64,000 nt of DNA from assembly GCA_032622095.1 (NCBI GenBank), contig CP136066.1, positions 228,102,961 through 228,166,960 of the forward strand, in the 5' to 3' direction. A program made the translations under genes and the position numbers. Positions 1 to 64,000 of the stretch are shown piece after piece. The notes under the pieces were generated by a model. It was not told where the DNA came from, made no database searches, and worked only from the letters and a program-made list of their open reading frames with translations. This stretch comes from Siphonodentalium dalli. Its lineage: Eukaryota > Mollusca > Scaphopoda > Gadilida > Siphonodentaliidae. Each line of letters opens with the position of its first letter. Within the stretch, counting starts at the first letter, position 1.

Positions 1-600
1 GAACCATGAGATGCACTCTCATTATATATCACGTGGGAACCAGGAGATGCACTCTCATTATATATCATGTGGGAACCATGAGGTGCACTCACATTATATA
101 TCACGTGGGAACCATGAGGTGCACTCACATTATATATCACGTGGGAACCATGAGGTGCACTCTCATTATATATCACGTGGGAACCATGAGATGCACTCAC
201 ATTATATATCATGTGGGAACCAGGAGATCCACTCTCATTATATATCACGTGGGAACCAGGAGATGCGCTCTCATTATATATCATGTGGGAACCATGAGAT
301 GCACTCTCATTATATATCACGTGGGAATCATGAGATGCACACTCATTATATATCATGTGGGAATCATGAGATGCACACTCATTATATATCATGTGGGAAC
401 CAGGAGATGCACTCACATATATCATGTGGGAACCAGGAGATGCACTCACATTATATATCACGTGGGAACCATGAGATGCACTCACATTATATATCACGTG
501 GGAATCATGAGATGCACACTCATTATATACCATGTGGGAACCAGGAGATGCACTCACATATATCATGTGGGAACCAGGAGATGCACTCACATTATATATC
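1..600. repeat. 36-bp minisatellite array
   Basis: About 16.5 head-to-tail copies of a 36-bp unit that contains TATATATCACGTGGGAACCA with small variation (CACGTG or CATGTG, CCATGAG or CCAGGAG). Two units have lost a few bases near 415 and 555. Because 36 is a multiple of three, long reading frames run through it on more than one frame with a 12-residue period; these are by-products, not genes. The array is cut by the left edge of the window. Confidence 0.97.
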
Positions 601-1936
601 CGGTACGTTTTATATAGAGTTATCAACCTTCCGGTACGTTCTATATAGAGCTATCAACCTTCCGGTACGTTTTATATAGAGTTATCAACCTTCCGGTACG
701 TTTTATATAGAGTTATCAACCTTCCGGTACGTTCTATATAGAGTTATCAACCTTCCGGTACGTTTTATATAGAGTTATCAACCTTCCGGTACGTTCTATA
801 TAGAGTTATCAACCTTCCGGTACGTTTTATATAGAGTTATCAACCTTCCGGTACGTTTTATATAGAGTTATCAACCTTCCGGTACGTTCTATATAGAGTT
901 ATCAACCTTCCGGTACGTTCTATATAGAGTTATCAACCTTCCGGTACGTTTTATATAGAGTTATCAACCTTCCGGTACGTTCTATATAGAGTTATCAACC
1001 TTCCGGTACGTTTTATATAGAGTTATCAACCTTCCGGTACGTTTTATATAGAGTTATCAACCTTCCGGTACGTTCTATATAGAGTTATCAACCTTCCGGT
1101 ACGTTTTATATAGAGTTATCAACCTTCCGGTACGTTCTATATAGAGTTATCAACCTTCCGGTACGTTTTATATAGAGTTATCAACCTTCCGGTACGTTTT
1201 ATATAGAGTTATCAACCTTCCGGTACGTTCTATATAGAGTTATCAACCTTCCGGTACGTTTTATATAGAGTTATCAACCTTCCGGTACGTTTTATATAGA
1301 GTTATCAACCTTCCGGTACGTTCTATATAGAGTTATCAACCTTCCGGTACGTTCTATATAGAGTTATCAACCTTCCGGTACGTTCTATATAGAGTTATCA
1401 ACCTTCCGGTACGTTCTATATAGAGTTATCACCCTTCCGATACGTTATATATAGAGTTACCAACCTTCCGATACGTTCTATATAGAGTTATCAACCTTCC
1501 GGTACGTTCTGTATAGAGTTATAAACATTCCGATACGTTCTGTATAGAGTTATAAACATTCCGGTACGTTTTATATAGAGCTATCAACCTTCCGGTACGT
1601 TCTGTATAGAGTTATCAACCTTCCGATACGTTCTGTATAGAGTTATCACCCTTCCGGTACGTTTTATATAGAGCTATCAACCTTCCGATACGTTCTATAT
1701 AGAGTTATCACCCTTCCGATACGTTATATATAGAGTTACCAACCTTCCGGTACGTTCTATATAGAGTTATCAATCTTCCGATACGTTCTATATAGAGTTA
1801 TCACCCTTCCGGTACGTTCTGTATAGAGTTATAAACATTCCAGTACGTTCTATATAGAGTTATCACCATTCCGGAACGTTTTATATAGAGTTATCACCCT
1901 TCCGATACGTTCTATATAGAGTTATCACCCTTCCGA
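601..1936. repeat. 31-bp minisatellite array
   Basis: About 43 copies of a 31-bp unit starting CGGTACGTTTTATATAGAGT and ending TATCAACCTTC. Units up to about 1430 differ almost only at one T/C site (GTTTTAT or GTTCTAT). The last 16 or so are more diverged (CGATACG, GTATAG, ATAAACATT), the usual picture of an array homogenised in the middle and decaying at one edge. It abuts the 36-bp array directly. Confidence 0.97.
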
Positions 1937-2040
1937 TTAACTCGGGATATATTCTCATTCGAAATACAAATCCTAACCTCGCGCGTGACCTGTTACTGTG
2001 TGTGAATATCAATCATTATTTAATCGTGAACCCCGTTTAA

Positions 2041-2566
2041 CAGGTCAGGCACATCCTGAATTTCACTATTATAGTGGTATTCCACTATTATATAGTGGCA
2101 TATGACCATTCCGTTTTGTGAATTTGATAAAAGAGGGATAATTCAAAATCATATTTCACCCAAATTCTTCAAAATTAGTGTCGCACAAATTCGGTATCAT
2201 ACATATATTTTGTCTAGGAGAATGATTAATCATGACGGCACATAATAAGCAACTCAATTAGCATTCAATTAATTTAAATGTTGTTATGAAGGAGCGATTG
2301 AGTCATCCTGTTATTGTCATTTAGAAAGGCATATATTAGTAATATTATTGAATAACAAAGCTGGCGCAAAAGATAGCACAACGTATTTTGTCGGAAGACT
2401 GTTCATTCGCTGCGATATTGTTAAGAGTGAAATTTGGCTGTGCAGTGGTAAGCGCCGTCTACTATTCCTGACGCAAATAAAGGAAATATGAATATGTTAT
2501 GGTCATATACCACTATAATAGTCGAATACCACAATAACAGTGGAATTCAGGATGTGCCTGACATGT
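2041..2566. mobile_element. TTAA-bounded inverted-repeat element (MITE)
   Basis: The element lies between TTAA at 2037-2040 and TTAA at 2567-2570. Its ends are inverted copies about 70 bp long: the left starts CAGGTCAGGCACATCC and the right, read inward, starts ACATGTCAGGCACATCC, and both continue through a block rich in CACTATTATAGTGG. The 390-bp interior has no reading frame of note. TTAA duplication is the mark of piggyBac-superfamily transposition, so this is probably a non-autonomous member; the ends do not start with CCC as many do, so the assignment is moderate. Confidence 0.6.
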
Positions 2567-2645
2567 TTAAGTATCTTTCGCTATCTAATCGTGTGTTATT
2601 AGGTGTTATTATTAAAGAGCCATTTCATTTTCGAAATCCCAGATA

Positions 2646-3165
2646 GCATTATTCACAACATATTACATATTATATACCCAGAATGTCCAGATAACATTAT
2701 ACACAACATATTCCATATTATATACCCAGAATGCCCAGATAACATTATACACAACATATTCCATATTATATATCCAGAATGCCCAGATAACATTATACAC
2801 AACATATTCCATAGTATATACCCAGAATGCCCAGATAACATTATACACGACATATTGCATATTATATACCCAGAATGCCCAGATAACATTATACACAACA
2901 TATTCCATATTATATACCCAGAATGCCCAGATAACATTATACACAACATATTCCATATTATATACCCATAATGCCCAGATAACATTATACACAACATATT
3001 CCATATTATATACCCATAATGCCCAGATAACATTATACACGACATATTCCATATTATATACCCAGAATGCCCAGATAACATTATACACAACATTTTCCAT
3101 ATTATATACCCATAATGCCCAGATAACATTATACACAACATATTCGATATTATAAACCATTTGGA
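2646..3165. repeat. 48-bp minisatellite array
   Basis: Nearly 11 copies of a 48-bp unit built on CCCAGATAACATTATACACA and CATATTCCATATTATATAC. It reads open in three frames across both strands with a 16-residue period, which is a consequence of unit length. The segment after the array (AACCATTTGGAAGAGG) is matched in inverse orientation at 3425-3445 beside the next array, so the two arrays sit in the arms of a larger inverted repeat. Confidence 0.95.
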
Positions 3166-3424
3166 AGAGGAACCAAAAATATATATATTCCACCAGAATG
3201 CGGAACAGCTGTGTCCTAGGAGTGTCCACCAAGTGATAGAGACTAATTCTTAGATTCACACCAAAGAATTCCCACATTGTCAACCCAGAATGCATCATAA
3301 TTCAAACTAAGAGATAGAGTTAAATAATAGACTTTATAGTACAGCCCGGATAAAAATTAAGCACAGAACACTCGGTACCTCGACAAAAACAATCTATTTA
3401 ACCGGATCAGTTAATAATATGTTA

Positions 3425-3585
3425 TGGAGCTTCCTCTTTCAAATGGTATATAATATGGAATATGTTGTATATAATGTGATCTGGGTATATAATATGGAAT
3501 ATGTTGTATATAATGTGATCTGGGTATATAATATGGAATATGTTGTATATAATATGGAATATGTTGTATATAATGTGATCTGGTG
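3425..3585. repeat. 39-bp minisatellite, inverted relative of the 48-bp array
   Basis: Four units of roughly 39 bp (one shortened to about 24) with core TATAATATGGAATATGTTGT, the reverse complement of the core of the 48-bp array at 2646-3165. Flanks CCTCTTTCAAATGG and CCATTTGGAAGAGG face each other. A related flank recurs near 18745-18790 without the amplified core, so the minisatellites probably grew inside copies of one dispersed repeat. Confidence 0.85.
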
Positions 3586-3790
3586 ATTGAGAAATTAAGT
3601 GACCACTCACTTGGCGAGACTGGACTCAATATTTATATTTCAACTCGGAAACATGCACGTACATTTTTTATTCAATTTCACACTATAATTTCAACATGTT
3701 CTACTATGTGCTTGATAGATCCCCAAACCCTGACATATGTGACCCGCCATATCAAATCCAGTCGTAAGTCGGGATTTTTATTACCCTGTG

Positions 3791-3857
3791 CCAATGTATT
3801 CTCTTATATATGCGAGTCGACCATAGGTCGCCTCGCATATATAAGAGAATGCATTGG
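3791..3857. repeat. 67-bp hairpin, copy 1
   Basis: Near-perfect palindrome: arm CCAATGTATTCTCTTATATA then TGCGAG, inner stem CGACC/GGTCG, three-base loop, and the complementary arm ending GAATGCATTGG. First of about a dozen copies of this hairpin in the window. Confidence 0.93.
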
Positions 3858-4077
3858 CTTAACAGTTTTTATCATGTTTTTTAAATAAATGTTTCTTACA
3901 ATTTTTAGGACATAAAATAAAAAAACATACATTACCCTGCAGGGAGCCCCACACATATATAGAAGCATATAGAAGAGTGTCGTCTGCTCATGTTTGCCTG
4001 GGGCTCTGTATGGGTGAAATTATAAAATTGTTAAAGAATACAAGAAAACATTATTAAAATTGTAAAACATTGTTAGG

Positions 4078-4144
4078 CCAATGTATTCTCTTATATATGC
4101 GAGGTGACCTATGGTCGACTCGCATATATAAGAGAATGCATTGG
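4078..4144. repeat. 67-bp hairpin, copy 2
   Basis: Same palindrome as at 3791 but in the opposite orientation (loop reads GACCTATGGTC). It forms the inner part of the right arm of the foldback element. Confidence 0.93.
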
Positions 4145-4289
4145 CACAGGGTAAAAATAATCCCGACTTACGACTGGATTTGATATGGCGGGTCACATAT
4201 ATACACCATTGTTACCCAATAGTAGAGTTTTACTTCGTAAATCATTGGGATTTAGAATTAACTGGTTAACCCCAAATTCGCGTACGTAA

Positions 4290-4450
4290 CGCCACAACGA
4301 ACTGTTGCCCGCCCTGAATTAACTGTTGCCCGGTTTGCAATCACAGTCAGCTTTCGTGACGTCACGAGTGAACTGTTGCCCGACCCGAGCGAACTGTTGA
4401 CTGGCTCCGAGCGAACTGTTGACTGGCCCGAACGAACTGTTACATGGTTT
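4290..4450. repeat. Short degenerate tandem repeat
   Basis: Six or seven spaced copies of GAACTGTTG followed by CCCG or ACTGGC, at roughly 18-37 bp spacing. No coding signal. Confidence 0.7.
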
Positions 4451-4582
4451 GCAATTTCCGTTTTGCATTCAGATACATGGCGGTATATTTCAGTTAGTTC
4501 TCATAATTCGAAATAACATTATTAAAGAGTGTGATTAATTAGCAATGACCTGATTATATACAAGTAAATGTATTGGGTAACA

Positions 4583-4712
4583 AAGCAATTATTTCATGTG
4601 TCTTTTGGGAACAGGCAAAACTGTTGCCGAGGGCAACAGTTCGATAGTCATTCCTGATACCTCGGGACAACAATTTTGCCTGTTCCCCAAAAGACACATG
4701 AAATAATTGCTT
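4583..4712. repeat. Long inverted repeat (about 48-bp arms)
   Basis: Arm AAGCAATTATTTCATGTGTC continuing TTTTGGGAACAGGCAAAA is matched in inverse at 4665-4712 with only a few differences, around a spacer of about 40 bp. It looks like a small foldback MITE. The central part contains a second short inversion, CTGTTGCC/GGCAACAG. Confidence 0.8.
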
Positions 4713-4849
4713 ACTATTGGTGGTCAGGTGCTCGCCGTATGTTTGAATCAGATGTCGGTGGTTGCAAATTTTCATGTTCTTGTCTTTAATTTGTTTTGCT
4801 AATCGATTCGTCGCTTATTTCATGGCGGTCGCTTCACTGACATTTGCCG

Positions 4850-4934
4850 AATGAGGTCCACAGAGGGTGAATTTAATGAAGCTAGCTCACACGACGGGGT
4901 AGCGTCACCAAATTCGCCCTCTAGATACCTCATT
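4850..4934. repeat. Inverted repeat, GAATGAGGT family
   Basis: Arms of about 26 bp: GAATGAGGTCCACAGAGGGT and its inverse ending ACCTCATTC. The interior phrase GGGGTAGCGTCACCAAATTC is recognisable again near 9255-9295 (GATAGCGTCACTATATTCAC) and 24898-24925, so this is one of at least three copies of a dispersed repeat. Confidence 0.65.
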
Positions 4935-5170
4935 CTGCTTTGGCCTCATAATCAGATTGAAGTTCCCTAGTTGAAGTTTGTGATGTTCACCCATTATTCA
5001 CCTTGATTATGCAATTTATCTTCTGCACATTATGGGAAATATAAACTGAACAGAAGGGAAAAATAACTAAACACAATGTTAATTTGAAACTATAGATACT
5101 TTCATCAAGATGAGGTCTAAGAAGAATAAGATAAATGATATCTTAAATCATTTTGTGATATCATAAATAT

Positions 5171-5550
5171 TTAAAGGTACTCAATCCGATCAGCGGGTTC
5201 TCATATCATCAAGATACGACGCCACTGTCAACTATGGTATCAAATTTCCCAAAACGTGTTATTTATCAGTATTTTGTTCAACGAAATAAGGCCGTATTAT
5301 CACTTGACTATTCACGAAATTTAGCCATATTACCACTTGTTTTTTTAGAGTTATCCATCTTCATCCGTAATTTTGACCGAGACCATCCATTTGACGGCGA
5401 GTTTCTGGGCCACAACAATAGAAATAACAAACTTCAAAAATCGATATCTAATGACTCTGAGCTTTGATGGGTAGGTTCCTTGACTCGATTCAAATATTTT
5501 TACCCCCCCCCCCGCCAAAGAAATAGTAATTTAGGAATGAGTACCTTCAA
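5171..5550. mobile_element. TTAA element, AGGTACTCAATCCGATCAG family
   Basis: Starts TTAA then AGGTACTCAATCCGATCAG and ends GAGTACC followed by TTCA, a decayed TTAA. Interior phrases (GAGTTATCCATCTTCATCCG, GACTCGATTCAAATATTTTT, AAAGAAATAGTAATTTAGG) recur in copies near 12780, 24380, 33390 and 43813 and inverted near 25861. It sits in an AT-rich patch of repeated GATATCAT words (5129-5172 and 5549-5630). Confidence 0.75.
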
Positions 5551-5677
5551 TGATATCATATATTTGATTTTATGATATCATAAAATATTTAATGATATCA
5601 TATATTCATTTTGTGATATTATAATAATAAATAGAAGAATGGCGCCACATAAAGTTGAGCTAAACGTAAGATAGGAA

Positions 5678-5889
5678 TCAGAGTTGGCAGATTAAGGGCC
5701 AGCTCAATTTCCCACTCCCGTCCTTGAAACCCATCGTGCCATTAGCATTAAAGTCAAGCCTAACTTTCCAATTCGAAGACCCACCATAAGGCCAACCTGG
5801 ATACCACGGGAGAAACGAAGCTGGCTGTCCGTTCCATAAGTAAACTGTACCGCTTGTTGTGTTTACTTGGCCATCAACCCAGAGTGTAC
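5678..5889 (-). CDS. C-type lectin domain, terminal exon
   Basis: This minus-strand exon opens at acceptor TTTACAG|GTACAC (5889) and ends with TGA at 5678-5680. It encodes the second half of a C-type lectin-like fold: TLWVDGQV near the start, YLWNGQPASFLPW, then NWKVRLDF and a final SWPLICQL whose Cys would close the long-loop disulphide. It follows the exon at 7637-7807 in exact phase: the upstream exon ends with one base of a Gly codon and this one supplies two. The EPN/QPD and WND calcium-binding motifs of sugar-binding lectins are absent (QPAS and VRLDFN instead), so ligand type cannot be predicted. Carbohydrate or self/non-self recognition outside the cell is the usual family role. Confidence 0.8.
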
Positions 5890-6127
5890 CTGTAAACAAA
5901 TAAATAAATAAATAAATAAAATTAGTAATTTAGTACCACTGAATGGTGATTTTGAAAATGTGAGTTTGCATGCATAGAAGGGTCTGCGCTGCCATTTGTC
6001 AAATACAACTATATGTAGCTGAAAGCCTACATGAATTCAAGATTTTACTCAAAATTATATAATACATACCAAACCCCCAAACTACTATTATACCGGTTCC
6101 AGAAAAATCAATATAATACATACCAAA

Positions 6128-6421
6128 CTGAGAAACAAATGCAGCGACTTAAATCATGACAAATTCGAAAACCACATAGTTCTTAGCCCATTCTGTGATT
6201 GTGGAAACGAAATCGAAGACGCCCACCATTACTTTTTCTTATGCCCCTTATACCAGACACAACGCGTTCGGCTTTTTAACAGACTTAGAACAAAAGGTAT
6301 CACTGTATACAATATCACCGACCCCCTAAAAGGTATACAAAACATTAGTAATAACAAAAACAAATTAATATTTGCAGAAGTTCAAAAACATATAGTCGCT
6401 ACAAACTGCTTTATTAATTAA
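6128..6421 (+). pseudogene. LINE reverse transcriptase C-terminal fragment
   Basis: An open stretch without its own Met, stop at 6419-6421, encodes the cysteine-rich tail typical of CR1/L2-like non-LTR retrotransposons: SPFCDCGNEIEDAHHYFFLC is followed by PLYQTQR, and later FAEVQKHIVATNCF. The same tail is seen at 56838-57287 and 58025-58630. It is a 5'-truncated insertion lying antisense in the lectin gene intron and is not expected to be functional. Confidence 0.8.
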
Positions 6422-6599
6422 CACATTCACCACCTCTGGGTTCAACGCCATCATTTTAGTTCCCCAAAGTTACTACTAAACTAACTAACACATCTTTCCT
6501 ATGTCAACAATCAGTAATCAAACCAAATGAACTCCCACATCGAACATGGATCTGGCAACACAAAAAACAATTTAAATATATAAAATATGTTTAAACTAA

Positions 6600-6935
6600 C
6601 TGTATGTAGGTGCGACGGTCCCAGTTGGACTAAGGATACCCCTGAAGTACATTAAGGGTAGTCATATTAACACCCAAAATACAACTGTATATAGGTCAGA
6701 CTGTCCCAGTTGGACTAAGGATACCCCCTGAAGTACATTGAGGGTAGCCATATTAACATCAAAATACAACTATATATAGGCGAGACTGTCACGTACAGTG
6801 GCACGAAGGATACCCCCTGAAGTACATTAAGGGTAGCCATATTAACATCCAAATACAACTATATATAGGTGAGACAAATACAACTATATAGAGGTGACAC
6901 TGTCCCAGTGAGACTAAGCATACCCCCTTTTTGGG
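6600..6935. repeat. 85-bp tandem repeat downstream of LINE tail
   Basis: Four or so copies of an 85-bp unit with GTCCCAGTTGGACTAAGGAT, CCCCTGAAGTACATTAAGGG and TAGCCATATTAACA; the last is partly deleted. It directly follows the LINE fragment and may be its 3' UTR or a microsatellite-like expansion of it. Confidence 0.85.
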
Positions 6936-7636
6936 CAATTAATATGATAGCTGAAGCGGCATTAAACATGTTGTTGTTGTTATTGCAATCTGAGTATTTG
7001 GGGACAATCAAATAATTCAAATATGTTTATTCTCATTAAACCATATGCAAAGACAGTATTTGAGACAACATAATAAAGTGAAATACATGTAATTAGATAT
7101 ATATACATAATACCGACGGGTTATAGGCATCTCGAGGTGTATGGTGATTTTTCGTCATTTGGCTGCATACCGTTATCCTTATTATACATTGAGAGAGATA
7201 CTGTCAAAGTGACACATCAAGCCAGTCTGAACCTAATATGGGAGAAACTTTTGATATATATGATATATATGGATCAGTTATGACACATAACTCTGTTATA
7301 TAGGAATGTACACGTATATGATTCAGGGGAGAAGCTCACATCGAACATGTTTGAATCATATCGAATCAGATTGAGTACCTTTAACAAACAGTGATTGGCC
7401 GGAAATGTAGGAATACAAGTTCGGACACCTCCACAACCTCGTGTCGCCACGTTCATGTGTTCATGCGTAAAGGCCTTATATCATAGCGAAATGAGGAAAA
7501 AGTGCGGCCTCGTTATTTAGGAATAGGTATACACATGTGTTATATTTTAATTAAACGTGCATGTATGGGGGTGGCAAAATTGATTTATTGTTGTCAAACC
7601 AGTGGATTATTTTTTCATTGGTCAACCTTAATTTAC

Positions 7637-7807
7637 CTGAAGTATGACCTAGACCGGCGAGAATTACTCTGACGTCATCTAGCATCACTTGATCCTCCAG
7701 GACTGCCAAGTGCCCGCCTTCTGTGGCATCGAAACCATCAAAATATTTCAGGCAGACATTGGAGTTAGTTAGATTGTAAAGTGTGTGTCCACGTGTCACT
7801 GGACAAT
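7637..7807 (-). CDS. C-type lectin domain, upstream exon
   Basis: The 171-bp minus-strand exon is bounded by acceptor TTTTAAG|ATTGTCC and donor ACTTCAG|GTAAAT. It encodes the first half of a C-type lectin-like domain: an opening DCP, then YNLTNSNVCLKYF, GGHLAVLEDQ and VRVILAGLG, matching the two-helix start of the fold. Both its borders are phase 1 (entered with two bases of a split codon, left with one), and the exit phase fits the exon at 5678-5889 after a 1747-bp intron. At least one further 5' exon is required. The PAN-like exon at 17244-17576 is on the same strand, but its donor is phase 0, so it cannot join directly without an intermediate exon. Confidence 0.78.
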
Positions 7808-8759
7808 CTTAAAACAAAATCAAGGTTTATTTGTCAAACATTTTGCATGAGAAAAGTGACGAACGTCTGTACAAATGTTATAGGTGCAGTTTTTATCTGT
7901 TTTAGTAAACTGCTTATTTTGTGTATCATGATACTTGCGCGCGTCCTGCATTGTTATTTTAACATGTTATGGGTTAACCGAAATGTATGCCAGTGTGTAT
8001 GCGCGTGAGAGCGAGCATGAATGATTGTGTCACCTACACACTGATTAGCACTCACCTGTTACTGGCTGGAAAATTAGCGCGGTCTGGGGGGGGGGGGGCA
8101 TTCAGTAATTAGATTTTTGAAATAGACAACACATATGGGATATAAGACATACATAGATATGACCTTCTGTGAGCTTGTATACTTATCGACCATATGCCTT
8201 TCTAGTTCAAGATGACGAACAAATCCCATATTAACAAGCATTTAAAATCTAAAGCCAGACACCGGGAAATTATTTGTTTGAAACGTTATGATTAAAGGGA
8301 CCCTTCTCCCAGGAAGTGTTGAATACTTTGTCGGTGTGAGCGACCGAGATTTATCAGGCAAAGAAATGGAAACTGGTCCAGATAATTAAGGACGTGCCAA
8401 ATCAGAATATGTTACCAGGTAATTGTTGCACTTACGGTTACGACCATTATCGTTGAACTAATAGATGGTTTTTGTATAGTTTCGTCCATACATATCAATT
8501 TTGTGACAAAAAGTTGAAATTTTTATGTGAAAATATCGATTTCTTTAAAAAATTTGGCCTCCAGTTTAGCTGCCATCTTGACCTTGAGTATCAATTGCCA
8601 AACCCAAATGAATACTTCATATCAATATTCCATATCAACATGTAATGGTGGGTAGAATTCGCGAAACAATAACGCCTATCGTAAGAAAGTAAAGGAATAT
8701 AGGCGTGTTTTCAAATATCGGTCGCCATTTTGGCCGCCATCATAGATTTGGAAAACCAT
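7808..8759. other. No gene recognised
   Basis: AT-rich noncoding DNA with a run of about 11 G at 8086-8098. No repeat family of this window, splice-bounded exon or RNA gene was recognised. Confidence 0.5.
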
Positions 8760-8763
8760 TTGT

Positions 8764-8986
8764 CGTGGCCACGACTTTATTCTCGTGGCCACGACTTTAT
8801 TCTCGTGGCCACGACCATTTTCTCGTGGCCACGACTTCATAGTCTGGTGGCCACGACTTCACATTCTCGTGGCCACGACCATATTCTCGTTGCCACGACT
8901 TTATTCTCGTGGCCACGACTTCATAGTCTGGTGGCCACGACTTCATATTCTCGTGGCCACGACCTTATTCTCGTGGCCACGACTTG
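8764..8986. repeat. GTGGCCACGA tandem array
   Basis: Eleven copies of TCGTGGCCACGAC (one variant CGTTGCCACGA) separated by short T/C-rich stretches such as TTTATTC and TTCATAGTCTG, spacing 20-23 bp. The core CGTGGCCACG is itself palindromic, so every unit carries the same dyad. Two reading frames stay open through it only because of composition. Confidence 0.92.
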
Positions 8987-9469
8987 AAAAAAAGCATTCG
9001 GATGTCACCTCCGGGGCTCCATAGATTTCCATGTCACCTTGGATGGGAAGTGTCCTTCTTCTAGAAATGATGTTAGATAGGGTGTGAGGTTATAGTTGTC
9101 AAGAATTCTCATGATTTCTGAAATAAACGATGCATTACAATTAGGTTGTTGAATGTGACTCTTAAGACGGAACATGAAAATCGTTTTCGATGTCTTTTCA
9201 TGTGCCGTCCTGCAAAGACACCCAAGCAGATATAAACCGAGGACCGCCGTGTGGGATAGCGTCACTATATTCACCTTCTGGGGACCTCATTCTGCAAATG
9301 ACAGAACTACTAATTCAAAGAGACAGACAAACAGTCAATCACACTATTTCCAGCCATATCTCCATGTCTTATTATGCTGATATGGTATCCTTTGTTCTCG
9401 CAAGTTTGATTTGATCTGCAAAATTTCAATAATTTTCATCTCACATTTCGAATTAATTGAGGGCCTTTT

Positions 9470-9850
9470 TTAAAGGCCCACTTAATTTGTGAGTCGCCGA
9501 CTATTTTTTGTATAGTGTCTTGATATACGGTTTTAATAACTATTGATGCCATAAAATATGATTAAAATGCTATAATCCACCACCATGTGAAACCTCTGCG
9601 TCTCAGAAGATGCCCATAGAGAAATATAATACAGCTGAAATCATAGAAAGATTTCCCCCTGTATGGCTCCCAGAATGCAACAGAATTCGAAAGCTATTTT
9701 CACGGAAGAGGAATAACTCAATATTTTAAGAGTTATTTACCTTCCATTGCAAATAATGAAACTTGAGCTCAGAACACCAAGTCGGTATCTCAACAAACAC
9801 AACATGTTCACGTTTATTACACTGGCTTACACGGTCAAGGTAAATATTGG
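9470..9850. mobile_element. TTAA element of the AGGCCCACTTAATTT family (5' part)
   Basis: TTAA at 9470-9473 is followed by AGGCCCACTTAATTTGTGAG and the family interior (CCGACTATTTTTTGTATAGT, ATATACGGTTTTAATAAC, CTCAGAAGATGCCC, GAATAACTCAATATTT, CTCAACAAACACAACATG). The same order is found inverted and complete at 18675-19248. Its far end is replaced here by a hairpin-bearing end of another family at 9855. Confidence 0.7.
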
Positions 9851-9854
9851 TAGG

Positions 9855-9970
9855 CCAATGAAATTATCTTATATATGTGAGGCTCCCTATGGGAGACTCG
9901 CATATATAAGATAATACATTGGCACAGGGTTTTCCGAAAACACCCAGGAAGCTCCAGTCATGGAAGGGTT
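9855..9970. mobile_element. Hairpin copy 3 with element end CTCCAGTCATGGAAGGG
   Basis: Hairpin at 9855-9922, then CACAGGGTTTTCCGAAAACA and AGGAAGCTCCAGTCATGGAA ending GGGTTA. The same end follows the hairpin near 18439-18569 and, diverged, near 62410-62446. Relative to the main type both arms carry ATTATC for ATTCTC and the inner stem is CTCCC/GGGAG for CGACC/GGTCG, so base changes are paired. Confidence 0.8.
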
Positions 9971-9975
9971 ACACT

Positions 9976-10715
9976 GCATGAATAGATAGATACCTTGTGC
10001 ACCCAACTGCCAACATCGTCTCCAATATGGCAGCTGACACTGATGACTGTCGTCTGTTTGAGTCCATGTGAGGCTCCATACATGAGTGTAATTTACACTG
10101 CATGAATATATAGATACCTTGTGCATCCAGGTGACAACATCGTCGCCAATATGGCGGCTTACACGTGCACTTTGTTAACCCTTTATGGAGCCCCAGACAG
10201 AGAGAACAATGCACTGATGACTGTCGTCTGCTTGAGACCCGAGTCCATTTGAGGCTACATGCGGGAGTGTTATTTACACTACATGAATATATAGATACCT
10301 TGTGCATCCAGGTGACAACATCGTCGCCAATATGGCGGCTTACACGTGCACTTTGTTAACCCTTTATGGAGCCCCAGACAGAGAGAACAATGCACTGATG
10401 ACTGTCGTCTGCTTGAGACCCGAGTCCATTTGAGGCTACATACGGGAGTGTTATTTACACTACATGAATAGATAGATAACTTGTGCATCCAACTGACAAC
10501 ATCGTCCCCAATATGATGGCAGCTGACACATGCACTTTGTTAACCCTTTATGGAGCCCCAGACAGAGAGAACAACGCACTGATGACTTCGTCTGCTTGTG
10601 ACCCGAGTCCATTTGAGGCTACATACGGGAGTGTTATTTACACTACATGAATATATAGATACCTTGTGCATCCAGCTGACAACATCGTCCCCAATATGGC
10701 AGCTGACATTTGCAC
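9976..10715. repeat. About 182-bp tandem repeat
   Basis: Four copies (first one internally deleted) with marks TTTACACTACATGAATATAT, CTTGTGCATCCA, ACAACATCGTC, CCAATATGGC, TTAACCCTTTATGGAGCCCC, and CTGATGACTGTCGTCTGCTT. Each full unit includes TTAACCC plus the GGAGCCCCA motif known from mini-elements near 18595 and 19450, so the array may have grown from such an insertion. Confidence 0.9.
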
Positions 10716-11515
10716 TTTGTTCCAATTGTTGGTTGGTCGTTGAAACATGGGTTTCCCTGTGATAAAAGAATAATAGAGAGGTTTAACAAACTCACGGTAG
10801 CAGCACTGTGTAGGAAGTGTGACATCGGAAATCGTTCTATCGCCGGTTTGTGATGGTTCTTGACTGATTTGTGACGGTTCCTGATGATCGAAATTATACA
10901 TTTTCACGACTTTTTGACAGTTAAAACGCAATTTTGAGGCATCTAAGGTGATACTTCGATTAGTTATGTTCAATCCCATCACAATCTGTGGCATCAATGA
11001 GCGTGTTGATAACGAAACTTTCATTGTGCGAGTCATAACAACGACAAAAACCGCGAATTTTGATAATTGTTTGTGTTCTCTCCTGATCGAGTCGGTTCTC
11101 TCCCCATTTAATCGTTCTATACGGGTAAAACTATGGCTAATATTTGCCATGGTACATGGTTCAAACTGCCAATTTTGTGAAATTTACGAAGATAAACACA
11201 ACAAACTATGCATTAAGTTGAAATTTGCACCACTTGTCATTAATGTCGATGAATTACACTGCCTTTCTGTGCTTATCCAATAAGCTGTGTTACGGCTATC
11301 AAAATTCACACAGTCGCCAGCTAGTTTGAAAAATAACGCGTTTTTGCAGGCCCAACATTTCCATGAGTCGATAGCCGGTTAACACTAGTGAAATTTCATA
11401 GCGCTGGACTTCGGAAAGCGTAAGCGTAGACGGAATATGCAGAGTTATCTGTCTTGTATTTTATCTATTATATATTTTGGAACTTCTGTCTGTATTTGTG
11501 TTATAGACTCGAAAA
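10716..11515. other. No gene recognised
   Basis: A few moderate open frames on both strands overlap here, but none shows a domain, codon periodicity visible by eye, or convincing splice borders. Likely noncoding. Confidence 0.45.
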
Positions 11516-11520
11516 ACTGC

Positions 11521-11790
11521 TCGACCGATCCGACTCAAATTTGGTTTGTAGGCCTACTTTGATCTGGGGAACAATATGGGCGTGTCCAATTTCACGTGCG
11601 ACCGTGTCCTTGACCTGGACATCGCTCATATACGCTCATATAGGCATGTTTCTGGACCTCGACCGATCCGATTCAAATTTTGTATAATGTAGGACTACTT
11701 TGATCCCGGGAACAATATGGGTGGGTCCAAGTTCACGTGCGACCATGTCCTTGACCTTGACCATATTCGCTCATGTAGGCATGTTTTCGG
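11521..11790. repeat. 138-bp tandem duplication
   Basis: Two copies starting TCGACCGATCCGACTCAAAT (11521) and the near-identical form at 11659, each running through GGGAACAATATGGG, TTCACGTGCGACC and TGTCCTTGACCT to TAGGCATGTTT. Divergence is moderate with small indels. Confidence 0.85.
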
Positions 11791-11796
11791 GCCGAT

Positions 11797-12763
11797 CGAA
11801 CAATAGTTGTCCAGGCGGACACGATCACAAATAAATCCCTAAATAGCCCGGACGAAGAGGGGGCACATCTGCTAGTGTTGTCTATTTTCGTAGACGTATT
11901 GTACTCAACAAAAAGCCAAAAATAAGACGTTAAAAGTTTGTTGAAACCCATAAAATGTTCTGATTACGCAGTTTATGAAGTTTATGTCGGGCATCCGCTT
12001 GCTGGATGCTGATTATCTTGGTTAAATTCTATAATTCTAGAATATGCATCTAAAGCATATACAAGTACGATAACCTTTCATTCAATCATATTTTAGATCG
12101 ACTAGGGATCTCTGATTTTTTAAAAGGGAACTGTTAATAAAACTTTTTGTTCAGTAAAATAAACTATACCAGTGTCATAATGTAGAATTAAGGTTACTAA
12201 AAACGAATCATATTCGAAAACTTATAGCGTAAAAATCGAGATTTTAATGCCTTTTGACGTCGAAAATAATAAGGAAAAACTAAAAAGCCACTCGCCAGTT
12301 TTATGTGCCCAAAGAAGCGTGACGTCAATGTGGGAACGCAACTTTTTTTCGGATGATGAAATAAGACGTAAACATGTCCACGTGTTTTCTCATTTGTTTT
12401 GTTAATGGCGACTTACGATACAAATCTACTATTTTCAACAATTTGGACATTTAGAAAGTATTGATGACTGAAGTGTGTAATCATATAATATCACGGAGTT
12501 GTGCTTGGACTATACGTTGGACGCTGTTTTGAGAATTTTCGATGAATATTGTGAATTGGATTTTCGATTCTGGACAGTCACGGTGGAGGTTGACGTTTCG
12601 CAATTGAAACAAATTGACACTTTTATTGACAGATTTATGTTTTAGAGGAATGTTAATCAACCAAGAATCAAAATTACTGGACTGTAATGTGCATAGAACA
12701 GTTGTCTGCAGTTTTCAACACATTCTTGGTGGAAAAAGATTCTAAAATCAAGTGGTAATAATA
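11797..12763. other. No gene recognised
   Basis: AT-rich sequence with no recognised repeat, exon or RNA gene. Confidence 0.45.
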
Positions 12764-12989
12764 ACTTGATTTTAGAGTTATCCATCTTCATCCGCAATTC
12801 TGACCGAGACCACCTTTTTGACGACGTGTTTTTGGGACACAAACAATAGAAATAATAAACTTTAAAAATTGATATCTGATCACTCGGAGTGTTGATGAGT
12901 AGGTTCCTCGACTCGAATCAATATTTTTTTACCCCCGAAGCCAAAGAAATAGTCATTTAGGAGCATCTGATCGGATTGAGTACCGTTAA
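12764..12989. mobile_element. TTAA element fragment, AGGTACTCAATCCGATCAG family
   Basis: Begins within the family interior (TTTTAGAGTTATCCATCTTC) and ends CTGATCGGATTGAGTACC plus G before TTAA at 12986-12989. The left end is missing, so this is a truncated copy. Confidence 0.7.
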
Positions 12990-14470
12990 ACAATTATTTT
13001 TGTGTCTAGACTTGATTATAAAGCAAGTTTTCGCAATTGACATGCTTAAAATTGATATATGCATGGGGAAATGTAACCATCGTTGTCTACATGCCCCGTG
13101 TGCGCAACATCTCAAATGAAAAATCCAGTCTCTTGTACTAGTATTTGTAATTAAACTATTTGTATAGCATTTGTTATTTAAATTTAGAACAGAGCCATAA
13201 TGTTGTTTAAATGTGCAGATCTACATGTATGATAATAAGGCTTAAGCATCAGGCAGGGTGGATTTTTCTCATAAAATTAATAAACATATACATGTAGGTA
13301 CAATTATTTGTCACACAAGAGTAGGCACTTTGCTGGAGTCTGATGATGTTAGATGCTGATAGTCTAAAGGGTCAGTGTCTGGTTGTTCCCCTTGCAGAGG
13401 AGATATAAATGGGTACACAACATTTTGGATCGTCTTAAGTCGTTTCGTACCATATGTTTTGTAGTTTCGCACCATATTTTTTGTAGTTTCGTACCTTATT
13501 GTTTGGTCGTTTCGCACCATGGTGGAAATCAATTCGTCTTTTGATACCAATGATACCATATCACTATACATGTACATGTATGTCACACCATAGGGAAACA
13601 AATAAATGATTTTCTGCAAAGTACGAAATAAAAAAAAGTAACCAAAAAATATGGTATGAAACGACCATGGTATCGGATAGTGAAATAATGAAGAAGTCAC
13701 TATAGTTGTATATCATTTATATGGTCACAATATATATAATGCAACGTGAAAGTTGATATGACATCTGTTCTGTTCGACTTCAGGTGTACTCAATTTCTAC
13801 TCCGGCAATGTTCAGAATCCTATCCATTGATAATCCAACGACACTGGTATGAAGCGTCTAGAACTTAGAATCCATACACTGCCTACAGGGTATATTTAAT
13901 ATAATTATAAATCATTCAGACATTCAGTGTTTAATAACGATCTCCATTCTCCAGAATCAACAACTGACCGTTAAAGGCGGTTCCACTCAATGGTTGTTTT
14001 TAAGAAGTCATCGTAATGACTAATGAGTAATGTACAGTGCTAGTACGCAGTAATTGGAACGATTCTCTGATGGTGCTGTTAGCACTTGTTGAACACCTCC
14101 TAAGTTCTCCACCAGATTTTGACAGACACTCCCTGCCACACTGAGGACAGTAACAGTACTAACACTCACACTGACAGTGAATAGGCCTACTGGTAGTCGA
14201 AAATCTACGGGATACTAAAGATACAGTCAATTTTGGACTAGCCTACTGCAGTACTGCAGTACTGGTACTGGTACAGTGGTAGTGATGCAGTCCTCAAATG
14301 TGGTTGCTTTATTTTCCTTGTCGTCTTCGAATTTTTTTTTAGAGTTAGATGAAGATTATTCATTTGTAGAATAACAATCAATTATCATGACAATCGTCGT
14401 CAACAATGAATGACATTGATAATTTGATCGATTCAATGATTGTTGACACTGTGACTGTGACTTGGTGAAT
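12990..14470. other. No gene recognised
   Basis: Holds a short degenerate repeat at 13435-13525 (CGTTTCGTACCAT, GTAGTTTCGCACCAT and variants) and otherwise unremarkable AT-rich DNA. No supportable exon. Confidence 0.45.
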
Positions 14471-14477
14471 TTAAATT

Positions 14478-14666
14478 TTAAGTCTCGCTGTCCTTGCTAT
14501 CTAAAAGTATCTTCGTCGGCTGGTTCGTGTAAAATGGGCCAATATTCAAACGCAAGCCATCAAATGCATCTTCAGTATGTGCAGTATCCTCCGCAACACG
14601 TAACTCGTCGTCGTTTTCGTGATCAGAGTCACTTTCAGACGCGGAAATACTGTGTGCAGAAGTCAT
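14478..14666 (-). CDS. Possible acidic N-terminal coding exon, function unknown
   Basis: A minus-strand frame with Met at 14664-14666 (MTSAHSISASESDSDHENDD...) runs 62 codons to a stop at 14478. It is rich in Ser, Asp and Glu, then GLRLNIGPFYTNQPTK. I do not recognise a domain; acidic N-termini of this kind occur in transposase-related and in P2X7-type cysteine-rich invertebrate proteins, but that is guesswork. An upstream in-frame Met exists at 14727-14729. The reason to list it is the CpG-containing promoter-like sequence just upstream (14701-14745). It may be a small gene, a first exon, or chance. Confidence 0.3.
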   Translation of the reverse strand: MTSAHSISASESDSDHENDDELRVAEDTAHTEDAFDGLRLNIGPFYTNQPTKILLDSKDSET

Positions 14667-14700
14667 TTTTCGTAAACAGTTCGTCTGCAGGGGTAATTCC

Positions 14701-14745
14701 CACTTTGACGTCACGGGTTTTGCGGTCACGTGACTCGAGCAAAAT
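14701..14745 (-). promoter_or_regulatory. Promoter-like cluster: CRE and E-box
   Basis: TGACGTCA, the full CREB/ATF consensus, lies at 14706-14713, and TCACGTGAC, a USF/MITF-type E-box, lies about 13 bp further upstream for the minus strand. Both are palindromic and sit 40-80 bp upstream of the candidate start at 14666. Motif matches alone are weak evidence. Confidence 0.35.
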
Positions 14746-14899
14746 CAGCTAAGAAATAAAAATCGATTTTTAAAAGTCGCTAAAAACACGTTTATCGATA
14801 AAATTATATCTAATTTTTTATTGGATGTTATATTTGAACCTTATTCACACCAAACTAGCCATATAACATTGAAATGATAAACATTTAACAGTTCCCATT

Positions 14900-15200
14900 T
14901 AATAGAAGATATAAAAAAGCAAAGAATCCTACAAATATTATTATATGGATGTTAAACCTTTGGTTACTAAATGCGCTATAATGAGAATTGACTTGAATCC
15001 TATTGATTAATTTGTAGGAATGCCTGGCTATTAAGTTCAAAAAGCAGTAACATATAAAAAAAGAGAAAAGAATCATGCAGTTACAAATATTATTGTATGG
15101 ATGTTAAAATCCTTTGGTGACTAAATGTGCTGTAATGAGCAGCGACTTGAATAATATTGATTCATTTGTAGGAATGTTCAGCTATTAAATTCCACTTGCA
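14900..15200. repeat. 152-bp tandem duplication
   Basis: Two diverged copies; marks ACAAATATTATTATATGGAT (14931) and ACAAATATTATTGTATGGAT (15083), CTTTGGTTACTAAATG and CTTTGGTGACTAAATG, and TTTGTAGGAATG. No coding potential. Confidence 0.85.
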
Positions 15201-15226
15201 TTAACAGATTGTTTAAATTATTAGCT

Positions 15227-15230
<4 letters not shown>

Positions 15231-15311
<81 letters not shown>
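15231..15311. repeat. GA microsatellite with G run
   Basis: About 70 bp of (GA)n with one AGAAGAG interruption, followed directly by about 11 G. Confidence 0.97.
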
Positions 15312-15371
15312 GTGTCGTGTTATCGAAACCTGAATTTTTTCTTACATTTTTATCATTTGTAATATGTTAAG

Positions 15372-16910
15372 CCAATGCATTCTCTTATATATATGCGAGG
15401 CGACCTATGGTCGACTCGCATATATGAGGGTATCACCACCCCCCCCTTTTCGGTACGGGATTCAGGGTGTTTTGAAGCCGTACACGGGATTCATACCCCC
15501 GAATTAACTGGTATTCGGGTTCAAGCAAAACATCTTGGACGCAGGTATTGATGGCGCAAAGTAATATTTTGTGCTAGTTATCTGTATGAATGAGTGGGTA
15601 GAATAGCTTCTTGTGCATATTCGACCACCATGCCATCATAAACAGAGACGTGGCGACATGCGGGGGGTCTCACCCCCCCCAACTTTGGTCAAAATTTTCA
15701 ACAGTTGGAAATTTCATACCTGCCAAAACATTAGTCGGAAATTTCACACCAACAATAGGTTGAAATGTTCTTGTAGTTTGATTTTCAAACAATTTATTGG
15801 GGGGAATTAATTGTTTTTGGACCAATATTTGCATATATGGTCATCAGTTGGAAATTTTCCAACCTCAGGGGGGTGACAGGTTGGAAATTTCCAACACTTG
15901 GAAATATTGTGATCTGGTCCCTCCCCCGTGGCCAGTCAAAAACTGCTAGTTAATTTAAGAAAACAATATTCTCATACATTTGGTCAACATTGGCATTGGA
16001 ATTGTCATCAGTTGTAAATTTTCCAATCTAAGTGGGGTGTCAGGTTTGAAATTTCCAACTCTAAAAATGCTTGACGCTAGTCTAGATGCTAGGATTTTGC
16101 GATTTTCTTGTTCAGATTACAAAATTTTCGCACACCGGGCTGTGGTCATCAGTTGGAGAATTTTCCAACCTGAGGGGGAGTATGAGGTTTAAAATTTCCA
16201 ACACTATATGAAAGCTTTAGTTGAGGCCAGTCTGGATGCTAGGATTTTCGATTTTCTTGTTCAAATATCAAAATGTTCTCACACCGGCCGAACAAAGATG
16301 GTCAGCTCGGTGTGTCGTGCTCTTGCCCGTAGCCGTGTGCATTTGTATGGAGTTAGACCACTAGATGTTAGGATTTATGCAATGTTTCCAGATGTTTCAG
16401 GTTAAAATATCTGAATGTTCTCATACCGGGAATATAGAACCATCGTTTATGAAGATATAGGATATTAGGCCTAAACACTGAGGTGCAAGGAGGGTGTGCA
16501 AATGGAATTATACAAAACTTGTGTTCGGTCTGATTCTGACTCAAGGAGGAGGGTGCAGTTGGAATTTCCCAAGGTGGACACCCCCCCCAACGGAAACCCT
16601 CTAGCCACATCCCTGATCATAAAGTATCATTAATGGTATCATAACGGCCTCATAACGCGACCGGCATCATAATGTGTCTATGTAACTTCTGCTTGTATCT
16701 GTCTGATATTAAAACAGTCAATTTGTATGTCATTTATCACATATTATTTCTTAACATGTATTCAGGATTCACCCCCCCCCCCCCCAAATTAACTCGTATT
16801 CAGGATTCACCCCCCAAAATTAACTCGTATTCAGGATTCAGGGGGAGGGGGGTGATACCCTCATATATAAGAGAATGCATTGGCACAGGGCCGTTCTGTT
16901 GGGTAAAGGG
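15372..16910. mobile_element. Hairpin element right end (piggyBac-like), split by an insertion
   Basis: The left arm and loop of a 67-bp hairpin lie at 15372-15424 and its right arm resumes at 16864-16883. It then continues CACAGGGCCGTTCTGTTGGG TAAAGGG to TTAA at 16911-16914, the same end as the complete element at 27042-28386. The left terminus of this copy was not found. The TTAA used here corresponds to a TTAA internal to the AGGCCCACTTAATTT family, so the element had landed inside another TTAA element. Confidence 0.8.
15425..16863. mobile_element. Inserted element with TGAGGGTATCACC termini
   Basis: Thirteen-base perfect terminal inverted repeats (TGAGGGTATCACC at 15425, GGTGATACCCTCA ending 16863) next to G/C homopolymer-rich subterminal blocks with GGATTCA and GAATTAACT words. 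Compared with intact hairpins, the flanks show a duplicated TATA, so a 4-bp target duplication is likely. The 1.4-kb interior contains several diverged 130-170-bp subrepeats built on GTTGGAAATTTTCCAACCT, and no transposase. Superfamily unknown. Confidence 0.75.
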
Positions 16911-16914
16911 TTAA

Positions 16915-16979
16915 AACCGTATATCAAGCCACTATAAAAATTATCGGTGACTCGAACATTCAGTAAATGGGCCTTTAAA
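16915..16979 (-). mobile_element. Fragment of the AGGCCCACTTAATTT TTAA family
   Basis: ACCGTATATCAAGCCACTAT through GTGACTCGAACATTCAG to GGGCCTTTAA, the inverted end of the family seen complete at 18675-19248. Confidence 0.65.
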
Positions 16980-17064
16980 ACCCATTTTAACAAATACCTC
17001 AACAATTGCTGGTTGGGAATTGTGGTGTAAACTTTCCTACTATTGTTGTGTCAGGCATGACATA

Positions 17065-17235
17065 TGAATGAATGAATGAATGAATACTTTATAGACTGAC
17101 CACCATCCAGTGATGTTAGTCATGACATGTAACAAAATACTGACAATAACAAACAGGTATAAATAATGAAAGTAACAAATGTTGATATTTTTTAACCCTA
17201 GACCCTGAATGAAGTGGATGTATTTATTTGTTACA
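17065..17235 (-). mobile_element. LINE or SINE 3' tail with ATTC microsatellite
   Basis: On the minus strand a unique tail (GGATGGTGGTCAGTCTATAA) ends in five or six ATTC units. Such simple-repeat tails are typical of CR1/L2-like LINEs and dependent SINEs. It lies in the intron just downstream of the PAN-like exon. Confidence 0.5.
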
Positions 17236-17243
17236 GAACTCAC

Positions 17244-17576
17244 CATGTTGATGTCTATGTAGTCATTTGAGGTGTTGACAGCGAGCTTCGCAGCATACTC
17301 AAACTCATGTAATCCACACCGCAGAAAATCACAGCGAAACTCACCACCGACAGGCATAGTCCCAAAATTAGCTGCTTTACATCGACTCTGTCGCTTGCAC
17401 GCCACCACGCAGTCGAGTCTCGATGTGACGACAATAGATTCGGAGACGCCATCACAAGTCTGGCACTCATGGCCAGAGCAAACTCCGAACTGCCAAGAGG
17501 CTCCGGCGACAAGTGACAAGGATACGGATACGGACACCACCACACAAGATATGAATCTCAACGGAACTCCAGACAT
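17244..17576 (-). CDS. Secreted protein first exon: signal peptide plus PAN/Apple-like domain
   Basis: On the minus strand the best start is Met at 17574-17576, because it opens a clear signal peptide (MSGVPLRFISCVVVSVSVSL followed by SLVAGASW). The rest has the cysteine spacing of a PAN/Apple-like module: VCSGHECQTC, SRLDCVVACKRQSRCKAANF, and FRCDFLRC. The exon ends at a consensus donor, AACATG|GTGAGT at 17243/17244, phase 0. Such modules mediate protein or sugar contacts outside the cell, and in invertebrates they often precede a C-type lectin domain. The lectin exons at 7.8-5.7 kb are on the same strand and downstream, so one PAN-CTLD gene spanning about 12 kb is possible, but the phases require an unseen exon between. 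Upstream frame extension to 17693 is judged 5' UTR. Confidence 0.7.
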
Positions 17577-17820
17577 CTTGAACTCATGTTGTGAGCACTT
17601 AATACCTCGATTGTTTAACATCATTGGTTTAGATAACGATACAGATATATGTTCAGATGTTGCGCGGATGTCTGTCCTTTTGTACAGTACCAATACCCAT
17701 GAGAGGCCTTGTTACATTGTGAATGCATATTTTATTTGAGCTTTAAGGTGGTGCACACCTCACACATCATTTAACCTTTTCGTGATGGGAGCTGCGCTGG
17801 CGCAGCTGTAAAGATCATGT

Positions 17821-17889
17821 GCCAGCGTATTCTCTTATATATGTGAAATCTCCTATATGGAGCCTCACATTTATAAGAGAATGCACTGG
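17821..17889. repeat. 67-bp-type hairpin, copy 5
   Basis: Both arms changed together relative to the main type: CCAG for CCAA at the outer end and GTGA for GCGA near the loop, and the inner stem is CTCC/GGAG. A degenerate remnant follows at 17923-17969. Confidence 0.85.
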
Positions 17890-18076
17890 GTTACAAGGTC
17901 ATGGTTGTTAGGCGACTGAATTTACTTATATAATATAAAGAGAGACTCACATAAAAGAGAATGCATTGGCACAGGGTTTCACAAAATTTATCACTCACAA
18001 GTAAGAGGATCTGATATCAATAAATTCTTAAATAACTCCATATTATCACTCACAAGTGGAGCATTAAGACGCTGTG

Positions 18077-18143
18077 CCAATGCACTCTCTTATATATGCG
18101 AGTCGACCATAGGTCGCTTCGCATATATAAGAGATTGCATTGG
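18077..18143. repeat. 67-bp hairpin, copy 7
   Basis: Main-type palindrome with three arm mismatches (GCACTC, GATTGC and TTCGC). It is followed by T-rich DNA with repeated TTTTTCTTACATT words (18150-18365), the usual interior of the hairpin elements. Confidence 0.9.
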
Positions 18144-18388
18144 CCTAACAATTTTTTTTATCAATTTTTCTTATATTATTTAACAATTTTTATCATTTTT
18201 TCTTACATTTTTTTTTAAAATTATTTTTTCTTACATTCTTACATTTTTGATATTTGTCTTACATTATTTAAATTTTTGTTATCATTTTTATCATTATTTC
18301 TTACATTCTTTAACAATTTTTTATAATTTTTGTTTCATTGTTTCTTACATTCTTTACCAATATAAAAAATTATATATAATTTGTTAGG

Positions 18389-18565
18389 CCAATGCATTCT
18401 CTTATATATGCGAGGCGACCCTATAAGAGAATGCATTGACACAGGGTTTTCGCGTGCTTGAGTGAAGGAGAAGATTACTCGATCTTTTCGACCATCCCGG
18501 GCGCTTTGTGTGCAACTACTCTCTCTGTGGGGTTTTCGCAAAAGGAAGCTCCAGTCATGGAAGAG
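18389..18565. mobile_element. Deleted hairpin copy 8 with element end
   Basis: The hairpin (18389-18438) has lost its right inner stem and about 17 bp. It then runs CACAGGGTTTTCGCGTG and about 90 bp unique to this copy, and ends GAAGCTCCAGTCATGGAAGA before TTAA at 18566-18569. Confidence 0.75.
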
Positions 18566-18699
18566 TTAAAGGCCCACTTAATTTTCGAACCCCCATAGAG
18601 AGCCCCACATAGATTGGAGCAGACGACACTTTGTAGTGCATGCTTCCATTTGTTTGATGCTCCCTGTGGGTTAAAGGCCCACTTAATTTTCGAACCCCC
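18566..18699. mobile_element. Mini inverted-repeat element between 29-bp direct repeats
   Basis: TTAAAGGCCCACTTAATTTT plus CGAACCCCC occurs twice (18566-18594 and 18671-18699). Between them lies a short inverted motif CCCATAGAGAGCCCCACA ... GATGCTCCCTGTGGG with GCAGACGACAC. The copy ending at 18670 touches TTAA at 18671. Confidence 0.6.
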
Positions 18700-19248
18700 A
18701 GATTACATAATATAAAATATATGCCATTATATACAATTTGAAAGAGGAAGCTCTTGTGTTATCAACTTATCCGGTGTAATAAACTGTAAACATGTTGTCT
18801 TTGTTGAGTTACCGACGTGTTTCTTGTGCTGAAGTTTCATCTTGATTGTATTAAAGGTGTATCATTTTCAATGTAGGGGGAATAACTCTACATCTGAAAG
18901 AGAGAGTTATTCCTCGTCCATTTAAAATACATTTTAGTTTGAATTATGTTGCATTCTGGGACCCATAACGGACTGTACTGCAAAGTCCATTATTTTCAGT
19001 GAAAGGGGAATAACGCTATATCATAGTTTGAATTATGTTGCATTCTGGCCGAGAGCGAAACGGGGGATATCTTTCTATGAGTTCAGCTGTTTTCTATTTC
19101 TATGTGGGCATCTTCTGAGACACAGACGTTTCAAATGGTGATCAATTATATTATTTTAATCATACTTGATGGCATAGATTGTTATTAAAACCGTATATCA
19201 AGGCACTATAAAAAATAATAATATGTGACTCGAAAATTAAATTGGCCT
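18675..19248. mobile_element. Complete TTAA element, AGGCCCACTTAATTTTCGA family
   Basis: Bounded by TTAA at 18671-18674 and 19249-19252. Terminal inverted repeats: AGGCCCACTTAATTTTCGA on the left and TCGAAAATTAAATTGGCCT on the right (one extra base). The 574-bp body has no coding capacity. Other copies or pieces: 9470, 16915, 19549, 37571 and 47995. Confidence 0.75.
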
Positions 19249-19291
19249 TTAACAGCTCATCACCAACAAAGGATCTTAGTGAAACCCTGTG

Positions 19292-19358
19292 CCAATGCAT
19301 TCTCTTATATATGCGAGTCGACCATAGGTCGCCTCGCATATATAAGATGATGCATTGA
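19292..19358. repeat. 67-bp hairpin, copy 9
   Basis: Main-type palindrome with two changes in the right arm (AAGATGATG, ATTGACC). Preceded by CCCTGTG. Confidence 0.92.
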
Positions 19359-19447
19359 CCTAACAAATTTTATATTATTTTTTATATTTGTTAAAGGATG
19401 TAAGAATACCTGACAGAAGCATCAGAATCAGAATCAGAATGTTTATT

Positions 19448-19528
19448 AACCCGCATGGAGCCTCACACAGATGGAAGTATACACTGCAGAGTGTCGTCTG
19501 CTCCTTATGTGTGGGGCTCTCTATGGGG
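19448..19528. mobile_element. About 80-bp palindromic mini-element
   Basis: TTAA at 19447-19450 opens CCCGCATGGAGCCTCACACA; the right side mirrors it as TGTGTGGGGCTCTCTATGGG GTTAG. Centre carries GTGTCGTCTGCTCC as in relatives near 3960 and 18595. Confidence 0.6.
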
Positions 19529-19548
19529 TTAGTGGGGCTAAGAAAATT

Positions 19549-20690
19549 AAGTGGGCTTTAAAGGCCCAAGTAATCTTTGAGTCCCCGATTATTTCTATAC
19601 AGAGTCAGTATTGACTATTGTTGGCATGAAATTAAACCAGACATATATTTACCACATAATTAGCGCCTAAATCCGGCCTCAAATATTTAGTAAGACACAC
19701 GTGTATTATCGACACGCGCAGTGAAAGCTTAGCGCAATGATAAAGATGTCAACACCTGAACTATATTATTATGTTAATTAGAATATAATATTATGATATT
19801 CAATTTGTGTTGGGTTATTTAGTGTTGACTGTGAAATACACATAGGTGATAAGGGTGGTAAACTAAAAATTTGAAATATATCTTTTAAATTTGGGCTATG
19901 AACATCAAGCTAACATTAGGTTAAATTTGTGGAAAGTATTTCACCGCCTTGGTTTAAGCAATATTTTATTTCTTCCCAAAATTATATAATTATAAAACAT
20001 GACGCATGAATAGAAGACTAGAAGGGAGGAAGAGGATTTGACAACAAGCATCAGATGCTTATATAGAGCCATCTCCTCAGAGGAGAATAGATTACATATA
20101 GTGAGAAGTGAGAAGTGGAAGTCAAGATTAAGTGAGAGGAAGAGATACAGAGCATGATAAGAAGATTAATGAACAGTTGGGTGAGAACAGAGGGGAAAAA
20201 AGCAATTAACACATATATTTACAATGATCACTACCCTTATACATGTTATTGTTTTACATAGGAAAATTTAAAACTAGTTGTGTCGAGTGGAGTCAATAGT
20301 TTGCCATACCTTAATATGGCTTTTTTTATTTATTTATTTAAGTTTTTGTTTGTTTTAGTTTTTGTTTTTTGGATCGAGTTATTGAAATTATTGCTACATT
20401 GTTAGCTATATACATGTATATGATGTATTGCTATATCATTTTTTGTTTGTGTCACCGCCTTAAGAACTCCAACCTCTGTACGTCAGTTTCAAATAACAGT
20501 CCTTGTTGTCAAGAGAAATTAATCGAATATAATCTTAGGGGACTGAACAATATTACCACGATTTATATATTATTTAATATGACAAACGACAATACTCTTT
20601 TATTTCAGCATAGTAATAGCTTTATTATGAGATTGACGACACACATTCTGAATCCATATACGATACAGAAAGAAAACTGTTAGTACTGTC
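19549..20690. other. TTAA-family fragment, then no gene recognised
   Basis: 19549-19630 is a fragment of the AGGCCCAAGTAATCTTTGAG family. The rest is AT-rich with a purine-rich patch at 20015-20200 (GAGAAGTGAGAAGTGGAAG). Open frames here lack any supporting feature. Confidence 0.5.
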
Positions 20691-20694
20691 AGCA

Positions 20695-21515
20695 TTTAAA
20701 CCTTTCTATACCAAAGCATCATTGATGAGTAGTTTTCCCATATGAAATGTTCCGATAGCAAGTTGATCACTTTCTATACTAAAGCATCATTGATGAACGG
20801 TTATCCCATATGAAATGTTCAGATAATAAGTTTAACCTTTTCTATACTAAAGCATCATTGATGAGTTGTTGTCCGATAGGAATTTTTTAGATAATAAGTT
20901 AAACCTTTTCTATACTTAATCATCATTGATGAGTGGTTATCCCATATGACATGTTCAGATAATAAGTTTAACCTTTTCTATACTAAAGCATCATTGATGA
21001 GTGGTTATCACATAGAAATGTTCAGATAATAAGTTTAACCTTTTCTATTCTAACGCATCATTGATGAGTAGTTATCCCATAGGAAATGTTTAGATAATAA
21101 GTTTAACCCTTTCTATACTAAAGCATCATTGATGCGTAGTTATCCCATAGGAAATGTTCAGATAACAAGTTTAATCCTTTCTATACTAAAGCATCATTGA
21201 TGAGTAGTTATCCCATAGTAAATGTTCAGATAATAATTGTAAGCCTTTCTATACTAAAGCATCATTGATGAGTGGTTAACACATAGGAAATGTTCAGATA
21301 ATAAGTTTAACCCTTTATATACTAAAGCATCATTAATGAGTAGTTATCACATAGGAAATGTTCAGATAATAAGTTTAACCCTTTCTATACTAAATCATCA
21401 TTGATGAGTAGTTATCCCACAGCAAATGTTCAGATAATAAGTTTAACCCTTTCTATGCTAAAGCATCATTGATGAGTAGTTGTCCCACAGAATATGTTCA
21501 GATAATAAATTTAAC
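20695..21515. repeat. 68-bp satellite-like array
   Basis: Twelve head-to-tail copies of a 68-bp unit with CTATACTAAAGCATCATTGA, TGAGTAGTTATCCCATAGGA and AAATGTTCAGATAATAAGTT. Point differences are scattered, with no gradient. Confidence 0.96.
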
Positions 21516-21577
21516 TACATAATTTGAGGCTCAAGTCATTAATGTTCAGCTCCATAGTCAACGTATCACCAATTACC

Positions 21578-21658
21578 TCTCAAAGTCCAAGAACGTTATA
21601 TGTAATCTATAATGATTACCTATGATTACTTATAACGTTCTTGGACTTTGAGAGGTAT
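21578..21658. repeat. 34-bp-arm hairpin
   Basis: TACCTCTCAAAGTCCAAGAA CGTTATA and its exact inverse, around a short AT-rich loop. Probably a foldback MITE. Confidence 0.88.
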
Positions 21659-21814
21659 GTCGTAATTCGTGGTGTTAAATTGTGTCCTCGATTCATATCT
21701 AACCCCGGAATTTATATATATATAAATCTTTCTGGACGGCAGATCATCTTTATTTGATTTTACTTTAAATACAATCTTCCCACAAACTGAGGTACAAAAT
21801 TAAAACATTATGTG

Positions 21815-21948
21815 AACGTCACGTGATAAATATACGACACGCCCATCGACATGAGTGACTGTCATGTGATAAATATACCACACGCCCATCGACATGAGTG
21901 ACTGTCACGTGATAATTATACGACACGTCCATCGACATGGGTGACTGC
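21815..21948. repeat. 43-bp tandem repeat (three copies)
   Basis: Unit CACGTGATAAATATACGACA CGCCCATCGACATGAGTGACTGT, copies at 21820, 21863 and 21906. Confidence 0.92.
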
Positions 21949-21952
21949 AGTT

Positions 21953-22300
21953 AAAGATGCATAATCTGATCAAGCGCCCCTCAATGGAGGAGTCAAACTT
22001 TAATTTTCAACAACAACGCCTTGAACCAGACCAACTTGACACCGTTTTTGTAAAATTTTCCAACTATTGAAGTTCTGAACAAAAGTTTTTGTTGAAGAAT
22101 ATAAGAAAAAATGATAAAAAATGATAAAAACAAATTATAAAAATTGTTAAAGAATGTGTGAAAAATTGATAAAAAAAAATGATAGGCCAATGCAATGGGT
22201 AATGAATACAATGATAAAAACTGTTATGGACTTTAAAGTTGCATAATCCGATTAAGCGCCCCTCAATGACTATTTATTTAGATTCGGGTGTAAAACATAT
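21953..22300. mobile_element. Two ends related to the AGGTACTCAATCCGATCAG family
   Basis: TTAAAGATGCATAATCTGAT CAAGCGCCCCTC at about 21953 and TTAAAGTTGCATAATCCGAT TAAGCGCCCCTC at about 22233 resemble the end of the inverted copy at 25861. Between them is the T-rich, hairpin-remnant sequence (GGCCAATGCAATGGGTAATG). Confidence 0.5.
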
Positions 22301-22450
22301 TCGCACTAAAACAGCCATATTGTAGATAGAAACGAATGCACAGTATTCCACTGCGTTCTTTGATACTTAAAACTTGTTGTTTGCTAGCGTATTCATCGAG
22401 AAATCTAAATTCTAAACATTAATGTCGAACGCAGTTTTTCGTGTTTGTGG

Positions 22451-22870
22451 CATTTTATGTTAGGTCAGTTGTCGACCGAATAATGTCACTTCCGGTGTCC
22501 GGTCAGTGGCGGGGCTAATATGTGTGGATAGGGCGAATATGGACCTTTCGTTAGACACCAAAAGGGGCCCTCTACGCGCTGTATTCCTCAAGATATCGGC
22601 CGTCCCACGCAATTTGAAAATCCTGTCTCGCAGATTGTCATTCTATCCCAAATTTCACCCCATGTTAGGTCAGTTGTCGATCAAGTAATGCAACTTCTGG
22701 TGTCCGGTTAATATGTGTGGATAGGGCGAATGTGGGCCTTTCGTTAGACACCAAAATGAGCCCCCTACGCCCTGTATTCCTCGAGATATCCGCCGTCCCA
22801 CGCAATTTGAAATTCTGTCCCGCAGATTGTCGTTTTGTCCCATATCCCATCCCGCAGATTGTCATGTCCC
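22451..22870. repeat. 205-bp tandem duplication
   Basis: Two copies from TTAGGTCAGTTGTCGA (period 205) sharing GGTGTCCGGT, TGTGTGGATAGGGCGAAT, CCTTTCGTTAGACACCAAAA, TGTATTCCTC and GCCGTCCCACGCAATTTGAA, plus a third partial end. Confidence 0.9.
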
Positions 22871-23506
22871 ACGCCGTTACACTCTTCTGAATGAGCAGTG
22901 CATACCAGGCCGTTTCATGAATTCGATAAACGAGGGATAACCCAAAATCATATTCCACAAACATGATAAGTCAATGCAAGCTGCAAAACAGAGTTCATTC
23001 CCCTCGCTACGAGAATGTATGAACCCTTCCGGCACGTGTATTTTCTTAATTAAATCTAATATATTTCATTGAAGTGTTTTGTGAGTTACAATTCATTCTG
23101 GCTTGATCTATACACTTTTCAAATGATTATGGACAGTTCAATTTATCAGAAATAAATGCGGCATTTATTTATCAGAAATAAATGCGGCATTTCTTCACTT
23201 TAGGTGTGGAGGCCCCCTACCCCACCCCCTGGAATACGGAATAATACTTAACACAGAGGGTGGAATACCAGTTAACAGCCATATGGATAAATGTTCTATT
23301 GCCGTACGAACGCCGGTCATCCCGCAGTGTCCACGTTTAAAATGATCTAAAATGACGATGATCGACGACCTGTATGTCAAACCGTGAATCTATTGTGACA
23401 AAAATCGTGCAAAAACATATGAGTGTAAGGGAGTATGGGGGGATCCCCGGGATTGCCGAAAGGGCCGGTATGCCCTCTCCTTAACCCCTCATTATTATGC
23501 CTTTAA
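22871..23506. other. No gene recognised
   Basis: Contains a 27-bp direct repeat at 23145-23190 (TATCAGAAATAAATGCGGCA). Otherwise nothing assignable. Confidence 0.45.
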
Positions 23507-24016
23507 TTAGAATAATACGAGAAAAAAAAGAAGAAAACATGTTTTTGGAGATGTTAAATTAGCGTTTCTTTTTTCTTCTTTTGATCGGATTCTTTTTTCC
23601 GACGACGGAGGTGGAGGTGGCGATGGTGACGGGTTATCCTTGCAGGTCTTTGCGCATAGTGCCAAAGCTACACCCGCCTGTGCCTGCATTTTGTCCAGTC
23701 TGGCACAGATAGCATATCTTTCTGCTGGTATACGTGGCATGCTGAAGGTGGTGGTGCTGTCGTTGTTGTTATTGTTGCTGCTGACAGAGATGGGGGACAC
23801 CGGGTTCATGTGAAATTCCGGTGTCCGAGGTGCTAACTGATCAATCTCTATCTCGAAGTTTGCGCCCGCGACGTCCGGGATGACATTTACATCGCTGTCC
23901 TCGCTGGCCTCGACTACGACAGGGGTGATGTCATCTTCCCCTGTTCCGCTGACTTTGACCTCCGGGCGGGAGGGGCCATCTGGGCGTCTCTCAGATAGCT
24001 CCCGTCTGCCTCCCAT
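23507..24016 (-). CDS. Uncharacterised 169-residue frame, low complexity
   Basis: Met at 24014-24016, stop at 23507. The translation is biased: an acidic stretch around residues 26-60 (GEDDITPVVVEASEDSDVNV), an Asn run near 80-84, a proline run near 133-140 (SPSPPPPPSS), then a basic tail (KRIRSKEEKRNAN) and a hydrophobic end. A conserved-looking central phrase is AERYAICARLDKMQAQAGVA, predicted helical. I do not recognise the family; it may be a host intronless gene, an accessory frame of a transposon, or a fragment. Local GC is clearly above that of the flanks, which supports coding. Confidence 0.45.
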   Translation of the reverse strand: MGGRRELSERRPDGPSRPEVKVSGTGEDDITPVVVEASEDSDVNVIPDVAGANFEIEIDQLAPRTPEFHMNPVSPISVSSNNNNNDSTTTFSMPRIPAERYAICARLDKMQAQAGVALALCAKTCKDNPSPSPPPPPSSEKRIRSKEEKRNANLTSPKTCFLLFFLVLF

Positions 24017-24249
24017 TTACACGTTCACACCATTGCCATTAAAATGATGTGAACCACTGCGGTGGGGAGATTTTAATAGAAATGGAGAATAATCTTGCTC
24101 AAAGTAGTTATTTTTTCAAATATTATATCCAAATTGGCAACACACATCATCATTCTTATATATCAATTAATTGTAATGAATGTGAAATCGTTTTCGCTAG
24201 TTTATCGCAGATATTTGCGTCCCGAACCGATAAGTAAAATTTATAAGTG

Positions 24250-24609
24250 AGAGTAGTCCAGTCGATGTGTCAGGGTGATCAGATATCGATATTTGAAGTT
24301 TTGTTATTTCTATTCTTTCTGTCCCAGAACACGCCGTCAAAAGGTTGTTCTCGGTCAAAATTGCGCACTTGATTTTAGAGTTATCCATCCTTGTCTGTTT
24401 GAATAGTATTTCTGGTGTACACATCTGGAGCAAATTACGAAGTTAGGGGCAATTATTAGTACTCATCTCGAGAAAATAACACATTTCAAAAATCAATATC
24501 TAATAACTCTGAGATTTGTTTGATGGGTTCCTCGACTCGAGTCAAATATGTTTTACCCCCAAAGCCAAAGAAATAGTAATATAGGACCCTCTGATCGGAT
24601 TGAGTACCT
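24250..24609. mobile_element. Rearranged TTAA element, AGGTACTCAATCCGATCAG family
   Basis: Right end CTGATCGGATTGAGTACCT meets TTAA at 24610-24613. The first 110 bp (GATCAGATATCGATATTTGA through CACGCCGTCAAAAGG) are the family interior in the opposite orientation, so this copy is partly inverted. It ends 34 bp before the TRIM-like exon. Confidence 0.65.
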
Positions 24610-24646
24610 TTAAGTTTATCAACCACAATTCTCTTTATAGCACTGC

Positions 24647-24860
24647 ATGATGACAAGCAATGTTAAAACGAAAACAGAATTCGACTCTTTCTGCTTTACT
24701 CATCAAAAATCTTGTTGCTCGATCTGTCACGTGAAGATGTCTGGGTCATGTGACATTCTTAATCAGTTACAAGCTGAGCACCGCCTGCATGCGGGAAGAT
24801 ATAGAAGCAGCAACGATAACTGTGCATGGGATAAAGACGAAGGCCCAGTTGGAGCAAAAG
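24647..24860 (+). pseudogene. TRIM-like gene 1, exon 1 (degenerate B-box, frameshift)
   Basis: Homologous to the intact exon at 48677-48898. Opening frame: MMTSNVKTKTEFDSFCFTHQ then CCSICHVKMSGSCDI, i.e. the B-box core with C..H and C..C ligands. However, the first Cys/His pair of the paralogue (CKLH) is replaced by Asn and Thr. After CDI the homology moves to the +1 frame (CMREDIEAATITVHGIKTKA QLEQK), ending at donor CAAAAG|GTAAAG, phase 0, as in the paralogue. So a one-base shift lies near 24758-24765. Together with the insertion in exon 2 this marks a pseudogene or decaying gene. Confidence 0.75.
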
Positions 24861-25864
24861 GTAAAGCAGAATTTAGTGATGCTAGCCTGCTGTATGGGAT
24901 AGCGTCACTGTATTCACTCTCTCGTGACCTTCAAAAATTGGCTTTAGGACATTTGTCAAATCGGATCTTGGATCTTTAGTGATATATAAGCTATAAATTC
25001 GCGAAATTCACTGTAAAACAATTGGCTGTCACTTAATGATCCATTAAAGAAAGAGTATCTCCTCTTATAACAGTTTTGAAATCGTTTCGCGGGTATAAAA
25101 TAATAAATATGAATTGAAGACCCATGTCCGGAAACGCTTCTATCAATTACAATTTATTTTATTCAAATTGTTTTTATTATAAAATGAAATGATTGATTGG
25201 GAGCGTTTATTGTTCTATTTTAGAACAGACAATTCGAGCGATAAAATGTAGCGCTAGAGATAATTGGGTGTTCCCGTAGCTATTATCCAAATGTCCCAGA
25301 TTGATTGTTTTTATTGTTTTATTCCATAGTTATACGCGATACTGTGTCTAATTAACGTTTATTTGTGACCAGAAAATATTCGAAATAAAAAATCGATCTT
25401 AATCGATAGAAGCATTTCCGGATAGGGATCTTCGATTCATATAAAATATTTTATACCCCGGCAACTATATAACACGTGTTTAGTGTTTACACAGATATAG
25501 ATCATATTTATACCCCGGTAACTATATAACACAACATATATATCATCTTTAATGTTATTTCCCCGTAACATTAATCGATGGCGGTCACTCTGTCACAAAG
25601 CACAGGACGGTGCCAAAACTTGTTGATTGGAAATTATAAAAATTATGGTTATTTTCATTTGATGCGTGATTGGCATGCGTTTGTGCCGAAAACATATTAT
25701 TGATAGCCAGGGTTGTATCAATATTATGGAAATGCATTGGTCACATCTAGACGTTTTACCAATACTGCATGGGATCATGTTCGAGCTCTTTATAAAAGCG
25801 ACCGTTAGACTTTTTATGAAGAATAACAGACATCAAACTGACTCGATAACAACAGAAGTATTAA

Positions 25865-26132
25865 AGAAGCATAATCCGACTAAGCGCCCCTTAATTACTA
25901 TTTATTTGGATTCTGGGGTTAAAACATATATGATTCGAGTCGAGAAACCCATCTATCAAAGCTTACAGTTATTATATATCGATTTTTAAAATATATTATT
26001 TTCCACCATCGAGAATTAGTATTGCCCCAGTAAACAGTCGACGGTCTCGCACCAAATTGCGGATGAAGTTGGATAACTCTAAATTCAAGAGGAATCTGAT
26101 TATATGGGGACCATCGAATCGGATTAAGTACA
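25865..26132 (-). mobile_element. Inverted TTAA element in intron 1 of TRIM-like gene 1
   Basis: TTAA at 25861-25864 then AGAAGCATAATCCGACTAAG, with family interior GATTCGAGTCGAGAAACCC and GGATGAAGTTGGATAACTCT in inverse order, ending GAATCGGATTAAGTACAT. Same family as 33393-33833. Confidence 0.65.
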
Positions 26133-26206
26133 TTTGAATAATTCGAGATGATTATTTAAAATACAAATACGCAAAAATGTTAACTGTTTTGGTATTTTCA
26201 TTACAG

Positions 26207-27041
26207 TTGATCGTCGATAGTCGACGTGAATATGAGGCTACGACAGAGCGCCATCGGGCGACGATTAATGCGTTTTATAATACGCTCAGAGAAACGATTG
26301 CCCGCAACGAAGAAAGAGCACGTGACGACGTGAAGACGAGACGTGTTAGTCATCTTGATTATATGCGAGGTTTCGAGGAACAGAAAGATAACTTAACGAG
26401 AATTGTGAACGAGATATTCGAAACTGTGGGCGCTGTGATTAAACCAGGACTTGTCAACAATGAACTTCAGAATCAGTTGGCGGAAATTCAGGAATCCATT
26501 GCGTCTTGTGAACTCGCCAGGTGCAACTTAGACGATTTGAAAGGAGCCATTGATGGCGACGAATTCGGTTTCCACTGGAGTCAAAACGACATCGACAGGA
26601 TTTCAGATATCTTAGAATCCCTATCACGTGAGAATCATGTCCAAGAGGGCGCGTCGGTGGATTGTATAAAGCGGTCGGTATATTATGACAGTGCAGATGA
26701 TGACTCCGATCAGCCAATCACGGACCTGAGCGACATTCTCCCCGGAACCGTTCTTGATCTTACTTACATAAGCGCTGAACAAGATTCCGATCTCATCCTT
26801 GTGACGTCAGATCCGAATGAACTTGTGCGCATGCGCGATAACGGATTCGGTATGCGCAAAGTCACCCATTATTGCGGCACATACACATCTCCGAACGTAT
26901 GCGTTAGTGACGGGTTCGTCTCGATAGCGTCTTTTTGCGATCATCGAATTGAGATGTATAACGTCAGTGATCTTGAACACGTGAGAACTATCGACGTTGG
27001 AGACGCATTCACGTCATTTGGTTCGTTATCGGGTGCTTTAA
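26207..27041 (+). pseudogene. TRIM-like gene 1, exon 2, 5' part
   Basis: Begins at acceptor TTTCATTACAG|TTGATC, phase 0. It encodes a long alpha-helical stretch (SRREYEATTERHRATINAFY, NEERARDDVKTR), as in TRIM coiled coils, then a beta-rich region (DLILVTSDPN, GFVSIASFCDHRIEMYNVSD, GDAFTSFGSLSGAL) that aligns with the intact paralogue at 44670-45989. Homology stops exactly at TTAA 27038-27041, where a piggyBac-like element enters; downstream the frame runs on for about 12 element-encoded codons before a stop. The remainder of the exon is at 28391-28866. Confidence 0.85.
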
Positions 27042-27163
27042 CCCTTTACCCAACAGAACGCCCAGAAACGCCCAAATGAAGCTTCAACAGCCTAAATTAT
27101 CTTGGGGTCTGTCTCAATAAAACCATACAAATATGGATATCATAGTTACAGTTATGCCCTGTG

Positions 27164-27230
27164 CCAATGCATTCTCTTATATATGCGAGTCGACCATAGG
27201 TCGCCTCGCATATATAAGAGAATGCATTGG
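27164..27230. repeat. 67-bp hairpin, copy 10
   Basis: Perfect outer arms CCAATGCATTCTCTTATATA TGCGAG with inner stem CGACC/GGTCG. Best example of the main type. Confidence 0.95.
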
Positions 27231-27250
27231 CCTAAACAAAATCTTTTTTT

Positions 27251-28195
27251 AAGGACGACCAGCTGGGCCCAGCCCAGCCGCGCATATGTTGCGCAGCAAC
27301 ATATGCGCAGGTCGTCCTTATACTAAGTTCGCTTTCGAACATGGGCGCCGCCATCTTAGGGACATCGCCATCTTGGATTTGAAGGGCCGCCATCTTGAAA
27401 CGTCATTGCAATTAAATTAAAACTACAAAATGTTACTTTTCATATAGCCAACATAACAGTATTCATTGCGTTAAGGCATTACATGCTTTATTCTTTGAAC
27501 AATAATCATTACTTAAATCATAAATATTGTCGACCGGACTCGGGTTGCTATGCCATTCGGGAAATGGTGGAAATTTACGTAAAACTGCAAATTTTCCTTA
27601 GCCACCTCGCGAAAACAACATAATTCATATCGTAAATATCTTGATCGTTTATTAGGCCTATATAACTAAATAAACTTTTCTTTAGTTTAGTAAATTAGTA
27701 GAAGCATGTTCATGTAAACTGTTAGGTTACGTCATATGTTATATCCAAAGCGACGTCATATTGGCACGCGCATTTTCCCGCGAAAGTTATTGACGTTTTG
27801 ACAGCGACGCGACATAGCACACAAAGCAGGCATAATGTTGGCATGGTTCGCATTTTAGGTTTGGTTGGGTTGACGTTTCATAGTGCATGGCTCCGAGTCC
27901 AAGGGTTGTGGAGGCGAGTACAACTAATATTTCATCCAAATTGAGAATGGGCATATACGTGCCAGTCAAAACATGGCTCCGAGGAGCCACGATCGAAAGG
28001 CTGGAAGATACATGTATGAGTACAATATGATAATTATGAGGTAGGCATACAGACCCAACCCCCCTATCACAAGCAACCAACTTCGTGTACGTAATTGGTT
28101 ATAAGAAATATTTATAGTTAATTAAATCTTGACGTTCATATAAGTCAACACATATTAGTCTGAGTAGTGCAGGTCGTGACTGCACGGTCGTCCTT
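27251..28195. mobile_element. Possible nested element with AAGGACGACC ends
   Basis: Starts AAGGACGACC and ends GGTCGTCCTT in T-rich flanks. Near the left end is a second palindrome (GCGCATATGTTGCGC mirrored) closed by GGTCGTCCTT at 27310-27319. 27340-27410 holds three CGCCATCTTRG/A words. Boundaries uncertain because the flanks are homopolymeric. Confidence 0.4.
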
Positions 28196-28292
28196 TTTTA
28201 CATGGATTTCAAAGCCATAATTTCTTGTTTTAACACTTTTTACCATTTTTTCTTACATTCTTTAACAATTTTATAATTTGTAATGTGTTAAG

Positions 28293-28359
28293 CCAATGCA
28301 TTCTCTTATATATGCGAGGCGACCTATGGTCGACTCGCATATATAAGAGAATGCATTGG
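28293..28359. repeat. 67-bp hairpin, copy 11
   Basis: Perfect palindromic arms in the orientation with loop GACCTATGGTC; its outer end leads through CACAGGGC into the element terminus. Confidence 0.95.
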
Positions 28360-28390
28360 CACAGGGCCGTTCTGTTGGGTAAAGGGTTAA

Positions 28391-28866
28391 TCGTGTGCTA
28401 CGGGGATTGCGGAGTGATACACCGCTTTTCAGACTTCGGCGACAAAATTGGCAACTGCAGGTCAAGATTCACTGATTGCTGCAGAGATAGGTCGCTGAAG
28501 GTAGCAGTGTCACAATCACGTGACCGTGTGATCGTGATGCACCCACAGATAATTCTGACTATGATTGAGGCTAAGTTCTACATACTTTCTGCGGATTTGC
28601 AGACAGAGATTAACCTATGGACACATCATTTGAACTACATTCCCCACGGAATAGCTACGTATCTTGCAAGCTACTATATTTTCGTTGATAAACGGGTCGA
28701 GAGGCACGCTATCACGGAATCACAACTTGATGTAACATTATCTGAGACTATTATGGACGGACAAGGGAGGCCACTCGCCATGGCTTACAATGCAGACTCG
28801 AAATGCTTAGTTCTTCTATCTCTCGACGGCAACCAAAGACGTAAATACAAGGGGCGCTTTATTTGA
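28391..28866 (+). pseudogene. TRIM-like gene 1, exon 2, 3' part
   Basis: Resumes the beta-rich region straight after the second TTAA: IVCYGDCGVIHRF, then SRDRVIVMHPQ, FYILSADLQTEINLW, PLAMAYNADSKCLVLLSLDG, and stop after KYKGRFI. Each block aligns with the intact paralogue (VVCYSCPSTIRML, AEDRVIIMQQSD, LVILSADLQTTLKTV, YVYKGHIY). Removing the element with one TTAA (1349 bp) puts the two parts in the same frame, so the insertion is young relative to other decay. Met codons inside the element end are not real starts. Confidence 0.85.
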
Positions 28867-28891
28867 GAAAGAATTACATGTTCACATCTAA

Positions 28892-29276
28892 TGCTGCGTT
28901 CACACATTGGCAAATTTGCCTCGCATTTTTTGCAGGAATTGTGATACAGAAAGCTATAATAATGCGCCAGAAAATAAACACACAATCAACAATGTTTATA
29001 AAATGCATCTGTACCACAGCTCACTGCATGGGAAGTAGACACTGTAGCTCAACACGTAATTGTGTTACTGAAATGTGCCTTTAAATAGCATTAAAGTACC
29101 TCAAAAGATGCAAAATGTAAAGTCTAGAGCTCCCTTACATGTGGAACTAACGAAATTGTACTTCTCATTGCCTTGGTAAGGATACATTTTATATATTCAT
29201 ATTCTGACACCAGATGCTTTCTATCATGACGAAATTCCCTCACAAAAATAGACACATTTGCCAGTGTGAATGCAGC
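28892..29276. mobile_element. MITE with GCTGCGTTCACAC termini
   Basis: Inverted ends: TGCTGCGTTCACACATTGGC AAATTTGCCT on the left and TTTGCCAGTGTGAATGCAGC on the right. CTAA stands on both sides and may be the target duplication. It lies directly after the stop of TRIM-like gene 1 and supplies an AATAAA at 28973-28978. Duplicated at about 39316-39700. Confidence 0.7.
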
Positions 29277-29279
29277 CTA

Positions 29280-31590
29280 AACACATAACAAAGATAAGCT
29301 GTATGAGTTAATGTATGATATAAATGTTGGTGCTGAAATGGACTGTTGTAAATGTATGTTTATCATATACACGCATAACTTAGAGTTAGCGTATGTTTAT
29401 CATACAAACACAAAACGTATCGTGCATCTTAACACGTTTAATTTGACAAGAAACCAAAACAATCTTCAAAACCAAATTTGATTGTCGTTTTGTTCAGAAC
29501 CACATTGGTTAGATATTTGTGACAAAAAGCTCAAAACCTAGTCTGCGTTTGAACACTCATTCCAGTTATTTCTAGATTTCACTTTTCATGGCACTGTTCT
29601 GTTGAATATACTCGTTCCATAGTTTCTTTTACCAAAATACACAATACTGTAAGCAGGAGGGGGGGGGGTAATAATTAATCTGCAGGAAGGTATGTCGGGC
29701 TGTGGGAGGTCCGAGAGGCAAAAAATGCAATTTTTACAACCTCGTGCACATTTATACTAAAGACCGTTTATGCCCATGTTTGACATTTGTAACAGTTTAA
29801 ACATATTATAACTGTAAAAGCACCATATGTATGTTACTGGGACCTCATATGGGCCTTAGTGGAGAAGAAATTAAGCTATGTCATGATGCAAATGGGATGT
29901 TGAGGTGAACACCTTCCTTCCCGACACCCTTTGGAAGTAAATTAAGCTTCGAGAAATGTAAAATTGAAAAAAATAAACTTGTCCTGATGTAACTAAAGAC
30001 ATTTAACCCTAGATAATTGTGTTCATGGAACAAACGGTAGCAAATGTCTCAAACATTATCGTGACTATCGATGGCTTGAAAATAGCTGTCACCGGTGCAT
30101 CCAACTAATCAGTGAATTATTTACATGTGTATCAACTCAGAGTATCTGTTACTCTCACAACAACATGCAACAACTAAAGTATGCAAGTCCAGCATAGTGA
30201 CTGCTTGTCATTTAGTATAATTAAAGTTATCCACTAGACTAACACAAGTGGTATGGAATAAATGCTAGATAAATGACTGGTTGACAGACTAATCAGGAAA
30301 TAGTTAGAAATTATGGAATTGTGTGTATAATGCACAATTACCTAGCGTTGCAGATATTAGCAATTTATAGAATAATATTGGTAAATGTTTTTATTGTCAA
30401 AATATATCAACTCTAGTTGAATAGGAGCTTAACAACTGATATGTCATGGATATATCTACAAAATGTCAACAATGACTCGAAAGTGAAGACTTAGTTCACT
30501 GTCCTGAGATGTTATCAGCTTAAAGGTACGGTTGGCCTTGGCGGTGGGTATCCTATGAAAATATCTCCACCCGTCAAAAACCCATACAAACAGAAAGAAC
30601 ATCAAAATGTAGATAGACTTTGTCCGTATACAAATAAGAAATATCGCATAAACAGTATGTTATTGTCATATGTTTGACCATTGTTATGTAAACAAAAGCA
30701 TAAAAAGTTACTTTTCTGGTGTTTGTTTATATTATGATGGTAAACATAAAGAGCGTTCTTTGTTGGCGAATTCCTGATATGGTACTAATAAAGATCGTTT
30801 ATGCCGTTTGTGTGTGATTAGCCAGTAGCATTGTGCGGTCTTCTGTAACACAATCAGGCTCTTGCTTAGGTAAAATATAGTAGGTCTTTACGATAACATG
30901 CTGTTTACGCGATGGTCATGGTATATATGAACGAAACTGTATGCGTTTTAATGTTTTTCTGTTTTCAGTGTTTGGAACAAATATGAATATTTTAAACAAT
31001 TAAGGCCTTTAAAATGTATTACAGCCAAAATAGCAAAAACACATGTTTGGATCACGTTATAGCTTGCATGGGGAAATTACATCTCACTGGATATGCAGGA
31101 GATATGGTGGGACACTTATAATTTGTTTTTTTGAAAATTGGATGCATATACCTTTCAGTGAAAAACAATTCTAGTAGTTCTTTTAGTTTGAAACGTTCCA
31201 TTTTATAAGTTATACCTTATACAGTAAGTTATACTGGTGTTTTGTGCAACTTTCAGCTTTTGGTGGGTTAGTACTGTATTTGTCCACTTCATAGATTCAT
31301 TAGAATTTCCATTTGGCAGTGTCGAATTTGACCACCAGGTAGACCAAGCATACTCTCATCACACACTCACCTGGAAACTCCAGTACATGATTGCATGTAT
31401 GTATGTATGTATGTATGTATGTGTGTATGTGGTAGACAAGACTAGTGCCTATCAGTCAGTATTTAAAAAAAACTCTTCACATTTGCCTGTATTAACAATG
31501 TTTCAATTAAAATAGCTTCTGAAACAGATTAAACTGTCATTTGAACTGAAGGAGATAATTTCTCAGTCATAAGAGTGATATTGACTCTGA
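29280..31590. other. No gene recognised (copy A)
   Basis: AT-rich noncoding sequence, with a G run at about 29657 and an (ATGT)n microsatellite at 31393-31432. Repeated at 39704-42014. Confidence 0.5.
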
Positions 31591-32340
31591 TTTAGTCATG
31601 CAAGAGTAACATCCAAGATGACTGCCGGTGGCCATGTTTTTATCGAACATGTGGGCTGCAGGGTGTGCCGATGGATTCAAATTTAAAATCGAAGATGGCT
31701 GCTGGCGGCCATGTTTTTGAACGAATTTCATACTAATCGATGGCTCCCATCTAGAGGTCATCCTCGATATCCGTTTGGAGTTTGGCGATGATCGGATGAG
31801 GGATGTGGCCTATACGCCGAGCCCAAGGATTCAGTCATGCAAAGAGTAAAATCCAAGATTGTTGCTGGTGGCCATTTTTGTATAATCGATGGCTCCCATC
31901 TAGAGGTCACCCCGAAGACCCATATCGAGTTTGGTGATCAGATGAGGGTGTGGTCTGAAGGGTGTGCCAAAGGATCTAGTCATGCAAAGAGTAAAATTCA
32001 AGATGGTGGCTGGGGCCATGTTTTTTATTGAAAATCGCTAAAATTCGAAAGCTCCCATTTAGAGGTGATCGTAAACAAGCTTGTAAATTTTCAAAACAAT
32101 TCTCCAATAAATGCGGGCTGCAGGGTGTGCCGATGGATTCAACTTAGAAATCCAAAATGGCTGCCATCGACCATGTTTTTTAAAGAATTTCGGGAAAAAT
32201 CGATGGCTTCTATCTAGAGGTCACATCGAAGATCCTTATAAAGTTTGGTGATGATCGGATGAGGTATCGTGAGCCAAAGAAAATTGTTGACGGACGCACG
32301 CACGGACGTCAACTCATAGCAATAGCTCAAGCTTTTACAA
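31590..32340. repeat. Dispersed repeat with internal subrepeats
   Basis: Three or four diverged 150-190-bp units marked by AAGATGGCTGCTGGCGGCCA, GGGCTGCAGGGTGTGCC, ATCGATGGCTCCCATCTAGA, GTTTGGTGATGATCGGATGA. It ends GGACGCACGCACGGACGTCA then ATAGCAATAGCTCAAG, a tail idiom I associate with molluscan repeats. Second copy 42014-42764. Confidence 0.75.
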
Positions 32341-32403
32341 AGCTAATATAAATTATATTTCTGTTTATTCTGTATGTGATGGCAGTAGCGAGAGTATACG
32401 ATT

Positions 32404-32609
32404 ACAGTAATGTCCTAAATAATCGACTCCTTAACCATATCAGAATTATGGGTAACTTTTCAGGATTTAGTCGGAAATATGGCTTGTTGCCATTCATTGG
32501 AAAGCTCTCAGTGAGTGAATGGCAACAAGCCATATTTCTGACTAAATCCTGACAAGTTATCCATAATTCTGCTGTGGTTAAGGAGTCGATTATTTAGGGC
32601 ATTACTGTA
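32404..32609. repeat. Large hairpin (about 95-bp arms)
   Basis: ACAGTAATGTCCTAAATAAT and following bases through GGCTTGTTGCCATTCA are repeated in inverse after a short centre, ending ATTTAGGGCATTACTGT. Arms about 90% alike. A diverged relative lies near 60780-60950; exact copy at 42828-43033. Confidence 0.88.
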
Positions 32610-32699
32610 GATTGCTGCCTTATTGCACACTATTGATCTGAAATCTTGATTTCTCAAGGCCAATATGTTTGGGTATATGTGCTAAATCACACACTGGGA

Positions 32700-32812
32700 G
32701 CATTTACAGTAAATATGTCCATTGTACACATACAAGTGACTCAGACAGATGTCGCCTTCTTGTGGTAGTGATATAACGAACACATGTTTATGTTTCTTAT
32801 TCTACACTATAT
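32700..32812 (-). pseudogene. Old fragment of a TRIM-like terminal exon (copy A)
   Basis: On the minus strand the conceptual reading KHKHVFVISLPQ followed by LSHLYVYNGHIY resembles the last 30 residues of TRIM-like gene 2 (NHLLVLSEDR, THVYVYKGHIY). Nothing upstream is preserved. Probably the remnant of an earlier tandem copy. Confidence 0.55.
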
Positions 32813-32867
32813 ATCAGAAATGTTTTCAGTCCATTAACACTTGTGATTGGACACAATTCTACGTCAT

Positions 32868-33075
32868 CATATGTATGCGATGGCAGTGGTCAGACCTGCG
32901 TAGCGAGGAGACATAACTTTACATTATGTATGTGATGGCAGTGATCGGCCCAGGGTAGCGAGGAGACAACTTTACATTATGTATGTGATGGCAGTGATCA
33001 TACCTGCGTAGCGAGGAGACAATTTTACATTCTGTATGTGATGGCAGTGATCGGCCCAGGGTAACGAAGGGACAA
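32868..33075. repeat. About 54-bp tandem repeat
   Basis: Four copies marked by TGTATGTGATGGCAGTGATC, GGCCCAGGGTAGCGAGGAGA and CAACTTTACATTA. Copy B at 43292-43499. Confidence 0.9.
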
Positions 33076-33392
33076 TCCCAGAACTCTGCCTTGTAGTTTG
33101 AGAAAGATGAAGAGCAGTTTAGTTTCTCTGAATAATGCAAACGTTGTCAATTGAAAGCAGTAATTTAATGTGAAAAATAGATTTATTACATAATTTCGAA
33201 AGATTACGAACACGTTTGACTTCAGCAAGAAATTTGTGAACTCGGCTTATTTCCGTCGCCCCGGTGTGCAAAACGTGTTTACATTAGAAAGCAATGTCGC
33301 GCTATGAAAACAAAATCGTGTGCTAAATGGAAAATACGTTTTAAAAAACATACAACGCGAAGCGGCAGAAATGTAAACTAAAATGAAATTAA

Positions 33393-33833
33393 AGGTACTC
33401 AATCCGATCAGATGGTCACGATATCATCAAGATGCAACAACATTTCTTCAAAATACGCTTTAGTTATCCGAATCGATTAATTGCAACGAAATAATGTTAT
33501 AGTCCACTGTCAACTATGGTATTACATTTCCCAAAACTTGTTATTTATAAACATTTTGTTCAACGAAATATGGCCGTATTATCACTTGAGTATTCACGAA
33601 ATTTGGCCGTATTACGACTTGTTTTTAGAGTTATCCACCTTCATCCGTAATTTTGACGGAGACCATCCTTTTGACGGCGTGTTTCTGGGCCACAAACAAT
33701 CGAAATAACAAACTTCAAAAATCGATATCGGATCACTGAGCTTTGATGGTTATCCTCGACTCGAATCAAATATTTTCTACCCCCGAAGCCAAATAAATAG
33801 TAATTTAGGTATGTTTAATCGGATTGAGTACCT
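33393..33833. mobile_element. Complete TTAA element, AGGTACTCAATCCGATCAG family
   Basis: 441 bp between TTAA at 33389-33392 and 33834-33837. Left end AGGTACTCAATCCGATCAGA; right end TTAATCGGATTGAGTACCT. The interior shows no coding frame of significance. The best-preserved copy in the window; duplicate at 43817-44257. Confidence 0.85.
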
Positions 33834-34026
33834 TTAATGAATGCAGTTTGATAAATGTTTGTGCACACAATCTACATTCGCGAAGTTTGGATCACGGATA
33901 CTCCACCACTATTACAACATCATCCATGTCCCGATCTACATATCAACTGTTTACTAAGCACTGATTCACAATCCAAGTCCAATTGTTTCGGTCTGTATGA
34001 TAAACGATAAACGGATAGTGTTTTCA

Positions 34027-34130
34027 GTAAAAGTGACCTTTGTATACATACACGTGACTCCGTTTGTCGCCGCCTTTTAAGATAACTAACAAGTGGTTAT
34101 GTTTCTCGTTATGCGCCTAACCATTGACGC
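34027..34130 (-). pseudogene. Second terminal-exon fragment of a TRIM-like gene (copy A)
   Basis: Minus-strand conceptual reading HNEKHNHLLVILKGGDKR then SHVYVYKGHF aligns with AYNEELNHLLVLSEDR and THVYVYKGHIY at the end of the exon next door. Homology extends into the 3' flank (33900-34026 against 34140-34245), with CCGATCTACATATCAA and ACACAATCCAAGTCCAATT in both. So exon end plus 3' UTR were duplicated in tandem before the 10-kb event. Confidence 0.65.
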
Positions 34131-34201
34131 TTTTCAGCTACAACATCATACATGTACCTGTTCCGATCTACATATCAAAGGTTTACACAATCCAAGTCCA
34201 A

Positions 34202-34207
34202 TTTATT
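34202..34207 (-). terminator. Poly(A) signal candidate, copy A exon
   Basis: AATAAA on the minus strand about 40 bp after the stop codon of the exon at 34246-35565. Same spacing in copy B (44626-44631). Confidence 0.5.
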
Positions 34208-34245
34208 CGGTGTATGTGCATGATGAATAGTATATAGACACTTTT

Positions 34246-35565
34246 TCAGTAAATGTGTCCTTTGTACACATACACGTGAGTATTCTTATGTCTGTCTTCT
34301 GAGAGAACCAATAGATGGTTAAGTTCCTCATTATACGCTAGACCACGGACGCCTGTAAGTCCAGTCAGAATTGTTTCTTTGTGGTTCCCATCCAGATCAT
34401 AATGTTCGACTGATTTGTCTGTATTGCCACCAAAAGCCACATATAGACTGGAACGCTGTGTGCACATTGCAAATGGAGAAGTGGGCGTATCTCGTAGTTG
34501 TACAGTTTTTAAAGTAGTTTGTAAATCCGCAGAAAGGATCACTAGACATGTCTTGTTGTCATCAGATTGTTGCATTATGATAACACGATCTTCAGCCGAA
34601 GTTACCGATACATGTAGTGAACTATTTGTAAGAAACGCATGCTTCGATTTGGCCACCACATCAACTGTGTGCGTCAGCATTCTAATTGTGCTGGGACATG
34701 AATAACACACTACGAATCTGTCAGAGAGCACAGCAAATGAAGAAAACTCCCCTCCGACTTCAACAGTCCCGATCGGCGAGAAATCTTTAAGATTGTACAT
34801 TGCTATTTGAGTGCCTTTTGTCGACACTGAAACGATTTCACCCTTTACGTGTAATTTATCACCAGAGCACGGATGATCAACCTCATACTGTATCGTACCA
34901 TCCTCGCTTGTCCGGACGAGTCTATATCGATGGTCTTGGTCGTACTGAGTGTATATCTTTTGTTCTATAATGAGAATCAGATCCGAGTTCTTCTGGCTGT
35001 TGACATATGCCACAGCGGTGAATTCACATGTCACCCGAAATATGGGTTTTCCAATGACATAGGATTTTGAATTTGGTTCATTAATTTTCTGTAGTCTTAA
35101 GAACTCTGTTATCTGTTCATCGTCACCCTGGTTTGCGCCTTCGGAGCAGCTGTTCGTGCTGGAGATTGAATTCAGGATATCCGCTATTTTATCAATGTCG
35201 GCTCGGCCCCCAATGAATTTCAGATCAGCTACAACAGATTCCTGTGTTGAGGCGCCTAGACTCTGGAGAACATGTTCTCCAGTCCCTGTAACCTCCTGTA
35301 TATATGATGTTTGTTGATACAGGTGTTCTGTGTTTGCTCGCCCTGTTTCAGGAGTCTTTAACTGTATCTCTGCCATCGCCCCCGTTACATAGCTGATGTC
35401 TTGTTCCATTTCCTCGCGGTGTTCTCGTATCTTTTCTTTAACTGATTCCCGCGCTCTCTCCTCGCACTGCGCCATCATGTTTTTAAGATCGTCGTAGAAT
35501 TTGGTTATCTCAGATAGATAGTTATTCTCTATTTCGTCGTAATTATTTCTCCGCTCATCAATAAC
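34246..35565 (-). CDS. TRIM-like gene 2, terminal exon, duplicate copy A
   Basis: A 1320-bp open exon entered at ATCACAG|GTTATT (phase 0) and ending TAA at 34246-34248. It encodes 439 residues identical to the copy B exon except for one Gly (VTGAMAEI) where copy B has Glu. No first exon lies within copy A: the only B-box exon is at 48677-48898, upstream of both copies for this strand. Copy A could be used only by skipping the copy B exon, including its poly(A) site, so it is probably an orphan although still open. The absence of any stop reflects how recent the duplication is, not proof of function. Confidence 0.7.
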   Translation of the reverse strand, partial: VIDERRNNYDEIENNYLSEITKFYDDLKNMMAQCEERARESVKEKIREHREEMEQDISYVTGAMAEIQLKTPETGRANTEHLYQQTSYIQEVTGTGEHVLQSLGASTQESVVADLKFIGGRADIDKIADILNSISSTNSCSEGANQGDDEQITEFLRLQKINEPNSKSYVIGKPIFRVTCEFTAVAYVNSQKNSDLILIIEQKIYTQYDQDHRYRLVRTSEDGTIQYEVDHPCSGDKLHVKGEIVSVSTKGTQIAMYNLKDFSPIGTVEVGGEFSSFAVLSDRFVVCYSCPSTIRMLTHTVDVVAKSKHAFLTNSSLHVSVTSAEDRVIIMQQSDDNKTCLVILSADLQTTLKTVQLRDTPTSPFAMCTQRSSLYVAFGGNTDKSVEHYDLDGNHKETILTGLTGVRGLAYNEELNHLLVLSEDRHKNTHVYVYKGHIY

Positions 35566-37570
35566 CTGTGATAACAATTGTAGAAACACATATTAATGTC
35601 GCGTTCGTGTTTACCACCAAGAACCATTTAGGTTTGCCCCATGTGACTAGGTTGACCAATGGAAACAAATAATACGTGAAAATATCCCATAGAGACTGAT
35701 TTTTGGGGACCCCTAACCCATTTGAAGTCATGAAACCACCACATATTTTCCGAACATTATTCTCTGCTGTTCCAGAAAGGTAGCAAATTGTGACTCACTT
35801 GGTAATATGCTACTCAATCAACTGACAACTAAATGTTATATTCTTTTTGTCCCAGTACCTTATGAGGCATGACAAATCATTTTAATGGATGCAGTATGGA
35901 TTTTGCCAAAAACTTCTGTCCATGTTTTTGAACGGAAATGGGCAGAACGTTGAAACGGAACTGAGATGGATCATATGTGGCTAACGAAAAACAGCCGTTA
36001 AAGTGACCCAAGTATTCAATAACCATTCCATCCATATACATTGTATATTTCCGGGTAGATCTACCTTTTGTCCAGTCCCGCGGTCTATATTGAGAGCATA
36101 TGCCTTCTGTTCATGGTGGGTTCGTGACCTCAAATAGGGTAGGTGGTTCACTAAATCAACGAACAAGAAGTTACATCTCGGGTGCCTTGATACCCCCATG
36201 GTGAATTGAAACATTGGCAAGACGGAAACCAATGTTAAAAAGATATTAGCTGACAGACAAACATTTTCAAATTAACAAAGAGAGATAACTCTTGAACGAA
36301 AAATGTGAACAACGTCAATGAACGCTGTTTTGAAAACTCTCCCGATGCGCCGCCGGGGCGATGCCAAACCTGCATACCAAATTTCACGAGATCCGATAAT
36401 CCATAGTTGAGATGTATGAGCGGACGGACGTCTCTATACACACTGAGGGTACCGTATGTGTTTTTTTCCTTATGTGTTCAATGTGGGTAAAAGTGGAACT
36501 AGAGAAAATGTGCGAGAGAATATCCTAAGTGGTTCAGTACAAATATGACAATATCTTAAGTGGTTATTAATTTCCAACAACATAGTTAGAATAGTTGCAA
36601 ACTTATGTGGTCTATTCTGAGTATTTATTTTAATAGTTTTAATGGTGTTGGTTTTGTGACTCCTTGCAGCTGGAATTCTTCAAGTGATATGTATGTCCAG
36701 GGCCCAGTTGATTGTTTTTACTAAGTGCTAACCACACATGATGGACATATTAAGTTCAAGCTCGGTCTATTTTGTACCACACAAGATGGACACCAAGTCC
36801 AAGGTCGGTCTATGTTGGACAAAATATGGACGGACGACGCGCGGGTGGTATCATTTTTAGGCTACACACAAACCACTTCTAGTCACATTTGAGGGCTCCA
36901 TAGTAAGTGATGACTTTGCAAAATCTGTCCACTTAAGCCTTCATTCGACACATAAATACCACATAAGATATCAATTGCGGTCGGACACACGTCGAGAAGG
37001 ACAGACGGATGGATGGACAGATTGACGCATGTAATTATTTGTCATTCTATTTTGTGTAAAGTACCCCATACCGTCAATAACCACCCCATCCCTATAATAT
37101 AAAGTGTATCTTTCCTCGTAGATCTGCCTTTTGTCCAGACCCGCGGTAATTATTGAGAGCATATATGTTCAGTTCGTGGTGGTTTCATGGCTTCAAATAG
37201 GGTAGGGTTCCAAAAAAACAAACAACGAAAAACAGCGTTTTTATTTGCCGTCCTCTTTTTGCAAAGTGACCCATGTTTTCAATAACCATTCCGTCCATAT
37301 AAGTTGTATATTTCCTGGCAGATTTACCTTTTGTCCAGGTAGGGTATGGTTCCCACAAATCACAAATGCGATTTTAAGCAAATATGGCTATTTGCCATCC
37401 GGATGACAAATATTGAAATATACACTACCGCCAAGTCCGCCATAGACGGCATCTTTAGCTTGCCATAATCTAATGCACCCCTAACCGTTCTCACTTGGAA
37501 AACATGATCAAACCGTTACAAGACTATTACCCGTCGCCGGCTACAATATCATATTGGGCTCAGCGAGAAT
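35566..37570. other. Intron-equivalent sequence (copy A)
   Basis: Holds a diverged dispersed repeat at 35740-35965 (CCAGTACCTTATGAGGCATG, AAACTTCTGTCCATGTTTTT) also found in copy B and at 50925-51165, and GACGGACG-type repeat tails near 36410 and 36990. No exon recognised. Confidence 0.55.
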
Positions 37571-37715
37571 AAAGGCCCATTTAATTTTCGAGTCACCGAC
37601 TATTTTTTATAGTGCCTTATTATACGGTTTTAATAACCATATATGCCATAAAATATGATTAAAGTACTATAATTCATCACCATTTGAAACGTCTGTGTCT
37701 CAGAAGATGCCCTTA
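37571..37715. mobile_element. Truncated AGGCCCACTTAATTT family element (copy A)
   Basis: AAAGGCCCATTTAATTTTCG AGTCACCGACTATTTTTTAT, then ACGGTTTTAATAACC and CTCAGAAGATGCCC, then broken. Duplicate at 47995-48139. Confidence 0.7.
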
Positions 37716-37974
37716 ATTGATTTTTAAGTCTCTCCTTATAATCATACACCAGTGTACATTTTAATAGAACATTATTAACATGAAAAACTTTTCAAAACTA
37801 CCAAGACAATTGTAAGTAACATATTGTTTAATTCAAACACAGTCTCCGAATAACACGTAGCGTATGATCGGCTTGAAGTGACGCGTATAAAGTGCAAACT
37901 GCAGTTATTTGTTGATTTACCTCGGCACGTTCGTGTAAACCGTATTTTTTCTGAGTCTTACAGGCGCTAATTGT

Positions 37975-37984
37975 GGAAATGGTG
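37975..37984. other. Duplication junction
   Basis: Ten bases, GGAAATGGTG, lie between the end of copy A and start of copy B. They repeat the first bases of the duplicated block, so the junction reads as three nearly consecutive GGAAATGGT words. Confidence 0.8.
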
Positions 37985-38716
37985 GAAATGGTGGAAATTT
38001 ACGTAAAACTGCAAATTTTCCTTAGCCACCTCGCGAAAACAACATAATTCATATCGTAAATATCTTGATCGTTTATTAGGCCTATATAACTAAATAAACT
38101 TTTCTTTAGTTTAGTAAATTAGTAGAAGCATGTTCATGTAAACTGTTAGGTTACGTCATATGTTATATCCAAAGCGACGTCATATTGGCACGCGCATTTT
38201 CCCGCGAAAGTTATTGACGTTTTGACAGCGACGCGACATAGCACACAAAGCAGGCATAATGTTGGCATGGTTCGCATTTTAGGTTTGGTTGGGTTGACGT
38301 TTCATAGTGCATGGCTCCGAGTCCAAGGGTTGTGGAGGCGAGTACAACTAATATTTCATCCAAATTGAGAATGGGCATATACGTGCCAGTCAAAACATGG
38401 CTCCGAGGAGCCACGATCGAAAGGCTGGAAGATACATGTATGAGTACAATATGATAATTATGAGGTAGGCATACAGACCCAACCCCCCTATCACAAGCAA
38501 CCAACTTCGTGTACGTAATTGGTTATAAGAAATATTTATAGTTAATTAAATCTTGACGTTCATATAAGTCAACACATATTAGTCTGAGTAGTGCAGGTCG
38601 TGACTGCACGGTCGTCCTTTTTTACATGGATTTCAAAGCCATAATTTCTTGTTTTAACACTTTTTACCATTTTTTCTTACATTCTTTAACAATTTTATAA
38701 TTTGTAATGTGTTAAG

Positions 38717-38783
38717 CCAATGCATTCTCTTATATATGCGAGGCGACCTATGGTCGACTCGCATATATAAGAGAATGCATTGG
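38717..38783. repeat. 67-bp hairpin, copy 12
   Basis: Duplicate of 28293-28359, still perfect, followed by the element end CCGTTCTGTTGGGTAAAGGG and TTAA at 38811-38814. Confidence 0.95.
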
Positions 38784-38814
38784 CACAGGGCCGTTCTGTT
38801 GGGTAAAGGGTTAA

Positions 38815-39290
38815 TCGTGTGCTACGGGGATTGCGGAGTGATACACCGCTTTTCAGACTTCGGCGACAAAATTGGCAACTGCAGGTCAAGATTCACTGAT
38901 TGCTGCAGAGATAGGTCGCTGAAGGTAGCAGTGTCACAATCACGTGACCGTGTGATCGTGATGCACCCACAGATAATTCTGACTATGATTGAGGCTAAGT
39001 TCTACATACTTTCTGCGGATTTGCAGACAGAGATTAACCTATGGACACATCATTTGAACTACATTCCCCACGGAATAGCTACGTATCTTGCAAGCTACTA
39101 TATTTTCGTTGATAAACGGGTCGAGAGGCACGCTATCACGGAATCACAACTTGATGTAACATTATCTGAGACTATTATGGACGGACAAGGGAGGCCACTC
39201 GCCATGGCTTACAATGCAGACTCGAAATGCTTAGTTCTTCTATCTCTCGACGGCAACCAAAGACGTAAATACAAGGGGCGCTTTATTTGA
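38815..39290 (+). pseudogene. Orphan 3' part of TRIM-like gene 1 (copy B)
   Basis: Same protein as 28391-28866 without change, but with no 5' half of the gene on its left: upstream is truncated element interior and copy A. It cannot make a TRIM-like protein. Confidence 0.85.
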
Positions 39291-39315
39291 GAAAGAATTA
39301 CATGTTCACATCTAA

Positions 39316-39700
39316 TGCTGCGTTCACACATTGGCAAATTTGCCTCGCATTTTTTGCAGGAATTGTGATACAGAAAGCTATAATAATGCGCCAGAAAATA
39401 AACACACAATCAACAATGTTTATAAAATGCATCTGCACCACAGCTCACTGCATGGGAAGTAGACACTGTAGTTCAACACGTAATTGTGTTACTGAAATGT
39501 GCCTTTAAATAGCATTAAAGTACCTCAAAAGATGCAAAATGTAAAGTCTAGAGCTCCCTTACATGTGGAACTAACGAAATTGTACTTCTCATTGCCTTGG
39601 TAAGGATACATTTTATATATTCATATTCTGACACCAGATGCTTTCTATCATGACGAAATTCCCTCACAAAAATAGACACATTTGCCAGTGTGAATGCAGC
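39316..39700. mobile_element. MITE with GCTGCGTTCACAC termini (copy B)
   Basis: Duplicate of 28892-29276, with two substitutions near 39435 and 39472. Confidence 0.7.
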
Positions 39701-39703
39701 CTA

Positions 39704-42014
39704 AACACATAACAAAGATAAGCTGTATGAGTTTTTTGTATGATATAAATGTTGGTGCTGAAATGGACTGTTGTAAATGTATGTTTATCATATACACGCA
39801 TAACTTAGAGTTAGCGTATGTTTATCATACAAACACAAAACGTATCGTGCATCTTAACACGTTTAATTTGACAAGAAACCAAAACAATCTTCAAAACCAA
39901 ATTTGATTGTCGTTTTGTTCAGAACCACATTGGTTAGATATTTGTGACAAAAAGCTCAAAACCTAGTCTGCGTTTGAACACTCATTCCAGTTATTTCTAG
40001 ATTTCACTTTTCATGGCACTGTTCTGTTGAATATACTCGTTCCATAGTTTCTTTTACCAAAATACACAATACTGTAAGCAGGAGGGGGGGGGTAATAATT
40101 AATCTGCAGGAAGGTATGTCGGGCTGTGGGAGGTCCGAGAGGCAAAAAATGCAATTTTTACAACCTCGTGCACATTTATACTAAAGACCGTTTATGCCCA
40201 TGTTTGACATTTGTAACAGTTTAAACATATTATAACTGTAAAAGCACCATATGTATGTTACTGGGACCTCATATGGGCCTTAGTGGAGAAGAAATTAAGC
40301 TATGTCATGATGCAAATGGGATGTTGAGGTGAACACCTTCCTTCCCGACACCCTTTGGAAGTAAATTAAGCTTCGAGAAATGTAAAATTGAAAAAAATAA
40401 ACTTGTCCTGATGTAACTAAAGACATTTAACCCTAGATAATTGTGTTCATGGAACAAACGGTAGCAAATGTCTCAAACATTATCGTGACTATCGATGGCT
40501 TGAAAATAGCTGTCACCGGTGCATCCAACTAATCAGTGAATGATTTACATGTGTATCAACTCAGAGTATCTGTTACTCTCACAACAACATGCAACAACTA
40601 AAGTATGCAAGTCCAGCATAGTGACTGCTTGTCATTTAGTATAATTAAAGTTATCCACTAGACTAACACAAGTGGTATGGAATAAATGCTAGATAAATGA
40701 CTGGTTGACAGACTAATCAGGAAATAGTTAGAAATTATGGAATTGTGTGTATAATGCACAATTACCTAGCGTTGCAGATATTAGCAATTTATAGAATAAT
40801 ATTGGTAAATGTTTTTATTGTCAAAATATATCAACTCTAGTTGAATAGGAGCTTAACAACTGATATGTCATGGATATATCTACAAAATGTCAACAATGAC
40901 TCGAAAGTGAAGACTTAGTTCACTGTCCTGAGATGTTATCAGCTTAAAGGTACGGTTGGCCTTGGCGGTGGGTATCATATGAAAATATCTCCACCCGTCA
41001 AAAACCCATACAAACAGAAAGAACATCAAAATGTAGATAGACTTTGTCCGTATACAAATAAGAAATATCGCATAAACAGTATGTTATTGTCATATGTTTG
41101 ACCATTGTTATGTAAACAAAAGCATAAAAAGTTACTTTTCTGGTGTTTGTTTATATTATGATGGTAAACATAAAGAGCGTTCTTTGTTGGCGAATTCCTG
41201 ATATGGTACTAATAAAGATCGTTTATGCCGTTTGTGTGTGATTAGCCAGTAGCATTGTGCGGTCTTCTGTAACACAATCAGGCTCTTGCTTAGGTAAAAT
41301 ATAGTAGGTCTTTACGATAACATGCTGTTTACGCGATGGTCATGGTATATATGAACGAAACTGTATGCGTTTTAATGTTTTTCTGTTTTCAGTGTTTGGA
41401 ACAAATATGAATATTTTAAACAATTAAGGCCTTTAAAATGTATTACAGCCAAAATAGCAAAAACACATGTTTGGATCACGTTATAGCTTGCATGGGGAAA
41501 TTACATCTCACTGGATATGCAGGAGATATGGTGGGACACTTATAATTTGTTTTTTTGAAAATTGGATGCATATACCTTTCAGTGAAAAACAATTCTAGTA
41601 GTTCTTTTAGTTTGAAACGTTCCATTTTATAAGTTATACCTTATACAGTAAGTTATACTGGTGTTTTGTGCAACTTTCAGCTTTTGGTGGGTTAGTACTG
41701 TATTTGTCCACTTCATAGATTCATTAGAATTTCCATTTGGCAGTGTCGAATTTGACCACCAGGTAGACCAAGCATACTCTCATCACACACTCACCTGGAA
41801 ACTCCAGTACATGATTGCATGTATGTATGTATGTATGTATGTATGTGTGTATGTGGTAGACAAGACTAGTGCCTATCAGTCAGTATTTAAAAAAAACTCT
41901 TCACATTTGCCTGTATTAACAATGTTTCAATTAAAATAGCTTCTGAAACAGATTAAACTGTCATTTGAACTGAAGGAGATAATTTCTCAGTCATAAGAGT
42001 GATATTGACTCTGA
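39704..42014. other. No gene recognised (copy B)
   Basis: Duplicate of 29280-31590. Differs by a T run near 39732 (copy A TTAAT) and one fewer G in the run at 40085. Confidence 0.5.
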
Positions 42015-42764
42015 TTTAGTCATGCAAGAGTAACATCCAAGATGACTGCCGGTGGCCATGTTTTTATCGAACATGTGGGCTGCAGGGTGTGCCGATGGAT
42101 TCAAATTTAAAATCGAAGATGGCTGCTGGCGGCCATGTTTTTGAACGAATTTCATACTAATCGATGGCTCCCATCTAGAGGTCATCCTCGATATCCGTTT
42201 GGAGTTTGGCGATGATCGGATGAGGGATGTGGCCTATACGCCGAGCCCAAGGATTCAGTCATGCAAAGAGTAAAATCCAAGATTGTTGCTGGTGGCCATT
42301 TTTGTATAATCGATGGCTCCCATCTAGAGGTCACCCCGAAGACCCATATCGAGTTTGGTGATCAGATGAGGGTGTGGTCTGAAGGGTGTGCTAAAGGATC
42401 TAGTCATGCAAAGAGTAAAATTCAAGATGGTGGCTGGGGCCATGTTTTTTATTGAAAATCGCTAAAATTCGAAAGCTCCCATTTAGAGGTGATCGTAAAC
42501 AAGCTTGTAAATTTTCAAAACAATTCTCCAATAAATGCGGGCTGCAGGGTGTGCCGATGGATTCAACTTAGAAATCCAAAATGGCTGCCATCGACCATGT
42601 TTATTAAAGAATTTCGGGAAAAATCGATGGCTTCTATCTAGAGGTCACATCGAAGATCCTTATAAAGTTTGGTGATGATCGGATGAGGTATCGTGAGCCA
42701 AAGAAAATTGTTGACGGACGCACGCACGGACGTCAACTCATAGCAATAGCTCAAGCTTTTACAA
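42014..42764. repeat. Dispersed repeat with subrepeats (copy B)
   Basis: Duplicate of 31590-32340. Confidence 0.75.
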
Positions 42765-42827
42765 AGCTAATATAAATTATATTCCTGTTTATTCTGTATG
42801 TGATGGCAGTAGCGAGAGTATACGATT

Positions 42828-43033
42828 ACAGTAATGTCCTAAATAATCGACTCCTTAACCATATCAGAATTATGGGTAACTTTTCAGGATTTAGTCGGAA
42901 ATATGGCTTGTTGCCATTCATTGGAAAGCTCTCAGTGAGTGAATGGCAACAAGCCATATTTCTGACTAAATCCTGACAAGTTATCCATAATTCTGCTGTG
43001 GTTAAGGAGTCGATTATTTAGGGCATTACTGTA
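42828..43033. repeat. Large hairpin (copy B)
   Basis: Duplicate of 32404-32609. Confidence 0.88.
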
Positions 43034-43123
43034 GATTGCTGCCTTATTGCACACTATTGATCTGAAATCTTGATTTCTCAAGGCCAATATGTTTGGGTAT
43101 ATGTGCTAAATCACACACTGGGA

Positions 43124-43236
43124 GCATTTACAGTAAATATGTCCATTGTACACATACAAGTGACTCAGACAGATGTCGCCTTCTTGTGGTAGTGATATAA
43201 CGAACACATGTTTATGTTTCTTATTCTACACTATAT
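43124..43236 (-). pseudogene. Old TRIM-like terminal-exon fragment (copy B)
   Basis: Duplicate of 32700-32812. Confidence 0.55.
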
Positions 43237-43291
43237 ATCAGAAATGTTTTCAGTCCATTAACACTTGTGATTGGACACAATTCTACGTCAT

Positions 43292-43499
43292 CATATGTAT
43301 GCGATGGCAGTGGTCAGACCTGCGTAGCGAGGAGACATAACTTTACATTATGTATGTGATGGCAGTGATCGGCCCAGGGTAGCGAGGAGACAACTTTACA
43401 TTATGTATGTGATGGCAGTGATCATACCTGCGTAGCGAGGAGACAATTTTACATTCTGTATGTGATGGCAGTGATCGGCCCAGGGTAACGAAGGGACAA
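43292..43499. repeat. About 54-bp tandem repeat (copy B)
   Basis: Duplicate of 32868-33075. Confidence 0.9.
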
Positions 43500-43816
43500 T
43501 CCCAGAACTCTGCCTTGTAGTTTGAGAAAGATGAAGAGCAGTTTAGTTTCTCTGAATAATGCAAACGTTGTCAATTGAAAGCAGTAATTTAATGTGAAAA
43601 ATAGATTTATTACATAATTTCGAAAGATTACGAACACGTTTGACTTCAGCAAGAAATTTGTGAACTCGGCTTATTTCCGTCGCCCCGGTGTGCAAAACGT
43701 GTTTACATTAGAAAGCAATGTCGCGCTATGAAAACAAAATCGTGTGCTAAATGGAAAATACGTTTTAAAAAACATACAACGCGAAGCGGCAGAAATGTAA
43801 ACTAAAATGAAATTAA

Positions 43817-44257
43817 AGGTACTCAATCCGATCAGATGGTCACGATATCATCAAGATGCAACAACATTTCTTCAAAATACGCTTTAGTTATCCGAATCGA
43901 TTAATTGCAACGAAATAATGTTATAGTCCACTGTCAACTATGGTATTACATTTCCCAAAACTTGTTATTTATAAACATTTTGTTCAACGAAATATGGCCG
44001 TATTATCACTTGAGTATTCACGAAATTTGGCCGTATTACGACTTGTTTTTAGAGTTATCCACCTTCATCCGTAATTTTGACGGAGACCATCCTTTTGACG
44101 GCGTGTTTCTGGGCCACAAACAATCGAAATAACAAACTTCAAAAATCGATATCGGATCACTGAGCTTTGATGGTTATCCTCGACTCGAATCAAATATTTT
44201 CTACCCCCGAAGCCAAATAAATAGTAATTTAGGTATGTTTAATCGGATTGAGTACCT
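43817..44257. mobile_element. Complete TTAA element, AGGTACTCAATCCGATCAG family (copy B)
   Basis: Duplicate of 33393-33833, including both TTAA. Confidence 0.85.
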
Positions 44258-44450
44258 TTAATGAATGCAGTTTGATAAATGTTTGTGCACACAATCTACA
44301 TTCGCGAAGTTTGGATCACGGATACTCCACCACTATTACAACATCATCCATGTCCCGATCTACATATCAACTGTTTACTAAGCACTGATTCACAATCCAA
44401 GTCCAATTGTTTCGGTCTGTATGATAAACGATAAACGGATAGTGTTTTCA

Positions 44451-44554
44451 GTAAAAGTGACCTTTGTATACATACACGTGACTCCGTTTGTCGCCGCCTT
44501 TTAAGATAACTAACAAGTGGTTATGTTTCTCGTTATGCGCCTAACCATTGACGC
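44451..44554 (-). pseudogene. Second terminal-exon fragment (copy B)
   Basis: Duplicate of 34027-34130. Confidence 0.65.
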
Positions 44555-44625
44555 TTTTCAGCTACAACATCATACATGTACCTGTTCCGATCTACATATC
44601 AAAGGTTTACACAATCCAAGTCCAA

Positions 44626-44631
44626 TTTATT
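44626..44631 (-). terminator. Poly(A) signal candidate of TRIM-like gene 2
   Basis: AATAAA on the minus strand about 40 bp beyond the stop codon at 44670. Confidence 0.5.
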
Positions 44632-44669
44632 CGGTGTATGTGCATGATGAATAGTATATAGACACTTTT

Positions 44670-45989
44670 TCAGTAAATGTGTCCTTTGTACACATACACG
44701 TGAGTATTCTTATGTCTGTCTTCTGAGAGAACCAATAGATGGTTAAGTTCCTCATTATACGCTAGACCACGGACGCCTGTAAGTCCAGTCAGAATTGTTT
44801 CTTTGTGGTTCCCATCCAGATCATAATGTTCGACTGATTTGTCTGTATTGCCACCAAAAGCCACATATAGACTGGAACGCTGTGTGCACATTGCAAATGG
44901 AGAAGTGGGCGTATCTCGTAGTTGTACAGTTTTTAAAGTAGTTTGTAAATCCGCAGAAAGGATCACTAGACATGTCTTGTTGTCATCAGATTGTTGCATT
45001 ATGATAACACGATCTTCAGCCGAAGTTACCGATACATGTAGTGAACTATTTGTAAGAAACGCATGCTTCGATTTGGCCACCACATCAACTGTGTGCGTCA
45101 GCATTCTAATTGTGCTGGGACATGAATAACACACTACGAATCTGTCAGAGAGCACAGCAAATGAAGAAAACTCCCCTCCGACTTCAACAGTCCCGATCGG
45201 CGAGAAATCTTTAAGATTGTACATTGCTATTTGAGTGCCTTTTGTCGACACTGAAACGATTTCACCCTTTACGTGTAATTTATCACCAGAGCACGGATGA
45301 TCAACCTCATACTGTATCGTACCATCCTCGCTTGTCCGGACGAGTCTATATCGATGGTCTTGGTCGTACTGAGTGTATATCTTTTGTTCTATAATGAGAA
45401 TCAGATCCGAGTTCTTCTGGCTGTTGACATATGCCACAGCGGTGAATTCACATGTCACCCGAAATATGGGTTTTCCAATGACATAGGATTTTGAATTTGG
45501 TTCATTAATTTTCTGTAGTCTTAAGAACTCTGTTATCTGTTCATCGTCACCCTGGTTTGCGCCTTCGGAGCAGCTGTTCGTGCTGGAGATTGAATTCAGG
45601 ATATCCGCTATTTTATCAATGTCGGCTCGGCCCCCAATGAATTTCAGATCAGCTACAACAGATTCCTGTGTTGAGGCGCCTAGACTCTGGAGAACATGTT
45701 CTCCAGTCCCTGTAACCTCCTGTATATATGATGTTTGTTGATACAGGTGTTCTGTGTTTGCTCGCCCTGTTTCAGGAGTCTTTAACTGTATCTCTGCCAT
45801 CGCCTCCGTTACATAGCTGATGTCTTGTTCCATTTCCTCGCGGTGTTCTCGTATCTTTTCTTTAACTGATTCCCGCGCTCTCTCCTCGCACTGCGCCATC
45901 ATGTTTTTAAGATCGTCGTAGAATTTGGTTATCTCAGATAGATAGTTATTCTCTATTTCGTCGTAATTATTTCTCCGCTCATCAATAAC
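44670..45989 (-). CDS. TRIM-like gene 2, terminal exon (coiled coil and propeller-like region)
   Basis: Entered at acceptor TTATCACAG|GTTATT, phase 0, matching the phase 0 donor of exon 1 at 48677, so the intron is 2687 bp and the protein 513 residues. Residues about 1-110 of this exon are strongly helical and charged (YDEIENNYLSEITKFYDDLK, CEERARESVKEKIREHREEM), a coiled coil. The rest is built of repeated beta motifs: SDLILIIEQKIYTQY, GEIVSVSTKGTQIAMYNL, FVVCYSCPSTIRML, DRVIIMQQSD, SLYVAFGGN, and NHLLVLSEDR before THVYVYKGHIY. This suggests a beta-propeller like the NHL or WD-like ends of invertebrate TRIM2/3/56-type proteins. Such proteins usually act in the cytoplasm in ubiquitin signalling or immune regulation, but there is no RING here, so ligase activity cannot be assumed. 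Confidence 0.85.
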   Translation of the reverse strand, partial: VIDERRNNYDEIENNYLSEITKFYDDLKNMMAQCEERARESVKEKIREHREEMEQDISYVTEAMAEIQLKTPETGRANTEHLYQQTSYIQEVTGTGEHVLQSLGASTQESVVADLKFIGGRADIDKIADILNSISSTNSCSEGANQGDDEQITEFLRLQKINEPNSKSYVIGKPIFRVTCEFTAVAYVNSQKNSDLILIIEQKIYTQYDQDHRYRLVRTSEDGTIQYEVDHPCSGDKLHVKGEIVSVSTKGTQIAMYNLKDFSPIGTVEVGGEFSSFAVLSDRFVVCYSCPSTIRMLTHTVDVVAKSKHAFLTNSSLHVSVTSAEDRVIIMQQSDDNKTCLVILSADLQTTLKTVQLRDTPTSPFAMCTQRSSLYVAFGGNTDKSVEHYDLDGNHKETILTGLTGVRGLAYNEELNHLLVLSEDRHKNTHVYVYKGHIY

Positions 45990-48676
45990 CTGTGATAACA
46001 ATTGTAGAAAGACATATTAATGTCGCGTTCGTGTTTACCACCAAGAACCATTTAGGTTTGCCCCATGTGACTAGGTTGACCAATGGAAACAAATAATACG
46101 TGAAAATATCCCATAGAGACTGATTTTTGGGGACCCCTAACCCATTTGAAGTCATGAAACCACCACATATTTTCCGAACATTATTCTCTGCTGTTCCAGA
46201 AAGGTAGCAAATTGTGACTCACTTGGTAATATGCTACTCAATCAACTGACAACTAAATGTTATATTCTTTTTGTCCCAGTACCTTATGAGGCATGACAAA
46301 TCATTTTAATGGATGCAGTATGGATTTTGCCAAAAACTTCTGTCCATGTTTTTGAACGGAAATGGGCAGAACGTTGAAACGGAACTGAGATGGATCATAT
46401 GTGGCTAACGAAAAACAGCCGTTAAAGTGACCCAAGTATTCAATAACCATTCCATCCATATACATTGTATATTTCCGGGTAGATCTACCTTTTGTCCAGT
46501 CCCGCGGTCTATATTGAGAGCATATGCCTTCTGTTCATGGTGGGTTCGTGACCTCAAATAGGGTAGGTGGTTCACTAAATCAACGAACAAGAAGTTACAT
46601 CTCGGGTGCCTTGATACCCCCATGGTGAATTGAAACATTGGCAAGACGGAAACCAATGTTAAAAAGATATTAGCTGACAGACAAACATTTTCAAATTAAC
46701 AAAGAGAGATAACTCTTGAACGAAAAATGTGAACAACGTCAATGAACGCTGTTTTGAAAACTCTCCCGATGCGCCGCCGGGGCGATGCCAAACCTGCATA
46801 CCAAATTTCACGAGATCCGATAATCCATAGTTGAGATGTATGAGCGGACGGACGTCTCTATACACACTGAGGGTACCGTATGTGTTTTTTTCCTTATGTG
46901 TTCAATGTGGGTAAAAGTGGAACTAGAGAAAATGTGCGAGAGAATATCCTAAGTGGTTCAGTACAAATATGACAATATCTTAAGTGGTTATTAATTTCCA
47001 ACAACATAGTTAGAATAGTTGCAAACTTATGTGGTCTATTCTGAGTATTTATTTTAATAGTTTTAATGGTGTTGGTTTTGTGACTCCTTGCAGCTGGAAT
47101 TCTTCAAGTGATATGTATGTCCAGGGCCCAGTTGATTGTTTTTACTAAGTGCTAACCACACATGATGGACATATTAAGTTCAAGCTCGGTCTATTTTGTA
47201 CCACACAAGATGGACACCAAGTCCAAGGTCGGTCTATGTTGGACAAAATATGGACGGACGACGCGCGGGTGGTATCATTTTTAGGCTACACACAAACCAC
47301 TTCTAGTCACATTTGAGGGCTCCATAGTAAGTGATGACTTTGCAAAATCTGTCCACTTAAGCCTTCATTCGACACATAAATACCACATAAGATATCAATT
47401 GCGGTCGGACACACGTCGAGAAGGACAGACGGATGGATGGACAGATTGACGCATGTAATTATTTGTCATTCTATTTTGTGTAAAGTACCCCATACCTTCA
47501 ATAACCACCCCATCCCTATAATATAAAGTGTATCTTTCCTCGTAGATCTGCCTTTTGTCCAGACCCGCGGTAATTATTGAGAGCATATATGTTCAGTTCG
47601 TGGTGGTTTCATGGCTTCAAATAGGGTAGGGTTCCAAAAAAACAAACAACGAAAAACAGCGTTTTTATTTGCCGTCCTCTTTTTGCAAAGTGACCCATGT
47701 TTTCAATAACCATTCCGTCCATATAAGTTGTATATTTCCTGGCAGATTTACCTTTTGTCCAGGTAGGGTATGGTTCCCACAAATCACAAATGCGATTTTA
47801 AGCAAATATGGCTATTTGCCATCCGGATGACAAATATTGAAATATACACTACCGCCAAGTCCGCCATAGACGGCATCTTTAGCTTGCCATAATCTAATGC
47901 ACCCCTAACCGTTCTCACTTGGAAAACATGATCAAACCGTTACAAGACTATTACCCGTCGCCGGCTACAATATCATATTGGGCTCAGCGAGAATAAAGGC
48001 CCATTTAATTTTCGAGTCACCGACTATTTTTTATAGTGCCTTATTATACGGTTTTAATAACCATATATGCCATAAAATATGATTAAAGTACTATAATTCA
48101 TCACCATTTGAAACGTCTGTGTCTCAGAAGATGCCCTTAATTGATTTTTAAGTCTCTCCTTATAATCATACACCAGTGTACATTTTAATAGAACATTATT
48201 AACATGAAAAACTTTTCAAAACTACCAAGACAATTGTAAGTAACATATTGTTTAATTCAAACACAGTCTCCGAATAACACGTAGCGTATGATCGGCTTGA
48301 AGTGACGCGTATAAAGTGCAAACTGCAGTTATTTGTTGATTTACCTCGGCACGTTCGTGTAAACCGTATTTTTTCTGAGTCTTACAGGCGCTAATTGTAT
48401 GAATGTAGAGGGTGTGTGATTATTATTTAATCATCTGCATTGTACCAATGATTTAACATATGCGTTTTTTTCTACCAAACGCATTAAATGCGGAAATTTA
48501 TGCTAAACATAAAATGAATTATCGAACAAAGATATTTAGCATTAAGCTTTTGTCGACTATTTCTATATGCACCAGTCTTGTTTATATCTTAGTAATAAGT
48601 ATGTTAACTCTAATACTTATGTCTGGTAATATGTTATAAACCCGTTCATGGCTTGCTATAATTACATGGGGGTTAC
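45990..48676 (-). other. Intron 1 of TRIM-like gene 2
   Basis: GAG|GTAACC donor to TTATCACAG acceptor. It contains the copy B end of the duplication, the diverged repeat at 46164-46389 and a truncated TTAA element at 47995-48139. Confidence 0.75.
47995..48139. mobile_element. Truncated AGGCCCACTTAATTT family element (copy B)
   Basis: Duplicate of 37571-37715. Confidence 0.7.
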
Positions 48677-48898
48677 CTCTTTTTCTGCAATTAGTTTTGT
48701 TGCTATCTCACTCAAGCTGTGTGTTGCCTTCTCCATATCCTCCTTCAAACGAGTTATCGCACGTCCTTCGTCCATGATGTCACACTTTCCAGACAGTTTT
48801 GAGTGACATCTGAAGCAGCATGCCTTGTAATGTGTGAAGCAGAACGAGTCAAATGGTTTCTTATGCAGCTTGCAGTCCCTATCCATATTGGCAGCCAT
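48677..48898 (-). CDS. TRIM-like gene 2, exon 1 (B-box zinc finger)
   Basis: Met at 48896-48898 in a good context (AAAAATGGCT), 74 codons, donor AAAGAG|GTAACC, phase 0. Residues 9-31 form a B-box-type zinc site: CKLHKKPFDSFCFTH, then CCFRC, i.e. CxxH-x7-CxxH-x4-CxxC. A further Cys follows in SGKCDI. From residue 45 the chain is helical (RAITRLKEDMEKATHSLSEI) and runs straight into the coiled coil of exon 2. No RING domain precedes it, and an in-frame stop lies just upstream. A TTTGCAG 13 bp before the Met might be the acceptor of a 5' UTR exon. The paralogue at 24647 has lost the first zinc pair. Confidence 0.8.
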
Positions 48899-50924
48899 TT
48901 TTTATAAACTGCAAATAGAACATACATGTATACCTGGTTAATCATTTCTTTACTAAATTAATTATCTCACCCAATTTTAACATTATACATTGGAATTGTC
49001 TGTTACTCATTTGGAGGAATACTCAGGAAGTACAAAAGGCATATGTGCATGTTCTGATTGAGAATAAGATCATGTTTACACTAAACTACAAAGATTGCGA
49101 TAATACATTTGAACAGCAACGTGAATTATGTTCCTTATTCCTTATTCGGTATATATAAGAAAATTACCAAAATGACCCTGGGAACATTCTCAGTGAAGTT
49201 GTGCAAAAAATATGGCTGAAAGTTTTTCGAACCAAAACTGGAAAAATGAATCGAAAATAGGGAAAGTCTGAAAATAGACGGAAAATGACCGGGATGACTC
49301 CAGAATTGTTAATAGCCACCTGGGCCAAACATTTTGGGCCGAATATAAATTGGGTCAAGTTTTAAAAAGTGGGTTGAAAAGTGGTCCGAGCTCTGTTTGG
49401 GTCGAAAAATGTCCGAAAATAAACCGGGATGCGCTCCAGATCTTTAGATTAGTATGCCATGCTGTTACCAAGCTAAAGTTTACCATGATATTTTGGCAGC
49501 ATGGTACATTTACTGTGCAACTTACCTTGGTATTTGTTACAACGGTAAAATGTAGCCTGCTTTCACCATGTTAAAGTTTACCGTGGTAACTTGGCCGCAT
49601 GGTAAAATTTACTGTGCAATTTGATGGAAAGATCCTGATAATGCCCAAGAATTTAATGGTGGTTGATTTGGCGAGGGAGCATAATCGACTGAAGAAGGAA
49701 GCAGAATATAATAAGGCACCATATGATAGACAAAGCAGCACAGCTTATACTTAGAGAAGTGATAAAGGATTGCGAGAAAACGGTTGAATGGCCGATCTCA
49801 CCAGACTCACTTGGAAGGTATTCCTGATAAATTGCGAGTTTTACATTCGCATTCTAACTGGCGATGCTTCACCGAAGAAAATTACACAGCGGGTGGCATG
49901 GCTGACAAGTTCATTCGCACAAGACCTCATATATGCAGTTAGCTGTGAAACTCAAAAAACACATAAAACACATAAACACATGCTTCGTGACTAAAGCATG
50001 AAATCTTGCACATATGTACATATTCACATATAAACAATTCATTTTAGATATGGAGCCACACTGAAATTTCACTTTAAGCCCTCTTTTAAGGGGTTTTCCG
50101 AATTTAAAGAGCATTTCATGATTATATAATTTATTAAATGTCACAATTAATCTTACCATGGAATGTGAAATATAAAATTAGGCATATACAGTAAGTATGA
50201 CTCTGCAAGATATAATGGCACATTTTTAGGGCAAAATTCCCCGTCAAAATGGCAATTGTAAGTTGAAAATTTGACGTTTTTTCAATATTATCTTCTAGAC
50301 CAGTTCTTCTGTATGGATTGAAATTGGTCCTGAAATGTGACTTTATTTTGTATTGCTCATGATAACTGATCACTGGAGAAATGAAATATGCCATTCTTGG
50401 GATCCCATCCCCTCACGATATCTCAATAATTTGATTTTACAGAACGCGATATGAATCAAAAATCAACATTGGGATTCTAGTCATATTTCAACAAGAAATG
50501 AGCAGAACTGTGCAAAGTAAGGAAGGCATACCATTAATCATGAATATTTCAACTCAATGCAACCAAAATTGTTACTTTGGCTAAAATTGGCTGTCAAAAT
50601 GGTGGCCAAAATATGGAAAATTGTATTGTCCCAGCGTGCTATGCAATCACTTAAAAGTTGTGGATGATGAATAGAATTTGCCGTTCTGTAATATGTACAT
50701 TGAAACTAACATTTATGATGCATCTTGTATAGGTGTTACTATTTCATTACCAAAATGATTGGAATTTTCTCTCAAAATCGGCAAAAAATCACTTTTAAGG
50801 TTTGCACCATTTTTTCAAGTAAAATGGAACTATTTGTGTATTTATTGTTTTGATCCGTCTTACATGCATCACACTGATGTGTATTTAGAAAAATATACTC
50901 AAGCTGGCTTGCAAAATGTCCACA
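48899..50924. other. Upstream region of TRIM-like gene 2, no gene recognised
   Basis: Includes a diverged duplication of about 105 bp at 49465-49622 (GTTTACCATGATATTTTGGC and GTTTACCGTGGTAACTTGGC). Nothing else assignable. Confidence 0.45.
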
Positions 50925-51170
50925 AAATTTGGTAGAAAAGTTTATATTTTTAAATGTATCCCAGATATTATTCTCTGCTCTTCTGTAAATGGTAAGCACA
51001 TTGTGATTTCCTTGGTTATTAAACATGCTTCTATTCCGGTTGACCCAGTACCTTATGTGGCACAACAATTTCATTTTAAATCATGCAGTATGTAATTTTT
51101 GCCGAAAACTTCTTATGGGATTATGGCCATCATTTTGAATGAAAACTCTGAAACTGAACTGAGAGGGGCA
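50925..51170. repeat. Dispersed repeat, third copy
   Basis: Diverged relative of 35740-35965 and 46164-46389: TATTATTCTCTGCTCTTCTG, CCCAGTACCTTATGTGGCAC, GCAGTATGTAATTTTTGCCG. It lies outside the tandem duplication. Confidence 0.7.
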
Positions 51171-52161
51171 GGGCATACATGTAAGTATGTGCACACTCTG
51201 CCCCAATAACATGTGAAACCATTATAGGTAAGTGGGTGTCAGACAAGGTAACACGTTTATCGTAATAGGCGTCCCCTCACCTAGTACACTAGAATGACAG
51301 AGAAATAGCCAGGGTAATCCACTGGCAGGTGGACCAGAAGGCCTTTTAGAAAGTCAAACAAGGAGGTTCGTGAAAAACTGCTTAATAACATCAAATTCTG
51401 GGCCATTGGCATCAAGATTGATTGACTAATGTCAGGAAAACGATTTCCTCCATTGTGAATATAAAAGGCCACCAAAATGAAGAACTCTGACATTAAATCC
51501 CAATCGATTAACATATACTTGAGTTATTATGGAAAGTGCATGATAGCTACCAAAGGTCCAACTGTACAACTCACCCATAACATAATACACCCATATTATA
51601 TATACATAAACACCACACAAATGACCATGTAGCCACTCGCTTTATACACATACACCTCACCCATAACTATACAACCATACATGTACTTGCATTTACCCGT
51701 ACAGCCATGAGTCAACACTCGGGTACACTCCTACACTTCACCATGACCATATAGTCACTTCCTGTATACATATTCACCACATTCGTAATCATACAGTCAC
51801 TTCTTTAACACCGTTACCTCTTCGCCTCACCATTGTCCATACAAATTACAATCACAACCTGTAAATCTATTTGCCACATTTGTGGCCATATAACCAAGGC
51901 CATACAAACCTTTTATATATACCAATGACCCGCACACATGGCCATTCCCCCCCTTTCTTTTGACATCCATGTATGTACTAGTACCACCTTCATTATGTGG
52001 GGAAATTATATGACGGATAGGTTGTAAGCCATTATTTCTTTCACTATACTTAGGCCAAAAAAAATATTACCTTTGTTTATACTAGAGTAGCTCATGGTGC
52101 CATGCTGGTGGTTTTGTATGCACTTGTATGTCCAGAGCAAAACTCTTCATGAATCCACTAA
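51171..52161. other. No gene recognised
   Basis: From about 51560 to 51950 there are irregular ACCATA/CACCCATA words spaced 40-60 bp, an old degenerate tandem repeat. Confidence 0.5.
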
Positions 52162-52299
52162 TTGAAGGTACACGAACAATATTTGGTTGGTAACACATTT
52201 CCCATTGACGGCGAAATGGGTCAAATGGTCACGCTCCTTTTTGCGCGAAGTACTACCAGCCGTCGTGACTATATCTCCAGAACCATTGGACATAGGGGG

Positions 52300-52600
52300 T
52301 CGTGTGACCACTCAAAATGTGCGGAATGGCCACATTATGGGGGGTCAGTAATACATTTTCATATCCAAAAGTCAATGGTTTTTAAGATAATTGCCAAAAA
52401 CCAAAAGAAATTCCATTTTTGAGGGCCTGAACCCCAATTTTGGGATTCAGCACTTTTATCTCAAAGTTGAGCCCCCAATTAGAATTTGATTGACCTATAT
52501 CCATCGGTGCCACATACAGGTATCATTTCTGATATTTTCTGTACCATTATCGGATGGGATTGACCTTCAGGGAGCTCTTGACATTTTCCCAATAACAAAG
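52300..52600. repeat. Left part of a long, permuted inverted repeat
   Basis: Three blocks in order A (CAGTAATACATTTTCATATC), B (CAGCACTTTTATCTCAAAGT) and C (GTACCATTATCGGATGGGAT). All three recur inverted at 55695-55890, but in an order that is a circular permutation of the expected one. Confidence 0.75.
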
Positions 52601-54691
52601 ATGTTGAGGAAATCATCAATTACAGGGTATTTGATCAGTAACGTAAAACTCATACAAAAAGGTTACCTGGTGATATAATTTGAATGTAGTTCATCTTTTG
52701 TTGTCTAGATTTCATGGCCTTTGATGTGAGATGGTTGCCAAAATGGTTATAAATGGAATGACATATACATGTATCACATTAGCAATAAACATGTAAATGA
52801 GTTCAATGTGTTATTTTCTTTAAACTTATGGGAGAACAGGGTGTGTTTATGGTATTCTAATGTTGAATTGAATTATACTCAGCCCACAAGCAGGTTTAGT
52901 GATGTTGAGTTACTACAATTTGATCAATCAGTATGATTCGGTAGTCGAGCAGGTTGTGTCTTTATCAGTCCCACATCAATTTTGATTGGCTGCATCACCA
53001 TATTGTATAAAGGTTCTACAATTTCCCTAACACGTACATTATTTTAGAACAAATAATGGCTAGCCTGGCATGATCGCCTATATTTATATCCTGATATATG
53101 TATATGTACATGCACGTAGATGTATATTTGCCCTAAATTGTTTCTGGTTCAAATTTGGGAGTTTGTAAGAAATTAAGTCATAAGAAAGATGCAGTTGCAG
53201 TAATATTAAAATATATTGTCCTGTTCAAAACTAACAAATACATGTCTATTAATTATTGGTGTGATATCCAGTAATAAAGACTAAAATAATCCTTCAGATT
53301 ATTTTATAAGGGCTTTAATCCAGTTATAATAAATCCACACATTAAAAATATAGGGCTTCCATACATACAGAATATTTTCCAACTTGACAATCGTTCCTTG
53401 TGTTCCACTGAGTGAGTTCATGTGAGGTTCATGGAAATTTATTTGGCAAGCTTGATTCTAAAGTGTATAGCTTTATGGGCTTGAAATTCCGGATGCAATC
53501 CTGTTGCGTTGTGAGCTCAGAGTGAGTTAGAAGAAAAATACAAGCATCAGTTGATATGCAGATATAAATACATACAAATCTACATTCTGCAGATAGCCAT
53601 GCATGCTATGCAATCCTCCCTCATGTTTCAACTTATCAAGGAAAAATGATCACATTACCAATGACTAGGATAGTCAGATGTTTTTGTAGATTTGTGGATG
53701 TTGTAGATTTTGTAGATTTGTGGATTTTGTAGATTTGTGGATGTTGTAATGCAATATATATTGTAGATCTCCATTATAGTTGCACAAATTTATTTTTCAT
53801 TTCGTCCCTTTAAATTGACTTTTATTTTTTATGTATCTAAATGTGCCACTCCAAAAATGTCAGTAAAAGTACTGTAAACCGTATGGTTTGATGTTATAGG
53901 CACAGGAGATATATATATATACTTTACATGTCAAATATTGTGAACCCTGCAGGTACGTGTATGCGTGTCAGTCGCCTTATGTGTGTGATGTACATGCAGT
54001 AACTACATGTATATTCTAGTGAAATTTATGGTCTGCACTCTGCAGTATTTCAAAAACATGCTAAGGGGGGGAATTTGAGATGACTATTCCTGTTGTTTAC
54101 CAAACATCAGCGTACACATTAAATATTTTGAAGTATATATGTTTTTGAATGTTTCATACAGACACTGACTTTTGCACAAATTGCTCGGATTAGCCAAACA
54201 ATGCAAAAAGAACCAACTTTAGGTAAAATGATGGTACTATTTCTTAACAGAATCGCCTTGACCTACAAACATCGATCATAGCAATCCAGCAGTACCCATC
54301 AGCAAAATATAAAATTAGCAGGACCACTTAACCTGGGGTGGTATTGAAAATGAAAATATCTTTAAAATGGTAAATTATGAGTGCTATGAGCTATTATGAA
54401 GAATTATGTTAGTGAAATTATAGACCCTCATCTTCTCCAACCTGCAACTATCATGGCCAATCAAAACTAATGTGGGACTGACAAAGGCTCATTCTACTAT
54501 TGATTGAATAGCGATGATTCCATCATTTCCTAAAACTTTTTGTGAGATGAGGTGTCCTTTTGGAAGAATTGATTACTTCTGAAATATATACTGGTATATA
54601 TGGTCATCTATCATCTGATTACAACATGTTTTTACTATGCCCAGATGCAATACCCATTTTAAGATCGCAACATGTGGCTGCTGCATGAAGC
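52601..54691. other. No gene recognised
   Basis: Includes an inverted pair at 52968-52995 and 54452-54480 (CAGTCCCACATCAATTTTGA against TCAAAACTAATGTGGGACTG) and a short repeat GATTTGTGGATTTTGTA at 53690-53750. Confidence 0.5.
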
Positions 54692-55325
54692 CAGGGACCA
54701 GCCGAGGGGGCGACATAGGCGAAATAGTCGCCCTAGAGTCGCCAATTTTGCCCTACTAAGGCTCAAGGGCGAAGTTGAAGTCTCCTTGTTAAAAAAAAAT
54801 ATATATAATAATAGTTGTAGTATAATACAGGACCATGACATATGGTATACATTTGGCACTTAGAATTCCATATGATGAATATATTGTCCAACTTGGTTTT
54901 GTCTTAATTAGTGTATTGACACCTGTTATTCAATCCATTAGTGGCCATAGTGGGGCCCTAGTTATCACACCTGTGTACCATGGACACTCCAAGGTAGATT
55001 GTTATGAAATTAAACACACAAGTCAGTATATGTCACACCTACTGAAGCCTGTTGTATTGCTGGTGGATTAAGCTGAGAGTTTATTTGGTGGTGTAAATGA
55101 TCATAATATAGGATCAATACTTAATTTGCGATAATCAATAATTTTGTGTTTACTATTACAAATTATTTACTAAGTACATTCACATATTAAGAGGATAACT
55201 TTTTGATTATTGATAATTGAGACTTTGAGTCTCCCCACTTCTCCCTATTTTCCCCTGACTTCTCCCTAAAATCTCCAGAGGGAGAAGTCACTTCTCCCTA
55301 AAATTTGACCCCTGGCTGGTCCCTG
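54692..55325. mobile_element. hAT-like non-autonomous element
   Basis: Perfect 12-bp terminal inverted repeats CAGGGACCAGCC and an exact 8-bp target duplication CATGAAGC (54684-54691 and 55326-55333). CAGGG ends with 8-bp duplication are the signature of the hAT superfamily. The 634-bp interior has no transposase; subterminal CTTCTCCCT and GTCGCCCTAG words are repeated, as usual for transposase-binding regions. Confidence 0.88.
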
Positions 55326-55694
55326 CATGAAGCAAACAGCTGGTCATTCCATTTAGCAAAAGTGTTCAGCATGTTTCAAAGCTTGGTCACTTAAATCAGA
55401 TCAGCTGTTAAATGTTGATAACAAATTTTGAAAACCTGTTTTGTTCAGTCTGTACATTTCTGTTGATTAGAGCACAATTGTTACCTGATTTTTGGTAAAG
55501 CACACCAGTTTCCAAGGCATGTTCAGTCGGGAAGAGCTCATGTTGTGTGTCGGGGTCAACACATCCTCAGCAGCAATTTCCAGCTAATCCCATTGTGTGG
55601 TCAATTGTGCTCTTAAGTTGATCAGAGAATGCGGATAGTTCTTTAAAAAGTGTCCTTGTGGTATTGTATACTTGTGGTGCATTACATGCTGAAA

Positions 55695-55890
55695 TCGGTT
55701 ATTGGCAATTATCTTAAAAACCATTGACTTTTGGATATGAAAATGTATTACTGACCCCCCCCCCCATAATATGGATTTTCAGGGTCAAGAGCTCCTTGAA
55801 GGTCAATCCCATCCGATAATGGTACAGAAATTATACCTATATAGATAAATAAAATTCTAATTGGGGGCTCAACTTTGAGATAAAAGTGCT
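55695..55890. repeat. Right part of the permuted inverted repeat
   Basis: Inverse copies of blocks A, C and B of 52300-52600, with a C run at 55755. Confidence 0.75.
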
Positions 55891-55892
55891 GA

Positions 55893-56078
55893 ACGCTACG
55901 GCGTTAGCCAGAGTAGAGAATCATGGCATGATCTAGGTGTCACCGAGAAAATTGAACCATTTAGAATGAAAAGAATGTAACATACAATCACAAAATTGTG
56001 GAAAGAGGCACACCGCTGGATGGGGAAGTCACAATATCAGCGTTATTGATAATTTTAACTAGAAAGTCTCAAATTAGT
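55893..56078. repeat. Direct repeat R1, first copy
   Basis: GCTACGGCGTTAGCCAGAGT through ATCATGGCATGATCTAGGTG, GTGGAAAGAGGCACACC and GAAAGTCTCAAATT; about 95% like 58768-58962. Diverged tandem relatives continue at 59970-60330. Confidence 0.85.
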
Positions 56079-56730
56079 GTAAACAATATTTATTTGAACA
56101 AAATAACAGAACAGCACATTGACAATTATACATATTGAGTAAAAAAACATAGTTCAAATGAGGATTAGATAACAAGCCATGAGCCTATGGCTTTTATAAA
56201 AATCTTTTCCTCCAAAAATGTTACCCCGAGTGTCAATACAGACAGCTACAGGGTAAAAAGGACGGGAATTTGAATATTGTTCTGTGTTTTCAAATAAATG
56301 TTGGGAAGTTAGTTAAGTTAGTTAAGCGAGTGCAGGGATCAGAAAGATGGAGGAGGAGGAGATTATGAAATAGGCAAGAAAGATAATAAAGTAGGTGGAA
56401 AAGAAGTGTGATAAATGCTGTATACAATAATCCCTCAGTCATAAGCTAAATTTTACATTATGGCGTTAAATCATGGTGTGTTGTCCAATATAGAAACGGA
56501 ATTAGACCCCAAATACGTCTCGGCACCCAGAAGAGATGATGCATGAAAATAAGTATATATTAGGATAATTGTTATACTTGTAGTGCGTATCAATATATTA
56601 TCAATATATTATAGATACAATTAGTACATGTAAGTACAATCAGTAGTAAGTCCATTAATATGACAAGGTCAGCACGGTTGAGCATGCACTCCGTGGGCAG
56701 ACAGGCGGATATGCCCGAACACAACTGCTC
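56079..56730. other. No gene recognised
   Basis: AT-rich sequence without recognised features. Confidence 0.45.
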
Positions 56731-56734
56731 CATC

Positions 56735-57290
56735 AATCCTGAGAAACTATGTACGACCAATCCAGGCAAACAATTCCAGATATAATTTCAGATTTGAACA
56801 TATAAGACTACCCTCGAATATTAACTATGACTATTATATGGATTCATTCTTACCATCTACAATTACCGAATGGAACAAACTACCGGAAACTATAAAAAGC
56901 TGCAGTACAATCGAAGACTTCAAAAAAGAACTGAACAGTGACAATATACGTCCACCTGCCTATTTTTATCATAGTAAATCCCGTAAATCTCATATCCTTC
57001 ACACCCGGTTAAGATTGAACTGCAGCCACCTGAGTGGTGACCTGACAGATAACCATGTAAAAATTTCCCCCTTCTGTTTATGTGGGGAATTTGAGACAAC
57101 TTACCACTATCTTTTTGAATGTACATTTTATCAAGAGCCCAGAAGAGAACTATATGACTCCCTACCAAATGTTGCCTTATCTGAGAATACACTAATGCAG
57201 GGGTCAAGGGAGCTTAGTCTTCGCGAAAACAAACAGATATTTAATGCAGTACAGACATATATTATGAAAACAAACAGATTTCCATGATCT
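56735..57290 (+). pseudogene. LINE (CR1/L2-like) reverse transcriptase C-terminus
   Basis: The reading frame is open from about 56735 (SILRNYVRP, YNFRFEHIRLPSNINYDYYM) and ends TGA at 57287. It carries the LINE tail signature DSFLPSTITEWNKLP, RLRLNCSHLSGDL and CLCGEFETTYHYLFEC. 5'-truncated: fingers and catalytic YxDD region are absent. The 3' UTR follows to about 57930, with the stem AGCCCTCGGGCTT and an A-rich end (GGAAATAAAAATATG). Replication-incompetent remnant. Confidence 0.85.
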
Positions 57291-57930
57291 GTATGGGTAA
57301 CAAATTGCTTTGGATTCCGGCCGCGTTATGCGGCAGCACGATGTTCCCCATTATATATGTAGTACTAAATGTCTTCCGATAACGATTATTTTGTAAGTTA
57401 CTTACTTGTCACTATCCTGTATATACGTGAAATGATTCTACATGAAGAATGCAGCGATATTCACAGTGAACCCCATTGAAATAGGAAATGGCCATTGCGA
57501 TTGACCCCCTCCCATGGAGCCTGACGCATGCATATTACTACGAGCATAATTGTCATCACACAGCAACTAAATTATTGAAAACTCTGCCCCTCCACTTTCT
57601 CACTCTCTCTCATTTTCTCTCTCTTTCTCTCTCTATCTCTCTCTCTGCCTCCTGCTATCCCTAACACTATCTTCCCGCTGTTTCCATCCCTAACTCAAAC
57701 TTAGTTACTTCTCCTTTAAAAAACATTATTTATATCCTTTCCCGTCTGATCGATACCCCTCCCTCACTTATTGAGGAAGGGGCATGTCGCCAAAGAGGAG
57801 AAGACTTCATATAAGCCCTCGGGCTTGTTGTCTGATCCTCATTTCCATACATTCATCTCTTATATGTTATATATTTATGTCACTTGTGTATTATGTGTAT
57901 TATGTTTGGATTTGGAAATAAAAATATGTT
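57291..57930 (+). other. LINE 3' UTR with CT-rich tract
   Basis: Contains a CT microsatellite (57585-57650) and the conserved-looking end ATAAGCCCTCGGGCTTGTTG, GATCCTCATTTCC, TTTGGATTTGGAAATAAA. Confidence 0.6.
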
Positions 57931-58024
57931 TACACTAACACAATGTGCAGAAACGCGACTTACATATTTATACATACAAGTTATGCACATCATGTTCGCA
58001 TACACGACCCCCTGCGCACGGAGC

Positions 58025-58694
58025 TCACACATTATCGAAACGTCGACTTTGGATAATAAACAGTTGTACAGCTTCAAATATTATAGAATTTGTTTCATCG
58101 GACATCTCATTAGACCCATATAATAGGACATCAATGTTCACATCTGCTGGCGAAAATGGCAGAGCGGCTATCATATCAGCTCTAATTTGACTATATTGGG
58201 GACATTGCAAAAGAAAGTGGTACGCGGATTCAACTACAAATTCCCCACAAGAGCAAAATGGGGAATCTCTTACGTAATTTACAACAAGATCTTTGTTCAG
58301 ATGGCTGCACCCCAGTCTCATTCTTGTGTGATATACTTGGCCTCTACGAGAGTTACTATGATAATAAAACTTAGCTAAATTAGTATGACCGACCTTCAGA
58401 AGACGCTTGAATTCTTCCACGGTTGATGATGCTTTTATTGAGACAGGTATATTATTCCATGCGCGTATTGCTGACGGTAAGAACGTATCCATATATTTAT
58501 TTCTGTTACTATTTGGAGGGTGAATACTTACGCGTCTGTGATTATATCCAGAAGATGTCGAATCGGGTGGGATCATGGTTGAAAGATAAGATGGGGTCTG
58601 ATTTCTATGCATCTTGTAAAATAATATCATTTGTTGAGTATGTCTCCTGGATGAAAGGGTTTCCCAACCAGTTTCAAATAATAAGTTTTTATCA
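58025..58694 (-). pseudogene. LINE (CR1/L2-like) reverse transcriptase C-terminus, opposite strand
   Basis: Minus-strand frame ending at 58025, open upstream to about 58694. Reads FETGWETLSSRRHTQQMILF YKMHRNQTPSYL, then DTFLPSAIRAWNNIP, RMRLGCSHLNKDL and CSCGEFVVESAYHFLLQCP. Same superfamily as 56735-57290 but clearly a different subfamily. The 5' part, including the catalytic core, is missing. Confidence 0.85.
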
Positions 58695-58767
58695 CTGTCT
58701 CAAATTGGCATCGCAAAATTTTATTCGGTGTTACCTAGATCATGCCATGAACCTGTAATTTGGCTAA

Positions 58768-58962
58768 TGCTACGGCGTTAGCCAGAGTAGAGAATCATGG
58801 CATGATCTAGGTGTCACCGAGAAAACTGTACCATTTAGAATGAAAAAAATGTAACGTACAATCACAAAATTGTGGAAAGAGGCACACCACTGGCTGGGGA
58901 AGTCACACACAAAGGCATAAAATCAGCGTTATTGATATTTTTACCAGAAAGTCTCAAATTGG
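58768..58962. repeat. Direct repeat R1, second copy
   Basis: Same sequence as 55893-56078 with a small extra segment (ACACAAAGGCATAAA). The MULE-like element follows at its end, CTCAAATTGG at 58953-58962. Confidence 0.85.
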
Positions 58963-59969
58963 AATGTCAGCTAACTGGGACCTTGGCTAACTGGGACCTT
59001 GGGCTAACTGGGACCTTGGCTAACTGGGACCTTGGCTAACTGGGACCTTTGGCTAACTGGGACCTTGGTTATATTTATTAAATATATTAGTAGAATAGAA
59101 CATTGATAATAGAATATTGTTTGTTTTATTTATGTTATTGCTTCAAAAATGTTTTAGATTTGTTTCAACCTGACTTAATAAAAAAAAAATGAAAATTCAC
59201 AGTTAAGATGCAATAAAGTGATTGTTACTCATGGCATTCACAGTGAAGGTGTGAGTTTGTTTTGAAAGCGATTGTTGTTTTAATCAGTTGGTCCATTTGA
59301 TCTTGTGATCTAATCATTGTCAGCTTACTTGTGTTCACTTGTAACAACTGACCAGTCATCAGCAGTGAGTGTATTTAACAGTAAAGACAACATATGGACA
59401 GCTATATAGAGGCCAATTTACTGTCAGACAGCATATCAGCACAATGTCTTCTGAACCTGATGTAACGTGTATTTCGTGTGGCGATGTGGTTAGATCAAGA
59501 CAAGAGGCCTTGAATTGTGATGGCTGCTCCCGATGGCAGCATCGCAAATGTAAGACTGGCATCACCAGAGATGTCTATCGACATGCGGTCCGTCACAGCC
59601 TGGACATTCAGTGGTCCTGTCAGCAGTGTGCCAGACATGCGTGACATGCGTGACAGAGAGTAAATACAGCATACCAGTATGGGTATATACATGCAGATAC
59701 AGTGCTACAGCCTCCATTGTGCTACACAGAACTGCAAAACCAGCAGACTTGTATAGTGTTTTTATTGTGTTTTTACTGTTTTGTTTAATGTTATTTATCT
59801 AAAATGTTAACATTTCATTTGTTTTTAACTTTCTCATGAAATGATTAATAATATATCTGAAGGTCCCAGTTAGCCAAGGTCCCAGTTAGCCAGAAGGTCC
59901 CAGTTAGCCAAGGTCCCAGTTAGCCTGACTTGAGGTCCCAGTTAGCCGAGGTCCCAGTTAGCTGGATAC
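58963..59969. mobile_element. MULE-like element with subrepeat termini and a PHD gene
   Basis: Flanked by CTCAAATTGG on both sides (58953-58962, 59970-59979), a 10-bp target duplication as made by Mutator-like elements (9-11 bp). Ends are inverted: the left array has six units of GGCTAACTGGGACCTT (58966-59068), the right has six of AAGGTCCCAGTTAGCC (59865-59965). Outermost bases AATGTCAGCTAACTGGG and, inverted, GTATCCAGCTAACTGGG. The 1-kb body encodes one PHD finger and no transposase, so it would depend on a partner. Confidence 0.72.
59444..59644 (+). CDS. Small PHD-finger protein inside the MULE-like element
   Basis: Met at 59444 opens 66 residues to TGA at 59642-59644. All eight zinc ligands of a C4HC3 PHD finger are present: C9, C12, C25, C28, H33, C36, C59, C62 (CISCGDVV, LNCDGCSRWQHRKC, WSCQQC). 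I recall similar short PHD modules heading FLYWCH/MULE transposase-type proteins in invertebrates; here the rest is missing. An in-frame earlier Met at 59369 would add 25 residues. PHD fingers usually read histone H3 tails, but whether this one binds chromatin or is just a remnant cannot be told. Confidence 0.65.
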   Translation: MSSEPDVTCISCGDVVRSRQEALNCDGCSRWQHRKCKTGITRDVYRHAVRHSLDIQWSCQQCARHA

Positions 59970-59979
59970 CTCAAATTGG

Positions 59980-60330
59980 CATCGCAAAATTGGATTTAGG
60001 GCGACCAAGAAAAGTGCCTCATTCAGAACGAAAAAAATTTAACGTAGAATAGTCAAGTTGTGTAAAGTGGCACACCGTTGGGTGGGGAATTCACAAAGGA
60101 AGGCACTAATTCAGTGTCATGTATATTTTCGACTTGAAAGTGTCCAATGACCATTGCCAAATGGGGCCTGGGTGATGGAATAAAAAGTGAAAAGTTCAGA
60201 ATGAAAAAAATCATATGTAAAATCATGAAGATATGGAACCACGATACCCTTGGGTGCGCAATTGACTCAGGAAGACATATGACAAGGGAAGTCTGGGTCT
60301 TCAGGTTGAAAGTTTGTCATTCCCATCGCT
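59980..60330. repeat. Diverged R1-type tandem repeats
   Basis: Two further units about 160 bp apart: AAAAGTGCCTCATTCAGAAC, AAGTGGCACACCGTTGGGTG and GGAACCACGATACCCTTGGG align with R1. Suggests an old tandem array with units of about 160 bp. Confidence 0.65.
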
Positions 60331-61092
60331 GAATGGGTCGTGGGGGCTAAAACGTCGAAAACGCAGAAAGCCATGTGCGCCGATTCAGCGGCTGGTAAAT
60401 CAAATTAAATCGTATTGGGAACCTAAGAACCAATCCGCGCGGTCATATTATATCATTAGTCGATGACTGCACCGAAGTTATTTGAAAACAATACTCAGTT
60501 TACTTACATTTGATGAAAAACGACAAGAGAAGTTTCGCTGTTGAACAAAAATGTCTGCCGACGTGCAATCTCTTCCGGGTATGGATCACATGACCGGAGA
60601 TCATGTGACCGGTCGAAATGGCGATTGTCCGAGGCCGTCCTTGGTGAGAGTAGCGAGATTGGACGGATGTGGCGTCAAGGGTAACATCACTGTAACAATA
60701 CGTAAATAAATGAAATTAAGTTTACTTGGCCAAATTTCCTGACAGAAAGTCCTATACGAAATCAGGCGACATTAAAATTACGAAAAATTGTCGGGGATGT
60801 GGCTCAATTGTTGCCAATCATTGGAAAGCCCTCCCGAGAGCTTCCCGATGAGTGGTGGCGGGCCATGTTTTCGAGTGGGTCCTGAGGGGTTGCCCATGGG
60901 TCTGCTGTGTTGGGGGTCGAGTAATTAGAACATTACTGTAACAACAATACATTTATTGGTAAAGTGATTACATTGACTGCCAACCACTGATTTATGTTGG
61001 AAACCTCATCCAACTGCACCATCTCTTAAATTTCCTTTCTATTTTTCTCTATACCATACCCAAAGCCAACCCCACACCCCACCAATAACTAA
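60331..61092. other. Foldback relative and LINE upstream region
   Basis: 60755-60950 is a diverged relative of the hairpin at 32404 (GTTGCCAATCATTGGAAAGC, AATTAGAACATTACTGTAAC). The pyrimidine-rich stretch 61010-61085 precedes the LINE start codon and is probably its 5' UTR. Confidence 0.55.
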
Positions 61093-61526
61093 ATGCCAAT
61101 AAAGTATCCATGCTCAACCTGCAAGAAATCTGTAAGAAACAACCAAGATGCTCTAGGATGTGACCTGTGTGACCAGTGGATTCATTTGAAATGCTCTAAG
61201 CTAAATAAAACTGATCTACGAAAACTTGATGAAGACAACACACCTTGGTTCTGCTACCACTGTATTCAAGAAGTCTTCCCCTTCAATCATATTGAAGAAG
61301 AAGCTCTCTTCAAGCTAGCAATATATGACATGAAACAAAATGTCAATCACTTAGATCTGCCAAACATGAAACAACTGCTAACAAACCCCTTTACATTAAA
61401 CAATGATTTTCAAAATGAGTATGAATCAGAAGAAAATGCGAGTTTGTTAGACTACCCAAATTCCTCAAATTATCTATTATTAGAAGAATTCAATGAAAAA
61501 ATTAAACATATTGACAATAGTATAAC
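61093..61526 (+). pseudogene. LINE ORF 5' part: PHD finger, interrupted
   Basis: Met at 61093 opens a frame with a complete C4HC3 PHD finger: C7, C10, C23, C26, H31, C34, C54, C57 (YPCSTCKKSV, LGCDLCDQWIHLKC, PWFCYHC). An acidic linker follows. Several invertebrate CR1/L2-type LINEs start their long ORF in this way. The frame is cut at 61526 by a DNA transposon and resumes at 63250. With the element and a 2-bp duplication (AC) removed, the two halves are in one frame (NSIT joined to ASMIHFNMRS). Confidence 0.75.
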
Positions 61527-63249
61527 CCCTTACCGAAATCATTAGCCATTCTTTAGCACTCAGAAGAGAAGGAATGATGGCTTACTGATGGCTAGTAGTT
61601 TTCAGAGGATATGGATGGCTAATGCAAAATTTAGCCATCGAGGCTAGGTGATGGCTAGATGATGGCTTATTAGCCATCGCTTAGCCCTCCTATAGGCCGA
61701 AATATTTAAATGAGCTAAGCCATCGCTTAGCCCTCGATGGATGGATGGCTAGTAGGCCGATGGCTAGTAGGCCGATGGCTAGTACACTACTGATGGCTAG
61801 TAGGCCGATGGCTAGTAAGCCGATGGCTAGTAGGCCGATGGCTAGTAAGCCGATGGCTAGTAGGCCGATGGCTAGTAGACCGATGGCTAGTAAGCCATCG
61901 GATTGTTAGCCCTGGACATTTAGTGATGGCTATGTTATATAACTTGCTTCAGGAGGAATAACTCTTTGGCATCATCTATTTGAGAATGAATTATCTGTAA
62001 AATAATATGTTATATCATAAAAATAATTTTTAACAACATATTTAACAATGTCCATTATTTTTGTTATCTTTTGCCAAGTTTTCATCATAAATACAGTGGA
62101 AACGATTTGCAATTGTATCACTGGACACCCGGACTGCATGCTATCTGGAATCATGCAACATCTTCACATTAGGCTGGGCCAGCCAAAGATTTCTGCAGAT
62201 TTTTGTCAAAATTCAAAAGAAAATAGTATGGTCAACTTCAAGATAAATCTTTAACCCTTCCAATATGAGAACTATATATGCTGGTGCAGCATTAAAGAAC
62301 CTGGTTCCAGCTGAATTCTCTTATATATGTGAGTTTGCCATCTATAGGGATCAAGCCTTATATAAGAGAATTTACTGGCTAGCTGGAGAATTGCATTGGT
62401 ACAGGATTTTCAAAAAATTTCAAGAAGCTCCCATTGGAATGGTTAAATATGAATATGTTTTTTTCAAGATGTTTAATGTGTCATATCATGCCCAATAAAT
62501 TAGAAAATATAGTGCTGAGGATTGTACTTACCAATTTCCAGATTAATTTGTATATACATGTATCTTAGTGGCAGCAGGATATTTTCTCAGAATCTCAGGC
62601 AGAATGTTTGATAAACATGCGGATTTCTGAGAGTTATTTCACAACTTTTAAAATTAGCAGGCTCAGCTATCTTGAAGCCATTACAGTTCTAGTCCAATGA
62701 ATCTCAACTAAAGAAATCACAAGTTTGTAAGACTGCTAAGAACATAAGTGTAAAAAAAACTGGAACAACAAACTTGAGAGCAGTGAATATAGACTAGCAG
62801 TTACAATTCAAATGTTGTTGAGTAAAATATCCCAGGATGCATTTATGCAGCCTCTATCTGGTTGGACCAACATATGGCAGCCATATGTCAGGTCAATGGC
62901 AGCTAGTCTCAGGAGAGAAGGTCTCCTAACCATTAATATGACTTTGGTGAAGGCTAATAACATTCGAATGTTTAAACTCTCCAGTCTGATGGTTATCAAA
63001 TAAATTCTTAACCACCAGTAATGATGGCTAGTGAATATAATTCCATGTTGTTAGCCATCGACTAACCATCACCTTAGCCATCACCAGAAATTCTTCCTGA
63101 TTGGATGGCTACCTAAGCCATCACACCCCTTCTTATTCTTCATGAGTGCTAATATAACTATAGTGATGGTTTATCTTAGCCATCATTGGTCTCTGATGGC
63201 TAAGTGAGGGCTTAGGGATTGCTTAATAAGCCATTCTGTTCGGTAAGGG
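61527..63249. mobile_element. DNA transposon inserted in the LINE, CCCTTACCGAA ends
   Basis: Terminal inverted repeats CCCTTACCGAA (61527) and TTCGGTAAGGG (ending 63249), followed inward by GCCATT/AATGGC words. AC on both sides suggests a 2-bp target duplication. Subterminal blocks are crowded with GATGGCTAGTAGGCC repeats (61740-61900, 15-bp spacing) and TTAGCCATC words (63050-63230). No transposase frame. A smaller TTAA element lies inside at 62255-62442. Superfamily not assigned. Confidence 0.7.
62255..62442. mobile_element. 188-bp TTAA mini-element with hairpin
   Basis: TTAA at 62251-62254 and 62443-62446. Ends CCCTTCCAATATG and CCATTGGAATGG. Inside is a diverged form of the window-wide hairpin (CTGAATTCTCTTATATATGT ... 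CCTTATATAAGAGAATTTAC), then CAGGATTTTCAAAAAATTTC and AAGAAGCTCCC, the counterpart of the ends at 9931 and 18440. Practically nothing but termini plus hairpin. Confidence 0.78.
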
Positions 63250-64000
63250 ACAGCATCTATGATTCACTTTAATATGAGATCCATAAGTAAGAACATAGAT
63301 AAATTATCAACCTTCCTCAACAATTGCAGACATAACTTTGACATTATAGGTGTTACTGAAACATGGTTATCTAATGACTCACCAATGAACCTCATGAAAC
63401 TAAATGGATATAACGTACTTGATTGAAAGTCACAGAGAAAATAAAGGGGGAGGAGGAGTTGGACTTTATATAATTTCTTCACTAAAAACTAAGATCCGTA
63501 CTGATTTGAACATCAACAATGACTTTCTTGAAAGCATTTTCATTGAGCTGGAAAATGATAGAGGGAAAAAACAAATAGTAGGCTGCATATATCGACCCCC
63601 AAATTCAGATCTTGAGAAATTCATGGAGAAAATGGAGTCTATAATGTTAAAAATAACCAAAGAGAAGCGGGATTGTATCTTGTTGGGAGACTTTAATATT
63701 AATCTAGGATCTGATAATAATGCAGGTAAAGATTTCACCAATCTATTGAAATCTTTTATGTTCCTCCAAATGATAACTAAACCAACACGAATAACAGAGT
63801 TCAGTGCAACCCTAATAGACAACATATTCACCAACTGTCACCATTCTTCCCCAAAATACTCAGGCATTTTTGTTGAAGATATATCTGATCACCTACCAAT
63901 ATTCCTTATAATAACTGGGCATGAAAATAAACACTGCTCAAATAAAGAGATGTACATCTACCAACGTGAATTTTCAAATCAGAACATTCAAAACTTCAAC
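63250..64000 (+). pseudogene. LINE ORF, endonuclease domain, frameshifted, runs off window
   Basis: Encodes an apurinic-like (EEP) endonuclease of a CR1/L2-type LINE: IHFNMRSISKNIDKL, FDIIGVTETWLSNDS with the catalytic Glu, GGGGVGLYI, VGCIYRPPNSD, DCILLGDFNINL with the Asp/Asn pair, and the closing SDHLPIF. A stop at 63424 and a +1 change of frame at about 63422 split the domain, so this copy is defective unless that is a sequence error. The reverse transcriptase part would lie beyond the right edge. Confidence 0.82.

Follow-up and report, generated by a model that had tools for sequence, protein, structure and literature searches.

The window, by which we mean the whole 64-kb stretch of DNA that was analysed, contains several small elements whose outermost ends differ, and just inside these ends lies a near-perfect DNA palindrome of 67 bases. 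An earlier note on this DNA had named about a dozen hairpin copies at 12 coordinates, and all 12 carry the palindrome sequence (Table 1). A covariance-model search of the window recovered the 12 copies with E≤2.6e-10. Nine of them had formed the training set of the model, which makes their match trivial; independently it found 38717, 18389, 15372 and a decayed 13th copy at 17903-17978 (E=4.8e-5). Three other matches (32453, 42877 and 21567; E of 1e-6 or better) scored nearly equally on both strands and by eye resemble unrelated hairpins, and all remaining non-module matches had E values of at least 0.03. A palindrome scan that allowed no gaps recovered 8 of the 12 copies together with an unrelated palindrome at 58725-58820; in six first-order Markov resamplings it returned no palindrome, even with the threshold lowered. 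The 13 copies correspond to about eight elements.

Table 1. Elements and palindrome copies in the 64-kb window.
Feature	Position	Strand	Description
Foldback element E1	3735-4200	.	GTGACCCGCC ends; 150-nt arms, 91%; two palindromes, inverted
Copy 3791 (in E1)	3790-3858	+	
Copy 4078 (in E1)	4077-4145	-	
Copy 9855	9854-9923	-	CTCCC subtype, three paired changes
Copy 15372, split	15371-16884	-	Nested element 15426-16862; stem remainder 16863-16884
Element E3	17771-17978	.	Tip TTAACCTTTTCGTGATGGGAGC; palindrome 17821-17889 (+) 46 bp inside; decayed copy 17903-17978 (-)
Copy 18077	18076-18144	+	Putative left half of element E4
Copy 18389	18379-18448	-	Putative right half of E4; TTAACTCTTCCATGACTGGAGCTTCC tip, end at 18569
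Copy 19292	19291-19359	+	No partner or tip found
Complete element E6	27038-28390	.	TTAA + CCCTTTACCCAACAGAACG ... CGTTCTGTTGGGTAAAGGG + TTAA; sits in reading frame
Copy 27164 (in E6)	27163-27231	+	33+3+33; left TTAA 121 bp away
Copy 28293 (in E6)	28292-28360	-	Letters identical to 27163-27231; right TTAA 26 bp away
Copy 38717	38716-38784	-	Within ~10.4 kb tandem duplication of the 28293 copy
Element E7, 196 bp	62251-62446	.	TTAA at both ends: TTAACCCTTCCAATATGAGAAC ... GCTCCCATTGGAATGGTTAA
Copy 62307 (in E7)	62306-62379	+	
Half arm (in E7)	about 62385-62406	-	

Element E6 is a precise TTAA insertion with a clean empty site. When it is left out and its flanks are joined at one TTAA, a frame of 459 aa is restored, and this frame can be aligned through the junction to the paralogue at 34246-35592 (-). 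Another element is nested in E6 at about 27251-28195. The ~10.4 kb tandem duplication showed 99.5-99.6% identity in two segments. As copies 28293 and 38717 both lie in this duplication they are not independent.

We observed TTAA at both ends of two elements (27038-28390 and 62251-62446) and at a single end at 16914, 17771 and 18569; copy 9855 has TTAC instead, which its right tip CCCTTCCATGACTGGAGCTTCC adjoins at 9969, 45 bp from the palindrome. The elements have the TTAA target site of piggyBac-type MITEs, and the tips carry the CC[C/T]T inverted repeat of this class. CCCT was found at both ends of E6 and at one end each of E7, 9855 and 16914, and CCTT at 17771; CCAT at the second end of E7 and CTCT at 18569 depart from the motif. 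Two tip types occur among the TTAA/CCC ends, CCCTTTACCC-type and CCCTTCC-type, as in piggyBac. The earlier note had assigned the palindrome to at least three kinds of element end. The ends do differ and two TTAA/CCC kinds can be distinguished, whereas for the third, the GTGACCCGCC foldback, no TTAA was seen at the ends. Mapping the copies to element ends, as the note had proposed, placed the palindrome 26-125 bp inward of each of the seven measured tips; for 19292 no tip was found. Four elements hold the palindrome as two inverted copies, where two of these pairings are putative. The right tip of E3 and the left tip of E4 were not found in the window. We rejected the idea that the palindrome is an independently inserted unit, as by eye no target duplication surrounds it in the oriented flanks. 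None of the 24 stop-to-stop frames of at least 110 aa in the window had a Pfam match to a transposase; weak Pfam matches of frames at 2603-3155 lie inside a 48-bp tandem repeat and were taken as chance.

Not all of the listed copies keep a long stem, contrary to the earlier claim. Copy 15372 is not a diverged stem but is interrupted by the element at 15426-16862, which has GAGGGTATCACC ends and an ATATAT duplication on both sides; the right tip beyond this copy, TTAACCCTTTACCCAACAGAACGG, extends to 16914 and lies 26 bp from the stem. Copy 18389 lacks the loop and the inner portion of one arm, 62307 retains the outer and middle stem and has a disrupted inner stem, and at 17903, the second palindrome of E3, the stem is lost. 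The types at 3791 and 4078 are not variants but one palindrome sequence in two opposite orientations.

Nine of the 13 copies entered the substitution, covariation and identity statistics; we omitted the duplicate 38717, the split copy 15372, 18389 with its deleted arm and the decayed 17903. Before alignment each copy was given its orientation manually, with the loop as a partial guide for 17821 and 62307. The mean identity of the stem-loop was 84% compared to 36% and 37% in the 50-bp flanks and 31-33% in shuffled sequences, computed over the 36 non-independent pairs of the nine copies. The middles of the arms are best kept: only 2 of the 25 changed sites fall into these 22 of 64 positions (P=0.0003, for a block chosen post hoc).

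The paired arm changes that had been named for 9855 and 17821 are present. Compared to random placement, in tests that ignore ancestry, they are in excess in both copies (9855: 3 pairs, P=0.0003; 17821: 4 pairs, P=0.0006), whereas the two paired changes of 62307 are not (P=0.19). By manual tally there were about five paired events, confined to three subtypes: 9855 and 17821 have pairs 30 and 31 in common, and 17821 and 62307 have pair 5 in common. The covariation score was reached in none of 500 shuffles and every slid structure scored lower, while the number of further pair types was unremarkable (reached in 68 of 500 shuffles).

Symmetric arms could also result from template switching in replication (quasipalindrome correction), which homogenises the arms and leaves a symmetry without function. 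This process is known from yeast, where it acts on short inverted repeats (excerpts of PMC8604942), and pairs 30 and 31, being neighbours, may reflect a single block change. However, in the four near-standard copies none of nine substitutions lies in a matched pair, compared to 18 of 42 for the three copies that have diverged (Fisher 0.013, a value which treats the substitutions as independent although they are not), and all nine aligned copies retain a T.C mismatch six pairs away from the loop. Unpaired substitutions (9/9) together with the retained mismatch argue against routine foldback repair, to which the symmetry had alternatively been attributed. Furthermore, the ATA loop shows a single polarity in the seven copies that can be oriented from their flanks alone; 17821 and 62307 say little here because they were oriented partly by the loop. 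We regard homogenisation as unlikely, where the template switches may have been rare events in source lineages as opposed to routine ones. Passive descent from a single ancestral palindromic element, with tips swapped by recombination or nesting and paired changes as inherited accidents, would agree with the few subtypes, with the recurrence of CCCTGTG-like and CCTAACA-like flanks and of the T.C mismatch, and with the likeness of some inner flanks (0.50-0.60). Given that two of the three diverged copies have more paired changes than random placement predicts and that the module is conserved while the flanks are near noise, we find such a history rather unlikely.

The fold itself might be the functional form, either as a transcribed small-RNA hairpin or as an extruded DNA cruciform. 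Of eight copies folded as DNA, a set that left out 3791 and 4078, six reached z scores of -8.2 to -15.6, with 62307 at -3.9 and no fold for 17905 (+0.3). But the 21 single-side changes led to G.T in six cases, to A.C in six and to other mispairs in nine, so that G.T, which RNA tolerates, is no commoner than A.C, and therefore nothing in this spectrum points to RNA. The window had no Rfam match at the gathering threshold, and 62307 retains its arm middles and not its inner stem. We found no support for an RNA role and consider a functional fold unlikely. The earlier proposal that the fold matters is supported for the two-fold symmetry and not for RNA structure; the symmetry and the well-kept arm middles would fit transposase docking.

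For comparison with known systems we refer to excerpts of the cited papers. The closest precedent, likened by description and not by letters, are the CMITEs of the coral Acropora, piggyBac-type MITEs of about 100 bp with TTAA flanks and CC[C/T]T tips. A 75-base internal region is kept across CMITE families with different TIRs and is more conserved than the TIRs; the authors suggest that it may function in transposition and possibly in cross-mobilisation, and leave its origin and role open (PMC2872659). CMITEs have one internal region, and their description (PMC2872659) never uses the words palindrome, hairpin or secondary structure; our elements carry a 67-bp palindrome, four of them in two inverted copies. 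piggyBac has a 19-bp palindromic repeat inside the tip, asymmetric at the two ends and, by structure, bound by a CRD dimer (PMC7351741, PMC11707139). It shares with our elements the TTAA target, a palindrome inside the tip and an asymmetric placement, seen in E6 at 121 and 26 bp from the ends; its CRD binding is known from structure, whereas our 67-bp palindrome is a candidate for such binding. The P motifs of piggyBat are imperfect palindromes inside the end, where two CRDs bind and bend the DNA; they are short (innermost bp 107-120), and the left end has three whereas the right end lacks them (PMC11707139, PMC13405395). MITE-like elements with palindromic repeats are reported for Anopheles gambiae, citing C. 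elegans, Drosophila and mariner cases; there six whole elements are palindromic, and the excerpt of PMC3212995 does not describe a shared module with different tips. Kolobok elements, widespread in animals, share the TTAA target duplication but have 5'-RR termini (PMC9587614), whereas our tips start with CC or CT, and were rejected as candidates. The earlier statement that no named piggyBac family has this trait has to be qualified, as these excerpts describe shorter CRD-bound end palindromes in piggyBac and piggyBat and a conserved internal region in CMITEs. Papers surveyed by title and abstract opening described no 67-bp case, the CMITEs and the piggyBac/piggyBat palindromes being the nearest leads, and six sequence strings from the window did not occur in the literature searched. 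Exact arm or stem patterns had no match in viral or prokaryotic contigs, which says little given the origin of these contigs.

We put at about even the chance that piggyBac-type non-autonomous elements (MITEs) carry the palindrome as a subterminal protein-binding module with two-fold symmetry, a reading that draws on 64 kb of sequence; probably it would serve as a two-sided docking site for the mobilising enzyme, like the shorter piggyBac palindromes. A dimer-binding DNA site of this kind, comparable to the CRD-bound palindromes of piggyBac and piggyBat, would be kept by those source elements that remain mobile. With loss of the symmetry a source element would no longer move, and therefore only changes matched on both arms would pass into new subfamilies, while inserted copies would decay arm by arm through single changes. 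We counted in favour of the docking module the TTAA empty site, the TTAA at both ends of two elements, the CC-type tips, the high conservation of the module, the paired changes with their covariation score, the contrast between near-standard and diverged copies in paired substitutions, the spared arm middles, and the CRD-bound palindromes of piggyBac and piggyBat with the asymmetric spacing that E6 shares with piggyBac. Against it we counted the lack of a transposase among frames of at least 110 aa, the foldback without TTAA, the few paired events, the unremarkable number of further pair types, the chance-level pairs of 62307, the stem loss at 17903 and a length 3.5 times that of the 19-bp piggyBac palindrome. 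It is doubtful that the tips are interchangeable and the 67-bp palindrome is the true identity tag, read via both arms by one transposase or host dimer; if so, this protein would mobilise families with unrelated TIRs and the palindrome would evolve by coupled changes of the two arms. A long shared palindrome with an inside, an outside and paired subfamily changes is a candidate shared recognition module, which bears on the question of how one enzyme can mobilise piggyBac-type MITEs whose tips differ. The contrast between paired subfamily changes and unpaired private changes provides a simple test of selection versus homogenisation that can be used in any genome.

The palindrome, a 67-base near-perfect module just inside the ends of small elements (putative piggyBac-type MITEs with a TTAA target), was present at all 12 positions listed in the earlier note. 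The intact form consists of 33 bases, a 3-base loop and another 33 bases (GCCAATGCATTCTCTTATATATGCGAGTCGACC ATA GGTCGCCTCGCATATATAAGAGAATGCATTGGC) and carries one internal T.C mismatch. A gap-free palindrome scan of the window recovered all but four of the 12 copies, plus a palindrome unrelated to them; the same scan of six first-order Markov resamplings gave none. Searching with filters off, a covariance model built from nine copies returned the 12 places at E<=2.6e-10, nine of them by construction, and an additional copy (E=4.8e-5). Three more matches with E of 1e-6 or better were rejected as other hairpins by eye and scored nearly equally on both strands. The long hairpins in the table look unrelated to the palindrome in sequence, and those at 32403 and 42827 form a duplicate pair.

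Copies are named by start position. For 3791, 4078, 9855, 18077, 19292, 27164 and 28293 the orientation was set without the loop, from the outer flank CCCTGTG and the inner flank CCTAACA (small departures); 17821 and 62307, whose flanks have diverged further, were oriented partly by their loops. The nine modelled copies scored 31-39 bits more forward than reverse, 18389 scored 22 more and 15372 scored 16 more, under a model built on that orientation. The types of 3791 and 4078 are a single sequence read in two directions. Copy 38717 repeats 28293 within a tandem duplication (two segments, 99.5% and 99.6%) that is either recent or an unresolved haplotype, and whose left edge falls within element 27038-28390. 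From inverted orientation and distance we infer that 18077 and 18389 belong to opposite ends of the same element, as do 17821 and 17903. In all, the 13 palindromes come from about eight elements and one duplicate. Copy 15372 is interrupted by a further element with an apparent target duplication; with this element removed the palindrome is complete except for two extra bases.

Coordinates of features in the window
Feature	Position	Tip to palindrome (bp)	Remarks
Clearest element	27038-28390	121 and 26	both ends TTAA + CCCTTTACCCAACAGAACG
196-bp element	62251-62446	52	TTAA at both ends
Element of copy 9855		45	terminates at TTAC
Element end	16914	26	TTAA-type end on one side only
Element end	17771	46	TTAA-type end on one side only
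Element end	18569	125	TTAA-type end on one side only; intervening insertion apparent
GGGTTTTCGC direct repeat	18444-18539		86 bp apart
Foldback	3735-4200		ends GTGACCCGCC
Element within 15372	15426-16862		1.4 kb; ends GAGGGTATCACC; ATATAT on both sides
Additional palindrome copy	17903-17978		
Unrelated palindrome	58725-58820		
Apparent nested element	27251-27319, 28150-28195		bounded by AAGGACGACC and GGTCGTCCTT, adjoining T runs (by eye)
Long hairpins	32403-32609, 42827-43033, 21561-21670, 58720-58825		arms 94, 94, 47 and 51 nt
GGGAGCCCC-like ends	3930-4020, 10175-10420, 18590-18672, 19445-19533		small elements; common internal motif GTGTCGTCTGC
Paralogous frames, ~450 aa	34246-35592(-), 44670-46016(-), 26138-28866		
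Tandem duplication, ~10.4 kb	27551-38000 and 37975-48424		99.5-99.6% identity

The mean identity of the stem-loop was 84% (9 copies, 36 non-independent pairs), and that of the 50-bp flanks was 36% outside and 37% inside (same copies and pairs); shuffled pairs gave 33% and 32%, respectively, with a maximum of 48%. Some flanks were more alike than this: on the outer side, the two foldback ends shared 94% and the CCCTTCC-type elements 43-58% with one another, and on the inner side some reached 50-60%. The least variable part is the middle of the arms, stem pairs 13-23, with 2 of the 25 changed sites of three diverged copies (P=0.0003, for a block picked post hoc).

Changes were scored against the commonest palindrome sequence, with P values for random placement. 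The claim that the arms change together stands for 9855 (3 matched pair changes, 2 other changed pairs, P=0.0003) and 17821 (4 and 6, P=0.0006); the paired changes of 62307 (2 and 11, P=0.19) do not exceed chance, and in the near-standard copies 3791, 4078, 18077 and 19292 all nine stem substitutions are unpaired. Since pairs 30 and 31 are common to 9855 and 17821, and pair 5 to 17821 and 62307, the paired changes amount to about five events. Six pairs changed on both sides (reached in 8/500 shuffles), the covariation score was reached by 0/500 and the 12 further pair types in 68/500, and every slid structure scores below the actual one, all under controls that ignore copy relatedness.

Routine homogenisation of the arms by template switching, a process documented for yeast inverted repeats (PMC8604942), should produce paired private changes, remove the T.C mismatch and invert loops. 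However, the four near-standard copies hold no private paired change, the mismatch is retained in 9/9 copies and none of the seven flank-oriented copies has an inverted loop. Selection on an RNA fold would leave more G.T than A.C mispairs, whereas the 21 single-side changes comprise 6 G.T, 6 A.C and 9 others. Together with the little-varying arm middles, the retained mismatch, unpaired private changes, missing inversions and mispair counts suggest that the palindrome is recognised as duplex DNA, through its two arms.

Dimers of the CRD, the dimerising DNA-binding domain of piggyBac and piggyBat transposases, may be what binds such a site. The CRD dimer of piggyBac sits on an internal repeat that is palindrome-like and 19 bp long (PMC7351741), and in piggyBat CRD dimers bind imperfect palindromes (PMC11707139, PMC13405395). 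The palindrome here is far longer than that of piggyBac. When the window's 24 frames of at least 110 aa were scanned with Pfam, none matched a transposase. Palindromic MITE-like elements are already known as such (PMC3212995). In the coral CMITEs, which are piggyBac/TTAA MITEs, the internal region differs less between families than the TIRs do; its origin is unknown according to the authors, who suggest a role in transposition, and the paper's text on CMITEs contains no mention of a palindrome (PMC2872659). Likened by description rather than sequence, the present elements are best regarded as a CMITE variant. The elements and genes of the window point to an animal as the probable host.

Joining the flanks of 27038-28390 at a single TTAA yields a 459-aa frame which aligns through the junction with the paralogue 34246-35592(-) (123/458 columns identical, E=9e-32), and this element is thus a clean TTAA insertion. 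Both ends of the apparent nested element inside it seem hairpin-capable by eye. A Pfam scan of the paralogous frames gave no match; they are reminiscent of TRIM-like proteins. Also by eye, the CCCTTCC-type tips (9855, 17771, 18569, 62251) are mutually alike and the CCCTTTACCC tips are unlike them. The foldback has no TTAA at its ends, so it is at most a putative TTAA element. The GGGTTTTCGC repeat suggests that an insertion between the tip and the palindrome of the 18389 element duplicated 9-10 bp of target. The GTGTCGTCTGC motif occurs, with up to one mismatch, at five places in the window against 0.28 expected, and the GGGAGCCCC-ended elements may form a second group of MITEs built on a common core.
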